Of a stretch of 64,000 bases of DNA, positions 1-64,000 are shown one piece after another. The number at the start of each line of letters is the position of its first letter. Position 1 is the stretch's first letter. Source of the stretch: Cepaea nemoralis. Lineage: Eukaryota > Mollusca > Gastropoda > Stylommatophora > Helicidae. The notes below the pieces were generated by a model. That model was not told where the DNA came from. It did not search any database and saw only the letters and a program-made list of their open reading frames with translations. Made by a program: the position numbers and the translations under genes. The stretch is taken from NCBI GenBank assembly GCA_014155875.1, contig JACEFZ010004196.1, forward strand, positions 917,001 through 981,000. The letters run 5' to 3'.

Positions 1-30
1 AGAAGCATTATGTAACAAACTATCATCTGT

Positions 31-292
<262 letters not shown>

Positions 293-584
293 AATATATA
301 TATATGTATAGACACACATTACCTTGGTACGAGGAAGTGCTGCAGCCTAAAGACTAAATGATGTCATGGTAGAGCAGACTAGGCCCTATGCCTTGGTCGG
401 TAACTGGTCTAGGATGGAAGCTCCGACAGGTAAGCAGATAGAGTATTGCTTTGCTGATCCTGCAGCTTCTGCAGCTTGTCTTGTTCCAGACATATTGGTG
501 CTGTCTTTCCGCTGGAGTAAACTAGACAGGTCGAGAGAGGGGTCATGTTGCATGGGCAACACTTGATCTCTAAATTCAGCCAAG

Positions 585-860
585 GCTTTGTGTCTGTCAA
601 GACGGCAAGGTGTCAGTATGGTACAGATAGCATTGAAGGGGGGTTATCAGGGTGGCGGGGAAAAGAAAAAAAAACAGAACGTAGATGTATTCAAGATGTG
701 ATAGACAGCAACAGAAGCATGCTATCTGGCCGACGATAAAGAGACATTTCGAAAGACGTATAGGGACAACGCTCTGTTCAGGACTGGCTAGGAAATGATG
801 ATGATGATGCTGGTAATTATGACGATGATGATGAGGAGGAGGAGGATGAGGATGGATAAG
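585..860 (+). repeat. LINE 3'-end remnants
   Basis: Bases 591-612 match the LINE 3' end seen near 21350 (GTCTGTCAAGACGGCAAGGT). The stretch at 680-790 reads like the last codons of a LINE reverse-transcriptase ORF, with broken frames, and runs into a GAT/GAG-rich tail at 795-855. The family is uncertain. The 293-584 interval shows no recognisable gene. Confidence 0.4.
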
Positions 861-1500
861 ACCGTTTTAAATTTATGCTAGGTTTGTTTTGGGAGATATA
901 TTTTGGATCATATGTTTTGGGGGATATATTTTTGGGAGATATGTTTTGGGAGATATCTTTTGGGAAATGCGTGTATTTCAAACTGGTTCATTGGAAATAT
1001 CAGGCTGTGTGGGTCTTCTTCCTATAAAGAACATCATGCAGTATGTGTTTTTACGGAACGTCTCGCCAGAGCCTGCCAAAAAGATTCACTATCCGTTCTC
1101 ATTCATTCTTCTTCTTTCCCATTGTATCCCATATTGGGGCATACGCGATCAACCAACTCACCCCAGCACTGACCATACTGAAATATCCCATGCAGTTCTG
1201 ACCATGTCTTCCCTGTAGTATTCACTTCTGTGTCTACTTCACTTCTACACGTTTGTTTGTTTTATTTTTATTTGGTTTAACTTTCTATACTTGTTTTGCT
1301 TTGTGGATTCCAGACAAGGACCTTTCTGGTTATAGTGTTCTCGGGTTTTCTCAGTGTAGGTTATTTCCAGCGTAAGCGTCATTTCTTCATCTCTTGATCC
1401 ACAGGGAACTGTTATCATGCCTCGTGGATTTTTCTGCGCAAGGGTCTGCAATAACCTACGTCCATCTTTATGCTGGTAGACTCCTCTCCTTCTAGGAACT
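861..1500. other. no gene recognised
   Basis: About 640 bp with a short degenerate ATATTTTGGGAGA-type tandem motif at 885-965. No ORF here looks like a known family. Confidence 0.5.
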
Positions 1501-2262
1501 GTAGTTTCTTAACCATTGTGGCGGTTTATAAGGCCAATGTATTTCAGTTGTCGCGGCGTTTTATGTGGCTAAAGTATAAGAATACTTCGGTTTTCGTGGC
1601 GTTTCATATAGCCAAAGTATTTAAGCTTTCGTGGCGTTTCATATAGCCAAAGTATTTAAGCTTTCCTGACGTTTTATATGGTCTAAGTATTTAAGCTTTC
1701 GTAGCGTTTTATATGGCCTAAGTATTTCAGTTTTCGTGGTGGTTTATATGACCAAAATATTTCAGTTTTCGTGGCGTTATATATGGCCAAAGTATTTCAG
1801 TTTTCGTGGTGTTTTATATTACCACTAGAAACCGTTATCCTGCCTCGTGGATTTTCCTGTGCAAGGTGTCTGCAATAAACCATGCCCATCTTTATGTTGG
1901 GAGATTCCTCCTCTCCTTCTAGGAACTGTACTTCCTTAACCATTGTGGCGTATTATATGGCCAAATTATTTCAGTTTTCGTGGAGTTTTGCTTGGCCAAA
2001 GTATTTCAGTTTCCGTGGTGTTTATATGCCGAAAGTATTTCAGTTTTCGTGGCGTTATTATGCCGAAAGTATTTCAGTTTTCGTGGAGTTTATATGCCGA
2101 AAGTATTTCAGTTTTCGTGGCGTTTATGTGGTCAAAGTATTTCAGTTTCCGTGGTGTTTATATGCCGAAAGTATTTCAGTTTTCGTTGCGTTTTACTTGA
2201 CCAAAGTATTTCAGTTTTCGTGGAGTTTATATGGCCAAAGTATTTCAGTTTTCGAGAAATGA
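1500..2262. repeat. about 36-bp minisatellite with an internal duplication of its flank
   Basis: Two arrays (about 1540-1815 and 1940-2255) share a unit containing AAAGTATTTCAGTTTTCGTG and GCGTTTATATGGCC. Each array follows a roughly 110-bp segment (1415-1526 and 1835-1950) containing CCTCGTGGATTTT and CTAGGAACTGTA, so flank plus array were duplicated together. The 85-126 aa ORFs are satellite translations. Confidence 0.85.
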
Positions 2263-2859
2263 CGGTGTTTGTGAGCCAGTTTCCTTCTATGTTAAAACCT
2301 TGAAGAATGCTAGTATTTTACTTCTGCTCGTTCCAAGATACTCTCAGAACCTTTCTGCAGTACTGAAGTTCGAAATTCGAGATTCATCTTTAGAGACGAC
2401 TGAAAAATTGTCCAAGACTCACATCTGTATGTTCACACAGGAAAGATGTTCTCAAACATGTTATGTTAGTTAATTCGCTATTGTGGTATCATCGGTTATC
2501 ACTAATATTTAACCCCTGCAGTGCTATGGCCAGTCTACTTGGCAATATGCTATGGCCATGTATTCTGCTTATGTATCGACATTCTAAGTCGACATATATA
2601 AAAATACTACATACTCAAATTCATGTCAGACAAGGAGTAGTGTGGGATGTAGGATTTAATATATGAGAATAATTGCTAAGTTTGTCTAGGGGATCCCAGA
2701 TGGGATGAATTTACATTTTCACTCACTTCTGTAACGCTAGGTGATCAGGGAAATTTACCACAGATACAAGGGCAAAAACAATTCACTCCTTTTGACAATG
2801 GTATCTATGTGTAGATATCCCCTCCCGCTCGACCACCTTTTGAATTCGATATAGTGTCA
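2263..2859. other. no gene recognised
   Basis: No supported coding sequence. A short segment near 2613-2640 (TTCATGTCAGACAAGGRGTAG) recurs at 6583-6605, which suggests a shared old repeat. Confidence 0.5.
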
Positions 2860-4839
2860 GGGAACACTGACTGTTTGCAAAATATAGAACAACCACTGTC
2901 GAACAAACATCAACAAGCAACTGACGTATAAACATCAACCTTGGGACAAACTTGTTCACCAGGAATTAAATCAAGATCCAGAGTATACATATAATTGTAT
3001 TAAAAGTATTGAGTTGTTAGTGGTATGCATGGGATGATATGAAATATCATGAAAACATACAAATGTGATAACTCCATGTCCTCACACATCAATATATTCA
3101 AAAACAAAAACAACACTCCAAATTTAAAACACAAAAACTAGACTAATTAAACAGTCCTATTCTTTCTGTTCCTCTTGTTATACCGATATGTATTCCTCTC
3201 CAAGGCAAGGCAGATTATATGCCCATTATCCAGGGACCGAATGGCTGCACTCAGTTGTGTCACACTCATCTAATATCCATTGCCAATTTGGCTTTAGAAC
3301 ACATCATAATCCCTATTATCCAGGGACAGAATCAATGACACTCTTGTGCTAATGGGCTCTGTGTCCTAGTGAAGCTGATGTCTAAGTCAGTCAAACTTTC
3401 AAGAGTTCCTCTTCAGACTGGGCAGATGGTATTTCCCTACATAATCGACCACAATGAAAAAGATGACGACCGTAAGGCATCTCTGCTTGTTCATCAGAAT
3501 CTCAGCTCTTTTCCACAAGGCTTTTACACACATCCAGTCTCAGGTCGATAGGCCATCCCATACTTGGTGATAATGTAATTAGGCGGACATGGGACCAGCA
3601 AAGAGCCATCCTTTGATATATCCATTTCAGGGTAGGAACAAACAATGCTGAGAGTCACTCATTGGTATCATCTGGGACTATGTCCAGGCTGATCTGCACA
3701 AGCATGGAATATAAGAGAAATTTCAGCACACAAACTGGGAGTCCCAATACAGTCGGAGGATTCCTTCTGCTGCATGTCTATAAACTTTGATTCCTCTTAC
3801 TTCTCTCCTAGGCTTCTCCCGATGGTGCTCATATCTAGGACCTGGTGTTGTACTTGCCTGCATATGACTTGTGTCGAACGATAAGACTTTTTGTATTAGA
3901 AACTAGGAATCCAACAGGCAGTTGGATGGTCTTCACTGCTGTTAGTTTTATGTAAACTTGGACTATCCCACAGTTTCTTTGACCATGCTAAATGATAACA
4001 GCTTTGGTTAATCATTTTCGTCACGTCTTTCGCTAACGAAGGAAGCTAATAAATGCAGCGGTCACCATTTTTATAAATCCAGACTGTATAAGTCATTCCT
4101 TCATGTTCCACTCAAAAACAGGCTTTTTGCCCAGATTTCTGTTTGGTGATAACGTCCTAACCACCACCTGCATCTCTGGATCTTCTTCTTCTACTTCTTC
4201 AGCGTTCCGAGCCATTGAGGTTCGTTGCTGCAGATACAATCCGTCTCCATTCGTCTCTCTGGTTGACCTTCTCTTGCCAGTCGTTGATTCCAAGTGCTTG
4301 TAGGTCTGTATATATATATTATCTCTCCGCCGTCTTCTTGGTCTACCTCGGGGTCTACGGTCATTTATTTCCTGAGTGTAAGCGAGTTTTGTTTCCCTAT
4401 TATCTCTCTAGATCTGGGAATGAAAAAAGAACACATTCCAAACTATTAATACAAACTCATGTCGTGGGAATCCTTAACACAACATTAGTCACAGAAAACA
4501 AAGGGGAGTGAGAACAGAAGGTATTTCCATTTTACTCATCCCTCGTCGCCCGTTGTAAAGTTTGTCCAACTCCAAACGTGAGTAGAATATCTCCTCACTG
4601 CTCATTCTATTCTGAGATCGTTACTGGTACTTTCTGATGAGATAGGGACATCCTAACCCTGCAAACATCTTGATATTATACCTGTCATAACATGACAAGG
4701 ATCTCTGAGACATAGGCCTTTTGCCCAGAATTCCCCATCTCCTTTCCGTAGCTGCAAACAGCATTAGGCCAAAGGCCAACGACCATACCAGTCAACATTC
4801 TTCTCTTGAAGCACAGACGTAAAAGAGGCTTCTTAATCA

Positions 4840-4844
4840 TCATT

Positions 4845-4917
<73 letters not shown>
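4840..4917. repeat. (ATC)n microsatellite
   Basis: About 25 near-perfect ATC units. The matching site in the inverted copy (48336-48430) is an interrupted GAT/GAC/GGC run, so the two copies have evolved differently. Confidence 0.95.
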
Positions 4918-5031
4918 ACATCATCCTGTCCCCTCTGGGGTAACATTAAAATGATTGCTGCAGCAGTAAAAGTAGCAATTACGAAAAAAATATATATAAA
5001 TCTCATAATAGAGAAAACATGTGAATCCTTC

Positions 5032-5136
<105 letters not shown>

Positions 5137-5223
5137 ATGGGCCATTCTTGGGATATTCCTTCCCACTCGTCAAACCATAAGACCAGAACAGAGGGTCCTC
5201 TTTCCACCTGCCTTTAGAAGCAT

Positions 5224-5242
5224 GGGGGGGGGGGGGGGGGGG
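5224..5242. repeat. poly-G tract
   Basis: Nineteen G in a row. One of several G/C homopolymers of 13-23 nt in the window. Confidence 0.9.
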
Positions 5243-5360
5243 TTAATGAACGCCGTTATATAACTCATAAATTGCTGTTAACATAAAAAGTGTCCTGACT
5301 GGGGATTAATTTCTACAGCATGGTAAGCATTCTGAACGTTGTTGGCGAATTCCTGAACAT

Positions 5361-5690
5361 AAATATTCGCCCAGACACCGACAACAATAATGCAATGCGG
5401 ACGGGCTCTTTATTCATGAGATTATACTCATCCAACATGGCATTTACCTTGAATATTTATAAGTAGATTACATGTCCATTATACATTTTGTGTGGTTACT
5501 AAAATGGAAACAAGAAGAAGAATAAATATTCGCCCAGGCACCGACAACAATAATGCAATGCGGACGGGCTCTTTATTCATGAGATTATACTCATCCAACA
5601 TGGCGTTTACCTTGCATATTTATAAAAAGATTACATGTTCATTACACATTTTGTGTGGTTACTAAAATGTAAACAAGAATAAGTACCGTA
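5361..5690. repeat. 163-bp direct tandem duplication
   Basis: Two copies of a block beginning AAATATTCGCCCAG and ending near TACTAAAATG.AAACAAGAA, starting at 5361 and 5524. The inverted copy near 47800-48000 has one unit, so the duplication is specific to this arm. Confidence 0.85.
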
Positions 5691-6269
5691 TAGGCACGAT
5701 AGCTCAAGTTACAGGTTAGCAGAACTATTTCTCCGTCATGAATTTATGTCCATAAGACGCGTTAATAATACTATTTTTCCACGTAGAGAAAAGGCTCATG
5801 AAATGAACTTTCTACAGCGCATATTACATGTGCAGATTGATATGCATTGATAGTGAGATAGCTTCACAACGCATATAATAAGCTACACGTAGGAATTGAA
5901 ACTGTATGCATAGGAAAATCGGCCGTGAGACAAAGATGTCCGCTCATTAGAAAGCAATCGTTCAGGCTATTTTTTTCACGTGAATTGTTGAGCTAACTGT
6001 CTCAGAATTCATATTTTAAACACAATAATACATGTACCTTATCAAAAGACATGGTTACACATTCATTTATAAATTACAAACAGCCCCAGAGAGTTTGTTT
6101 GGACTAATTGCTCTCCCAAGCGGGAGGCGACCTGTCTTACTAATGTTCCAGACTACAAGTGTCTACTAACGCCTTGCTAATTTAAGCGGCAATGTCTAGG
6201 TCATTTTAACTATGGCAATATAAATTATTACGTCATCGAGACTAAGTCTAGCGCATTTCCCCCCAAGGC

Positions 6270-6575
6270 GTGGTAACCAAGGAGTCCATTCCTGGGAAAC
6301 TGTAAGGACGCCTGATATTTCTATCACAGGTAGGAACCAGACAAAGAAATACACAAACCTGCTGCCTCGAAGGTAGACTGGGGACAGTCAAAAACTAGGG
6401 AAAGCCAACACGAAAAAATGCTCGTTGAAGTCGGATGTACTGACACACAGGCTGGACTCATTGGATGAGGTCTCAATATACTCTTTTATCGTGGTATGGA
6501 AATATATGAACAAATAAATTATAAACAGAACGAAAGCGGGATGTTTGAGGAAAGACGTGATTGTTCAAGCAACTC
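6270..6575. repeat. direct repeat, upstream copy
   Basis: About 270 bp nearly identical to 7222-7482, including CTGCTGCCTCG, TTGAAGTCGGATGTACTGAC and TCTTTTATCGTGGTATGGAA. Part of it (the GCAGCAGG...GTACATCCGA segment) also occurs inverted at 39050-39150, inside the 5' region of the LINE in the Maverick. It therefore contains a dispersed LINE-related piece. Confidence 0.8.
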
Positions 6576-7221
6576 ACACTCATATTCATGTCAGACAAGG
6601 GGTAGGAACTGCCAAGGATCAGCTTATACAGATCTGATCATGGCATGAGTTAGTAGCAAGAGCGGTCTACATGAGGAGACCGTGCGAGGTGACCTACCAC
6701 ATGGGAGCGTGGAAAGGGTGAAGGGCGTTTTGTACCGGACAAAGGGTCACCTCTAGTCAGTTGGGTTTTTGAGCGACTGTCGGGTTGGACGTGGTTCCTT
6801 CGTAGCATGGCCAACACCTGTGCCGCTACATCTGTGGTTAGGTTATGTGATTATTATTGTGAAGTCATTGTGGACTCTAGGCATCGTTTGTGGCGTAAAT
6901 AGTAGTATATGTGATTAAACGCCTAGAATCAAAAGCAGATATGAATTTGAACGGTGTTCGGTTGATTCATTGAGTTGCGTTGTGTTGACTTAAAGTAGTG
7001 GCTGTCGTCACCTTTACAGTGCCAGCGCCCATAGAACATTCTTGATGCACATGGAAACATGCATGTATACGAGCGCCGCCATGAGAGCTTTCAACAACAA
7101 GATTATACATAACAGAGAGCCTGTACTGAGCGTGATTGATTCAACGAGCAGCCAAACTACAGGTGGCGAGCAATATCAATAATTACAGCTCGCTCCAGTT
7201 TATGTCACCTGCCCTGGTCGA
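6576..7221. other. no gene recognised
   Basis: No convincing coding sequence. This is unique-looking intergenic DNA downstream of the glycosyltransferase gene. Confidence 0.5.
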
Positions 7222-7482
7222 GAACACACATTCTCTTTCATGGCAGGAACCAAACAAAGTGATACAAAAACCTGCTGCCTCGTAGACAGGCTGGGGAGAG
7301 TCAAAAACTAGGGAAAGCCCACACGAAAACAAATGCTCGTTGAAGTCGGATGTACTGACCCACAGGCTTGACTCAATGGATGAATTCTCAATATACTCTT
7401 TTATCGTGGTATGGAAATATATGAACAAATAAATTATTTACAGAATGAAAACGGAATGTTTGAGGAAAGACGTGATTGTTGT
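7222..7482. repeat. direct repeat, downstream copy
   Basis: Second copy of the 270-bp repeat described at 6270. It ends next to the poly(A) signal of the GT92 gene, so part of that gene's 3' flank was duplicated or brought in by the repeat. Confidence 0.8.
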
Positions 7483-7487
7483 TTATT
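7482..7487 (-). promoter_or_regulatory. poly(A) signal of the GT92 gene
   Basis: AATAAA on the minus strand, about 87 bp past the stop codon at 7576-7574. It is the first canonical signal after the stop. Confidence 0.6.
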
Positions 7488-7573
7488 GGAAAGGCACTTG
7501 AGTTCACATAAATCAGTATATGAGACTAATGAGATCTAACGACACCTAATTAAGGAATGTGTGGTAAATACAG

Positions 7574-8534
7574 TTAAGTAAATATACTAGGAAACCGCTG
7601 AACCTGTTGCAGGAAACGTGAGTATAACTGATTTTTAAACTTCAAGATACTTGTATCCCCAATTGTATCTTTGAAGTTCCAACTTCGGTAGTGATGAACT
7701 AGGGCCAAGTCGGGGTTCACAACAACGCCGCTCATCTTGGTGGTGAAGGAGTGCACAAAATGAATGCCAGACACATAAGCAAGCTCAGGTCGAGCAATAT
7801 ATTTAGTTCTGTCTCTAGCTGGAAATATGTGTGTAGAGCGCCGCACTTGCGAAAGCATAACGATATTGAATTTCATGGTGTTATTTATTTCTTCTTCGGA
7901 GAATGCGAACTGTGAAGGAGGGGCTGTCCAGTTCGCTTCCTTGTCCTTGGTAAAGAAACTTGACCTAAATTGGAAACTACCGGTTACTTTAAGCCCTTTC
8001 TTTGATGACACCGACGGATGCACGAAACCGGAGACATCCTGTTCCTGGGGTGATACAGTATCAATCAACTCCACCCAACTAAGGCTATTTCTCGGGATTA
8101 TAACCTCGTCAGTGTCCACGGTTACCACAAATCTAGAGATGTTGCGGTTCCTATAACTACAATCATTTATAGCAGCCATTTGACCGTAGTAATGAAGTTC
8201 ACTCGTTGGAACCGGCCACGGGAGAACTGTAACCAGACCATCCTCTTGGTAGTGCTGAAGGATCTGGTTAACGGCTGGCGAGATGCTGTAGTTGTACACC
8301 ATGAAGTGCTCAGCGCCAAGAATCCGGTTCATTTCTATAGACTGGATCAGCTGGGACGCCGAGTTGTAGTTACTATGAAGAACGGCGTAGCAGACGGTGA
8401 AGTTTCTGCTGCGAACGCCTGGGTAAATGATCTCCAATCGATTGGCTGATGTGCTGCTTGGTTTACCGCTGATGGACACGTGCGTGGGTCTCACATTCGC
8501 TGGCAGGTTGCACAGAAGAAAACAAGCATGGTGC
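7574..8534 (-). CDS. GT92 family glycosyltransferase, last coding exon (catalytic domain)
   Basis: Encodes about the last 319 residues of a GT92 (formerly DUF23) protein, the family of C. elegans galt-1, which adds galactose to glycans in the Golgi. Visible hallmarks are MNRILGAEHFMVYNYSIS, then YYGQMAAINDCSYRNR, the DXD-like DTDEVIIP and the terminal LVHHYRSWN. The exon opens after a good acceptor (minus strand, TTTTCATCTCATTCCAG, with AG at 8536-8535). Its first base G completes a lysine codon with the AA that ends the exon at 20103, giving HGYKHHACFLLCN across the junction. The stop is at 7576-7574. It lies 11.6 kb from the preceding exon. The domain call is confident; the exact sugar and acceptor cannot be told from sequence. 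Confidence 0.9.
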
Positions 8535-8587
8535 CTGGAATGAGATGAAAAGTGATATCATAATTAGGCATGTGTATCAGTGTAGAC

Positions 8588-8833
8588 CGACTCTGTGGCG
8601 AAGGGGTTATGAAAGCAATTCGCAATCCCGCATATCGCGTTCGAAACACAGCAGCGGGACGTTTGGAAGCAAACCGCCTTGCGTTGGTACCCTTACACAG
8701 GTATGAGTGTCGGTCGTTTAGAAAGCAATGGCAAACTACTTCACGTAAACTTGCTAAAAAATCACAAACAGCCACACACACACACAAAAGTAAAATAAAG
8801 GGTTGACTGCGACGTCTCATAAAGGATATGCAA
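8588..8833 (+). repeat. SINE, subfamily A1, near-complete
   Basis: Begins with a tRNA-like head: A box TGTGGCGAAGGGG and B box CGTTCGAAAC. The conserved AAGCAATGGCAAACTACT body follows, and it ends AAAGGATATGCAA. It lies in the second GT92 intron, about 50 bp upstream of the last exon's acceptor in gene direction. Confidence 0.85.
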
Positions 8834-8904
8834 TGTTTGTTTATCAATGTATCCACGCGTCACCCGCGGGCTGCGTGCCACTTTTACTGTATAATTCAAT
8901 GTTT

Positions 8905-9240
8905 ACAATGTTCTTTACAACGTTACCATCTTTACAAGGTTACAGTCTTTACAACGTGACAATCGTTACAAAGTTACAATCCTTACAACGTTACAATCTT
9001 TACAATGTTACAACCTTTACAACGTTACAATCCTTACAACGTTACAATCCTTCCAACGTTACAATTTGTATAATCTTACAATCCTAACAACGTTACAATC
9101 CTTCCAACGTTACAATCTTTACAACGTTACCATCTTTACAAAGTTACAATCTGTACAAAATTACAATCCTTACAATGTTACAATCCTTACAACGTTACAA
9201 TTTTTACAACGTTACAATCTTTACAGCGTTGCAATCTTTA
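8905..9240. repeat. 17-18 bp minisatellite
   Basis: About 18 imperfect copies of ACAACGTTACAATCTTT within the GT92 intron. The 94-aa ORF across it is a satellite translation. Confidence 0.9.
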
Positions 9241-10019
9241 GTTAGTTAGTCTCGGTTCCAACTTCACAGCAACGGGTCGTCCCCTTTATGCTCCGTTCTT
9301 GTGCCAGTGAATATCACACAAAATGTTCCTCACTGTCCAATGTGAAAAGTGGAATAGACAGGAGTCTCGGCAATCCAACAGCCCGCACAGGTACATTATG
9401 CATAATGCCGCCGCCAGAATGCCAACACAACAGTCATCCACGAAAATTACAGTTCATCGTCGATGGAATCGGCAGTCACCAGATAGACTTCATTGACCCG
9501 GGTTTTCTCACATGGCTCGGTATCTTTCCCCAGCACGAACTCCATAGCTCCAGCGTCGACTCACAGGAGTCTCCTGAAAAAATGCACTCGTAAACCGAAA
9601 AGGCAAATCAGTCAATTCAGCAACAGCCGGTAGCCAATGTTCTGAACATGCAGTTCACTTTACAAACAAAAGCGGACAGATGTAAAAGCATTCCATGTGA
9701 ATTTCATAGCTCACAGAGTCGCGCCACGCACACACTCAGTAGCAGGGCGACGGAACCATAAACTACCAGTTCAATATGCGGAAGATGCAAACCGCAGCTA
9801 CAAGGATAAACACTTCAGAAGGCGTAGCGATTCAACGCCTAACCGCCATACTGGTGACCGGAAGCTTTACAACCTTAAAATCTTACAAGACACTGGCTTG
9901 CTGTCTCGGTGGCCTAGGTTCGATCCCCAGCTTCCACTAAAGGTCTTCAACTCTACCAGTAACACTCTGTCTGTTACAGACCAATATCTTTTCATCGATT
10001 TTGATCTCTCTATATCCAT
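9241..10019. other. intronic sequence, no gene recognised
   Basis: No supported gene. Several 100-128 aa ORFs occur but none shows a recognisable motif. Confidence 0.5.
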
Positions 10020-10257
10020 TATAGCCGGTCTCCCTGACCTAGGCGTTAAACGACTTTCTCCCATAATCCGTTTATCCGCGTAGGGTAACGCAGCGCGCGA
10101 AAATTGGTAGCGGTTCTCGCCGCATTGGTGACTTGCGGGATATGTGAGCCGGCCGCTCAGAAAGCAATGGCAAACTACTGAGCGTAATCTTGCCAAGAAA
10201 TCAACAACAGCGGTAAAATGCTGGTGTTGACAGCGATGTCCTGTAAAGGATATGCGA
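10020..10257 (+). repeat. SINE, subfamily A2, near-complete
   Basis: Starts with a degenerate tRNA-like head (GCCGGTCTCCCTGACCTAGG...). The same body as A1 follows (AAAGCAATGGCAAACTACTG) with the terminal TCCTGTAAAGGATATGCGA. Close relatives lie at 46570 (+) and 53112 (-). Confidence 0.85.
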
Positions 10258-10425
10258 AAACAATAGCCATTATAATTGCTACTCCTCGTGTTTTTGTTTC
10301 TCTCCACGAGGATGGGTTGAGCTATATCCCTCAGATATCAGGTGTGTAGTAGACTATACTATATACCCCAAGTGTATAATGGACGATACTATATACACCA
10401 TAGTGTGTAATAGTTGTTGTTGTTA

Positions 10426-10668
10426 GTTGCATATCCTTTACAGGACGTCGCTGTCAACACCAGAATGTTTTTGCTGTTGTGATCTCTTGACAAGTTTACG
10501 TTCAGTAGTTTGCCATTGCTTTGTGAACGTCCGACACCCATACCATTTCGTAGAAAAAAACGAACGCAAGGCCGTGTACTACCAAATCAACCGCAGCTGT
10601 GTTTCCAACGTGGGTATGCGAGATTACCAACTGCGTCCGAAACCCTTCGCCACGGAGCTGGCAGTGTG
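10426..10668 (-). repeat. SINE, subfamily A1, near-complete
   Basis: Minus-strand copy with the terminal GTTGCATATCCTTTACAGGA (plus strand) at its left edge and the tRNA-like head (CTTCGCCACGG = A box complement) at its right. Inserted inside the 30-bp minisatellite. Confidence 0.85.
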
Positions 10669-11450
10669 TAATAGACTATACCATACATCCCAGGTGTGTG
10701 ATAGACTATACCCTATATCGCCGGTGGGTAATAGATCATACCATATATTCCAGGTGTGTAGTAGACTATACCGTATACCTCAGGTGTGTAGTAGACTATA
10801 CCCTATATCCCCAGTGTGTAATAGACTATACCCTATATCCCCAGTGTGTAATAGACTAAACCATATATCCCAGGTGTGTAATAGGCTAAACCATATATCC
10901 CCGGTGTGTAATAGACTAAACCATATATTCCAGGTGTGTAATAGACTATACTCTATATTCCCGGTGTGTAATAGACTATACCCTATATCCCCGGTGTGTA
11001 ATAGACTATACCATATATACCTGGCGTGCAATAAACTACACAATATTTCCGATGTGCGAAATAGGCTATACAATATATCCCTGGTGTGTAATAGACTATA
11101 CGCTATATCCCCTGTGTGTAATAGATCATACCATGTATTCCAGGTGTGCAGTAGACAATACCGTATACCCCAGGTATGTAATAGAGTATACCCTATATCC
11201 CCGGAGTGTAATAGACTATACCCTATATATCAGGTGTGTAATAGACTATACCCTATATCCGCGGTGTGTAATAGACTATACTTTATATCCTCGGTATGTA
11301 ATAGACAATACCCTAATATCCCAATCGTGCAATAGAATATACCATATATCCGATGTGTGTAATTGACTATACCCTATATCCCAGATGTGTAATAGACTAT
11401 ACCATATATCCTAGTTGTGTAATAGACTATATCCTATATCCCACGTGTGT

Positions 11451-12497
11451 TGATTGATTGATTGATTGATCTAGGAACCGACATCACAGCATTCAGGGCA
11501 TTCCCATAGGCGCTCCGTCCCCATTCTCAGCAGCCAGCGAAGAGTTCCAACACCAATATTACCAGTAGCAATCTGATTATATATCCGTCTCGCCTTTCCT
11601 CTGAGCGTCGAGCGTCGGCCAGATCCCCTCGTCACTCCTCGCTGTCTCATTCTTGCCAGACCATGGTGATCCATTTGCTCCTCCGAAGTGTACACGTGCT
11701 CCCACAAGGCCGCAACCACGTCTGCCTTATCATGCATCAATACTCCACCAAGTTTTGCAGAGCCAGCCAATCTGTCCGCCTGTTCATTCCCCAGCACACC
11801 GGCATGCCCCGGAGAAAAGATCCAGGCGATGCTTGCCACCCGTGACCTCCGAAGCGAAACAAGCCACTCTGCACGAAGCATGCCTGTCCTCACCTTCCTC
11901 AGCATGCGTTCTGAGTCAGTTACAATCACGATGTGTGTGTATATCGTATTCTCCATCCAGCGGAAAAGCTGCACTGACCGCCTCCACCTCCATTCTTAAG
12001 ATAGATGTTGTGGAATCATATGCCAGGCTCTCCTGCACCAAACGTCGGCCATTAGCTTGTGCCATGTACAACCAGGCATTTCTCCTACCTCTCGACACTG
12101 AACCATCTGTGTAGATAATCACATCACCCGAGCGAGCATTATCCTGAATTAGTTGCTGGATTTCCACTTCCGTGGCCCCTGCTGGCCACTCCCTGCACTC
12201 CTGGCTCAATGTGATTATAACTCTGCACACGTCTGACTGCCCCGCTGGCACTCTGACCCACTTCTCTCCTCGCCTATTGTTCGCCAATAAGCACACATGT
12301 CTGATCTTATCCTCTGCCTGAGCCATCCATGATTTCCCCTTTATTTCCCCTTGATTTCTCGCTGACCCTTTACTGCGTCCAACGCCTCATGCAAAGGGTG
12401 ATCTGTGTCTGCAGCAACTCTGAGGTATGCCTTCGCCTGCATCACCCTATGCCTACCTGCAACAGTCGGCAAACCAAGGATGTAACGCATACACACA
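11451..12497 (-). pseudogene. LINE 3' fragment with RNase H domain, frameshifted
   Basis: The minus strand carries the C-terminal part of a non-LTR retrotransposon polyprotein in two frames (about 12326-11916 and 11974-11471). RNase H landmarks are VIIYTDGSVSRG, then RMEVEAVSAAF, IVIVTDSERML and FSPGHAGVLGNEQADRLAG. A zinc-knuckle-like end follows (ECPECC). The frame change near 11940-11975 breaks the ORF. The 3' end has an (ATCA)n tail, seen on the plus strand as (TGAT)n at 11451-11470. It is 5'-truncated within the 30-bp minisatellite, with GTGTGT at both edges. The same family recurs at 17020-18850 and 63757-64000. Confidence 0.85.
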
Positions 12498-12640
12498 AGT
12501 GTGTAATAGACTATACCCTATATCCCAGGTGTGTAGAAGACTAAACCATATACCCCACTTGTGTAACAGGCTATATTATATCTCCAAGGTGTGCAATATA
12601 CTATACTCTGTACCCCTTTTGTGTAATAGAGTATACAGAA

Positions 12641-13030
12641 GTTGTAAATGCTTTACGTGTTCTTCTATTAATTCTGTGTCATCTGCATAGCGTAAATAGT
12701 TTGTATTATAACCTAAAATTCATTTTCCTGACCTCTCTTTGATCTCTTCGCCATACACAAGAGAGACCCCATATGCGGTAGATAACTTACACATGGCAGG
12801 ACATCTGGCGTAGATACAGACACACGTTGAAAGGCCGTAATGGGGACAAAGTTCTACACAGGACAAGCCACTGAATTATGACGATAAATCTTGACAAGTA
12901 CACAGGACAAACTACGCAAGTTTTTGACTTGTCACTGCAGAGCCAATGGGAATCTTGATGTAAGAAGCCCATAAACGAGCACTCTTCAGCTGTTTTTGTT
13001 TTGTTTTTGTTTTTACTCCTCGACACCGCA
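12641..13030. other. possible LINE remnant, otherwise nothing recognised
   Basis: The stretch 12780-12880 faintly resembles the end of a LINE ORF like the one at 690-770. Too degraded to assign. Confidence 0.3.
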
Positions 13031-13039
13031 AGGTACAAG

Positions 13040-13490
13040 AGGAACAGAATGAGATGAGATGACATTAGGTAAGATGAGATTAAATTAGATGAGATGAGAT
13101 TACAATAAATGAGATGAGAAGAGATGAGATGAGATTACAATAAATGAGATGAGGAGAGATGAGATGAGATTACAATAAATGAGATGAGGAGAGATGAGAT
13201 GAGATTACAATAAATGAGATGAGGAGAGATGAGATGAGATTACAATAAATGACATGAGGAGAGATGAGATGAGATTACAATAAATGACATGAGGAGAGAT
13301 GAGATGAGATTACGATAAATGAGATGAGGAGAGATGAGACTACTGACAAGTTTTTATTCTTTCATGAACAAACGAGTGTCTCCCGCTGGGTATGCTTCAC
13401 ATCGACACCGCAAGGTACAAGAGAAACATGACGAGATGAGATGAGATGAGATGAGATGAGATGAGATGAAATGAGACGGTATGAGATAAG
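13040..13490. repeat. 35-bp GAGAT-rich minisatellite
   Basis: About seven copies of a unit containing GAGATTACAATAAATGAGAT at 13075-13345, then a simple (GAGAT)n run at 13430-13480. Both arrays follow the same motif, CGACACCGCAAGGTACAAGA (13021 and 13403), so motif plus array is duplicated. Confidence 0.9.
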
Positions 13491-13639
13491 ACAATACTAC
13501 TGTCACGTTTTCAGTGGTCTACCTAAGGTGTTGTCCCTCCACGAACAAACAGCTAAGTCTCTAGATCTGCCAGCATGGTTTCTCTGCAGTGTGCAAACGT
13601 CGCCACGGATTAGTCGCCTGAAACTTGCCGCATGCCTTC

Positions 13640-13725
13640 AGCACGGATACCGCTGTGGCTAGACGCTGGTCTGCCGATCCGGTGGGCATAGATTCGAATC
13701 CGCATGGAGGTACATTTTTAAAACT
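13640..13725 (+). repeat. possible tRNA-derived SINE head
   Basis: GCTGTGGCTAGACGCTGG followed 25-30 bp later by AGATTCGAATCC looks like pol III A and B boxes. No tRNA cloverleaf could be drawn, so it is more likely a SINE head than a tRNA gene. Nothing else is recognised between 13725 and 14100. Confidence 0.3.
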
Positions 13726-14104
13726 GACCAAAATTAAAGTCAAAAATAGGTACCAGGGAATATATTGGGAAGCAAAGGCGGCCAGTGTGATACTGACCAC
13801 ATCGTCCACTAAGTGCCGTTTAGGCCATCAAAAAGTGTTTGGCCCCATATACTCAAAGTTAATAAGGCATGACAATGGGTTATTTACTTAGTGACTTAGT
13901 GAGGAGCGGCTGACTAAATAAAGTAAGACATGTCAACATGGTAGAGATTCACAACAATGTTTTCCCGTAGTGAATTTGAATAACTAAGACACAAACAATA
14001 CATTGCACGATTTATTGCCTGACATATTTCACTGCATCTCGTCAAGTACATACTGCAGAATTCACACAACATAAAGTAAAATAACTAGATAAATCCTTCA
14101 AGCT

Positions 14105-14745
14105 CAAATATACTCATGTTCGCACAGTAATGTCAATTGTCTACCACGGTAATTTTAAGCTGACTAACATGTCTTTCTGTTTGTACAAAGCTGGCTTGTG
14201 TAGAATAATCATTATGGCTTCTGCAAACTTTAACAAGCGAGTATTTTGTGTGTTAAACAACATGCGAAAGGCACTGTCTCTATCAATCACATGGCCGCTT
14301 TCCAGCATATTCCAACACCAGCAGTAAAAGAGCCTGTCTCTCTGTACGCCAAAAACAATTGCATTTACCAATTCACATGTAGGTGCCAGTCTACCTACAT
14401 AGGCAGAACAGAGTGGCATTTGAACAAAAGAATTGTGGAACACATACCTCAATGGGTCGACAAGATACTACAAACATGCGATGGGAGCCTAGTGGGGCCG
14501 ACACACCGGAAGCTTCCCGCTTCATCAATTGATAGGCATATGCTGGAAAGCGGCCATGTGATTGATAGAGACAGTGCCTTTCGCGTGTTGTTTAACACAC
14601 AAAATATTAGCTTGTTAAAGTTTCAGAAGCCATAATGATTAATCTACACAAGCCAGCTTTGTGCAAACAGAAAGACATGTTATTCAGTTTAAAATTACCG
14701 TGGTAGACAATTGACATTACTGTGCGAACGTGGTAGAGGTACTTG
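14105..14745 (+). mobile_element. Penelope-like element fragment arranged as a foldback
   Basis: Bases 14320-14635 encode a GIY-YIG endonuclease-like C-terminus of a Penelope-like retroelement (NCIYQFTC, STYIGRTEWHLNKRI.EH, SSIDRHMLESGH). The last 205 bp (14535-14745) are repeated in reverse complement at 14105-14315, giving a hairpin with about 205-bp arms and a 220-bp loop. Terminal partial inverted copies are typical of Penelope insertions. No reverse-transcriptase core is present, so this is a fragment. Confidence 0.75.
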
Positions 14746-16200
14746 TAGATCTACAAATTGGTGGGAAAGCCATTAGACATAAAACAACATATATTGGAAA
14801 CAACAAGCTGCTATAAGGAGTGGGTCAATATCAGCCTATTAAGAGAGGTGTGACACAGGGATGTGTAATGTCTCCAGATCTTTTTCCCTATACAGTGAAA
14901 ATATTATCAGAAATATAAATGGAATCATCATAGGGGGAAGAAACATCAATAACATTAGATATGCAGATGATACAGTATTGATTGCAGACAATGAGCAGAA
15001 TCTGCAACAATTAGTAGATGCGGTTGTTGCACACGTTGAACAACTAGGGTTAGAATTAAATTGTAAGAAGACACAGATTATGGTCGTCACTGGAAGAAAC
15101 GAAATATTACAATGTGTTCTGTTGTTTGTCCATCAAGAATGATGATGACCATTCATTTCATCCAGTGGGGTTGAAGGTGTGGTGCCGTGGGTTCTAAGAA
15201 TGAAGAATGACTTGCGCGATGACTTGGATTAAAGTGAGGAAGAGTTGCGCAATTCGTCGACCTCACTCTCTCGTCTGAGTCCATCTGAGTCCAGTGGCAA
15301 GACAAGTCGAGACGATTGGAGACGAATACAGGTGCAGTGGATGACCAGGGCGCTCTACGTGCCTTGCCGTGCTCATTACGTTCCACAACGCTTTGCAGGT
15401 AAACGCCGTCTTGCACGTTGAATCAGGAATGATTTCTTCCGCGCAGTCTGCCGAATCCTGTCTTCACATGCTGGGTAGGCATACCCTAGTTTACCTCTTG
15501 GTTTGACACAAAATCGGATACCCATGCCTGGTTTAGCCAGCCTCTCACAGCTGTTGCCCGGGGGGTGGCCGCTGTCGCATGCTGACAGCTACTAGGAGCC
15601 ACAGGCACGAGCTGGGTGTCAGACTTGGACCAGTGGGGGATGGTCCTGAAAGGACATGAGAGCCATCCTTACCAAAGGTGCTACCAATGCCTGACACCCC
15701 GTAATATACAATTACATGGAAATATTCTTAAACAAGTGAATCGGTACAATTATCTCAGAACAGTAATAAAATGTGATGAAAGATGCTTTGAAGTGATTAG
15801 AACAAGATTCACCATGGCGAAAGTAGCCTTAAGCAAGATGAAAAACATACTGACCAATAAAACAAAATGTCACTTGAAACAGAAAAATAGTGTTGAGGTG
15901 CTACAAAGAGCCTGTACTTGTGTATGGATGTGAAGCTTGGACAATGAGCAGTCAAGATGAAAAACATCTTATGGCTGTGGACATATGGTTTCTGACGAGA
16001 ATGCAAAGAATACCATGGACAGGCAGGAAAACCAATGACCAAGTACTACAAGAAACAAATGAATATCGTAAATTGATTAGAGAAATGAGACGTAGACTGT
16101 CAACAATTTTTGGATATGTTAAGAAAAGACATAAATTGGAGTGTTGACAACTGGCAAGATCAAAAAGAAGAGAACAAGGGGAAGACAGAGAAGTAAATAC
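14746..16200 (+). pseudogene. degraded LINE reverse transcriptase, interrupted
   Basis: Two pieces of one LINE. Bases 14800-15115 carry RT motifs (IRYADDTVLIAD, LELNCKKTQIMVV). Bases 15700-16150 carry the C-terminal region (YNYLRTVIKCDERC, then CEAWT). A stretch of about 560 bp at 15130-15690 that is not LINE-like separates them. Several stops and frameshifts make it clearly dead. It belongs to the same broad group as 20375-21385. Confidence 0.75.
15130..15690. other. unidentified insertion within the LINE
   Basis: No ORF of note and no inverted termini recognised. It is bounded on both sides by LINE coding sequence, which makes it a probable separate insertion. Confidence 0.4.
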
Positions 16201-16467
16201 CTCACCGCGCGGTATGATCGAGACAAGAAAACTTAGCTGATCCACGACTCTGGTGATCGAGTGAAATGGCGAGTCATGACCGCCCATGCTTACCGGCATG
16301 GCACATGATGGATGGATATAGGCAGTAAATGACAGTTATGATGACTTAGTGATTTGGCCATACAATAGAATTAAATTAGATGTATACTGGTCTAAGACAA
16401 TTACCGTTAGCCGTCGGCTGCTCCCTAATATTTGTGAACACACTTGGCCTGTTATTAAAATTAATAG
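16201..16467. other. LINE 3' flank, no gene recognised
   Basis: Probably the LINE 3' UTR followed by intronic DNA; no supported feature. Confidence 0.3.
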
Positions 16468-16575
16468 GAAGTCAGTACGGCCGAATGAATAAGATTTCTC
16501 GCCCTAAAACATCCGGTGTGCTGATGTCCCGAGGTAGCGGGTTCAACCCCTACTCAGGTCAATTGGAGTAAAATG
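16468..16575 (+). repeat. SINE B head fragment
   Basis: tRNA(Leu/Ser)-like head with ACGGCCGAATGAATAAG (A box) and GCGGGTTCAACCCC (B box). It is cut off shortly after the B box and abuts an inverted, fuller copy. Confidence 0.65.
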
Positions 16576-16589
16576 TTGGATTTGTTTTT

Positions 16590-16885
16590 AGTTCGCTGGC
16601 TTTCATCTCAAGCGTAGTCCATACGCCGTGCTACTGCGTCCAGTGCACTGGCATGAATTTATTTGCGTGTGGATTAGCTTTCCCTATTATTAATGCTCCT
16701 CGCCATCAAGTGAACCCACTCCGACTTCAGAAGTACTTGCAATTTACGTCCCCAAGTCAAGGACGAAAAGTCAACATTTTAGTCCAACAGACTGGTATAG
16801 GGGTTGAGCCTGCTACCTTGGCATCATCACACCGGAAGTTTAAGAACGAACGATCTTATCCATTCGGTCATGCCGACTTCTAGAC
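16590..16885 (-). repeat. SINE B, near-complete
   Basis: On the minus strand it starts with a tRNA-like head (GCATGACCGAATGGATAAGA), then GGGGACGTAAATTGCAAG-type sequence, and ends TTGAGATGAAAGCCAGCGAAC. Related copies lie at 45757 (-) and 54505 (+). Confidence 0.8.
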
Positions 16886-16904
16886 GATGTAGTTTTAAAA
16901 AAAG

Positions 16905-17015
16905 TTAGTTACATATCCTTTACAGGACGTGACAGTCAACCCCAAAATTTTTATTTTTTGGCTATGTGTGATCTCTTGGCAAGTTTACGTTCAGTAGTTT
17001 ACGATTGCTTTATTC
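16905..17015 (-). repeat. SINE A1, 3' part
   Basis: Terminal TTACATATCCTTTACAGGACGT through TTGGCAAGTTTACGTTCAGT (plus-strand reading); the head is missing. Confidence 0.75.
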
Positions 17016-17019
17016 CAAG

Positions 17020-18850
17020 CTCCCCTTTTTGAAACAGTGAACATTTGTCTTGGCAAGAAAACCTCCTCCATCGAATGTAACTCCTGACTACAGACCCATC
17101 AGTGTATATAAAGACATGGTTAGGGTGTGAGCCAGCTGTCTTCTTCAGGCTGTTGCACGGACACTTCTGTGACAGCTACTGCCCGTTCTAGTCACGCAAC
17201 GTAACTATATCTCTAGGCAATGCTTTATTGTCAGGAGGCGCCATGACCCTTTATTCTCCAACACTGTTAAGCTACAGAAATTCTTGGAAAGGAAAAATGC
17301 TACGCCTAAGAGGGCTGGAGAATTATCGACCAAGGAAAGAAACATGGTGAACGAAGCAAGAGTTACTTTTGATGTTTATCGAGAGGCCCTGTTCCAGGTT
17401 GGACAGGAAGCAATGGCAGCAGCACTGGATCTTGAGGATACACATAACAGATCAGATATGATGTCTCGATGCACACTCTTATGGAGAAGACCGTTGGTCC
17501 CTGGGTGGTGAATTTGGTAGCAGCTACCCTGGACTATTGTGGGATTGTGCTCCGCAAGATTTCCTGCAAGACTGCAAGCAATGAATAACCAGGGATTGGA
17601 AGGATACTGACATTTGCCGATGATTTCCTTGTGTATAGGTAGGGGATCGCAGGATGCATAAAGCGCAAGAGTTGCAGGAGGCAGTAAACAAAGTGATATA
17701 CTGATGTACAGAGATGACTAGTGTCATTAACCCAATTATGGCTTCTGTGTTATGGTGCTCTCTGGACAATAGGATTATTAAGACTGACGTCCCAAGTCTT
17801 GCAATAAATGGCAGAAATGTTAACGGAGAGAGTAAACTGAGATACCTGGGAATCACCTTCGACAAATGCCTGGCAGTCAGTGATCACGTGGAAGCAGTTG
17901 TTATGAGATTTTAGAAGAGAATCGGTGCGCTGAAGATCACGGCAGCAATGGACATGGCGCAAAGAATGTTGCTCATTTCTATCAACATTTGATTCTCGTA
18001 GAAATTGTGTATGTATTGGGACTGCTCACATAGTCAAAGAGTCAGCTGGTGAAACTAGAGCGCATACAGAATGAAGCTATGCTCGTGATATTGAGAAGCA
18101 CAAGAAATACGCCGGTAGTGTGTATGCAATAGATCCCAGCCTTACCCATGAATGCAGACAGGCTCAATATCCTGCAGGTGAAATAATATCTCCTAGTGGC
18201 TGTAGACACGGAACATCCCCCTGCATGAAGCCCTAGACACAGTTAAGGGCCACAGGTTGATCAGAGGAAAATCATGGATGGCTCAGATAGAGGACACAAT
18301 CAGAGAAGTGTGTATGTTTAAGATCTTTGGGAGAGGAGATTAGTGGGTCAGAATGCCAGAGGAAAGTCATACCTGTGCAGAGTCATAATAACATTGGATC
18401 AGGAATGCAGGGATTGGCCGGCAGGCTGCGCTAAGTGGGAGATGCAACCAATTATCCACGACAATTTGCTGCCAGGTGATGTTACAGACGGGTGGTTCTT
18501 TGCTAAGAGGTAAAAGAAATGCCTGGGTGGTGTGGCTAAGGTTGATGGGCGGTGTTTGGCGTAGGAGAGCCTGGCATATGATACCACAACATGTAGTCTA
18601 AGAATGAAGGGGGGGGGGGGGGGAGTCACAGCGACTCTCCGCTGACTGGAAGACAATCGGTACACGCATGTCGTGATTGCAACAGACTCACAAAGTATGA
18701 TGAGAAAGGTGAAGTGAGGCATACCTCGGGAAAATTGGCAGGCGTCAATTCAACAATCGAAAATAGAGAGCAGCTGTTGGTATTTTCCCCCAGGATATGC
18801 TGGAGTGATGGAAAACGAGTAGACGAACAGATTCCCAAGGAAGATTGCCA
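17020..18850 (+). pseudogene. heavily degraded LINE (RT and RNase H)
   Basis: Plus-strand relic of the family at 11451-12497. RT-like residues lie at 17714-17914 (SKLRYLGITFDKCL). RNase H traces lie near 18480-18500 and 18640-18850, where text equivalent to VTDS and FSPGHAGV survives in shifted frames. A poly-G run (18609-18623) interrupts it. No long ORF remains. Confidence 0.65.
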
Positions 18851-18939
18851 ATACTAATGACAGTCTCATTATCAGTTTGTCTGATTGTTCCTGTGGGCTA
18901 TGTCGGCCATAGCCCATGGTCACTGCCTGATGGCGCAAT

Positions 18940-20085
18940 CTCTTCAACACAACATGGTGAAACTTCACACACAAGAAGGTGAAACTCCACATAAGTCAGG
19001 GTGAAACGTCCCACACAACATGGTGAAACTCCCAACACAAGAGGGTGAAACTCTTCACACAAGATGGTGGAACTCCTCACACAAGAGGATTAACCTCTCC
19101 ACACAACATGGTGAAACTCCCCACACAAGATGGTAAAACTCCACACACAACAGGGTGAAATTCCACACACAAGAGGGTTAAACTCCACACACAACGGTGT
19201 GAGACTTCACACACAAGGAGAGTAAAACTCGACACACAATAGGGTGGAACTCCACACACAAGAACGTGAAACACCAAACACAAAAGGGTGAAACTCCACA
19301 AACAAGAGTGTGAAACGCCACACACAACAGGGTTAAACTCCACACATAAAAGGGTTAAACTCCACACACATCATGGTGAAACTTCCCATACAAGAGGGTG
19401 AAACTACGCACACATCAGGGTGAAGATCCCCGCACAAAAGGGTGAAACTCCACACACAAGAGGGTTAAACTCCCCCACACAATAGGGTGAAAATCCATAC
19501 ACAAGGGGGTTAAACTCCACACACAACATGGCGAAATTCCCTACACAAGAGGATGCTTGCTTGCTTGTGTTCGCTGGCTGTGAACTCCAGCGTGAAGTCC
19601 TGTATGTCGGATGAATACACCCTGTTGTCCAACATCAATGTGATGTCATACCGGACCTGAGGTTTGCGTGAGTATCCATTGTCCCATGTCTGGCTTATTG
19701 GTGTGCAGACTGGTGGTTCCTCGCCATGCAGGCAGATACTCTCCGGCTTCGGAGGAACACAAGAAAATAAAAGTCCACACACAACAGGATGAAACTACAT
19801 ACACAACAGAGTGAAACGCCTACAGAATAATCTCTACACACAAAAGGGTTAAATTCCACACACAATATGGTGAAACTCCACACACAACATGGTGAAACTC
19901 CACACGCAACAGGGTGAAACTTCACACACAAGAGGGTTAAACTCCACACACAACGGTGTGAAACTTCACACACAAGGAGAGTAAAGCTCCACACACAACA
20001 GGGTGAAACTTCACTCACAAGGATAGTGAAACTCCACACATAAGAGGGTGAAACTCCACACACAAGAAGGTGAAAGCAAAAGAAG
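18940..20085. repeat. about 22-bp minisatellite (CACACAACAGGGTGAAACTC)
   Basis: About 40 imperfect copies of an ACTCCACACACAAGAGGGTG-type unit, interrupted once at about 19553-19772. It ends only about 10-20 bp from the splice donor of the middle GT92 exon. The Cys/Val/Trp-rich minus-strand ORFs are translations of the array. Confidence 0.9.
19553..19772 (-). other. unidentified exon-like segment inside the minisatellite
   Basis: About 220 bp of non-satellite sequence. The minus strand is open and looks protein-like (CLHGEEPPVCTPISQTWDNG, then VRYDITLMLDNRVYSS and FTLEFTASEH). A pyrimidine-rich run and AG precede it (TTTTATTTTCTTGTGTTCC...AAG), but no donor is evident. Its inclusion is not needed to join the flanking GT92 exons, which match phase without it. 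It may be a captured exon fragment; the family was not recognised. Confidence 0.35.
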
Positions 20086-20102
20086 AATGATCCTCAACTT
20101 AC

Positions 20103-20339
20103 TTGTATCCGTGATGCTCCGGGAGACCGGTGATCCTCCCACTCACGTGAAGACTGGTATTGCCCGTGCTGAAATTACAGTAGAGAGTCTGGAAGAGATC
20201 ACTCCGGGCGATTCCAAAGACACGAACCCTGGGTGTTCCTTGCTGGGCAGCTACGTGATCGAAGTAAGCAGAATACATCCAGATGTTTTTGTCGTCGATT
20301 TGTTTAAAAGGTGTGTTCTCAGAACGTTCTGTCGGTGGT
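20103..20339 (-). CDS. GT92 family glycosyltransferase, middle coding exon
   Basis: A 237-bp exon found by joining reading frames rather than from an ATG. It encodes NIWMYSAYFDHV and TPRVRVFGIARSDLFQTL, the N-terminal part of the GT92 domain (the family typically shows a YSAYxDxR-like and VRVxGI-like pair), and ends LPEHHGY. The acceptor is CCAACACAG with AG at 20341-20340. The donor is AA|GTAAGT with GT at 20102-20101. Codon phase fits exactly at both ends (AC|A with the upstream exon, AA|G with the downstream exon). A truncated LINE begins about 55 bp upstream of the acceptor, and a minisatellite lies just past the donor. Confidence 0.85.
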
Positions 20340-20374
20340 CTGTGTTGGAGTAAATGTTAAGACAATTATGAAAT

Positions 20375-21385
20375 GTGTATCTGAGTTGTCTGATCAGAGA
20401 GTTGCTTTTTGCAGATGATGTTGCAGTTACGACCCACTCTGAGGAAGAATTGCAATGTCTACTATCTGCATTCTCCAATGCTTGTTCTGAATTTGGTTTA
20501 ACAATTAGCAAAAAGAAGACACAGATTATGTCACAAGGTGCACATGGGGTACCATCAATCTTTATTGACGACACCGAACTAGAGATGGTAGACCATTTTA
20601 CATATCTAGGATTAGTGGTAAATAGCAAATTATCCCTAGATCAGGAAATCAACATCAGGATTGGTAACGCAGCAACAACAATGAACAGGTTAAGAAAAAG
20701 AGTCTGGGAGAACAGGAAGCTTACTGCCAAAACAAAAGTCCTTATTTATAAAGCCGGTGTCCTTAGTACTCTTCTTTATGGCAGTGAAACCTGGACAACT
20801 TACTCACACCAAGAGAAACGTTTAAACAGCTTTCATATGCGGTGTCTGCGAACAATAGACAAAATCACAAATACTGAAGTATTGGAAAGATCAGGTTGTG
20901 TGACAGTTTATTCCATGCTCAGTCTTCGTAGACTTAGATGGATAGGACATCTTAGGAGGATGGATGATGGTAGAATACCAAAGGACATCTTTTTTGGTGA
21001 ATTACAGATGGGTAAGAGATCTCAGGGTCGGCCTCTACTACGATACAAAGATGTGTGTAAGCGGGTCATGATTGATACAGGCATCGATAATGCACACTGG
21101 GAGCAAGTCGCCGCTGAACGTGTTGCAAAGAGGGCAAACATCAGAAATGGAATAAAGACAAAGAAGAAAATTATTGCAGATAAGTCACACACCGAGCGTG
21201 TGAGACGTAAGATGGTGCATGATGGTGGAAATGACCACGTGTTCACATGCACCCACTGTGAACGGACATTTACAGCGCAAATTGGCCTTATCAGTCACAT
21301 TCGCTACCGCCATAGATAAACGTTATTATGCCTTTTTAAAGCACAAACTATCGTCTGTCAAGACGGCAAGGTGCCAATATATAAA
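20375..21385 (+). pseudogene. 5'-truncated LINE, RT C-terminus with zinc finger
   Basis: An open frame of about 310 codons starts inside the RT catalytic motif (LLFADDVAVTTHSEEELQ) and continues through FTYLGLVVNSKLSLDQ, LLYGSETWTTY, and LRRLRWIGHLRRMDDGRIPK. A C-terminal C2H2-like finger follows (CTHCERTFTAQIGLISHIRYRH). The uninterrupted frame suggests a fairly young insertion. The 3' end (CTGTCAAGACGGCAAGGTGC) is shared with traces at 8-31 and 591-612. It sits in the first GT92 intron, opposite to the gene. Confidence 0.85.
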
Positions 21386-21959
21386 GCTGAGTTGCACATG
21401 TGTAATCTAGAAACGCAGCTATGTAACAACAGCTCAAGCTCTATGCAATCACAGTTATTTCTTTTCTTGTTCCACCTAATTCGGATGTAAGTGTAATCAC
21501 CCCCACCCAGTCGGTCTCTCTAAGACCGTTGAGTACGCCATATTTAAATATTGAGCACAACCCGCTACTGGCAACGCTGATCGTATTCCGGTATGAACCT
21601 AACGCCTATCCACGTCACGCATAACATCGCCGATCTTCAATGCGGAGATGTCACTCGCGGTGAAGTCACGAAATAAAATTTGAAGTGATAAAGTATATCA
21701 TGAAATAGTAAAACAGTAAGTAAGAATAATGTATAAGAAATATTTCCTAATCTTAGAAACAAAAAGGAGAATAGGAATGGCCAATATATTTTCAAAACCA
21801 CGAATTCAGTAATACTATCTAGAGAGATAACAACGCATGAAAAATGAGATTTGTCAAATGTTATGTATATTCAATACTAATATATGTGGCAGCTGCCTGG
21901 ACAATGAACACGCATTTATAAAGTCGAATAGATATCCTGCAGATGTGGGTATAAAGAAG
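21386..21959. other. intronic sequence, no gene recognised
   Basis: Nothing supported. The 117-aa ORF starting at 21837 merges unique sequence, LINE codons and the hAT element. Confidence 0.5.
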
Positions 21960-22010
21960 ATTATGTCTCTTTCATGGAAACAAAGCAAATTAAATACAGA
22001 GGTTCTAGAA

Positions 22011-22566
22011 CAGTGGTTCTCAACCTTTTTTGGCCCGTGCCCCCCTTCACCATATTTTCAGAACGTCATCCCCCCCCCCCCCCCCCCCCCGCTTTCGTAT
22101 GTCCTACCTAAAAATTTGGCCCGTGCCCCCTTCACCATATTTTCAGAACGTCATTTCCCCCCCCCCCCCCCTTTTGTATGTCCTACCTAAAAATGTGGCC
22201 CGTGCCCCCCTTCACCATATTTTTAGAACGTCATTCTCTCCTTTCGTATTTCCTACCTAAAAATCCCGCCCCCGCCCCTACACGGTATACGTAATAATGG
22301 AAGCTAAATTTAATAGCACATACTAAAACAAGTCTAGACGTCCACATAAAACGTGATTTGTGAGTCTACTTACTTTATAAAATGAATTTTAGAAGAGTGA
22401 GACGTACAGAACCGTACAGTATGAAGGGAAAAACAATGTAGAGTAATCGGTTCTTGTATTAACGTGATCTTGAAATAATCTTAAATCCACCCCCCCCCCC
22501 CTCCCTGGAAACCATAAAATTCCCCCCTGGGGGAAGGGGGAATTCCCCACCGGTTGAGAACCACTG
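22011..22566. mobile_element. non-autonomous hAT-type element (MITE)
   Basis: Inverted termini CAGTGGTTCTCAACC at 22011-22025 and GGTTGAGAACCACTG at 22552-22566. They are flanked by a perfect 8-bp duplication TTCTAGAA (22003-22010 and 22567-22574), the size expected for hAT transposition. The interior has three to four copies of a roughly 75-bp unit with poly-C tracts (22070-22090, 22157-22171, 22489-22501) and no transposase. It splits the LINE reading frame. Confidence 0.92.
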
Positions 22567-22763
22567 TTCTAGAAATACTGGGAGTAAAAACAGAGGTAAT
22601 GAAAGAAACAAAAAATAGGCAAGTAAAGTTTTTCCGCCACATTAAAAGACATAACACTCTTATAAACACCATCCTGCATGGCAAGGTTGAAGGCATGCGA
22701 GCAAGAGGTAGACAACGATACAAGTGGAAATATAACATCAAGAGATGGACGAACAGAATGTAC

Positions 22764-22769
22764 AATCAA
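22764..22769. repeat. Maverick target-site duplication, left copy (AATCAA)
   Basis: AATCAA immediately before the AG end of the element; the same 6 bp follow the CT end at 40103-40108. Six bp is the usual Maverick/Polinton target duplication. Confidence 0.9.
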
Positions 22770-23382
22770 AGTAGTAGATTGAGGCCTCCAGACACATATT
22801 ATGCAACCAGAATCTGGAGGGTAATGGAGGGTAATAGTTTTATGAAGGAAATATGGGAAAATTGTCGACTCGGTAAAATTTTTGGCTGCGTGTGGGAACG
22901 GTTTTTTTAGCGGGTGTGAAAGTAATTAAGGTAATATTTAGTTGGTTCTGGAAACCGAGGTTGTGAGTATGGATGAGGGAGGGGTGTTATATATAGTTTG
23001 GTTACGTATATGAATGTGTTAGTATGCGTAGTGATGTATAAACAAGGGTGTGATGGGTCGTGGTTTCTACTCATGGGTTGGATATATGGTGGTGGCGTAG
23101 ACATAATGTGTCTGTTCGTGGTGAGTAATGTATAAACTGCCAAGGGTGTGATGGGTCGTGGTTATACTCGACGAAGTAAGAGGTGTAGATGGTTACTATC
23201 ATCTGAACAGTGTGATAGTAGTGTCTAAGTGAAAGTAAAGGGTGGTATGTAGCTTATTCACTACCATCATTACAAAGGAAATCTTATAAAGTTATAATGG
23301 GTGTCATTTGATGGTAAGGGGTGGGTATTAGTGATCAAGTAGGAGTGATATAGGGGTGGTCATAAATGTAATAAGAGGTGTT
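22770..23382 (+). repeat. Maverick left terminal inverted repeat
   Basis: Matches 40102-39434 in reverse complement. The first 130 bp are almost identical. Similarity then becomes patchy but collinear up to GATGGTAAGGGG...ATAATAAGAGG near 23380. Within the first 51 bp, CCTCCAGA (22785-22792) and TCTGGAGG (22813-22820) can pair to form an 8-bp stem with a 20-nt loop, present at both ends. A LINE-derived ORF (22554-22910) appears to run into it, but those codons are simply TIR sequence. Confidence 0.9.
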
Positions 23383-23394
23383 CGCAGTTACACA

Positions 23395-24015
23395 CTGGTC
23401 AACCAGTGGTCAAGCAATGGTCAAGTAAGGGTCAAGTAGTCAAGTAAGGAAATTTTAGGGAAAAGTGATTGTAATGAGATGGTGATGATTAAAGAGTGGT
23501 AAATTAGAGGTCAAGCAGTGGTCAAGCAGTGGTCAAGTAAGGAAAATTTTAGGGAAAATTGGTCGTAGTGACATGGTAATGCTTAAATTAGTGGTAAATT
23601 AGTGATCAAGTAGTGGTCAAGTAGTGGTCAAGCAGTGGTCAAGCGGTGGTTAAGTGAGGAAAATTTTAGGGAAATTTTAGGGAAAAGTGATTGTAATGAT
23701 ATGGTGATGATTAAAGAGTGGTAAATTAGTGGTCAAGCAGTGGTCAATCAGTGGTCAAGTGGTCAAGTGAGGAAATTTTAGGGGAAAAGTAGTTGTAGCG
23801 ACATGGTGATGCTTAAAAGGTGGTAAATTAGTGGTCAAGTAGTGGTCAAGTAGTGGTCAAGTGGTCGAGTGACCACTTAAATTGTAGAGGACGATGTGCC
23901 TAAGATTATGGTAGTGATTAAAATGATCGATGACGTGGTCAAGCAGTGGTCAAGCAGTGGTCAAGTAGTCAAGTAAGGAAATTGTAGGGGAAAGTACGTA
24001 TAGTGCAATGGTGAT
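23395..24015 (+). repeat. subterminal tandem repeats (GTGGTCAAG) of the Maverick
   Basis: About five or six higher-order units of 95-130 bp. Each holds a cluster of AGTGGTCAAG repeats followed by AAGGAAATTTTAGGGAAAAG and ATGGTGATG..TTAAA. TGGTCA occurs as direct repeats 4-5 bp apart. They lie between the TIR and the first gene, where regulatory or replication-related repeats would be expected. No ORF. Confidence 0.85.
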
Positions 24016-24119
24016 GGGTAAAGTGACGAGGAATCAATAGTAGTGATAATACTACTACCAATATTAGCGACAAGAATATTAGCTGGTGCATTGTTATTAT
24101 ACTATTTTTTGTGGGGTGT

Positions 24120-24515
24120 GTAAACATCATACAAAGAGGGTCATACAACCACAAGTACACACATGTACACACTTGATACATTTGTACATACATACACATA
24201 AAGACAGACAAGCACAAAGACACACCCATACTATTACTACTGTCATCACAACTACACACAAGTACACACACAAATACACACCTGCTGCAAACTCAAAGAC
24301 AAATACAAAGACAGCCAAGTACACAGACAACCCATACCATTACTACTGTCACTATCAACAGATATACACACGTGCAGAGACACACCCATACCATTACTAC
24401 TGTCATCACAACTACACACCCATAATCAATTACACAAATACACACCTACTACAAACTCAAAGACACACACCCATACCATTACTACTGGTACCACAACCAC
24501 TACAGATACACTTGT
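24120..24515. repeat. about 125-bp ACACAC-rich repeats
   Basis: Three imperfect copies around CACACCCATACCATTACTAC and TGTCATCACAACTACACAC. Long ORFs on both strands reflect the repeat. Confidence 0.75.
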
Positions 24516-24701
24516 ACATACAGACCTACAAGAATATCACATACCCCCTTTTGGTAAAGAACGCGGATGTCCGAGACAGCCCCTACGTCATCAACGCCAT
24601 ATGCAAAAGTCATTAAGTATGAGTCATCGGTGTGTAGGGAAGCAGGCGTGAGAATAGATTGTCTAACTGCCACGTCAGCTACGTTGTGTGCAGAACCAGT
24701 G

Positions 24702-24708
24702 TATAAAA
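24702..24708 (+). promoter_or_regulatory. candidate TATA box upstream of the zinc-finger gene
   Basis: TATAAAA within AGTGTATAAAATAGACGGCG, about 550 bp before the zinc-finger ATG and upstream of the 69-bp repeats. It is the best core-promoter match in the Maverick's left region. No initiator could be confirmed. Confidence 0.4.
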
Positions 24709-24764
24709 TAGACGGCGTCTCTTGTGAGCTCAGTACCAGTTCACGGCTGACTTGGGTATCTACA

Positions 24765-25150
24765 GCAGTGAAACAGGTTGATGTGAGCATTGTTCGTGTA
24801 GTAAGCAGATATTGTTCACGTACTGACTTGGCTAGCTACATCGGTGAAACTTGGTGTGAGCATTGTTCGTGTAGTAAGCAGATATTGTTCACGTACTGAC
24901 TTGGCTACATCGGTGAAACTTGGTTTGAGCCTTATTCGTGTAGTAACCAGCTATTGTTCACGTAGTGACTTGGCTACATCGGTGAAACTTGGTTTGAGCC
25001 TTATTCGTGTAGTAACCAGCTATTGTTCACGTAGTGACTTGGCTACAGCAGTGACACTTGGTTTGAGCCTTATTCGTGTAGTAACCAGCTATTGTTCACG
25101 TAGTGACTTGGCTACAGCAGTGACACTTGGTGTGAGCCTTATTCGTTTCG
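24765..25150 (+). repeat. about 69-bp tandem repeats before the zinc-finger gene
   Basis: Five to six copies of a unit containing GTGAAACTTGGTTTGAGC, TTATTCGTGTAGTAA and TTGTTCACGTAGTGACTTGG. The unit is a multiple of three bp, so an ORF runs through it (24844-25161), but this looks like a 5' leader or regulatory array. Confidence 0.85.
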
Positions 25151-25256
25151 TCGGCCTCTGATAAAACATTGAAACATTGTATACACCAGAACATTTTTTT
25201 GGTGATGTAAGAAAGAAAAAACAACCGAAAGTGTGACTTGTGGCCAGTTTATCAAT

Positions 25257-26081
25257 ATGACCACCAGATCTACTTTCACGTGTTCAGTGTGCGACAAAGA
25301 CTTCCGTGATAACTGTAAGCTCACTCGCCACATTCGTACCATTCACGATACGAAAGATCAACCACACTTATGTCATATCTGTGGACAACGTTTCAACAGA
25401 AAAGACAATCTACAAAAACACATACGAATACGTCATCGCCGGCCTATGGATACATCAGAACCAGAGACAACTACCTCTTCACCATCAGAGACAACACCAC
25501 CAACAACCTCGACGACACCACCAACTGAAACCAATATAACTAACAGTCAGATACAACCAGACGAGAATATTCTTGAACAAATGGTAGAAGACGAAGCTGC
25601 CATCTTAGCACCCGGGGAACCAGAGACACTACACATCCTTCCACCCGATTTTCAACAAATATATAGAGAAAATTGGGAAGCTATCAGGATACATCACAAG
25701 ATTAACAAGTATTTATTGACATACACCTTCTTTATTAGCCCGGAGATACAAAAGCCTATCAACTGGACAGATACGTTGTATAAGCTTTTCAATGCTCAAA
25801 TTAGTCGCTTTAAGATCAACTTTAGCTTTCATCTAGTGTTACGACATAGAGAAACACAAGATCTTAGATTCTATCATGCATCATTTAACAATTCTTCTGT
25901 TTTAGAATTTCCAGCGCTAATAAATAACAGATACGACTTTGACGCCTTCATTACAACAGTACACGAACATGACATTCATTCCTACGCCATGCAACAACGT
26001 ACAGACACCAAATACACACAAGAGACAGTAGCTGGCATATGTTTTTACCTCTTTCATATGCCCGAGTTCCCGATAGTTTGA
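25257..26081 (+). CDS. C2H2 zinc-finger protein of the Maverick
   Basis: 274 aa from the ATG at 25257. Two classical C2H2 fingers lie at residues 9-30 and 39-60 (CSVCDKDF...H..RTIH and CHICGQRF...H..RIRH). A Thr/Pro/Ser-rich linker spans about 65-110. A folded-looking C-terminal domain from about 125 contains INWTDTLYKLFNAQISRFKI and FRFYHASFN-like text (actual LRFYHASFNNSS). From memory, similar C-terminal domains occur next to C2H2 fingers and N-terminal to PolB in some virus-like elements, which would make this a leftover or split version of that region; this is not certain. It is the first gene of the element and probably a DNA-binding regulator or replication factor. An in-frame GTG at 25233 is less likely as start. 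Confidence 0.75.
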   Translation: MTTRSTFTCSVCDKDFRDNCKLTRHIRTIHDTKDQPHLCHICGQRFNRKDNLQKHIRIRHRRPMDTSEPETTTSSPSETTPPTTSTTPPTETNITNSQIQPDENILEQMVEDEAAILAPGEPETLHILPPDFQQIYRENWEAIRIHHKINKYLLTYTFFISPEIQKPINWTDTLYKLFNAQISRFKINFSFHLVLRHRETQDLRFYHASFNNSSVLEFPALINNRYDFDAFITTVHEHDIHSYAMQQRTDTKYTQETVAGICFYLFHMPEFPIV

Positions 26082-26313
26082 TGTCTAGGTCATCCCCCAA
26101 CTACATTGTTTTATATTTTTGTCACTAACCCTGTATGTCATTGATGTTTTCTTATAGCACTAAAGTGTTTTGATGAATAATACATTCTTTGATATATTGA
26201 AACCAAGATTTTTGTTGATTTTCTTTAGTGGTTTTGTTTTTACTTATTGTTCCGAGAGACAGCAACACTGACAGACAATGAAATAAAGACACACACTGAG
26301 ATGTATTATGTAT
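26082..26313. other. convergent intergenic region of the Maverick
   Basis: AT-rich spacer between the convergent zinc-finger and Bcl-2-like genes. AATACATTC and AATAAAG (26282-26287) could serve 3' ends; no ORF. Confidence 0.4.
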
Positions 26314-26766
26314 TTATTCAACTGATGTTTGCAACCAAGTATAGAAATTACGCCATCCACCTCCCAGTATCCAACGATGTAGTTTATCAGTCATATACAG
26401 GCCTACAGATGTAGCGAAGCTTTCCTCCAGGTCCTGGACACTCACGTCTGTATTGTAAGAATTATTAACCAGATGCTTACCCAGACGCATACCAAGTGTA
26501 AAAATCATCATTATTCTCCCATAGTTGATGACGTTATCGGCAAAGACTTCGTCAGCGATTGAAACAAAGACCGGGAAAACGTGTTCGGGCTTGATACAGA
26601 CTTCTAGTCTCGTGAATAACACATCGTGTTGGTTGGCTATCTGACGTACTAAGCGATACAACCTCGAGTTATTGGTCTTTGTGGGCTTGTAGGAACTAAT
26701 AATAGTCAACGCCATACTCACCACCTCGGTGTGAACTTGTATCAAGTCGACTATTGGGTCCATCAT
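26314..26766 (-). CDS. Bcl-2-like apoptosis regulator of the Maverick
   Basis: 150 aa from the first ATG (26766); the frame is open to 26856 without an ATG. The C-terminal half reads as a Bcl-2 fold. BH1 is VFADNVINYGRIMMIFTLG (compare the family pattern xLFxDG-xNWGRIVAFFxFG). It is followed by a helix ending MTDKL, and BH2 is HRWILGGGWRNFY (family WIxxxGGWxxF). A weaker BH3-like LYRLVRQIANQHD lies 35-45 residues earlier. There is no C-terminal hydrophobic anchor, as in several viral Bcl-2 proteins. It is the only Maverick gene on the minus strand, head to head with the ATPase, which suits an accessory gene. Family membership is inferred from motif order; a pro- or anti-apoptotic role cannot be decided, but protection of the infected or host cell is the usual role of virus-borne copies. 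Confidence 0.8.
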   Translation of the reverse strand: MMDPIVDLIQVHTEVVSMALTIISSYKPTKTNNSRLYRLVRQIANQHDVLFTRLEVCIKPEHVFPVFVSIADEVFADNVINYGRIMMIFTLGMRLGKHLVNNSYNTDVSVQDLEESFATSVGLYMTDKLHRWILGGGWRNFYTWLQTSVE

Positions 26767-26885
26767 TATTATACCAATAGCTACCAGAGATCCACTGGCG
26801 TGCAGTTGGTGGTCAAATGGTCTAATAATATCACCCGATACGTTTATAAACACCAATGCGAGTAGGTAGCTGTTTATTAATTCTC

Positions 26886-27500
26886 ATGGATCCTAGGTGG
26901 AAACATCCTTTTACGGCTTTGATTGCGGGCCCAACGGGGAGTGGTAAAACCGTCTTTGTCCAACGGTTCTTGACCCATCTACCAGCCATGGTAGACCCCC
27001 TTCCAGAGGAAATTATATGGTGCTATGGGGAATGGCAACCCATCTACGAAACTATGAAGGGTGTTCAATTTAATGAAGGTCTGCCAGATGTGGAAAAATG
27101 GACAGGGGATAGACGTCGGTTAGTAGTCATAGATGATCTAATGTCTGAGACAGATGACAGAGTGACTAAATTATTTACTAAAGGCAGTCATCATCGCAAC
27201 CTCGGTGTTATGTATATAGTACAGAACCTATTTGGTAAGAATAAAGAACAAAGAACTATCAGTCTGAATTCGCACTACCTAGTGGTGTTTAAGAATCCTC
27301 GAGACGGGTCTCAGATTACCAATCTCGCCAAACAGATGTATCCAGGCCGTGTGTCATATGTCCAAGAGAGTTTTAAAGACGCGACATCGGCTCCACACGG
27401 GTATTTGTTATTTGACCTGCGACAGGAAACACCGGATCAGCTCCGCTTACGAAGTCATATATTTCCCGACCAGCAGCAAGTCGTCTACGTCCCCAAATAA
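26886..27500 (+). CDS. FtsK/HerA (A32-like) genome-packaging ATPase
   Basis: 204 aa from the ATG at 26886 (a second in-frame ATG lies at 26856). Walker A is GPTGSGKT at residues 15-22 and Walker B is RRLVVIDDLM around 78-87. The conserved C-terminal pattern of poxvirus A32/Polinton ATPases follows: MYIVQNLFGKN, RTISLNSHYLVVFKNPRD. The protein powers packaging of DNA into capsids. Its length is normal for the family and the frame is intact. It heads a plus-strand block of close or overlapping genes; the next ATG begins 2 bp after its stop. Confidence 0.92.
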   Translation: MDPRWKHPFTALIAGPTGSGKTVFVQRFLTHLPAMVDPLPEEIIWCYGEWQPIYETMKGVQFNEGLPDVEKWTGDRRRLVVIDDLMSETDDRVTKLFTKGSHHRNLGVMYIVQNLFGKNKEQRTISLNSHYLVVFKNPRDGSQITNLAKQMYPGRVSYVQESFKDATSAPHGYLLFDLRQETPDQLRLRSHIFPDQQQVVYVPK

Positions 27501-27501
27501 C

Positions 27502-27825
27502 ATGTCTAACCGACTTAAACGTAACGAGGGTATGTTACGTTTCTTGGGTCAGACCAACCCAGCCACTGTGAAGGCAGTAATGAAATCAGCTTCCCCGGAT
27601 CTCGTCCAATCAATTTGCGAGTGCTGTCACAATGTTTTAAAAGGTAATGTTCCCCTGACACCAGCTCAGAAGAAGCGTCTGCAACGACACAAAGACAGTC
27701 TGAGAGCACTCACTCATAAGAAATTATCGCTTAAGAAAAGGAAAGAGATTCTACAACAAGGTGGTTTCATAGGCGCCTTACTAGGCCCCATACTAAATGT
27801 GTTGAAAAGCGTGGTGGGATTGTAA
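27502..27825 (+). CDS. small basic protein with hydrophobic C-terminus, Maverick
   Basis: 107 aa. It starts with a leucine/lysine-rich helical region (ECCHNVLKGNVPLTPAQKKR), continues with many Lys/Arg, and ends in a glycine-rich hydrophobic tail (GGFIGALLGPILNVLKSVVG). This layout, basic body plus amphipathic or hydrophobic end, recurs in virus-like elements that carry F54H12.2-type capsid genes. It could be a virion core or membrane-active protein comparable to adenoviral pX or pVI. The function is inferred, not shown. The stop overlaps the next start (TAATG). Confidence 0.7.
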   Translation: MSNRLKRNEGMLRFLGQTNPATVKAVMKSASPDLVQSICECCHNVLKGNVPLTPAQKKRLQRHKDSLRALTHKKLSLKKRKEILQQGGFIGALLGPILNVLKSVVGL

Positions 27826-28253
27826 TGGCCAAGAAGATGATCTTGATCGATCCCCGGTTGCTAGAAAAACCCTATATACCACCCGACACACTAAATGATA
27901 GTCTACAGGATTTGGATCGTCAGATGCAACAAGTCCTGGAAACAGAAGATCTACCACCACGTGACAAGGCCAGAGCCTATCAGCAAACACTACAGAGGTA
28001 TCTGAATCGACTCGAACAGTACAGACACAAGCCTCTGGGACTAGTAGATATCAAGGAACAAAAACCTGAAGTCACCAGTGTACCGACACCAGTAGCCGAG
28101 ACACCTCTTCAACCAACACCTCTTCAACCTATTCAACCGGCTCAAGTAGTCGAACCCAAAACAGTCGAGACCACACCACATTACAAACTCAGGCGAAGTA
28201 AGAAGAAGACTAGGATACCTACCCCCAAGTGGCAAAAATGGCCGCCCAATTAA
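27825..28253 (+). CDS. coiled-coil/Pro-rich protein of the Maverick
   Basis: 142 aa. The N-terminus MAKKMILIDPRLL is followed by a probable helix rich in Q, L, D and E (residues about 20-70, LQDLDRQMQQVLETEDL). A Thr/Pro/Gln-rich linker comes next, and the end is basic (YKLRRSKKKTR). It starts in a TAATG overlap with the preceding stop and ends 16 bp inside the integrase gene. Proteins of this type sit between the small basic protein and integrase in related elements as far as I recall; the role is unknown. Confidence 0.65.
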   Translation: MAKKMILIDPRLLEKPYIPPDTLNDSLQDLDRQMQQVLETEDLPPRDKARAYQQTLQRYLNRLEQYRHKPLGLVDIKEQKPEVTSVPTPVAETPLQPTPLQPIQPAQVVEPKTVETTPHYKLRRSKKKTRIPTPKWQKWPPN

Positions 28254-29287
28254 GAAAATATTACTATGACCCAAAGAAGCCGGGGGCCTATGGTGGAGCC
28301 GCCGCCTTAAAAAGAAATACTAACCTGAAGAAAATAGATAAATGGTTACGTCATCAGGATACCTACACGTTACATAAACCGATCCGTCGCCGATTTCAGA
28401 GACGCCAGACCATAACCGGTGGTATAAATCAACAATTTCAAGCCGACTTGATAGATATGAGACTATTACAATGATACAACGATGGGATGTCGTACCTAGT
28501 GACTTGTATCGATGTGTTTAGTAAATATTCTTGGGCTATCCCGATCCAGAAGAAAACAGGGAAAGCGCTGGTGGTGGCTATGAGTAAAATCTTTGGTGAT
28601 AGCCAACCGATAAATTTTCAGAGCGATAAAGGTTCGGAATTCGTTAATCGGACCTTCTTAAAATTTCTGAAAGATCGAGGTGTGCACTTCTTTACCACCG
28701 AGAATGAAGATGTGAAGGCAGCGATAGTGGAAAGATTCAATCGAACCCTGAAAGAAAAAATGTGGCGTTATTTCACCAAGACCAATACACTGCGCTACGT
28801 CAACGTGATAGATAAATTGATCCAGAACTATAATGGTTCGTATCACAGAAGTATTCGCATGGCCCCTGTACAAGTCAACTATAGTAATCAAGAAGAGGTG
28901 TGGGATAACTTGTATAAGGCGACATACGTATCGAAAAAAGTGTATTTTACACCTGGGGATCGAGTCAGACTGGCTGAACCCAAACAACCTTTTCAAAAAG
29001 GGTATATGCCCTCGTGGACAGAAGAATTGTTTACCGTCAGTCGCATAAACCAGACCAGTCCAGTGACCTATGTGGTAAAAGATGATTCGGGAGAGGAACT
29101 ACAGGGCTCGTTCTACAGAGAAGAAATACAACTAGTTGGAGACAAGCAAGTGTATCGTATCGAAACAATCTTACAAGAAAGACCCAGGCGAGGTGGTGGG
29201 AAAGAGTATTTAGTGAAGTGGTTTGGTTATCTCCATTCATTCAATAGTTGGATAGCTGGCACGCAACTAGCTAGTTATGGAGACTAG
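28238..29287 (+). pseudogene. Maverick integrase (rve plus chromodomain) with an in-frame TGA
   Basis: About 349 codon positions from ATG 28238. The first catalytic aspartate is in FQADLIDM and the second in INFQSDKGSEF. The glutamate is in IVERFNRTLKEKMWRY, so the DDE triad is complete. An SH3-like segment follows (PGDRVRLAE), and a C-terminal chromodomain (EYLVKWFGYLHSFNSWI) may guide integration. It resembles the C. elegans transposon-derived protein F54H12.3. A single TGA at 28472-28474, in frame between the first aspartate and YNDGMSYLVTCID, stops translation, so this copy should not make active integrase unless the codon is read through. It is the enzyme that joins element ends and creates the 6-bp duplication. 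Confidence 0.9.
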
Positions 29288-29554
29288 TGGTGTGAGTGAA
29301 GACAGGGTGGAAACTATGGGGGTGCGCCCACAACTGACAGAGGGGGAAAGATCATCGATCTGGTCATTCTTTGGACAACGTGTACCGAGACCAGAGATTG
29401 TATTTCTGTGTCAAATGGTGGTTATATAATTGCCGTGTCTTTGTTCAATCTGACTCAAGGCAGCGCAGACGCACCAGACGGCAAGTTGTGGGTAGCTCTA
29501 ATGAGTAGTTGTTTGGGCTATATGCTACCTAATCCTAAATTAGAAAAACGATGA
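29277..29554 (+). pseudogene. small membrane protein of the Maverick, one frameshift
   Basis: Begins at ATG 29277 (11 bp inside the integrase end). The frame runs through SIWSFFGQRVPRPEIVFLCQ and ends at TAA 29427-29429. The protein continues in another frame from about 29423 (YIIAVSLFNLT, LWVALMSSCLGYMLPNPKL) to TGA 29552-29554, which overlaps the next start as ATGA. The two pieces together look like a two-pass hydrophobic protein of under 100 residues ending in a PNP motif, a type I recall alongside F54H12.2-type genes. A one-base indel near 29421-29429 is the likely break. Confidence 0.65.
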
Positions 29555-30321
29555 GTTTCTACGTAACTTTACCTAGTAATTCTGGACCAAAGGTATTTCC
29601 CAACAACCAACCCGGTCACTTTTTTGTCAAGTTGCCGCAGACCATTGATGTAACGACCCAATACGAAGTGGCCCTGGTCGAGATTCAGTTCCCCAATTCG
29701 TATTTTAATGGTTTGCCTGGTGAAATTTGGTTCCAATACTTTCCACCTAAAGGTAGTGGTATGGAACCTATAACCCTTGTATGCCCACCGGGTCCGTTCA
29801 GCAGCCCTGAAACTTTCATCGAGGAATTGAATAAGTTGTGTGTAGAAACCCAACTAGACGAGAAAGTAAACATCAAATTCATGCTAGGTGCACCTTGGAA
29901 AAAGGTCGGGATGAAAATATTTGAAAAAGGCGCCCAGGCTAAAGTTAGTGACAGATTGAAGAATATGTTGGGTCTTCCCAGCTCGACTCTATCAGACGAT
30001 AATGTCTTATTATACGGTAATACAGAATTAGAGATGGATAACGGAGTTAAAAATATCTACGTCTATTCAGATCTCGTAGCCGCGAGACCAGTTGGAGACA
30101 TCATGGTTCCTTTACTAAGGACTGTTCCTATATTGGACCGACTGTCACCTTCAGTGTTTCGTCTTTATGATAAGCCACATTATGTACCATTAAGTCGATT
30201 CTCCTTCGACACGGTGGAAATACTTTTAACTGACGATACGGGTAAAACACTCTCATTCAACGATGGGACTTCAGTACTAACTTTACATTTTCGAATCAGG
30301 AAGCACTCAGACCTCGAATAG
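29551..30321 (+). CDS. penton-like minor capsid protein, copy 1
   Basis: 256 aa, intact. The N-terminus has SFYVTLPSN and FFVKLPQTI, then YEVALVEIQFPNSYFN. The C-terminus has NIYVYSDLV, VGDIMVPLLRTVP, HYVPLSRFSFDTVEILLTDD and a final LTLHFR. The C-terminal FDTIEI.I.D..G..F..G...LHFR pattern is that of the penton/minor capsid proteins of Polintons and related viruses, which form a single jelly roll at the five-fold vertices. A paralogue follows 6 bp downstream, so the gene is tandemly duplicated. The role is inferred from motif and context. Confidence 0.75.
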   Translation: MSFYVTLPSNSGPKVFPNNQPGHFFVKLPQTIDVTTQYEVALVEIQFPNSYFNGLPGEIWFQYFPPKGSGMEPITLVCPPGPFSSPETFIEELNKLCVETQLDEKVNIKFMLGAPWKKVGMKIFEKGAQAKVSDRLKNMLGLPSSTLSDDNVLLYGNTELEMDNGVKNIYVYSDLVAARPVGDIMVPLLRTVPILDRLSPSVFRLYDKPHYVPLSRFSFDTVEILLTDDTGKTLSFNDGTSVLTLHFRIRKHSDLE

Positions 30322-30327
30322 ACTAAT

Positions 30328-31140
30328 ATGAGTTTCTACGTGACGCTGACGAGTAATGCGTCATTACAAATATACCCCCAAAATAACGCCGGACATTTCT
30401 TTGTCAAGCTGCCACAAACTATTGAGCTCACCTCCCAGTACGAGGTTGGTTTGGTCGATATTCAGTTTCCCAACACCTATTTTAATATTTTGAAAGACGA
30501 GGTGTGGATAAAGTACTTTCCACCTCCAGACCTAGATGAACCACCGATGACGATTAAGCTGACGCCTGGTCTGTACAAATCAACAGAAAAATTCATTGGA
30601 GAATTGAATAGATTGCTTTTCGAAGCTGAGAGATTTATCAATGAACTGCAATGGCTGCGTCTCGATGATGCCTTACAAGAACATAACCGAATGATGTTCT
30701 CTTATAACGATATTTCGAATAAGGCTCGTTTCCAGTTATATGAACAGGGGGCTGAAGTTAGGCTTAGTGACAAGTATGCAGAAATATTACAGTTTCCCTC
30801 GACACATGTCACCGAGACTGAACCCAGTCTGTCTGGTGTGGGTGAAGTGGATTTAGACCAGGGCACAAAAAATGTCTTCGTCTATTCCGATATTGTCACC
30901 TCGCGGGTGGTTGGTGATGTGATGGTACCATTACTGAGGACACTGCCTGTTCTAGACAGATCTACCACCTCGGTATTTAGGATGTATGACAAGTCACATT
31001 ACGTACCCCTCAGTCGATTTTCATTTGACACGATTGAACTTCTTATAACCGACGAGCAGGGGAAACCTATCCCATTTACAGGTGGAACTTCAGTAGTGAC
31101 GTTACATTTTCGAACAACCAAACGGTTTGATCTGGGCTAA
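30328..31140 (+). CDS. penton-like minor capsid protein, copy 2
   Basis: 270 aa, intact, alignable end to end with the preceding protein (shared SFYVTL, GHFFVKLPQTIELTSQYEVG, VGDVMVPLLRTLP, SHYVPLSRFSFDTIELLITD, VTLHFR). It has a roughly 15-residue insertion around residues 95-115 (AERFINELQWLRLDDALQEH region). The two paralogues have diverged substantially while both staying open, which argues that both were kept under selection, perhaps for two vertex or spike proteins. Confidence 0.75.
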   Translation: MSFYVTLTSNASLQIYPQNNAGHFFVKLPQTIELTSQYEVGLVDIQFPNTYFNILKDEVWIKYFPPPDLDEPPMTIKLTPGLYKSTEKFIGELNRLLFEAERFINELQWLRLDDALQEHNRMMFSYNDISNKARFQLYEQGAEVRLSDKYAEILQFPSTHVTETEPSLSGVGEVDLDQGTKNVFVYSDIVTSRVVGDVMVPLLRTLPVLDRSTTSVFRMYDKSHYVPLSRFSFDTIELLITDEQGKPIPFTGGTSVVTLHFRTTKRFDLG

Positions 31141-31142
31141 CC

Positions 31143-31604
31143 ATGGTTAGGCACGTGCCAATCCAACGCAACCCCAAATTATACGAGGACTATTTCTGCA
31201 ATCAAGCTGGAAGTGGTCTCCCTGTTTTTGTAGGTGGTCGAAGTCAGCGAGGTCATGGAATTGGTAGTTTCTTTAGTGGTCTTGGTCGCACAATTCTTCC
31301 TTGGTTGAAGACGGGTGGCAAAGCCCTATTGAGAGAAGGACTTGAGACGGGTTTGCAAGTGGCTCAAGATGCTTTAGCTGGTAGAAATGTTGGTGAGTCC
31401 TTCAAAGAACACGCCAGAGATGCTGGTCAACGACTACTCCAAGGCGCAGCTCAACACATCAGCCAATCAGGTAGTGGTGTTAGGAAACGAAAACGAGCCG
31501 CCCCGCCAGGTCAGCCCAGTAAAAGAATAAAACCAACAGTCAGAAAGTCGTCGAGTCATAAGACACATCACCACCAAGCGGGACATTCGGATATTTTCTC
31601 ATAA
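31143..31604 (+). CDS. pX/pVI-like virion core protein
   Basis: 153 aa. A glycine-rich segment (GHGIGSFFSGLGRTILPWLK) is followed by an amphipathic helix (LLREGLETGLQVAQDALAG), a basic patch that looks like a nuclear localisation signal (VRKRKRAAPPG..SKRIK) and a His/Ser tail. The composition and position before the capsid gene match the core or membrane-lytic proteins (pX, pVI) of adenovirus-like elements. The stop overlaps the start of the capsid gene (TAATG at 31602-31606). Confidence 0.7.
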   Translation: MVRHVPIQRNPKLYEDYFCNQAGSGLPVFVGGRSQRGHGIGSFFSGLGRTILPWLKTGGKALLREGLETGLQVAQDALAGRNVGESFKEHARDAGQRLLQGAAQHISQSGSGVRKRKRAAPPGQPSKRIKPTVRKSSSHKTHHHQAGHSDIFS

Positions 31605-32914
31605 TGGCGTTAATTCATCCCAAGTCGTGTGAGTGTCTGCATTCTGGTCTGGATCTGTTTAGTGTACCTCCCACCCAGACAGCCGTGGAAGAGGGACAGT
31701 TTGTGGAGATTCATCCATTGGCCACTTTAGCTTATGGGGCACCCATCGAATTCACCATTTCTGGTGTCGGTGAAGATTACATTGATTTGTTTAATACTTT
31801 TCTACACGTGAGAGCCAAAGTTACACTGCCCAATGGCGACGACCTACCAAACACAGCCGAAGTCGGTCCTATAAATTATTATTTGCATAGTTTGTTTTCT
31901 CAAGTAGATGTGTCCCTGAACGACACTCTTATTTCACCGAGTGAAAATTCGTATCCGTACCGGGCCTACTTGGAAGCTCTTCTGAATTATGGTGAAGAGG
32001 CCAAAAAGAGTCATCTGACGTCAGCTCTATACTATCAAGATACTCCTTTGCACATGGCAGACACAAAGGGTGATAACAATACAGGTCTAGCCAAAAGAAG
32101 ATCATTAGCCAGCTATAGTGTGCCTCTGGATATGATGGGGCGCCTACATTCCGACATTTTCAATCAGGACCGGTACATGTTGAATGGTGTCGATATTAAA
32201 ATCAAACTAACCCCATCAAAGTCCGCCTTTAATTTGATTGCCACGGATGTAAATGGTGGGTACAAAAGTGTCATTACTTACGCCGCCCTCTTGGTGAGGA
32301 AAGCTAAGTTAAATCCAGCTATCTCTCTGGCCCATGAACAAGCCTTATTGAGAGCCAATGCCAAGTATCCTTTTAAAAGGGTCGTGGTAAAGACCTTTTC
32401 TATCCCTAAAGGTATGTTTTCCCACACACTAGATAACCTTTTCCTCAGCCAGACACCGACCCGGGTGGTGATCGGATTAGTGAATGCTTCCTGCTTCAAT
32501 GGCGAGCTGAATACGAACCTCTTCATATTCAATCATTATCAGTTAAACTATTTGAGTCTGATGGTAGATGGGCGTAGTGTTACAGGCAAACCCTTAACCA
32601 TGAATTATACCACAGGTCAGTACATGCGAGCTTTCCATAGTACCAACTTGGCCCTTGGTCTGACCGGTACGGATGTCGGGAATGGTATAAATTATGAAAG
32701 TTATAGTCAAGGGAATTGTCTCTATAGTTTTGATCTGACTCCCAGTATATTAGATGGAGAACAATTTGAAATGGCGAAATCTGGCCCATTGTCAGTAGAA
32801 CTAAAGTTTGACGTTATAACGACTGTACCTCTACAAGTCATCGTATACGCCGAACTCGATTCGGTCCTAGAAGTTTCCAAGACGAGACAAGTGCTAACAG
32901 ATTACATAGCATAA
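31604..32914 (+). CDS. major capsid protein candidate, F54H12.2 type
   Basis: 436 aa, intact. It resembles the uncharacterised C. elegans F54H12.2 family, which accompanies F54H12.3-type integrases in Maverick-like elements. Typical text includes IEFTISGVGEDYIDLFNT, PINYYLHSLFSQVDVSLND, PYRAYLEALLNYG, YMRAFHSTNLALG and the C-terminal VELKFD...VIVYAELDSVLEV. The C-terminal pattern (F.LTP, then L.F......VYAE.D) is that of double jelly-roll capsid proteins of Polintons and nucleocytoplasmic viruses. It is expected to build the icosahedral shell. It is bracketed by TAATG overlaps on both sides. Confidence 0.85.
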   Translation: MALIHPKSCECLHSGLDLFSVPPTQTAVEEGQFVEIHPLATLAYGAPIEFTISGVGEDYIDLFNTFLHVRAKVTLPNGDDLPNTAEVGPINYYLHSLFSQVDVSLNDTLISPSENSYPYRAYLEALLNYGEEAKKSHLTSALYYQDTPLHMADTKGDNNTGLAKRRSLASYSVPLDMMGRLHSDIFNQDRYMLNGVDIKIKLTPSKSAFNLIATDVNGGYKSVITYAALLVRKAKLNPAISLAHEQALLRANAKYPFKRVVVKTFSIPKGMFSHTLDNLFLSQTPTRVVIGLVNASCFNGELNTNLFIFNHYQLNYLSLMVDGRSVTGKPLTMNYTTGQYMRAFHSTNLALGLTGTDVGNGINYESYSQGNCLYSFDLTPSILDGEQFEMAKSGPLSVELKFDVITTVPLQVIVYAELDSVLEVSKTRQVLTDYIA

Positions 32915-33396
32915 TGGATACCCAACAACTAAGACAATTACTCATGTCTGATCTGTTTGTTCGTCGCCTTCCACTAGTCAACGTATGCGCTAGAGATCAT
33001 TTGCCTAGACACATTGATAGAACACAGCCAGCTGCTTTGATCGTCAATACTGACACCAGTGCTTACTCTGGTTCACATTGGATCGCCCTATATTTTAATG
33101 GTCTAGGTCAGTTTGAATATTTCAATTCGTTTGGCTTGCCACCATTACACGCCGACATTATCCATTTTATACAACGAAACTCGGACAGATCACCCGTGTA
33201 CAATACCCGTATGCTACAAGACATTAATAACAATTACTTGTGGTCTGTATGCGTTGTATTTCTTATTAATGAAATGTCGCGGTTCGAGCATGTCACGTAT
33301 CCTGCAACCCTTTGGACACAGACAACACGTGAACGATCGTCTCGTGTTTTGATTGGTTACTCCGTGGTTAAAAAAGACACGTCCAGAACTGTTTAA
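32914..33396 (+). CDS. adenain-like cysteine protease with atypical active site
   Basis: 160 aa. It aligns with adenovirus-type maturation proteases (C5/C48 fold): VNTDTSAYSGSHWIALYF gives the catalytic histidine (residue 55) and GQFEYFNSFGLPP gives the third catalytic position. A cysteine in LWSVCVVFL (residue 113) follows. Two departures are seen. The acidic residue of the triad (Asp in most Polinton enzymes, Glu in adenovirus) is Asn71. The usual Cys-Gly-x-Phe/Tyr-Cys around the nucleophile is CVVFL. An Asn third residue is workable in papain-like enzymes, so activity cannot be excluded. It would trim capsid precursors during virion maturation. Confidence 0.8.
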   Translation: MDTQQLRQLLMSDLFVRRLPLVNVCARDHLPRHIDRTQPAALIVNTDTSAYSGSHWIALYFNGLGQFEYFNSFGLPPLHADIIHFIQRNSDRSPVYNTRMLQDINNNYLWSVCVVFLINEMSRFEHVTYPATLWTQTTRERSSRVLIGYSVVKKDTSRTV

Positions 33397-33420
33397 AACT
33401 AGATAAATTCGTCGTTATAA

Positions 33421-33609
33421 AATGAGACGACCACTCGTATTTTTGTGTCTACAACGATCAAGATTTCTACACCCAAGTGGTTATTCATGCCAAAACCTGT
33501 TGATATGCCCAGACAACTAGACAACAGTTTGAAAGCGGTGACAGTTTCTCAAGACACAGGAACAACGACACTACATCTATATCAATCTACCGACAGTCAA
33601 GACATCTTT
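33421..33609 (+). CDS. small ORF at the end of the Maverick gene block
   Basis: The frame is open from 33421 with an ATG at 33487, giving 40 residues (MPKPVDMPRQLDNSLKAVTV at the start) and a stop at 33607-33609. A second ATG at 33422, in another frame, begins MRRPLVFL and could be the true start if one base has been lost or gained near 33440-33450. The open region ahead of ATG 33487 (TTIKISTPKWLFMPKPVDMP) looks protein-like, which supports a broken longer gene. Function unknown. Confidence 0.4.
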
Positions 33610-33680
33610 CTACAATAAGCAAGTACCCCTCTGCTCCCTTTGGAACATAAAACAAAACCCAGTTTTAATTGTTGTATACC

Positions 33681-33686
33681 AATAAA
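33681..33686 (+). promoter_or_regulatory. poly(A) signal after the Maverick late block
   Basis: AATAAA about 72 bp after the last stop of the plus-strand gene block and the first canonical signal downstream of it. Confidence 0.5.
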
Positions 33687-33753
33687 AGCCATTTGAAAAT
33701 GTTATTATTTGTTTCTCTATTTTATTATGTTTTTGTTCGATTGTATAGTTTTT

Positions 33754-34457
<704 letters not shown>

Positions 34458-34468
34458 AGGAACAGTTC
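34458..34468. repeat. LINE target-site duplication, left copy
   Basis: AGGAACAGTTC, repeated exactly at 39301-39311; brackets the LINE. Confidence 0.9.
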
Positions 34469-37400
34469 TTCTTCTTCTTCTTCTTCGTTCATCCGGAGTT
34501 TTTTTTTCGGACGTGATTGCGTTGTGCCTGTCCACAGCAGAGCTGCGTTCTTGCGCCGTTAGGCCGACACATCCGACTTCTGCGGGCATTTGTTGACCGG
34601 GTTAACCTTCCCGGGGGTTTCTTAGGACGTTTGGCTCTCACTGTTGTGGTGTTATCCCCCATCCCAGCTGGCCCATATAGAACAGCCAAAGACATCCTGG
34701 TCAGCCCTCAAGGGAAGGCAGGGGCAGACCATGGGCATTCCCCGCCATCCAAGGAGGCTTCCATACTTGCAGAGCCAACACACAGCGCTCTGGTACTGGG
34801 CTCACCCAAGGAATCGTCACGTCCTGCACATGGCTGCTTAGCCTCACTTCCGTATATTGGGCCTTCCATTCACCATAGGCTGTTCTTCCGGAAACCAGAA
34901 GTATGCAGTCTGCAGATGACATCCACACAGTGAGCTTTCGATTCGGACTTTCCACATAATGGATTTGCTATCCAAGCAATATTCCATTTCGTGCCACTAG
35001 GACACTTTTTCCACCTTTTATGAAGCCCACACAGTGTGCTTTCGATTCGGACTTTCCACATAATGGATTTGCTATCCAAGCAATATTCCATTTCATGCCT
35101 CTGGGGCGCTTTTGTAACCGACATACCTGTGGTATGAAGTGCGGCAGTCTAAATACTTCTTCATGCACCTTTAAATGTCAACCTGAATGTAGTTAAAGTA
35201 AGCTGCAGTCAACTTGAGCTTGTTGATATCTCCATAGAGCTTGTCCTCAAATGAAGCAGGTGTGGGCCAAAATATCTTTCTATGTTCTGCATATATTGGT
35301 CACTCCTGCAGCAAATGTTTAGCTGTCATTTTACCAGTTCCACAATTGCATTCATCGGTATCTCCTATCTTTAGTTTATTGAACAAGTGGTATTTCAGCC
35401 TGTTATGTCCTGTGCGGAGTCTGAAGATTGCTACTTGTTCTCTTCGGTCGAGTTTGTAATATGCATCATCCTTCTGGTGACCTGGATGCTCTGATTCCCA
35501 TTTGGTTCTATAAGTGCTTTTTATCAACCTCTTTGCCTCGTTATAGGTTATGTCTATGTCAGGCTGTAGTAGTCGTCCGCCCTCTTTTGCCAGTCTGTCA
35601 GCCTCTTAATTTCCAGGTATACTGCAATGTGATGGTATCCACTGTATTACAACTTTTTTGGATTTCTGGCATAGACCATGGAGTGCTGCTCTTAGGTCAG
35701 CTATTTCTGTGCTGTAATTGCTCTTCAGTATTGAGACAGCTGACTTTGCATCTGTAAAGATAGCTATTTGCTTCTCTTTATTTTCCTCCATCAAGAGCAT
35801 TTCTGCTGCAGTTTTCAGAGCCTCTACCTCCGCTTTGAAGTTACTTGAAAACTTTCCAGTTGCCACTGAATGTGTTTTTTTCACTCCATTTTTTAAATTT
35901 ATGAGAATTCCTCCTCCTCCATTCTCTACTGAATTTTTGGCTGATCCATCTGTATATGCATGGGTCCAATTGCTGCTTGGGTAATGTTCTTTTATGTAGT
36001 TTAGGGTTATTTCTCTTCTTTCGGTTTCATGCTGAGTGTTCTTTTTCTCAATACCAGGAATGTTTTCTATCATCTCAGGCAGTAGCTGCTGTCTCCAAGC
36101 TGGGAACTTGTCTGCATTGTAAATGGGTTTGACTGTTGATATGTTAAGTATGGGATCTGCCCTAATCTTTCGTTTTGCAGTTTCTACAAAGTTGCTACGC
36201 TTCAGTCTTCCCTTTCCAAAACCACTAAACCTTTTATACATAGGGTGGTCTGTCAATCTTCTAAATTTTTCAGCTTGTTGCTGGGCTCTGCTATCTCTTC
36301 TATCCTGCATTGGTTGTAAACAAGTGATCTTTTCTAGTTCATTAATAGGCGTTGTCTTCAGGCTTCCAGTTATGATTCGCATTCCTTGATTTTGGACTCT
36401 GCTTATTTTGTTAAAGTTTGACTTAGCTGCTGTTGCCCAAGCTGCAATGCCATATTCCAGTACTGGCCTCACCCGTCCAGTATATAACTTCTTGAGAACT
36501 TTCTCATCTGCTCCCCACGTTGTACCAGCAAGCTTTTTCATGATTGCCATTCTTTGCCTTGCTCTTGTTCGATTTTTCTCAACCTGTGTCTTCCATGTCA
36601 GGCGACGATCAAAGGTGACTCCTAGATAGTTTGGATTTTCTTCATGGCGCAATATTTTTCCATTCAATACCAGCTTAGGTTGCTGAGTTTTAGTTGAGAG
36701 GGAGAATACTGTGCATGTTGTTTTCTCCTCACTTATCTTCACTAGCCATGATTTTGACCAGTCCTCTAGCGCTAATAGGGCTTGCTGTATTCTGCTGTTA
36801 GCTGTACTAATATATTCTTCAGATGTCCATATGGCTAGGTCATCTGCAAAGGATGATGTGTGTACTCTGGCTGGAAAATTTTCCGTGATGTCGTTTATAT
36901 ATGCTAGGAATAATGTTGGTGAAAGAACTCCTCCTTGGGGGACACCTTGCTCCAACAGCATCATTTTGCTGGTTTGTCCTTGTACTTTTGTCCTGGCAGT
37001 TCTGTTCTCAAGGTAGTGGCTGATCCATTTGTACATTTTCCCACAAACATGCATTTTTTGCAGTTTTACTTTCAGTCCTTCCTTCCATACTTTATCAAAT
37101 GCTTTTTCTAAATCTATCCAGACCGCTAGTGTGTGCTTTTTCTCTTGGAAGGCATCCTCTATTTCCTGAGCTATATAGGTTATTTGATCTTCAGTGGATC
37201 TGTACTTTCTGAATCCTGCTTGGTGAGGTGTTATGAGTTGGTTTTCTTCCAGGTGCCATGTTAGCCTGCCATTGATAATGCGTTCCATTAATTTCCCTAC
37301 ACAGCTAAGAAGACTGATAGGTCGATAGCCATTTGGTTCTTCCAGGTTTTTTCCTTTCTTTGGGACTGGTATTAGTATAGCTTCCTTCCATGCCTGTGGG

Positions 37401-39300
37401 ACTATTCCCCTCTTCCAGCTGTAATTTAGGACTGCTAGTAGTTTCTTTTTTGCCTTAGTGCCTAGTCCTATTAGCATTTCATTTGTGATTCCATCCTTTC
37501 CTGGTGATGTCTTCTTTTTTAGTTTATTCATTGCCTGTTCCATTTCTTCCATTGTTAGATTTGCCATCATATATTCTGCTGCTGTCTCTGTATATCTATG
37601 ATGTATCTGTTTATCTTTGATTGCTTTCTTCTGTTCGGCTGTAATATCAATGTGGTTTGCACTGGCATAGTGTTCCATTAGTGCATTTGCAGCCTTTTTT
37701 CCTGTAAGCAAGGCATTTCCTTGTTTAATTGTTATTTGTTTGTTTCTAGGTCCTTCATTGTTCATGGCTTTCACTAGTTTCCATAGTTTGTTTCCATCCC
37801 TGTCAAAATTCAGGTTTTCTGTTTTTTTCCTCCAACAATCTCTTGTTGTTTGATTTACTGTTCTTTTATATTTTGCTGAGATGGCTTTGAGAGAGATGTT
37901 CGCTTCAGTTGTTTGTTCTCTCTCTGCGGTCTTCCTAGCATCTTCAACTTTGTCCTCCAAAATTTGTAGTTCCTCAGTCCAGTATGGTTTGTAATTTTTC
38001 CTCGCTCCTCTTGGAATAGACTCAGTGGCCGCATGTATTATTGCTCTGTTTAGACTTTCCACCATTTGCTTCATGTTGCCATATCGTGTATTTATGTTTT
38101 CACAATATTTGTCTGTTAGTATGGAAAATCTGTCCCAATCTGCTCGTTTGTAATTCCAGCGAGGCAAAGGCTTTTGCTCCTGTGGAACATACTCCATATT
38201 TATTACAAGCTTGATTGGTCTGTGGTCACTACCTGCTAATTGGTCAAGCACATGGCGATCGATTTTGTGGAGGATGTCTCCTGTGCAGAAAGCTAAGTCT
38301 GGAGTAGAAGTGGTAATCCATCTTCTGGAGTAGAAGCTCGGTGTGTCATCCGCTTTGTTGAGTAGATGGAGATTTGAGTCTATTTCCCAGTCCTCCACTT
38401 CATCTCCTCTTTTGTCAGTATCTGGGTATCCCCATCTTTCTGAACGGCTATTAAAGTCTCCGACAACAATGCAATTTGTGTCAGTTATTTCCATGTTTGA
38501 GAGTGTAAGATCCTTATCTGCCGGGCTATACAGATTGTAAATTCTTATTTTCACGTCCTTTATCATTATATCAACACCTATAATTTCCGTTTGGTTGTCA
38601 GAGATCACAGATACTTCGCTGCAAGGTATTGTATTTCGTGTAAGTATTACAACTCCTCCTTTGTGTCCTTCGCGGTCGAAACGTGTGGCCTGATATTCCT
38701 TGACTGAAAATGTGCGATTGGCGTTGAGGTGTGTCTCTTGAATGCATGCCACATCTATTCTATCTTTATGAAGACGCTGTGTTAGGGAGGCTTTCTTGTT
38801 ATAAACTCCTTCTGCATTCCATTGTAGTATGTTGAGTGTCCGGGGTGTTTGGTCAATAACTCTTAACCTACTCCTCTGTGCCTTGACTCCACAGCATAGG
38901 GGAAGGTGACCACCAGTAGTCATGGGTGGATCCCCTCGAGGCAGGGGGCCCGGCACTATCACCGCCTGATGGGACTTCACGGGATTAGCACCATAACGAT
39001 TAATTTTCATCTGTGGCATCATGAAATGATAAAGTTACGTTGCACTTCTTTGTCAAGCCTGTGGCTCAGTACATCCGATTTCGACAAGCATTTGTTCGGG
39101 ATGCTTTCCCTAGCCTTTGACTGTCCCCAGTCTACCTACAAGGCAGCAGGTTTGTGCGTCACTTCGTCTGGTCCCTCTCCCTTGACCTGTCCGACATGGG
39201 TGACCCTACCAGTAGCTGTGCTACCGTCGGCATAGCTCTTGGGGTCATTTGAACGCTCAAGCCCCTCTACCTCGTCAAGGTGGACGCACGGCAGAGTGGG
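34469..39300 (-). mobile_element. full-length LINE (EN-RT-RNase H) inserted in the Maverick
   Basis: 4,832 bp on the minus strand, with a (GAA)n 3' tail (plus strand TTC run at 34469-34486) and an 11-bp target duplication AGGAACAGTTC. The 5' region (39300-39023) contains the dispersed segment also found near 6330-6450 and 7270-7385. The 3' UTR holds two tandem 105-bp units (GCTTTCGATTCGGACTTTCC at 34934 and 35039). Other 3' ends of this kind lie at 59985-60253 and 63205-63450. Because it is inside the Maverick, it is younger than the Maverick insertion or came with it. Confidence 0.92.
35171..39022 (-). pseudogene. LINE polyprotein (endonuclease-RT-RNase H), two nonsense codons
   Basis: One frame from 39022 to 35171, broken only by TAA at 35608-35606 and TGA at 35302-35300. 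The apurinic-type endonuclease comes first (NILQWNAEGVYNKK, IQETHLNANR, IVVGDFNSRSERWG, LAGSDHRPIKL). The reverse transcriptase follows (NGYRPISLLSCVGKLMERII, VWIDLEKAFDKVW, GVPQGGVLSPTLF, SFADDLAIW). RNase H is last (HAYTDGSAKN, KAEVEALKTA, AIFTDAKSAV, IQWIPSHC). The first stop falls within the RNase H core just before its last catalytic region; the second lies in a C-terminal zinc-knuckle-like end (CNCGTGKMTAKHLL). There is no separate ORF1. The layout fits the I-like group of LINEs, though I cannot name the clade. Confidence 0.9.
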
Positions 39301-39311
39301 AGGAACAGTTC
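39301..39311. repeat. LINE target-site duplication, right copy
   Basis: AGGAACAGTTC, matching 34458-34468. Confidence 0.9.
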
Positions 39312-39433
39312 AAGCACCTGGAACCGTATTGACACCGGGAGATCTGCGGGCCCGATCGACATCACCATTTACACCGGATATCAACCACTTTACGACCCCC
39401 TCACTATATTACTAAGCCCAGACTCTTTTTTTA
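39312..39433. other. Maverick sequence between LINE and right TIR
   Basis: About 120 bp with no recognisable feature. Confidence 0.5.
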
Positions 39434-40102
39434 GATTATATCCTCTTATTATAAACATCGCTATATCAACCCCTAATACCCCTTACCATCATATCCTTTA
39501 TAAGCTTTTCGGTGAAGAAGCCACCCTTTAATTTCACTAAGACACTACTATCGCCCTACACTTAACACACTTGGTACCGACACGATCCAACTTTTATCCC
39601 TTCCTATTTTAATTATTTTCACAGACTACATTCCCACACCAGGCAACCATCAAGAATTTTCTACGAGCGTAAATATGATTGGAACCCTCGCTTTCATTAC
39701 ACCTCTGCCCTCTGACCCCATCATTCCCGCCTAAACACTTCTGTCTTATTTTGCCATATACACTCCACTCGTTTATCTTTCACTACAGCTCACCACTCAT
39801 AGTTGTCTAATGACAGTTTATCTTTCACTCGCCACTCATACTAATATACCCTACGTAACCAAAATAACTTTCCCCTTCACAACCTCTCTTTCCAGTACAG
39901 AACCAACCAACTAAAAATCCAACCTTAATTACTTTCACAGATTTTCCCACCAGCCAGGCCGAAAAAACCCGTTCCCACAGGCCGCCAAAAATTTTACCGA
40001 GTCGACAATTTTCCCCATATTTTCCTTCATAAAACTATTACCCTCCATTACCCTCCAGATTCTGGTTGCATAATATGTGTCTGGAGGCCTCAATCTACTA
40101 CT
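39434..40102 (-). repeat. Maverick right terminal inverted repeat
   Basis: Reverse complement matches 22770-23382, starting AGTAGTAGATTGAGGCC at 40102 and staying collinear to about 39434. The terminal 8-bp stem (40052-40059 with 40080-40087) is conserved. Several small indels distinguish the two ends, so they are not recently homogenised. Confidence 0.9.
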
Positions 40103-40108
40103 AATCAA
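40103..40108. repeat. Maverick target-site duplication, right copy (AATCAA)
   Basis: Same 6 bp as 22764-22769, directly after the terminal CT. Confidence 0.9.
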
Positions 40109-40180
40109 GGCGAGAGACAGGCAGTGCTGGAGATCCATTGCAGCTAACCTTCATTGTGGAGACGGCACTTGACTTAATGA
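40103..40180 (+). pseudogene. LINE C-terminus resuming after the Maverick
   Basis: Codons ARDRQCWRSIAANLHCGDG and a stop complete the LINE interrupted at 22769. A 69-bp satellite follows directly. Confidence 0.7.
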
Positions 40181-40189
40181 AGTAAAGAA

Positions 40190-41090
40190 CCCTACGCCTT
40201 GAGGCACATTGGGTAGATCTTGTATTGAACAGAAGGCACTGTACTCGGTGAATGATGAAAGAACCCTTCACCTTAAGGCGCATTGAGCAGATCTTGTATA
40301 GAAAATTGGGTAATCGAGGAATGATGAAAGAACCCTTCATCTTAAGGCGCATTGAGCAGATCTTGTATAGAACATTAGGTAATCGAGGGATGATGAAAGA
40401 ACCCTACACCTTATGGCGCAGTGGGCAGATCTTGTATAGAACATTAGGTAATCATGGGATGATGAAAGAACCCTACACCTTAAGGCGCAGTGGGCAGATC
40501 TTGTATAGAACATTAGGTAATCGGGGGATGATGAATGAACCCTACACCTTAAGGCGCATTGAGCAGATCTTGTATAGAACATTAGGTAATCGGGGAATGA
40601 TGAAAGAACCCTACACCTTAAGGCGAAGTGGGCAGATCTTGTATAGAACATTAGATAATCGGGGGATGATGAAAGAACCCTACACCTTAAGGCGCAGTGG
40701 GCAGATCTTGTATAGAACATTAGGTAATCGGGGGATGATGAAAGAACCCTACACCTTAAGGCGCATTGAGCAGATCTTGTATAGAACATTAGGTAATCGA
40801 GGGATGATGAAAGAACCCTACACCTTAAGGCGCATTGAGCAGATCTTGTATAGAACATTAGGTAATCGAGGGATGATGAAAGAACCCTACACCTTAAGGC
40901 GAAGTGGGCAGATCTTGTATAGAACATTAAGTACTCGGTGAATGATGAAAGAACCCTACACCTTAAGGCGCAGTGAGCAGATCTTGTATAGAACATTAGG
41001 TAATCGGGGATGATGAAAGAACCCTACACCTTAAGGCGCATTGAGCAGATCTTGTATAGAACAGTAGTTACTCGGTGGATGATGTGATCA
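40190..41090. repeat. 69-bp minisatellite (LINE 3' flank)
   Basis: About 13 copies of a unit containing GATGAAAGAACCCTACACC, TTAAGGCGCAGTG and CAGATCTTGTATAGAACATT. Sixty-nine is a multiple of three and the unit lacks stops in one frame of each strand, which creates ORFs of 229 aa (40252-40941) and 219 aa (40996-40337) that are not genes. Confidence 0.95.
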
Positions 41091-41194
41091 GCATCAGGAC
41101 GGCCGTCTTTACTTCCCAGGGCATTTCCTGGTGCCCAGTTGAGCCTGGGTCCACATGGGAGTACAGATCACCCTGAAATTTTCGAAATAACCCC

Positions 41195-41350
41195 GATGAT
41201 GACCATGGTGTTTTTGCTGAAGTTGATGTTTACGATGTTGGTGAAGATGATGTTGGTGATGGTGATAATAATGATGATAATGATGATGACGATGATGATT
41301 ATGATATTGGCTGTGGTGATAATAACGATGTTGACCGATGATGATTATGA
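41195..41350. repeat. degenerate GAT trinucleotide region
   Basis: GATGATG and GTTGATGTT words in a roughly 150-bp stretch just downstream of the first GT92 coding exon, in its intron. Confidence 0.7.
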
Positions 41351-41405
41351 TCGGCCCAAATACCACCCTTCAGATGTTCAATGTTTATGACAAGAAATGA
41401 CTTAC

Positions 41406-41761
41406 GTAAGTATTGTCTGTCCGGTGGTTGTTCCCGGCTGTTGTGTCGTCCCTACGCTAGCACCGGGTTCGTGGGTTGCATGCCTACTGACCAGCTCCAC
41501 ATTTTGCTGAATATCACCATTTGTATCACTTCCATTCGAGAACTCATCTTCTGTAACATCATTCCATCCGATCACGTCCCATAACAATGAAATACCATGC
41601 GTAGAATTCTTCTCATTTCCAAATGTTAAAATCCGACTGATTTTCCAAGGTATAGAAATATCTGCTCTGTCTTTGAGCAAATAGAAAATAAAAAAGAGTG
41701 CGATCTGGGAAGTCAAGACTGTTAGAAGTATGCACTTGATTCTCCTGGGCATCCTTGGCAT
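41406..41761 (-). CDS. GT92 family glycosyltransferase, first coding exon (signal anchor)
   Basis: From ATG 41761 the exon encodes MPRMPRRIKCILLTVLTSQI followed by ALFFIFYLL. This is a short basic cytoplasmic tail and one membrane helix (about residues 8-29), typical of type II Golgi enzymes. A Ser/Thr/Asn-rich stem follows, ending GTTQQPGTTTGQTI. The donor is CTTAC|GTAAGT with GT at 41405-41404. The split codon AC|A matches the exon at 20339. The exon opens after a strong acceptor (CACTTATCTCTGTATTCCCAG, near 41817), so at least one 5' exon lies upstream. The frame is open back to that acceptor, so a longer N-terminus is possible. Joined with the other exons the protein is 517 aa, normal for GT92. 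Confidence 0.8.
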
Positions 41762-41959
41762 GGCTTCAGACAACACCTGGGCTGACAGCGTGCTCACCTG
41801 GCCGTGAGGATATCCTTCTGGGAATACAGAGATAAGTGAAAAATTAGGATACTGGTGAGGGTATTAAGTTAACGGTGATTACATTTGTCAGTGGCATTAT
41901 TTTAATAATAGTTACACGCCAGGAAGTTATTGAAGATTAAATGACAAGACAAGATCCCA

Positions 41960-42486
41960 GACACTGAAGTCCTAGAAAGAACGTCCATGACCAAGTATCC
42001 ACACTCTACTAACAAAGAATCAGATTTGCTGGGCTGGTCATTTGACTCGCATGCCAGATCACAGTCTCCCTAAACGAATTTTTTACGGCGAGCTGCGTTG
42101 TGGTAAACGCTCTCGAGGCGGCCAGAGGAAACGCTTTAGACACTCTTAAGATCTCACTAAAAGCTTGTGGAATTCATCACGACACTTGGGAGACTGCTGC
42201 CAAAGACCGAATTTTGTGACGTACATCATTACTCGAGGGTGTAATCACTTGTGTAGCAAACAAGACTGCAAGAGCCGTGGGGGGGGGGGGGGGGGGAGAG
42301 AAGGGTATGGCCGGAAAGAAAACCACTGCAGGAGATCTTCCTCCCGAAACGTCAATAATTCTTTGCGTACATTGTCAAAGAACATTTCGAGCCAAAATAG
42401 ACCTTACTAACCATCTTAGAACTCACGGCTCCAAACTTTCAACCCTACAGGATGAAATGAATGAGCATCACCATTCGTTATAGACA

Positions 42487-42536
<50 letters not shown>
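41960..42536 (+). pseudogene. degraded LINE 3' end with (TTA)n tail
   Basis: C-terminal LINE codons in shifted frames (DTEVLERT near 41958, then GELRC.GKRSRG-like text) end with a C2H2-like finger (CVHCQRTFRAKIDLTNHLRTH) matching the LINE at 20375-21385. A poly-G run (42279-42296) and an ATT/TTA repeat tail (42487-42536) are present. Confidence 0.75.
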
Positions 42537-42537
<1 letters not shown>

Positions 42538-43331
42538 GCTGGTCCTTTTCATGCACCTCCGTGTCCAGTGTGTCTGCGATGTCCTGTGGCCGTCTTTGTG
42601 CTGGTCATCCCTGCCAATTTTCCAGGAATCCCGCCTTCCACCATTCTTCTAGCCACGCCACTGTGACCTTTAACATGGTCAGAGTGTAACAGTTTTCGAA
42701 ACGAGGCTGTTTATAAACCAAAGGCAAGGAAGATGTCTGCCTGTTTATATTCCTAGAGTACATTTGTATGGAGATCGCGAGATGTGTTAAAGACACATTA
42801 TCCTTTTGATAATAGATTATGATGATTAAGACGATGATGGTGGTGGTGGTGGTGATTGTAGTAATGATTTCTATCACTCAATGAGTTTCTGGCTTTCCTC
42901 AACGAACGTTTATACTTAACTCCCGTCTGTTTGCTTCTGTGTTCCCATAAGGTACGACGTTCGTTTGTGTATCAAGTAGACCGGACATTGAGTGCCGCGC
43001 AAACATATAAATCATGCAAATGAAAATGATGACATGCAGACATGCAACATGGCTGGTCGACGTAGTTGATAGCTATTCACCGCGTTAGGCAACGATGGCA
43101 TTTAGAAATTCAGTTTAGCCTACTTTCTCAAACAGGGAGGCCAAGTTACCCTCAAGAAAAGTCAACGGTTGTTTGTGTTGCCGTGAACGGGTTTGATTAT
43201 GGCACATGATGATGATGAGAAGTGCGACATTAAGTCCCAGGCATGGACCGACTTAATATTGTACTCCCCATCACTACAGATGATGGGGCAAGTGCTCTGG
43301 TGATCTTCCTCTTCCGTTTAATGTTTTTAAC
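42537..43331. other. no gene recognised
   Basis: Upstream of the first GT92 coding exon. Only a short GGT run (42838-42852) stands out. A 5' non-coding exon or promoter of GT92 may lie here or further up but could not be identified. Confidence 0.4.
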
Positions 43332-43570
43332 ATTTAGTTGCATGTCCTTCACAGGACGTAGCAGTCAACCACAGCATGTTGGCTGGTCGTGATTCCTGGG
43401 CAAGTTTTACGTTCAGCAGTTTATCATTGCTTTCTGAACGACCGGCACCTATACACCGGCACCTTTACACCGGCTCCTTTTTCCGATAAAACCAGCACCG
43501 CTGTGTTTCGAACTCGGGTATACGGGATTAAGAATTTTGTCCATAACACCTTGGCCACGGAGACCAGTAT
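43332..43570 (-). repeat. SINE A1, near-complete
   Basis: Minus-strand copy: TTGCATGTCCTTCACAGGAC at the left, ACGTTCAGCAGTTTATCATT in the body, GTGTTTCGAACTCGGG (B box complement) and CCTTGGCCACGG (A box complement) at the right. Its head runs straight into the 71-bp minisatellite. Confidence 0.85.
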
Positions 43571-44205
43571 GTGCATGCTATTATATTGTGTTCAATTATA
43601 TCTCTTTCTCCTCTACATAACACCTTGGCCACGGAGACCAGTATGTGCATGCTATTATATTGTGTTCAGTTATATCTCTTTCTCTACATAACACCTTGGC
43701 CACGGAAACCAGTATGTGCATGCTATTATATTGTGTTCAGTTATATCTCTTTCTCTACATAACACCTTGGCCACGGAAACCAGTATGTGCATGCTATTAT
43801 ATTGTGTTCAGTTATATCTCTTTCTCTACATAACACCTTGGCCACGGAGACCAGTATGTGCATGCTATTATATTGTGTTCAATTATATCTCTTTCTCTAC
43901 ATAACACCTTGGCCACGGAGACCAGTATGTGCATGCTATTATATTGTGTTCAATTATATCTCTTTCTCTACATAACACCTTGGCCACGGAGACCAGTATG
44001 TGCATGCTATTATATTGTGTTCAATTATATCTCTTTCTCCTCTACATAACACCTTGGCCACGGAAACCAGTATGTGCATGCTATTATATTGTGTTCAATT
44101 ACATCTCTTTCTCCTCTACATAACACCTTGGCCACGGAGACCAGTATGTGCATGCTATTATATTGTGTTCAGTTATATCTCTTTCTCCTCTACATAACCT
44201 ATTCT
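43544..44205. repeat. 71/74-bp minisatellite seeded from a SINE head
   Basis: Nine copies with starts spaced 74, 71, 71, 71, 71, 71, 74 and 74 bp. Each contains ATAACACCTTGGCCACGGA, which is the tRNA-like A-box end of the adjacent SINE, plus CCAGTATGTGCATGCTATTA. The 3-bp difference is an extra CTC. The overlapping 62-65 aa ORFs are satellite frames. Confidence 0.92.
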
Positions 44206-44352
44206 GTGGCGAAGGAGTTACGGGCGCAATTCGTAATTCAGCATAACACGTTCGAAACACAGCAGTGGCAGATTTGGCAGCAGACAGCCCTGTGTTGATT
44301 TTCATACAATGGTTGAAATGCCGGGAGTTCAGAAAGTAATGGAAACACTGAA
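44205..44352 (+). repeat. SINE A1 head, truncated
   Basis: TCTGTGGCGAAGGAGTTACG (A box) and ACACGTTCGAAACACAGC (B box) are followed by a short body, oriented opposite to the copy on the other side of the minisatellite. Confidence 0.75.
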
Positions 44353-44367
44353 CGTAAACTTTCTTTT

Positions 44368-44580
44368 TTCACATTCCCTTACAGGGCGTTGCAGTCAACA
44401 TCAGCATTTTTCAGCTGCTGTTTATGTACTAGGCAAGATTACGCTCACTAGTTTGCCATTGTTTTCTGGGCGGCCGGCTCGCTTATCCCGTAAGTTACCA
44501 ACGCGGGGAGAATCGCTTCAAAAAATGCTGAGGTTGACTGCTACCTCCTGGAAAGGATATGCAACCAACTAACCTACTCC
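44368..44580. repeat. composite SINE A fragment
   Basis: A minus-strand A2 part (CCCTTACAGGGCGTTGCAGT, GATTACGCTCACTAGTTTGCC) joined to a plus-strand tail (CTGGAAAGGATATGCAACC), giving a small foldback. Confidence 0.7.
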
Positions 44581-45756
44581 TCTTCATTATTGGTGCTCAG
44601 AATCTTCTATAAATTCTTGATGTAGAAATATATAACTGCAATCTAACACACTAACTTACTTCTAATCTCTGTTCTGTCTGGCCACGAATGCATATAGTAA
44701 TTGGGCAAAGTGTTAAAAACGCCACCGGGGAGTAAATACGACAGGAGGCTTCTGATCATCAAATGTTGTCTCCCCTCCCCCTCGCCGAATATTTCGTCCC
44801 CTTTACCTTCTTGACACTCTCAGGGGTGGAGGCCACCTGGGTCATGTCTCCCGGACATGTTTCTCCTGTCGTGCGTATTCATGTGTATCGGTTACCGCTG
44901 CCTTGAGGTCTGCTAACCAGTCAGGCTAATTCACTGCGTGTCACGTGTCTGCACACACCGACAATAGAGTAACACGGACACGCTGTCAAGGAGCTGGATA
45001 TGTATAGAGAGAAGTAGGACAAAGACGGATGAAAGGAAAGGACAGAGACAGGACATAGATAAGGACCTTTACAAGAGAATAGATAGAGAAAGACAGTATA
45101 AGGAGATAGAACTCCAAACAGTTTTAAGACAGGACCTAGACAGGACACGCACGTGTCATAGCTAGGACATAACTAGGACATAACGGGATTAACTACCGAG
45201 ATAGGACAGAGTACGTTAACCACGGGGACTACCCGTAAACAGACTGAAAAATAGTACAGCTGAAGGTTAACGAGGACTGGACCACTGGACTGCGTGACAA
45301 GTGACTCAGCACGCCGTGCGGCTGACCGCACGAGAACTGAGGACCAGTAGCCGAACCAGATCTGTGAATTCAGGCAGACCGGACCTGACAGTTAGAGCGA
45401 CAAGACCTGTGTGTTTACTCTCGCCATCTGTGTAGTTTAGAGAGGGCGCAGTTATGCGTAGTGAGTGTAAAGAATGTATTTGAGTATTGAATGCCATTTA
45501 TGGATGCTCGAGAAACGAGCTGTATATTATGTAGAATAAATCCTGATTCATTATATACCATTCCTACGAAACGTGTTTGTGATCGTGAGGTATGAATGAA
45601 GTGACCAGCATGCTTGTGTAAATTCAGGTTGTTAATACACGCCCATGCAGAAACTGTGACATTAATAAATATACTAACACGCCATGTGTTGCTTGATATG
45701 CATAGAACATGCCTATCACGCAGAATACGTTGCTTTAGATTATTTTTCTTTTTGGC
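44581..45756. other. no gene recognised
   Basis: About 1.2 kb. GGACATAGATAAGGACC-like short imperfect repeats occur at 45030-45190. No supported coding sequence. Confidence 0.5.
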
Positions 45757-46042
45757 GCTCGCTCGCTTTGAACTCAAGCGTAGTCCATACACACTACCTC
45801 TAGTAGCGCTGGACTGAATTTTGCGTGTGGATTAGCTGTCTCTATTACTAGTGTCCCTTACCGTCAGGCGAACCCACTCAGACTTCAAAGGTGCTTGTAA
45901 TTAACGTCCCCAAGTCAAGGACGACAGGACAACATTTTAGTCCAACTGTCCGATGTAGGTGTTGAACCCCTTACCTCGGCATCAGCACAGTGGATGTTTA
46001 AGAACACGCGTTTGTATCCATTCGGCCATGCTGAGCTACACT
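45757..46042 (-). repeat. SINE B, near-complete
   Basis: On the minus strand it begins CATGGCCGAATGGATACAAA (A box), with GGGGTTCAACACC (B box). The shared body follows (GACTTGGGGACGTTAATTAC) and it ends at GAGTTCAAAGCGAGCGAG. The head resembles a long-variable-arm tRNA (Leu/Ser). Confidence 0.85.
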
Positions 46043-46569
46043 TGGGATATTATAGTCACCATGTGCCATGCCGATCAGCGTGGGCGTTTATGGTTCGTCA
46101 TCGTCCCGTCACCAGAGCCTTGTTTCAGGTCTGTTCTGGATTCGATTATGCCATGTGGCCAAGCTATACGTGTATCTACTTTTTTGCTTTTTCCTTTTTT
46201 TCTTTTCCCAAAAAGTCGGCCTGTAGTCACTATGTTTTGAAGTTTATCGAACTGACGTGCTCAGTCAATATTCACTAATCAATCAATTTTCGGTTTTCGT
46301 TTTTTACAGGACGTTTCCAAACGTTCATGTGTCTGTCCGTCCATGGTATTCTTTGCACTTTCATCAGACACCACATCTCCAGAGCAATTAGATGTTTCAC
46401 AGCTTTCTGCTTATTGTCGGTGATTTACAAGCATACACCAGTCTGGGTTGTATATTGCACTTTAACACTCTTTTTCCCCCACTGCGATTGACAGTTGGGG
46501 GGGGGGGGGGGGGGAGAGTATGTTTTCTAATAGTATGTTTTTGTCATAGCTAGTCTTGTTCTGCAGGTC
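46043..46569. other. no gene recognised
   Basis: Includes a poly-G tract at 46497-46514; nothing else supported. Confidence 0.5.
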
Positions 46570-46792
46570 TTCCGGACCTAGATGTTAAACTACTTTCTCC
46601 GTAATCCCGTTTATCCCTGTAGGGCAACACAGCGCTCGAGAACTGTAAGCGGTTCTCGCCGTGTTGATAACTTATAAGTGAGCCGGCCGCCCAGAAAGCA
46701 ATGGCAAACTATTGAGTGTAATCTTGCCAAGAAATCAAAGACAGCGGTAAAATGCTGGTGTTGACAGCGATGTCCTGTAAAGGATATGAGAC
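46570..46792 (+). repeat. SINE A2, near-complete
   Basis: GTCTTCCGGACCTAGATGTT head, TTCTCGCCGTGTTGATAAC, AAGCAATGGCAAACTATTGA and the terminal TCCTGTAAAGGATATGAG. Confidence 0.85.
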
Positions 46793-46924
46793 CAAAAAAA
46801 TATTGTTCTAATTTCTTCAAAGGATCTTCAGAGTTTATGACAGCTCCGAGATATTCTGTGAATGTCGAATAATTATTTCTCAGGCATCTGTAAAGAAGTG
46901 TAATCTGCCATTGATTCATAACTG

Positions 46925-47015
46925 ATGTGTGAAATAATGTATGAGAGCAGAGAGACCAGAAGGGCAGAATGGGCCTGCGTGCCCTATTCTGAACTATTCG
47001 AAAGTAAAGTTCGTT
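46925..47015 (+). repeat. repeat family C, 3' end
   Basis: GGGCCTGCGTGCCC followed by CGAAAGTAAAGTTCG. The same 3' end recurs at 51405-51515, 52610-52700 and, inverted, 60256-60370, with GTTC or ATCA tails. Confidence 0.7.
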
Positions 47016-48209
47016 TCTTCTTGGCAGTGGCCATACTGGTGGGTAACCGTAGCCAACGTCACTAATGAGATTATCTGCTTTCTTGAGACCAAACCCAACT
47101 GTGATATAAATTATCTTCTTACAGTTCTTACAGTTTCCTATGAATGGACTCCTTAGTTGCCAAGTCTTGGAGAGAAATACGCTAGACGTCATAATTTATA
47201 TGGCCTTTGTTCAAATGCGAGCTAAATGATTGGTCGAGTACCCGGCCAAGACAGTGCCGCTTAAATTAGCAAGGCGTTAGTAGACACTTGTAGTCTGGAA
47301 CATTCGAAAGAGGGAAAAGGGGGGGGGGGGGGGGGGGGGGGCTAGTGGCCCAAAAGACAAATTTCACTCTCTGGAGCGAGCCTAGGTACGTTTGTAAACG
47401 CATTATGAATGTGTAACCATGTCTTTTGATAAAGTAGATGTACCAATGTGTTAATTATGAATTGTGAAAACTGTTAGATCAACAATTCATGTGGAAAGAT
47501 AGCCTGAGTGATTGCTTTCTACTCAGCGGACATCTTTGTCTCACGGCCGATTCTCCTATGCATACAGTTTCAATTCCTATTTGTAACTTATTATATGCGC
47601 TGTGAAGCTATCAATGCATGTAAATCTGCAAATATTCTATGTGCCGTGGAGTATTCACTCTTAAGTTCATTTCATGAACCTTTTCTCTGTGCGGAAAAAT
47701 AGTATTATTTACGCATTTTATGAACATAAGTTCATATTGGAGAAATAGTTCTGCTTCCCTGTAACTTGAGCTATCGTGCCTTTACGGTACTTATTCTTGT
47801 TTACATCTTAGTAACCACACAAAATGTGTGATGGACATGTAATCCTTTCATGAATATGCAAGGGAGATGCCATGTTAGATGAGTATAATCTCATGAATAA
47901 AGAAAGAAAAACGCACGATATACATATTCAAATGTCTTGCAGGACGTGCCTCCCGTCCGCATTGCATCATTGTTGTCGGTGCTTGGGCAAATATTTATGT
48001 TAATGAATTTACCAACAACATTCGGAATGCTTACCATGCTGCAGAAGTTAACCCCCAGTCAGGACACTTCTTATGTTAGCAGCTATTGGTGAGTTACATA
48101 ACGGCGTTCATTAACCCCCACTCTTCTATAGGCAGGTGGGAAGAGGACCATCTGTTCAGGTCTTATGGTTTGATGAGTGGGAAGGAATATCCCAAGAATG
48201 GTCCCTGTA

Positions 48210-48430
48210 TTATTATTATTATCATTATATGAAAGATTCACCACATGTTTTCTCAGTTATGAGATTTATATATTCTATTCGTGATTGTTACTTTCACTAC
48301 TGCAGTACACATTTTAATGTTACCCCAGAGAGGACATGATGATGACGATGATGATGATGACGATGATGATGATGACGGCGGCGGCGGCTGCGACGACGAC
48401 GACGTGGACGATGATGATGATGATGATGAT
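48210..48430. repeat. short ATT and degenerate GAT arrays
   Basis: The counterpart of the long (AAT)n and (ATC)n arrays in the other arm; only about six ATT units and an interrupted GAT/GAC/GGC array. Confidence 0.85.
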
Positions 48431-49570
48431 TAAGAAGCCTCTTTTACGTCTGTGCTTCAAGAGAAGAATGTTGACTGGTATGGTCGTTGGCCTTTGGCCT
48501 AATTATTTATGCAGCTACGGAAAGGAGATGGGGAATTCTGGGCAAAAGGCCTATGTCTCAGAGATCCTTGTCATGTTATGGTAGTTATAATAATATCAAG
48601 ATGTTTGCAGAGTTAGGATGTCTTCAAATCATCAGAAAGGCCCAGTAGCAATCCCAGAATAGAATGAGAAGTGAGGAGATACCATACTCACTTCTGGAGT
48701 TAGATTAAATTCCACCATCAGCGGCGAGGGATGGAAAAATGGAAATAACCTCCGTTCTCATTCCCCTTTGTTTCTGTAATTTATGTTGTGTTAAGAATAA
48801 CCATGACATGAGTTTGTATTAATGGTTGGGAATGTGTTCTTTTGTCATTCCCAGCTCTAGAGAGGCAGGTGGTGGTTAGGACGTTACTACCGAACAGGAA
48901 TTTGGGTAAAAAGCCTGTTTTTGAGTAGTGAAGGAAGGAATTCCCTTATCCATACAGTCTGAACCTATAAAACAGTGCTGACTGCTGCAATTATCAGCTG
49001 CCTTTGTCAGCGAAAGACCGTGTTCGAGGATGGTTAGCCAAAAGCTTTGATACATTCCTACTTCTGTCGGGATACTCCAGGAAGGCTTTCATTATCAAAA
49101 TTCTACCAAGACAAACGGATATACATAGTACACAGATACCAGGGTATTACCCGCCCTTTCCGTCTGGGAGGTACCACCTGATGCGCCATCAATCAGCAAG
49201 GTTAAAGAAACTGCAGGATAGTCCAAGTTTGAACAAAACTAACAGCAGTAAGAATCATACAGCTGCATGTTGGATGCCCAGTTTCATATTCAACAATGAA
49301 TAGCCCTTCGACACAAGTCATATGCAGGCAAGTTCAACACCAGGTCTTAGATATGAACACCATTGGAAAGACACTTATGAGAGAAGTAAGAGGAGTCAAT
49401 GTTTAAAGACATGCATTAGAAGGAATCCTCCGACTGTATGGCGACTCCCAGGTAATGTACTGGAATTATGTATTCTCATCTTTCATATTATCATTTTGTA
49501 TGCCACTTGATTTTATAATGTATAATATAACATTACTGTGATGTGAGTGAGAGAGTTATTGAGTGGGGGA

Positions 49571-49571
<1 letters not shown>

Positions 49572-49657
<86 letters not shown>
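49572..49657. repeat. (GA)n microsatellite
   Basis: About 43 GA units. Confidence 0.95.
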
Positions 49658-49659
<2 letters not shown>

Positions 49660-49807
49660 GAATTGTCTCATTAATTTTTACGCTACACAATGTATATGTA
49701 CAATTTTTTCTCAATTTTCTTACAATTTTTTGCGAGAATGCTCACGACAATCATCAGTGTCTCAACTGTGTGTAAAGTGTGGGAGTTTGTTCTTATTAGT
49801 TTCAATG

Positions 49808-51248
49808 ATCATGTGAGTGTGTAGATGTGAGGCTGTTTGTGTGGGTGTGTTGTAGGATGTGTGTGGGGGTGTGGGGAATGTATGTGTGGAGGGGTTGTGT
49901 GTGGGGGATGTGTATGGGTTGATGGGTGATGTGTGGGATGGGTGAAGGGATGTGTAGTCGGTGGGGGATGTATGTGGTGTGAGGGATGTGTGTGGTGTGT
50001 ATGGGGGGGGGGGGATAATTTCGGAGGATTATTGAAGTATGTGGGTGTTGGTGGGTTGGGGGGTGTGGGTAGGGAATGTGTATTTGGGTGGGTGAATGGG
50101 TGTGTAGGAGATTGTGTGGGTTGGGGGATGGGTGTGTAATGGGTGTGGGGATGAGTGTGGGGTGGGGTGTCTGTGAATGGGATATGTCTGTGTGGGTGGG
50201 AGTGTGTGAGTGTGGATGGGGTAAATGTGAGTGGGTGGAGGATGTATGTGTGGGTGGTGAGGATGTTTGTAGGTGGGGGATGTGTGGGTGGGTGGGGAGA
50301 TGTGTGTGTGGGTGAGAGATGTGTGGGCGGGGATGTGTATGAGGAATGCATGTGGGGGATGTGTGTGGGGGAATGTGTTTATGGGTGGAGTTTTGTGTGG
50401 GAGGGAAGATGTGTGAGAGGTGGGGGAGGTGTGGGATGTGCAGGTGGATGACGGATGTATGTGAGGATGGGGGATGTGTGTTTGGCTGGGTGGTTGGGGT
50501 GTGTGTGGGTGGGAGGGTAGATGAGAGATGCATGTGTTGATGGGCGGCTGGGTGATGTGTGGGTGTGAGTGGTTGATGGATGAGTACGTGAGTGGGTGGA
50601 TGTGTGTGAGAGATGAGTGTATGGTTGGGGGATGTGTGTGTTTGCGGGAAGATGTGTGTGAGCGGCGGATGTGTGTGGGTGGGGGTATATGTGGGTGGTG
50701 GGGTGTGTGTGGGTGGGAGGTTGTGTGTTTTTGGGTGTTTATGGTAGGGATATGTGTGGGCAGGTGGGGAGATGTGTTGTGGGTGGGGATGTGTGGTATA
50801 GGCGGGGGATGTGTAGTTGAGAGGTGGCGGATATTGGGTGGGTGAGTGGGTGTAGTTGGCTTGGAATGCTGTGTGTGGGTGGGGGAAATTGGAGGGTGCG
50901 GGATGTATGTGTGGATTGTGCGGGATGTGTGGGTTGACGGGGGTATGTGTGTGTCCGTTTTGTGTGTGTGGTTTTGCTGGGTGGTTGACGGTGTGTGGGT
51001 GAGTGGTGGAGAATATTGGTGGGTGGGTGTGTGCGTGTCGGTTATGGGTGGGTGGGGATGTATGTGTGGGTGGGGGAATCAGTGGTGGGTGGGGGATCAG
51101 TGGATGGGTGGCTAGTCATGTAGTGAGTGACCGTGGAGGTATGTGTGATGCGTGAGGTATGTGGGGGTGGTGTGCTGGGTGGGGGATGTGTTGGTGGCTG
51201 AGGGATGTGTGGGTGGCTGCGGAGTGTGAGGGTGGATGGGGGATGTGT
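49808..51248. repeat. GT/G-rich low-complexity array
   Basis: Strongly strand-biased G-rich DNA with GGG and GGGG clusters every 5-10 bp. The Gly/Val/Trp/Cys ORFs on the plus strand and His/Pro/Thr ORFs on the minus strand are composition artefacts. Confidence 0.9.
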
Positions 51249-52393
51249 CTCACAACATTGCAATATGCACTGTTTATGTTTACAACTTTCATTTGGCAAT
51301 GTTTTTTTTTTTTCATGTGAATGTACCATGCGTAATATGCATCGTTTATGCTTACAAAATCCATTTGACAATGTTTTTTTTCCCACTATGTAAATGTAAC
51401 ATGCACATTTGATGAATGAAAGATGAGTGATCGAAAGGGCCGAATGTAAGACGGGCCTGCGTGCCCAATTTGTTACCCATTTGAAATAAAGTTCGTTCGT
51501 TCGTTCGCTCGTTCTTCTGTTCCATGCTTGTGCATATCAGTCTGGACACAGTCTCAGATGATACCAATGAGTGACTCTCAACATTGTACGTTCCTAAACT
51601 GGAATGGATATATCAAAGGGTAGCTCTTTACTAATCCAAGGTCGGCCTGATTGCATTATCACCAAGTGTGGGATGGCCATTCAAGCTGAGACTGGGTGTG
51701 TTTAAAAGCCTTGTGAACAATAGTTGAGATTCTGTGATTAACCAGAGATGCTGGACGGTCGTCATCTTTTTCATTGTATGCGATGATATAGGGAAATACT
51801 TTCTGCCCCGTCTGAAGAGGAACTCCTGAAAGTTTGACTGACCTAGGCCTCACCTTCACTAGGACAGAGCCCACTAGCACAAGAGTGTTCTTGATTCGGT
51901 CCCTAGATAAAAGGAATTATGATGTGTTCTAAAGCTAAAATGGCAATGGATATTAGATGGATGTGACACAACTGAGTGCAGCCATTCTGTCCATGGATAA
52001 TGGGCATATAATCTGCCTTGCCTTGGAGAGGAATACATATCTGCATAACAAGAGGAAAAGAAAGAATAGGACTGTTTAGTTAGTCTAGTTTTTGTGTTTT
52101 GAATTTGGAGTGTTGTTTTTGTTTTGAGTGTACTGATGATGGGGATACATGGGGTTATCAAAACTGAATGTGCTTATGATGTCACGTGTCATCGCATGCA
52201 TATCCGTAGAAACTCAATTCTGCTAATAGAAACATATGTATACTCTGGATGTTGATTTCATTCCTGGTGAGCAAGTTTGTCCCAATGTTGATGTTTCCAT
52301 CAATTGCCTGTTGATGTTCGTTCAACACTGGTTGTTCTATATGTGGTAAACAATCAATGTTCTCCAACTAGTATAATAAATTCCCCTAATGTG

Positions 52394-52497
52394 TTCACAA
52401 AGCAATGGCATACTACTGAACGTAAACTTGCCCAGATATCACGAACAGCCAAACAATGCTGGGATTGACTGCTACGTCATGTAAAGGATATGCAACA
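52394..52497 (+). repeat. SINE A1, 3' part
   Basis: AAAGCAATGGCATACTACTG, AACTTGCCCAGATATCACG and the terminal TAAAGGATATGCAAC. Confidence 0.8.
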
Positions 52498-53110
52498 ACT
52501 ACTGTGTACGTTACATCTGCCTTAGCTACTTAAAATCGCTATGTCAGAAATGGAGGACACTCAAATCCCTTCACAATAAGATCCGGAGTACGACACGGTT
52601 GTGTCCTGTAATGTATGAGAGCAGGGAGATAATAAGGGCAGGATATCTGCATGCCTACTCTAAACCCCGTTGAAAATAAAATTCGTTCGTTCGTTCGTAC
52701 ATTACCTTGCCTGGGAAGATAACAGGTATTGCACCTTCCTCAAGATACCCCTTAAGATAAAGGAAGGAAAGAAGTTTCATCTTTTACCTTCCATAGTGGG
52801 TACCCCTAGCCGGCCACCCTACCTCACCTACCCCGCTGGGGAAAACAAAGAGTTAAATTCTAACCTAAGACCCGCCACAGACACCAGACAAAGGTCTAGA
52901 CAACATTAGGCATGGCAATTATTATTGTCTGTGGTTTGTAACGTTTTAGGCCCTCGTATGTTCCACGCCATGGCATAAAGAATGCACTAGAGCCTGGAGT
53001 TTAACATAGCACAGTCTCGCCATTGTCAAAGTAATAGAGCGCTTTCTACACACAAACTTAATGGGAGCACCCACATTAGAATTTCTCCACCCTTACCGCA
53101 TTTTTTGTTC
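52498..53110. other. LINE scrap, family C tail, otherwise nothing recognised
   Basis: Around 52568-52605 a few RT-like codons survive (IRSGVRHGCVL). A family C 3' end with a (GTTC)n tail follows at 52610-52702. No gene is supported from there to 53110. Confidence 0.4.
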
Positions 53111-53111
53111 T

Positions 53112-53355
53112 TGTTGTTGCATATCCCTTACAGGACGTTGCAGTCAACATCAGCATTTTTCAGCTGCTATTGATGTACTAGGCAAGATTACGCTCAGTAG
53201 TTTGCCATTGCATTCTGAGCGACCGGCTCACATACCCCGTAAGTTATCAACGCGGCGAGAACCGCTACCAATTCTCGCGCAGGTTACGTTACTCACGAAA
53301 ATATACGGGATTACGTAGAAAGTCGTTAACACCTAGGCCAGGGAGACCGGCTTTA
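53112..53355 (-). repeat. SINE A2, near-complete
   Basis: GTTGCATATCCCTTACAGGA at the left, GATTACGCTCAGTAGTTTGC in the body and GGCCAGGGAGACCGG (tRNA-like head complement) at the right. Confidence 0.85.
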
Positions 53356-53600
53356 AAAAAGTGAAAACCACTCAGATTGTCACTCCCTCCACCTACTCCC
53401 CACAAATGGAGGAAAGGAACGATCCTCAAAAGTGTTGCATCCACCAAGAGAGCCATGGTGGAAACTACAACCCGCTTCTAAGCTCAGAGGGAGTGATGTA
53501 AGGTCGTCATCGTGGTTTTTGTGCCGCCCACGTTTATTCGACGTCTCGGCAAGGCCAAACTTTAGAATTGATCGTTATTACTCGTATATTGTAAGTAAAT

Positions 53601-53605
<5 letters not shown>
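53356..53605. other. no gene recognised
   Basis: Unassigned sequence between a SINE and a microsatellite. Confidence 0.4.
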
Positions 53606-53663
<58 letters not shown>

Positions 53664-53700
53664 GCGTGTGTGTGCGTGCGTGCGTGTGTGTGTGTGTGCG
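53606..53700. repeat. (CT)n-(GT)n compound microsatellite
   Basis: About 55 bp CT followed by about 40 bp of GTGTGCGTGC-type sequence. Confidence 0.95.
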
Positions 53701-53821
53701 CTAAACAGTAATACGCTTGCTGGGATGCTCCTGAGAGTGCACAAATAGCAAAAATGACTGTCGTGTTGCTTGTCAGCCTTGTCTAGTATTCCGTGGAGTA
53801 TGATAGTTAATTGCGATTCTT

Positions 53822-54145
53822 CGTCTTCTTTTCCTCCGCCTCTCTCTCCTTCTTCTTCTTCATCTCCTCATCTTCCTTCATATCTTCCTCATCCCTCTTC
53901 TTCATCTGCTTCATTTTTGCTGCTGCTGTTGCTCTTCTTCTTCTTCTTCTTCTTCTTCTTCTTCTTCTTCTTCTTCTTCTTCTTCTTCTTCTTCTTCTTC
54001 TTCTTCTTCTTCTTCTTCTTCTTCTTCTCCTCCTCCTCCTACTCCTCCTCCTCCTCATCCCCCTTCTCCTTCCCTCATTCAACTCCCTTTTGTTCTTTTT
54101 CTCCTCCTCAGCCTCATCCTCCTTCTTCCCTCTTTCATCTCCCAG
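53822..54145. repeat. pyrimidine-rich tract with (CTT)n core
   Basis: About 30 CTT units at 53936-54027 inside a longer CT-only region with TCCTCC motifs. The 114-200 aa ORFs are low-complexity frames. Confidence 0.95.
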
Positions 54146-54504
54146 TGGAACATAATCTCCCAACAGAATCACGCCAAGCCCTGTCTACATTTCTTCACGC
54201 CTGCTTGGACTTAGCGGTTAAAGTATTCTACGGAGATACGGTTTCCAGTCTGCCAACACACCTTACTTGCCTCCTACGGCACACATGGTTGATGTTACTG
54301 TTATTTGCCTCTGCTATAGGTCTCAATAAGGCCAAGGCGAATGTGGAGCCTGCAGAGTTTGATATCATATGAAAGGAGCGGATATTCTCACGATTTCGCC
54401 GGAAACACTCTGGCCTGTTTATGGCCTTTTTGTTTACATTCACACGAGAAATAAATCTGAATCCCAGGGGTTTTAATATGGCAACAACGGAGGTCAGCAT
54501 TTAC
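54146..54504. other. no gene recognised
   Basis: No supported ORF or repeat. Confidence 0.4.
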
Positions 54505-54790
54505 GAATTGGTCAGACTGCTCGTTCTTACACATCCGATGTGCTGATGCTGAGGTAGATGCCGAGGTAACAGGTTGAAACAATACATTGTTCAGTTCGAT
54601 TAAAATGTTGACTTGTCGACCTTGACTTGGGGACGTAAATTACAAGTACCTCTCAAGTCGGAGTGAAGTCGCCTGATGGCGAGGGTCACTGGTAATAGGG
54701 AAAGTTTATCCACACGCAAATTTCAGTCCACTGAACAAGAAGCGCTTGCACGTGCACTGACTACGATTGAGTTCAAAGCGAGCGAACGCA
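54505..54790 (+). repeat. SINE B, near-complete
   Basis: A diverged tRNA-like head (GATGCCGAGGTAACAGGTTG), CTTGACTTGGGGACGTAAAT, ACACGCAAATTTCAGTCCA and GATTGAGTTCAAAGCGAGCG. Confidence 0.8.
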
Positions 54791-54805
54791 AATAAATAAA
54801 TAAAT

Positions 54806-54830
54806 CTATATATATAAAAGACAATGTATC

Positions 54831-54870
<40 letters not shown>

Positions 54871-54960
54871 TTTATGCGTTCCCGAACGGTCCATCCGATT
54901 GAGTTGACATTTTCTACAGATGTTGTTCTCACTCCTGAGGATACAACTGACATAGTTACT
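54806..54960 (+). mobile_element. Helitron 5'-end fragment
   Basis: Begins TCTATATATATAAAAGACAA after an A, then (GT)n and CCTTTATGCGTTCCCGAACG, ATTTTCTACAGATGTTGTTC. This is the characteristic 5' part of many animal Helitrons and also appears at 58853. No matching CTAGT 3' end was found nearby. Confidence 0.65.
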
Positions 54961-55379
54961 TACTTTAAAAACAATTTTGTACGTAATTAAACAACATTAA
55001 AAGGAAAGACGTAAAATTAAGGGGACTTAACAACAAAATTTATATCAAGAGACATTACTTTTAGTAGCATTGCTATATTATGTAATTTAAATAATTGTTG
55101 TATTTTTCTTAAAGTTTTATAAAATGTTTAAAGAAGTTATCTACAGTCATATGCGTTATAAACAAAGTGATAAAACCTTTAAGGCATTTTTAAAGTTTTC
55201 ATAAAAATAATGCGTCTATTTTAGATACGTGAAAATTTTCTAACTCGTCTTTTTACTTCTCTTCGACGTCAAATTAAATGTTTTATTCTTATATTACTAT
55301 ACTGAATAATGTTTTTTTTTTTTTTTTTTGTTTTTTTTTGTTTTTTTTTTTTGTTTTGGTTTGAGAGGAAGTTATATTA
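54961..55379. other. AT-rich sequence with poly-T
   Basis: T-rich tract at 55311-55356. It could be part of the Helitron interior or LINE flank; no gene. Confidence 0.4.
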
Positions 55380-56110
55380 TATGATATCCTTTGAAGTCTT
55401 TGTGGATCATGGTTGCTAAATGTTGTGTTCTGCTTCGTATGGTGTTTTTTAGCATGTCCCAGTATTGTGTGATGTTCTCAGTCGGTACGTTGTCAGTGTA
55501 TGTGTGTATGAGCTGTATCATATATTGTACATATTTTGTGTGTTTCAGAAGTGTGTTATTAAATTTCCAGTGTAGTGATCATTTGCGTGGCTGCTTGTCT
55601 GTGCTGTTTGGGTTAATGTGTACTAGTATGCCTTTGTGGTCTATGTAGTCTAGTGTTTCCCGTAGGTGTTGGGTTTTTATGATGTGGTGTGTTGCGGGTG
55701 TGTAAATTATGTCTAATCTGGATGATATGTTGTGTGCTTTGTTTGTGTACGTCGTGTCTCTACAGTCGGGGTGTGCTTGTCTGAATGCGTCTGTGATTTT
55801 GTATGTATTGATGATGTTTAGTAGTGTATCTAGTTGATGTATGCTGTCCCTGCCGGCTCTCCTCAGCTGTGTTCTTACTTCTCCGCCTACCACATCTATT
55901 TCTTCAAGAACACAGTTGATGTCAACGGCAAGAGCAATATTTTGTCCCCTGTATGTCTGTGGTAATAAATTGTCTAACTGTTCGTAAAATAATGGTTGGT
56001 AATTGTAATTGGGTGGTGCGTGTATATTTACTATGATGAATGAGTGTGTCGTTCCTCACCTGTACTGTACAAATTTTGCCGTGTTGGTCTCTGTGTGTTC
56101 TAAAAATAGT
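55380..56110 (-). pseudogene. LINE endonuclease segment, inverted (twin priming)
   Basis: The minus strand encodes endonuclease text (FIIVNIHAPPNYNYQPLFYE, then AGRDSIHQLDTLLNIINTYK and SSRLDIIYTPA) running from 56110 down to 55380. The matching reverse transcriptase runs from 56110 upward on the plus strand. The two halves of one LINE meet head to head, the typical product of twin priming during L1-like retrotransposition. Stops are present. Confidence 0.8.
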
Positions 56111-58460
56111 CCACGTGTCAAACTAAGACAGGAGCATATCATGCAGACAGCCATACGACTAACAAAACAGACAGAGATGCACTTCACTTACACACACTAG
56201 AAACACAACTAGAAGAACACCAACAACACAGATATCTGGGTGCTCTTCTTAGAACAAAGCTCAACACAATTACACAAGAGACAGCCAGTAGACAATACAT
56301 TGCAACATAGCAGAACATACAGCATAGGAGACAAATAAGCAAAATATCAGACATGCAGGAAAACATACAGACATAGGGGCTGCTTTCCAGCAACACTACA
56401 AACATCTATTCACAGCAGAGGCAGTCGACACACAGATACAAGACAACCTCTTACAGTACACAAAGAAATTACCTGACACAGACAGAGACACACTGGACAC
56501 AGAACTGACACTGACAGACATAACACAGGCACTGAGCACACTAAACAAAGACAAAACACCAGGACCAGACGGTTCGACAGTAGAATTCTACCAACATTTC
56601 TTTCCTATCCTAGGCAATCTTCTACTCAAAGTCTATCAGGAAGCATTTGACAAACAACAACTTCCTGACAGCTGCAACATGTTCTACATCACACTCATAT
56701 GCAAAGACAACACCGACAAAACACAACTGAAGAACTACAGACCAATTTCCTTACTCAACACAGACTACACGATACTTGCCAAATCACTCACCAACAAACT
56801 TAAACCTTTTATGCCAACACTCATACACCCATACCAACAGTGCAGTGTCAAAGACAGAAATATACACCATCACAACCACCTCATTAGAGACATAATCACC
56901 TACACACACGGGAAAGACTGTCCATCCTCCATCTTGTCCTTGGATCAAGAGAAGGCCTTCGACAGAATTTCCCATACGTACCTGCATAGAACACTAGAAC
57001 ACTGTAACATAGGAGCGTACTACAGGCATTGGATATAGATCTTGTATACAAATCCTGAGAGCAAAGTGTTGGTGAACCATTCACTGACAGCCAGCTTCAG
57101 GCTCACGAGATCTGTAAGGCAGGGATGTCCCTTATCACCACTAATGTATGTGCTCACCCTAGAGCCTTTACTAGAGGAGATGCGACAAGACACTAGTATT
57201 AAAGGAACCTTTCTGCATGGGATAGGAGAGCAGAAGCTCATCGCTTATGCAGATGACATTGCCTTCTTTCCCACTAGCAACACATCAGTAAGAAACATAC
57301 TTCACACCTTTACCCATTTTGGAAAAGGCATTGGAGCCAAAGTTAATGTACAGAAATCACAGACAATGGGCCTGGGAAAGTGGAAACAAACGTCTGATTT
57401 TCCTCCAGACCTGAGGCACACAGACACCATGAAGCTGTATGAGATCACATTTCCATGTGACCCAACAGATCACAGACATGTTACATCAAAACATCCACAA
57501 TATTTGGTAGAAGCACAATAGTCAACACATACATAAAACCCAAAATAATATACTTAGCGACAGTACTGGACCCTCCCAAACAGACCGTCACAAACAAAAG
57601 CAAACAAATCAGACGCTTCATCTTTACCAACACAATACACAGCATAAAACACAAAACACTCATACAAGACAAGAAACAAGGGGATGTGCACTACAGGATA
57701 TCCATACAAAAATACTGTCACTTAGAATCAGTCACATAGGCAAAATCATCAAACACCCAGAACAGCGCAGACTAGGACTATACTATATAGCACACAACAT
57801 AAAACACCTCACACCTCTTAACAATGCAGCTGCACACTACCAGGGATCACTGCCAACATTCTATCAGACATGCATGCAGGCAATACAAGGACATGAACAG
57901 TTAATACAGCAAACAATACACACAATATACAAACAGTTAGTTAGAGAGCAAGCACCACCACTCAAACTTAGGATTAAAAGAGGACACAAATACTTCATGT
58001 CTGATTTCACATGCACCTTTTCGAACCTACACAACAAACACATAACACCAACAGCTAGGGAACTCACAACAAGCTATTATATAACATGGCCCCTACATCA
58101 CAGATAGAAACATACAGATCCAAACAAATATCAAAATGCGAGCTATGTAGAAACAACACAAAAGAGACAGAAGAACACATTTATTATACATGCCCAACAA
58201 TTACAGCCACACGCGCATCACTCCAACACCTCATACAAACGCACACAGGCAAACAAACCGACATATACAAAGCAATATTCCTCAACACTATACCAAAGAC
58301 AGCAAAAGACATACGTAAAAAACTACTCATAGCTCTTTCTTACTACGGACATCTTATATGGACATGCAGAAACTCAGCCAGATACAAACACTGCACATAT
58401 AACACACACCTAATTTCCTTTATGTACACACACAAAATATTACAGAAATTTCCACAGTAA
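56110..58460 (+). pseudogene. LINE reverse transcriptase segment (L1/Tx1-like)
   Basis: RT motifs in order: LNKDKTPGPDGSTVEFYQ, LKNYRPISLLNTDYTILAK, SILSLDQEKAFDRISHTYL, SVRQGCPLSPLMYVLTLEPL, LIAYADDIAFFPTS. The C-terminal region ends near 58460, with EHIYYTCPT at 58170. Frameshifts and stops break it (57036, 57519 and elsewhere). The wording LDQEKAFDR and NIGAYYRHWI is of the Tx1/L1-like type seen in aquatic animals. Its 5' endonuclease part is inverted upstream. Confidence 0.85.
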
Positions 58461-58852
58461 AATATACGTATTCTTTTAAAAGAACTTTACTAACTAAACT
58501 TTCTAGTATGCATGAGTGCGAGAAAGTAACAGGAAAATGTGAGTGAATGTCTGAATGAATGAATATAAAATCACATATTGTTACCAAGACCAATGAGTAA
58601 TCTCTTATGTTGTAAAATGTGTGCAACTATAAATGCTTGTTTATTTTTATAAATATATTCATATACCAACAAGAATAAAAAGCAAAGGGAAAAGATGAAT
58701 GAATCCTTACAGTTTGAAAAAAAAATATCCTTTGATATTCAGTAGTTTCAGATTGCCCTTTTTAGTTATTGGAATGAAGATAGTTCTCTTCCAATATTTT
58801 GGCCATATATCATATTTCCATATCTTCTACTATCTTCTACTATTCTACTATA
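58461..58852. other. LINE 3' flank, no gene recognised
   Basis: A-rich sequence, including GAATGAATGAAT at 58550-58562, probably LINE 3' UTR; nothing else supported. Confidence 0.4.
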
Positions 58853-59926
58853 TATATACAAGAGAATTTTTTTTTCTTTGTGTGTCTTTTATGCGTTCTC
58901 GAATGGTCCATCCGAATGAGATGAAATTTTGTACAGATATTGTTCTCACTCCCGCGGGAACAGGAACGGGAGAATCAGAAACACCGAGCAACAAGAACGG
59001 AAGCATCAGAAACAGACGAGCCACGGGAACGGGAGCATGGGAAACAGACGAACAAAGGGAACGGGAGCAGAGGCCGAACGTGTACTCTGTGCGCTTAGAG
59101 AAATGTATTTGAATGTATAATGACTACTTATATTAATTAAATGAGACGCTACCCGCCAGAACATATCAGTATGTTTATTCTTCTTTGATGTTCAAACTGT
59201 ATGTACAATATCAGTATGTTTATTCTTCTTTGATGTTCAGACTGTATGTACAATATATCAGTATGTTTATTCTTCTTTGATGTTCAGACTATGTACAATA
59301 TCAGTATGTTTATTCTTCTTTGATGTTCAGACTGTATGTACAATATCAGTATGTTTATTCTTCTTTGATGTTCAGACTGTACGTAGAATATCAGCTTGTT
59401 TATTCTTCTTTGATGTTCAGACTGTATGTACAATATCAGTCTGTTTATTCTTCTTTGATGATCAGACTGTATTTACAATATCAGTCTGTTTATTCTTCTT
59501 TGATGTTCAGACTAGTTTGTACAATATCAGTATGTTTATTCTTCTTTGATGTTCAGACTGTATGTACAATATCAGTATGTTTATTCTTCTTTGATGTTCA
59601 GACTGTATGTACAATATCAGTATGTTTATTCTTCTTTGATATTCAGACTGTATGTACAATATCAGTATGTTTATTCTTCTTTGATGTTCAGACTGTATGT
59701 ACAATATCAGTATGTTTATTCTTCTTGGTCCACGGTTTTCTAAGATTGTTTATATACCATTTGATTTTAAAAGCGAAAAGAAGATAACAGAAAAGGCGAA
59801 AGCTTCATTTTATGAAATGAAGAACAGTTTATGCAATTAACTCGTTCCTTGGTGGTTAGATAAATATTTCATGCATGTGACATAAATCACATGTTAATAT
59901 ACAGCTGTGAATGCGGGCAGCTAGTA
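58853..59926 (+). mobile_element. non-autonomous Helitron
   Basis: The 5' part has TATATATACAAGAGAATTTT and the Helitron-like TTTTATGCGTTCTCGAATGG. The 3' end is GAATGCGGGCAGCTAGT at 59910-59926, i.e. a GC-rich short stretch before CTAG(T). The middle is a 45-bp tandem array. No Rep/helicase is present, so it is non-autonomous. A second 5' end lies at 54806. Confidence 0.7.
59165..59730. repeat. 45-bp tandem repeats inside the Helitron
   Basis: About 12-13 copies of TATGTTTATTCTTCTTTGAT plus GTTCAGACTGTATGTACAATATCAG (split here to show the unit). ORFs through it are satellite frames. Confidence 0.92.
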
Positions 59927-59984
59927 AAGAAGCAGACATGTCACTTAGATCTCAAAGATTCCATTTTACACAAGACTACTCGAA

Positions 59985-60251
59985 GTAGTCTTTTGTAATT
60001 CTGTAATTCTGTAGGACAGACAACATGAGCAATCTTTGGGAGAGTCTAAGACACAAAGACAACTGCTCATACACGTCAGACCTGGGGGGTAAACCTGGTC
60101 AGCAAATTTCATTAAGAAGGCGCAAGTGTTGGCCGAAAGGTGCAAATATCGCAGCTCTGCTGTAAACGTGCACAACGCAATTACGTCTAAAACAACATTC
60201 CGAACGAACGCAGAAGAAGAAAGAAGAAACAAGAAAGAAGAAGAAGAAGAA

Positions 60252-60253
<2 letters not shown>
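59985..60253 (+). repeat. LINE 3'-UTR copy with (GAA)n tail
   Basis: Matches the 3' UTR of the LINE in the Maverick (minus strand of 34490-34650), e.g. AATTTGCTGACCAGG-type and CAGAGCTGCGATATTTGCAC (reverse complement), and ends in GAAGAAG repeats at 60215-60253. Confidence 0.7.
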
Positions 60254-60255
<2 letters not shown>

Positions 60256-60287
<32 letters not shown>

Positions 60288-60463
60288 TTTATTTTAGAAG
60301 GGTTACAAATTGGGCACGCAGGCCCGTCTTACATTCGGCCCTTCCAGTCACTCATCTTTCGTTCATCAATAGTGCATGATGCATTTACATAGGAAAATAA
60401 CATTGTCAAATGAATGTTGTAAATATAAGCAATGCATTTACTATGTTATCAGACATACATCCA

Positions 60464-60480
<17 letters not shown>
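60256..60480 (-). repeat. repeat family C, 3' end with (ATCA)n tail
   Basis: The minus strand has TTACAACATTCATTTGACAA, GGGCCTGCGTGCCCAATTTG and a tail seen on the plus strand as GATT repeats (60254-60288). Same layout as 51275-51515. Confidence 0.75.
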
Positions 60481-60523
<43 letters not shown>

Positions 60524-60620
60524 CCCCCACCCACACACACCCCAACCAAGCACAGACCACAGGCATGCAAACATGCCACCACCCACCCATCCCCACCCAC
60601 ACATCCGGGCAACGGATAAC
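60465..60620. repeat. (CA)n microsatellite and C-rich flank
   Basis: About 55 bp CA, then CCCCCACCCACACACACCCC-like sequence. It is the complement of the GT-rich body preceding family C at 51250. Confidence 0.9.
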
Positions 60621-60770
60621 GGGCAGTCGTTGTTTGTTTGTTTTTTGTTTTTTTTTTTTTTTGGGGGGGGGGGGGGGGTGTCTCACAGAAAGGTGTTAGC
60701 ACACGGGCGATACATGCCATTGGAGATACAAGATGTGGAGTAGCGTAACTGCCCAGTCAACAAAAAAATT

Positions 60771-61030
60771 AGTTGCATATCCTTTACAGGGCGTCGCATT
60801 CAACCCGAGCATTTTTATTTGGGGGGGGGGGGGGTAGCTGTTTGTGATTTATTGGCAAGTTAACGTTCAGTAGTTTGCCAATGCTTTCTGAACGACTGGC
60901 GCTCATACCATTGTAAGAAAACCAATGCAAGGGGTCTGCTTCCAAGTCGCCCGCAGCTTTGTTTCGAACGCGGCATTTGAGATTGCGAATTGCATTCCGT
61001 AACCACGTCGCCACAGCGTCGACCCAGTCA
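60771..61030 (-). repeat. SINE A1, near-complete
   Basis: GTTGCATATCCTTTACAGGG at the left, AACGTTCAGTAGTTTGCCAA in the body and CACGTCGCCACAGCGTCG (A box complement) at the right; a poly-G tract (60822-60835) lies inside. Confidence 0.85.
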
Positions 61031-61116
61031 GCAAGGGACTTGATAATGATACATGTTATATCCAAAACCATGCTGAAACAGGTACTTTATTGACACTGCC
61101 GTATTATCAAATACAG

Positions 61117-62130
61117 GCGCATGAAACGTGCAGGTGTGTCGACAGCTTCGTTAGTATGACATACAACGCAAACGAATCAACGCAACAATGTCAATTAGAG
61201 CAAACAGACGCTAGCGGTAATATTTTAACTGTCACTAACGAAGTTTAAGATGGGTTAAAAATGCAAGATCTGTCACATCTTCATTGCACCGGGGTTTATC
61301 CCATATCGCTCGGTCTATTTCCACATAGCGGCTTGTCGAAAGCGTCGCACAATACACAAACTCCGTAATTCCAGCGACCATCGCCCAGGAATCACTGAGA
61401 CAACTGCACTCGTGAGCCGAACAACATATCCGGAGGGTCGAATACTAACGGAGATAACATGACACCACACCCCTTCTGCAATTTCTGTTGCAGTACTGAC
61501 AATGGCCAGTGAGGAACCTGTGAAGACGTCATTAATCCCAGGCCTAATCCTAGGGGATTCGTATGTGTCATGTCGGATCACGATCTGCATTTACATCCTA
61601 GTGTGACAGATTTTGGCTATTGTAGCGTATACGTATCTTGCAACTGGGAATTAATCGAGAATCTGTTTGGCGGGCCGTGATTACAGCTTTCTTGTGTGTA
61701 ACTAACTCCATTGTGTCGGGAAATAGACTTTCCATGTTTTCAATGTACGCGTAATGCAGCATATACCAACTATGCCTAGGCAATGAAAGAAGCATAACAC
61801 AGACGCATTAAAACGTTCATGTGCCTTGACAACTTCGTTAGTATGACAAAGAACGGAAATTAATCAACGCAAGAATATAAAATAGAGCAAACACACGCCA
61901 GCGGTTTATTTTAATTGTTACTAACGGGGGTTACATAGGCTTAAAAGGCAAGATGATCGATTTCATAGCACCGGGTGTTATCACACAATTCTTGGTCTCT
62001 TTCCGCAGGGCGGACCTGCTGAAAGGGTCGCACAAAACACGAATTATGTCGCTATAGCGACGACACCCAAGGAGTCTCCGAGAAGATTGCACTGGAGAAA
62101 CGAACGACGTAGGCCGGAGTCGTAATTTCG
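61117..62130. repeat. diverged direct repeat, about 330 bp, two copies
   Basis: Units at 61117-61445 and 61803-62130 share ACTTCGTTAGTATGACA, AGAGCAAACA.ACGC and CACCGGG.TTATC.CA in order. No coding sequence is supported in or between them. Confidence 0.65.
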
Positions 62131-62384
62131 TAATTTCTACGCTTTTCCTCCTCCAAGTGTTCTGTTTTATAACGACGGATCATTCTACAGTCGCCAACTT
62201 TCCTTCAGACGGGAGTCCCAGAGTAGCGGTCCTCTGTGACAAGCAGGGGAATAGCTCGCTGTAGAATTCTGCCTCTGAATTTGTTCTAGATGGAGAAGAA
62301 TAAAACAGCGAGGAAGAGAGTAGAAAATCTCACCTCATAAAGGATACCTATGAATTGAACAAGTGTATTGCATGTCTTTCTACA

Positions 62385-62600
62385 GCGCCAACATGATTTG
62401 GTTCTTTGTGATATCCACAGAAATTTTACTTTCAGTAGTTTGTCATTGCTTTCCGAATGACCGACACTCATGCAGTTGTGAAAATCAACGCAAAGTTGCT
62501 TCCAAATCGGCTGCGGGTGACTTTCGAACCGGGTATGTCGGGATTGTGAAACTGTTTTCATTAACCCCTACAACACAGACACCGCCTATCAGTTGAAGTA
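62385..62600 (-). repeat. SINE A1, degraded
   Basis: TTTTACTTTCAGTAGTTTGTC, CATTGCTTTCCGAATGACCG and TGACTTTCGAACCGGG show the minus-strand SINE with point changes. Confidence 0.7.
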
Positions 62601-62690
62601 CATAGACATATCAATTAAAGTACATAGATAAATCGAAAAAGATTAGCCTAACGGCGCTGCCCGGACAACATTTTGAGTTTAAAATCCAAA

Positions 62691-63514
62691 ATACGAGGGT
62701 AAGTTAATAAATAAGTCACAAATGGCTGTAGAATATTAACTAAAGATGATAACAACTTGGAACCAGTTTATTTTTATAGATACATTGTCCCTTTATTTCT
62801 CAAAATAATTTCCACCAACATTGATGCACTTATCCCATCGTTTTATCAGTCCTCCCAAACCGGCTGCATAGAACTGCGTGCTCTGTTTCTAAACCACGTT
62901 TACACTTCACATTCAACTTCGGTGTCATTCGCGAAATGTCTCCCGCCAAGGTGAGTTTCCTGTTTATGCTGACAAATGTTTGTCCCGTAAAGCGGTGCGG
63001 TGCATAGCGGGGTAGAAAACGTTACGAGGGTGAGTCAATAAGTAAGTCACACAGTTCTGTGGAATGGTAGGCCAATGAAAATAAAGCACGCAGTTCTATG
63101 CAGCCGGTTTGGGAGGACTGATAAAACGATGGGATAAGTGCATCAATGTTGATGGAAATTATGTTGAGAAATAAAGGGATAGTGTATGTACAAAAACAAA
63201 CTGTGTTTCTTCTTCTTCTTCTTCTTCTTTCGTTCGCCTGAAATATGCTTATAACTGCAATGTTGTTTCTTGTATGAATCCAACAGTCTTTTTTAGTTCA
63301 TTCAGCGGTCCATAGAGTTTATCTTCCACTGTTGTCTCTCTAGGCCAGAAGGTTCGCCTGGATATGTTGTAGTTTGGGCAATCTTGGAGTATGTGCTCTG
63401 CTGTCTGCGACGCCAAACCACATGTGCACATGGCTGAGTTTCAAGTTGTTATTATCTTTAGTTATTTTTCTACAGCCATTTGTGACTTACTTATTAACTT
63501 ATCCTCGTATTTCA
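62691..63514. mobile_element. mariner-like inverted-repeat element, nested
   Basis: Ends are ACGAGGGTAAGTTAATAAAT (62694) and its near complement ATTAACTTATCCTCGTA (to 63514), flanked by TA. A second inner terminus (ACGAGGGTGAGTCAATAAGT at 63024) is also present. Internal inverted blocks (62783-62885 and 63075-63185, with GGAGGACTGATAAAACGATG) form a long palindrome. No transposase is left. A LINE 3' end is inserted at 63205-63450. Confidence 0.75.
63205..63450 (-). pseudogene. LINE C-terminal fragment in the mariner-like element
   Basis: The minus strand reads CTCGLASQTAEHILQDCPNY, then EDKLYGPLNELK, followed by a (GAA)n tail. It matches the C-terminal end of the LINE in the Maverick. 5'-truncated. 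Confidence 0.85.
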
Positions 63515-63756
63515 GGATCCTCGCCGGTGCTACGGAGTTTGTGCACGGAGCTGAGATTCTCTGGACTCAGGCTTGAGTTAGGAGTAGAACTGAACATTTA
63601 TAGGTTACATCCGTGTGACGAAATGTTGATCCGTCGACTAAACTAAACTAAACTAGCATACATATATCAGTTGAAGTATAGACATATCAGATAAAGTACA
63701 AGCATAGACATCACTTGAAGTACATAGATATATAAATTGAAGTAGATCTGGGTTGA

Positions 63757-64000
63757 GCTGAGTTAAGAACCGACGTCACTGCACTCAGGACATTCCCATA
63801 CGTGTTCCATCTCCTCGTTCAACAGCCAATGAAGAGTCATACAACTAATCGTTCCCACGGCTATCTGATTAAAAGTTCTCCTGGTCTTCCCTCTCAGTTT
63901 TGAGAACCCCTGCCGATCTCCCGAAATCTCATTCTTTCCACATATGGGTTCTCAGACTGATCCTCCGCCTTCTCCACCTGGTCCCACCAGCGCACGACCA
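63757..64000 (-). pseudogene. LINE C-terminal fragment, running off the window
   Basis: AAGAACCGACGTCACTGCAC and CAGGACATTCCCATA match the C-terminus and 3' end of the RNase H LINE at 11475-11700. It continues beyond base 64000. Confidence 0.75.

What the first reader, a model, noticed from the sequence alone, without database searches (positions are those of the whole stretch)
22770..40102. A complete Maverick/Polinton-like element without PolB
Ends, 6-bp target duplication and TIRs are all readable, so the boundaries are certain enough to count genes. Integrase, packaging ATPase, protease, capsid and penton genes are present, but nothing resembling a PolB lies between the TIRs, and about 12.5 kb remains after removing the LINE. 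Either PolB was lost (defective copy) or this lineage replicates with a host or partner polymerase. Autonomous Polintons are normally defined by PolB plus integrase.
Basis: partly seen in the sequence, partly recalled or inferred. Interest (0 to 1): 0.9.

Follow-up and report, generated by a model that had tools for sequence, protein, structure and literature searches.

The report
Capsid half of a split Polinton
A virus-like mobile element in an animal genome carries capsid, packaging and integration genes but only the front end of its DNA polymerase gene, and it likely depends on sister elements in the same genome, the sampled ones of which carry the long polymerase gene and lack the capsid genes.

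Summary
The boundaries hold: 82-bp perfect TIRs, 6-bp duplication AATCAA, 12.5 kb without the LINE. "No PolB" is only partly right. The ORF at 25233-26081 is the N-terminal part of a protein-primed PolB: zinc fingers plus the domain before the OTU-like stretch. In sister copies the same sequence (91% in L048) runs on into a PolB frame of up to 1502 aa.

Of 150 scored genomic copies of this domain (3278 candidates), 126 end at the same residue, as here, and 24 run on. A listed capsid gene lies 6.0-6.7 kb behind 47 of the 126, and within 40 kb of 0 of the 24. At 7 of 7 run-on sites sampled, no capsid, integrase or ATPase gene was found behind PolB; at 6 of 7 a related right end follows, once after a protease remnant.

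So this is not one damaged copy but a high-copy lineage: capsid/integrase genes and polymerase genes lie on separate, complementary elements. A third class with the same TIRs carries a PPP1R15-like gene. I read it as a split, perhaps multipartite, Polinton. Trans-replication is inferred; a complete one-piece copy elsewhere was not excluded.

The parts
22764..22769 (.). left target-site duplication AATCAA
   Evidence: read directly
22770..22851 (+). left TIR, perfect part (imperfect extension to 22908)
22910..25232 (.). left arm, repeat-rich, no gene found; related to the inverted arms of the short third-class elements
25233..26081 (+). 282-aa ORF: C2H2 zinc fingers plus the N-terminal (predicted terminal-protein, D1) domain of pPolB, ending where PolB-type copies run on into PolB
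   Evidence: zinc fingers; 126 of 150 scored copies end at the same residue, 24 run on; L048 frame of 1502 aa
26317..26856 (-). Bcl-2 family protein, 180 aa
   Evidence: PF00452 9.8e-12; PDB Bcl-2/Bcl-xL chains from 3.1e-6
26856..27500 (+). predicted packaging ATPase
   Evidence: Adeno_IVa2 0.0012, Pox_A32 0.0025, below cut-offs; PHROG terminase-type 4.5e-4
27409..27825 (+). 138-aa ORF, function unknown, conserved between copies
   Evidence: dN/dS 0.05 against L050, 7 changes
27825..28253 (+). 142-aa ORF, function unknown
   Evidence: dN/dS 0.08 against L050, 9 changes
28229..28474 (+). integrase, first part; ends in an in-frame stop in this copy
   Evidence: same frame as the next ORF; open in L050
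28487..29287 (+). integrase core and chromodomain
   Evidence: rve 1.9e-10, Chromo 6.3e-8
29551..30321 (+). penton-like protein A (named by recall and position)
   Evidence: paralogue of the next ORF; no family match
30328..31140 (+). penton-like protein B (named by recall and position)
   Evidence: 49-50% identical to A; no PHROGs match
31143..31604 (+). 153-aa ORF, function unknown
   Evidence: no family match
31604..32914 (+). major capsid protein, double jelly roll, 436 aa
   Evidence: 1870 homologues; 96 genomic copies scored
32914..33396 (+). predicted adenain-type protease
   Evidence: Peptidase_C5 6.3e-4, just below cut-off
34469..39299 (-). LINE inserted into this copy, 12-bp duplication, absent from L015 and L048
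40021..40102 (-). right TIR, perfect part (imperfect extension to 39962)
40103..40108 (.). right target-site duplication AATCAA
   Evidence: read directly

Best explanation
The element at 22770-40102 is the capsid-and-integration half of what is likely a split Polinton, predicted to be copied in trans by the protein-primed PolB of sister elements that, where sampled, lack the capsid genes. It keeps the N-terminal zinc-finger domain of PolB as a separate short protein; by its place before the OTU-like stretch, and by a low-confidence model, this is predicted to be the terminal-protein (priming) domain. The sister elements keep PolB, have a left arm of their own with a PC4-like ORF, and share a related right end. 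Shown: the shared break point, the complementary gene sets at sampled sites, the related right ends, high copy number and mostly open frames. Inferred: that the PolB-type DNA is integrated by the integrase made here, that both are packaged in the capsids made here, and that the short third class, which carries a PPP1R15-like gene between inverted arms, rides along as a satellite or further segment.
For: 126 of 150 scored copies of the PolB N-terminal domain end at the same residue and 24 run on. A capsid gene lies at 6.0-6.7 kb behind 47 of the 126 (43 of these 47 at 6040-6083 bases) and no listed capsid gene lies within 40 kb of any of the 24. L048 encodes the domain and PolB in one 1502-aa frame, and matches a PF03175-positive PolB at 1.5e-29. 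Behind PolB at 7 of 7 sampled sites: no tblastn hit to capsid, integrase, ATPase or penton-like proteins; at 6 of 7 a related right end; L056 keeps a protease remnant there, a deletion scar. PolB-type left arms from three contigs are 90-97% alike over 2.6-3.2 kb. 89 of 96 scored MCP copies have no inner stop, all at 95-100% identity. dN/dS of the PolB remainder is 0.25 over 1012 codons.
Against: Only best candidates were scored (150 of 3278, 96 of 2270), and the genome-wide search with the L048 PolB did not complete, so a one-piece copy is not excluded. Between the domain and +3.9 kb I read the DNA at only two of the seven run-on sites (L048, L049). L055 showed no right end. A complete PolB-type element with both ends and a target duplication was not seen: C22284 has an inverted 136-bp match at 94% about 13.0 kb apart, but no duplication. 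The window's left arm and the PolB-type left arm differ except for short matches near the left end of C22284 (79 nt at 86%, 46 nt at 83%). The TIRs of PolB-type copies differ from the window's at 7 or 8 of 34 positions where scored. The terminal-protein reading has weak support: profile comparison with another PolB family failed, and the fold search found nothing below 1e-3. dN/dS of the truncated domain is only 0.13-0.81 between pairs, and against L009 that of the whole ORF is 0.99.
Confidence: 0.5

Rival explanations
1. An ordinary non-autonomous derivative: one Polinton copy lost most of PolB and was amplified in trans by complete, one-piece Polintons that are still in the genome; the PolB-type copies without capsid genes are separate deletion derivatives, not a partner segment.
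For: Non-autonomous derivatives are normal for transposons. Other PolB families are intact and numerous: 95 PF03175 matches, many frames over 1100 aa, and one of them has integrase- and ATPase-like hits beside it (L046). Only part of the candidates was scored.
Against: No one-piece copy of this family was seen: 0 of 24 run-on domains have a listed MCP within 40 kb, and 7 of 7 sampled run-on sites lack capsid genes behind PolB. The three sampled PolB-type left arms are the same sequence, so PolB-type copies look like one lineage rather than scattered deletions.
Confidence: 0.38
2. A dead copy: the missing polymerase, the integrase stop and the LINE simply show decay, and the shared break point reflects one old event copied passively.
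For: This copy has an integrase stop and a LINE. L015 has small indels in the 153-aa ORF and the protease and a 33-base gap in penton-like B, and its left end is lost into an inverted arm.
Against: The copy L050 is open at the integrase. 89 of 96 MCP copies have no inner stop. Two copies at different sites (flanks AATCAA and AGCTTC) are 98.7% alike over 9.2 kb. This points to recent spread of the lineage.
Confidence: 0.05
3. The element is copied by the host's replication machinery and needs no PolB; the retained zinc-finger domain serves another purpose, such as TIR binding or gene regulation.
For: The domain has zinc fingers, and its priming role is not shown.
Against: The domain is the front of a PolB present in the same genome with related right ends, which is a simpler source of replication.
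Confidence: 0.07

Closest known systems
Polinton/Maverick elements
   Same: TIRs, 6-bp target duplication, rve integrase, ATPase-like, adenain-like protease, double jelly-roll capsid protein
   Different: no full PolB in the element; only its N-terminal part; PolB lies on other elements
Adintoviruses (definition from passages of PMC11071296)
   Same: integrase with C-terminal chromodomain; the sister PolB carries an OTU-like stretch; duplicate pentons are reported there in a few genomes
   Different: there PolB and hexon define the group in one genome; here they lie on different elements. The passages mention genomes with adenovirus-class virion proteins that lack both PolB and integrase; here the integrase is kept
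Polinton-like viruses (definition from a passage of PMC11071308)
   Same: capsid genes without a full PolB
   Different: PLVs mostly lack the rve integrase and carry other replication proteins; here the integrase is kept and no other replication gene was found by Pfam
Bidnaviruses and Drosophila Vesanto virus (passages of PMC8363768, and PMC11071296)
   Same: works like them if true: PolB-bearing DNA viruses with capsid and polymerase genes on different segments
   Different: parvovirus-type capsid; here a double jelly-roll capsid, an integrase and copies integrated in the host genome
Adenoviruses, separate terminal protein (PMC11071308 section 7, read)
   Same: would resemble a terminal protein encoded apart from the polymerase
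   Different: here the fragment carries zinc fingers and looks like a truncation of a fused PolB; the priming role is not tested

Membership tests
Polinton/Maverick (autonomous) | terminal inverted repeats and 6-bp target duplication | tested here: met
Polinton/Maverick (autonomous) | retrovirus-like integrase | tested here: met
   rve 1.9e-10; interrupted by a stop in this copy, open in L050
Polinton/Maverick (autonomous) | full protein-primed PolB in the element | tested here: not met
   only the N-terminal part at 25233-26081; so not an autonomous Polinton
Polinton/Maverick (autonomous) | double jelly-roll major capsid protein | tested here: met
Polinton/Maverick (autonomous) | packaging ATPase and adenain-type protease | tested here: inconclusive
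   Pfam matches below cut-off: 0.0012 and 6.3e-4
Adintovirus | OTU-bearing PolB together with hexon and chromodomain integrase | tested here: not met
   hexon-type fold and integrase present, PolB not in this element; OTU-like stretch only in sister copies and named by recall
Polinton-like virus | lack of the rve integrase, other replication proteins | tested here: not met
   rve integrase present
Multipartite virus | genes needed for one life cycle split over separate DNA units | tested here: inconclusive
   complementary gene sets at sampled copies; census incomplete
Multipartite virus | units packaged and transmitted together or in separate particles | not testable with these tools
   needs virion or episomal DNA
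Terminal protein (D1 fold) | 4-stranded sheet, two helices, linking Ser/Tyr between helix 2 and the last strand (PMC11071308) | tested here: inconclusive
   single-sequence model, pLDDT 54.8, strand/helix order compatible; BFVD: 0 rows at 1e-3; mavirus polymerase, an adenovirus pTP and an adintovirus polymerase at ranks 4, 6, 26, but with E 0.016 or more among unrelated proteins

The most novel reading that the evidence does not exclude
A multipartite Polinton: one virus lineage whose capsid/integrase/Bcl-2 genes, PolB/PC4 genes and a PP1-recruiting (PPP1R15-like) gene sit on three separately mobile, TIR-bounded DNA units of one animal genome. Sequence from the zinc-finger start of the PolB gene occurs on all three classes; on the capsid unit it survives as a stand-alone primer protein that ties the unit to replication by the PolB unit.
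Probability: 0.4. Interest if true: 0.92.

Novelty: new variant of a known kind. Interest (0 to 1): 0.8.

Why it matters
Polintons are the classic self-synthesising transposons, defined by PolB plus integrase in one unit. A recent, high-copy lineage that keeps these on different elements would show that the pairing can come apart and still spread. It would also catch the step from a one-piece to a many-part DNA virus while both halves, the break point and a deletion scar are still readable in one genome. The retained N-terminal PolB domain makes the question of what primes Polinton DNA directly testable: the element shed the polymerase but kept that domain. The accessory genes (Bcl-2 family here, PPP1R15-like in the short class) are of the kind viruses use against apoptosis and translation arrest, which favours a virus life over a plain transposon life.

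Tried and rejected
PolB by family models: Pfam on ORFs, on six frames of 22770-26402 and 33300-35802 and on three forward frames of 38800-40104 found no polymerase. The 1502-aa PolB of L048 also has no Pfam polymerase hit at E 0.1, so a Pfam-negative scan says little for this family.

I suspected from memory that the C-terminal part of ORF 25233-26081 is a PolB N-terminus. The protein database gave only zinc-finger hits (2 proteins) and nothing for residues 110-282. Three PolBs of other families gave no usable similarity, and a profile comparison failed. The genome search and L048/L049 settled the PolB link.

Relatives in IMG/VR: 80 pattern matches, none confirmed. Phage records: none. Fold search of the fragment: nothing at 1e-3. 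A one-copy deletion was rejected for the lineage. Literature: the listings showed no title or abstract start about a split or bipartite Polinton; the library is open-access only, lists were capped, and Starrett et al. 2021 was not held.
Full report
The observation. The element is real. Its two ends are 82-nt perfect inverted repeats (22770-22851, 40021-40102) with imperfect extensions, flanked by AATCAA on both sides. The terminal 17-mer occurs twice in the window (0.12 expected) and 14 times in the 3.47-Gb genome in which the window lies. A LINE occupies about 34469-39299: in a second copy (L015, contig C20409) window position 34468 joins 39300 with a 12-base overlap, which is the LINE's target duplication. 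The PolB-type copy L048 shows the same LINE-free junction. 12502 bases remain.

The PolB question. ORF 25233-26081 (282 aa) has zinc fingers at its start and, from about residue 106, a domain without a Pfam match. Searched in the genome, that domain returned 150 scored copies out of 3278 candidates, all at least 89% identical. 126 of 150 match to residue 177 of the query, with frames of 180-363 aa; the other 24 stop matching at residue 175 or 176 and have frames of 288-1502 aa, 18 of them 393 aa or longer. In the longest, L048 (contig C19856), one open frame of 1502 aa reads zinc fingers, this domain, an OTU-like stretch, and exonuclease-like and polymerase-like motifs (YDYECYF, KLLGNAAYGKT, MDTDSLYL; motif names recalled). 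It has no Pfam polymerase hit, but matches a PF03175-positive PolB of the same genome (L029) at 1.5e-29. The window ORF ends in ...PEFPIV and a stop where L048 reads ...PDFPIGCWLGD; DNA similarity ends 8 and 25 bases after the stop codon against L048 and L049. So the window ORF is the front of PolB. The stop was read directly in four copies (window, L009, L015, L050); for the rest it is read from frame lengths.

What the fragment may be. PMC11071308 (passages, and sections 6 and 7 read) describes eukaryotic pPolBs as D1, homologous to the terminal proteins of PRD1 and adenoviruses, followed by D2; its abstract names TP and vOTU domains. The fragment lies just before the OTU-like stretch, so D1 is the natural reading. 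My tests are weak: a single-sequence model with pLDDT 54.8 has a compatible strand/helix order; BFVD gave nothing at 1e-3, although a mavirus polymerase, an adenovirus pTP and an adintovirus polymerase are at ranks 4, 6 and 26; a profile comparison with the D1 region of another PolB family failed (probability 0.1%).

Complementary elements. The MCP has 96 scored copies (2270 candidates), all at least 95% identical, 89 without inner stops. 49 domain-MCP pairs lie within 40 kb on one strand, all with truncated-type domains; 47 are at 6.0-6.7 kb, 43 of them at 6040-6083 bases (window: 6056); the other two are at 13.9 and 16.5 kb. None of the 24 run-on domains has a listed MCP within 40 kb; one shares a contig with an MCP 132 kb away. 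I sampled the stretch behind PolB at 7 of the 24 run-on sites (L048, L052-L057). None gave a tblastn hit to MCP, integrase, ATPase or penton-like proteins. In 6 of 7 part of the window's right-end region (34141-34468 and/or 39300-39879) follows, at 69-98% identity; L055 showed nothing; L056 keeps a protease remnant, residues 52-160, just before the right end. At five of the seven sites the PolB gene itself was not fetched. TIR-like termini were read at the right end of three (L048, L054, L056). Upstream, PolB-type copies from three contigs share a left arm, 90-97% alike over 2.6-3.2 kb, that is not the window's arm; only near the left end of C22284 (L060) are there short matches to the window's left end. 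In L058 the arm holds a PC4-like stretch (0.039, below cut-off), similar to an ORF next to the C1179 copy that passes the PC4 cut-off (1.9e-8). In C22284 the two ends are a 136-bp inverted match at 94%, about 13.0 kb apart; no target duplication was seen.

A third class. The 12 other sites of the 17-mer lie on 11 contigs, and all were fetched inward. Five elements have both ends and identical 6-bp flanks (C2991, C14149, C16003, C21798, C26165); C26339 has both ends with flanks differing at one base. They are long inverted arms related to the window's left arm around a short centre, without capsid or integrase hits in what was fetched. In four contigs (C21798, C23465, C26165, C26339) the centre carries an ORF pair whose second part resembles the PP1-binding end of PPP1R15B and the viral protein DP71L (PDB, E 0.03 and 0.053; Pfam PP1c_bdg 0.031, below cut-off). 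Of the other contigs, C20409 and C1179 hold capsid-type copies (C20409 loses its left end into an inverted arm; C1179 is cut inside the ATPase), C16433 runs into the LINE, and C6343 has a diverged end only.

Activity. C20409 and the window copy are 98.7% identical over 9.2 kb at different sites. dN/dS: PolB remainder 0.25 over 1012 codons; against L050, ATPase 0.33, penton-like A 0.35, two small ORFs 0.05 and 0.08, integrase parts 0.03 and 0.63, Bcl-2 0.56, finger part 0.70; the truncated domain 0.13-0.81 between pairs of truncated copies. Against L009 the whole finger ORF is 0.99 and Bcl-2 0.79; against L015 MCP is 0.30 and protease 3.0 on 11-12 changes each. Counts are small and copies recent, so only PolB carries weight alone.

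Other PolBs. PF03175 found 95 matches (91 of 297 candidates scored), many with frames over 1100 aa, of other families; I see none on the 12 contigs of the 17-mer (read by eye). One of them (C10418) has integrase- and ATPase-like hits beside it (L046) and looks like an ordinary one-piece Polinton.

Reading. One ancestral Polinton probably gave rise to two complementary, high-copy element types with related right ends and a shared PolB N-terminus. The working model is trans-complementation: PolB from one, integrase and capsid from the other, with the short class as passenger. Shown is the anatomy; replication, integration and packaging in trans are inferred. The main gap is the missing PolB census. 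No listing or passage that I saw (PMC11071296, PMC8363768, PMC8097293) describes such a split in Polintons.

Noticed in passing
26317-26856 (-): A Bcl-2 family gene inside a Polinton, present in all three other capsid-type copies fetched (L009, L015, L050). One paper holding all of polinton, maverick and bcl-2 was listed and not read.
   Followed up: partly
L016:5493-6352: Third-class elements carry a PPP1R15/DP71L-like ORF pair between inverted arms; possible translation-rescue gene on a short satellite.
   Followed up: partly
L029, L030 and other PF03175 places: Other PolB families with open frames of 1241-1409 aa are numerous; in C9089 and C19005 two PolB genes face each other a few kb apart.
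   Followed up: partly
L009:1005-1628 and L058: PC4-like ORF on PolB-type left arms and beside the truncated capsid-type copy in C1179, which looks like a chimera of the two types.
   Followed up: partly
C8929:35665-36195 (+) and 40146-40676 (-): Two truncated-type PolB N-termini face each other about 4 kb apart.
   Followed up: no
40104-41000 and 24778-25179: Two unrelated-looking tandem arrays, both with a 69-nt period, one just outside the right end and one inside the left arm.
   Followed up: no
L021:4313-8698: A retroelement ORF of 1461 aa near the C1179 copy.
   Followed up: no
33750-33940: CT and TA microsatellites between the protease gene and the right end.
   Followed up: no
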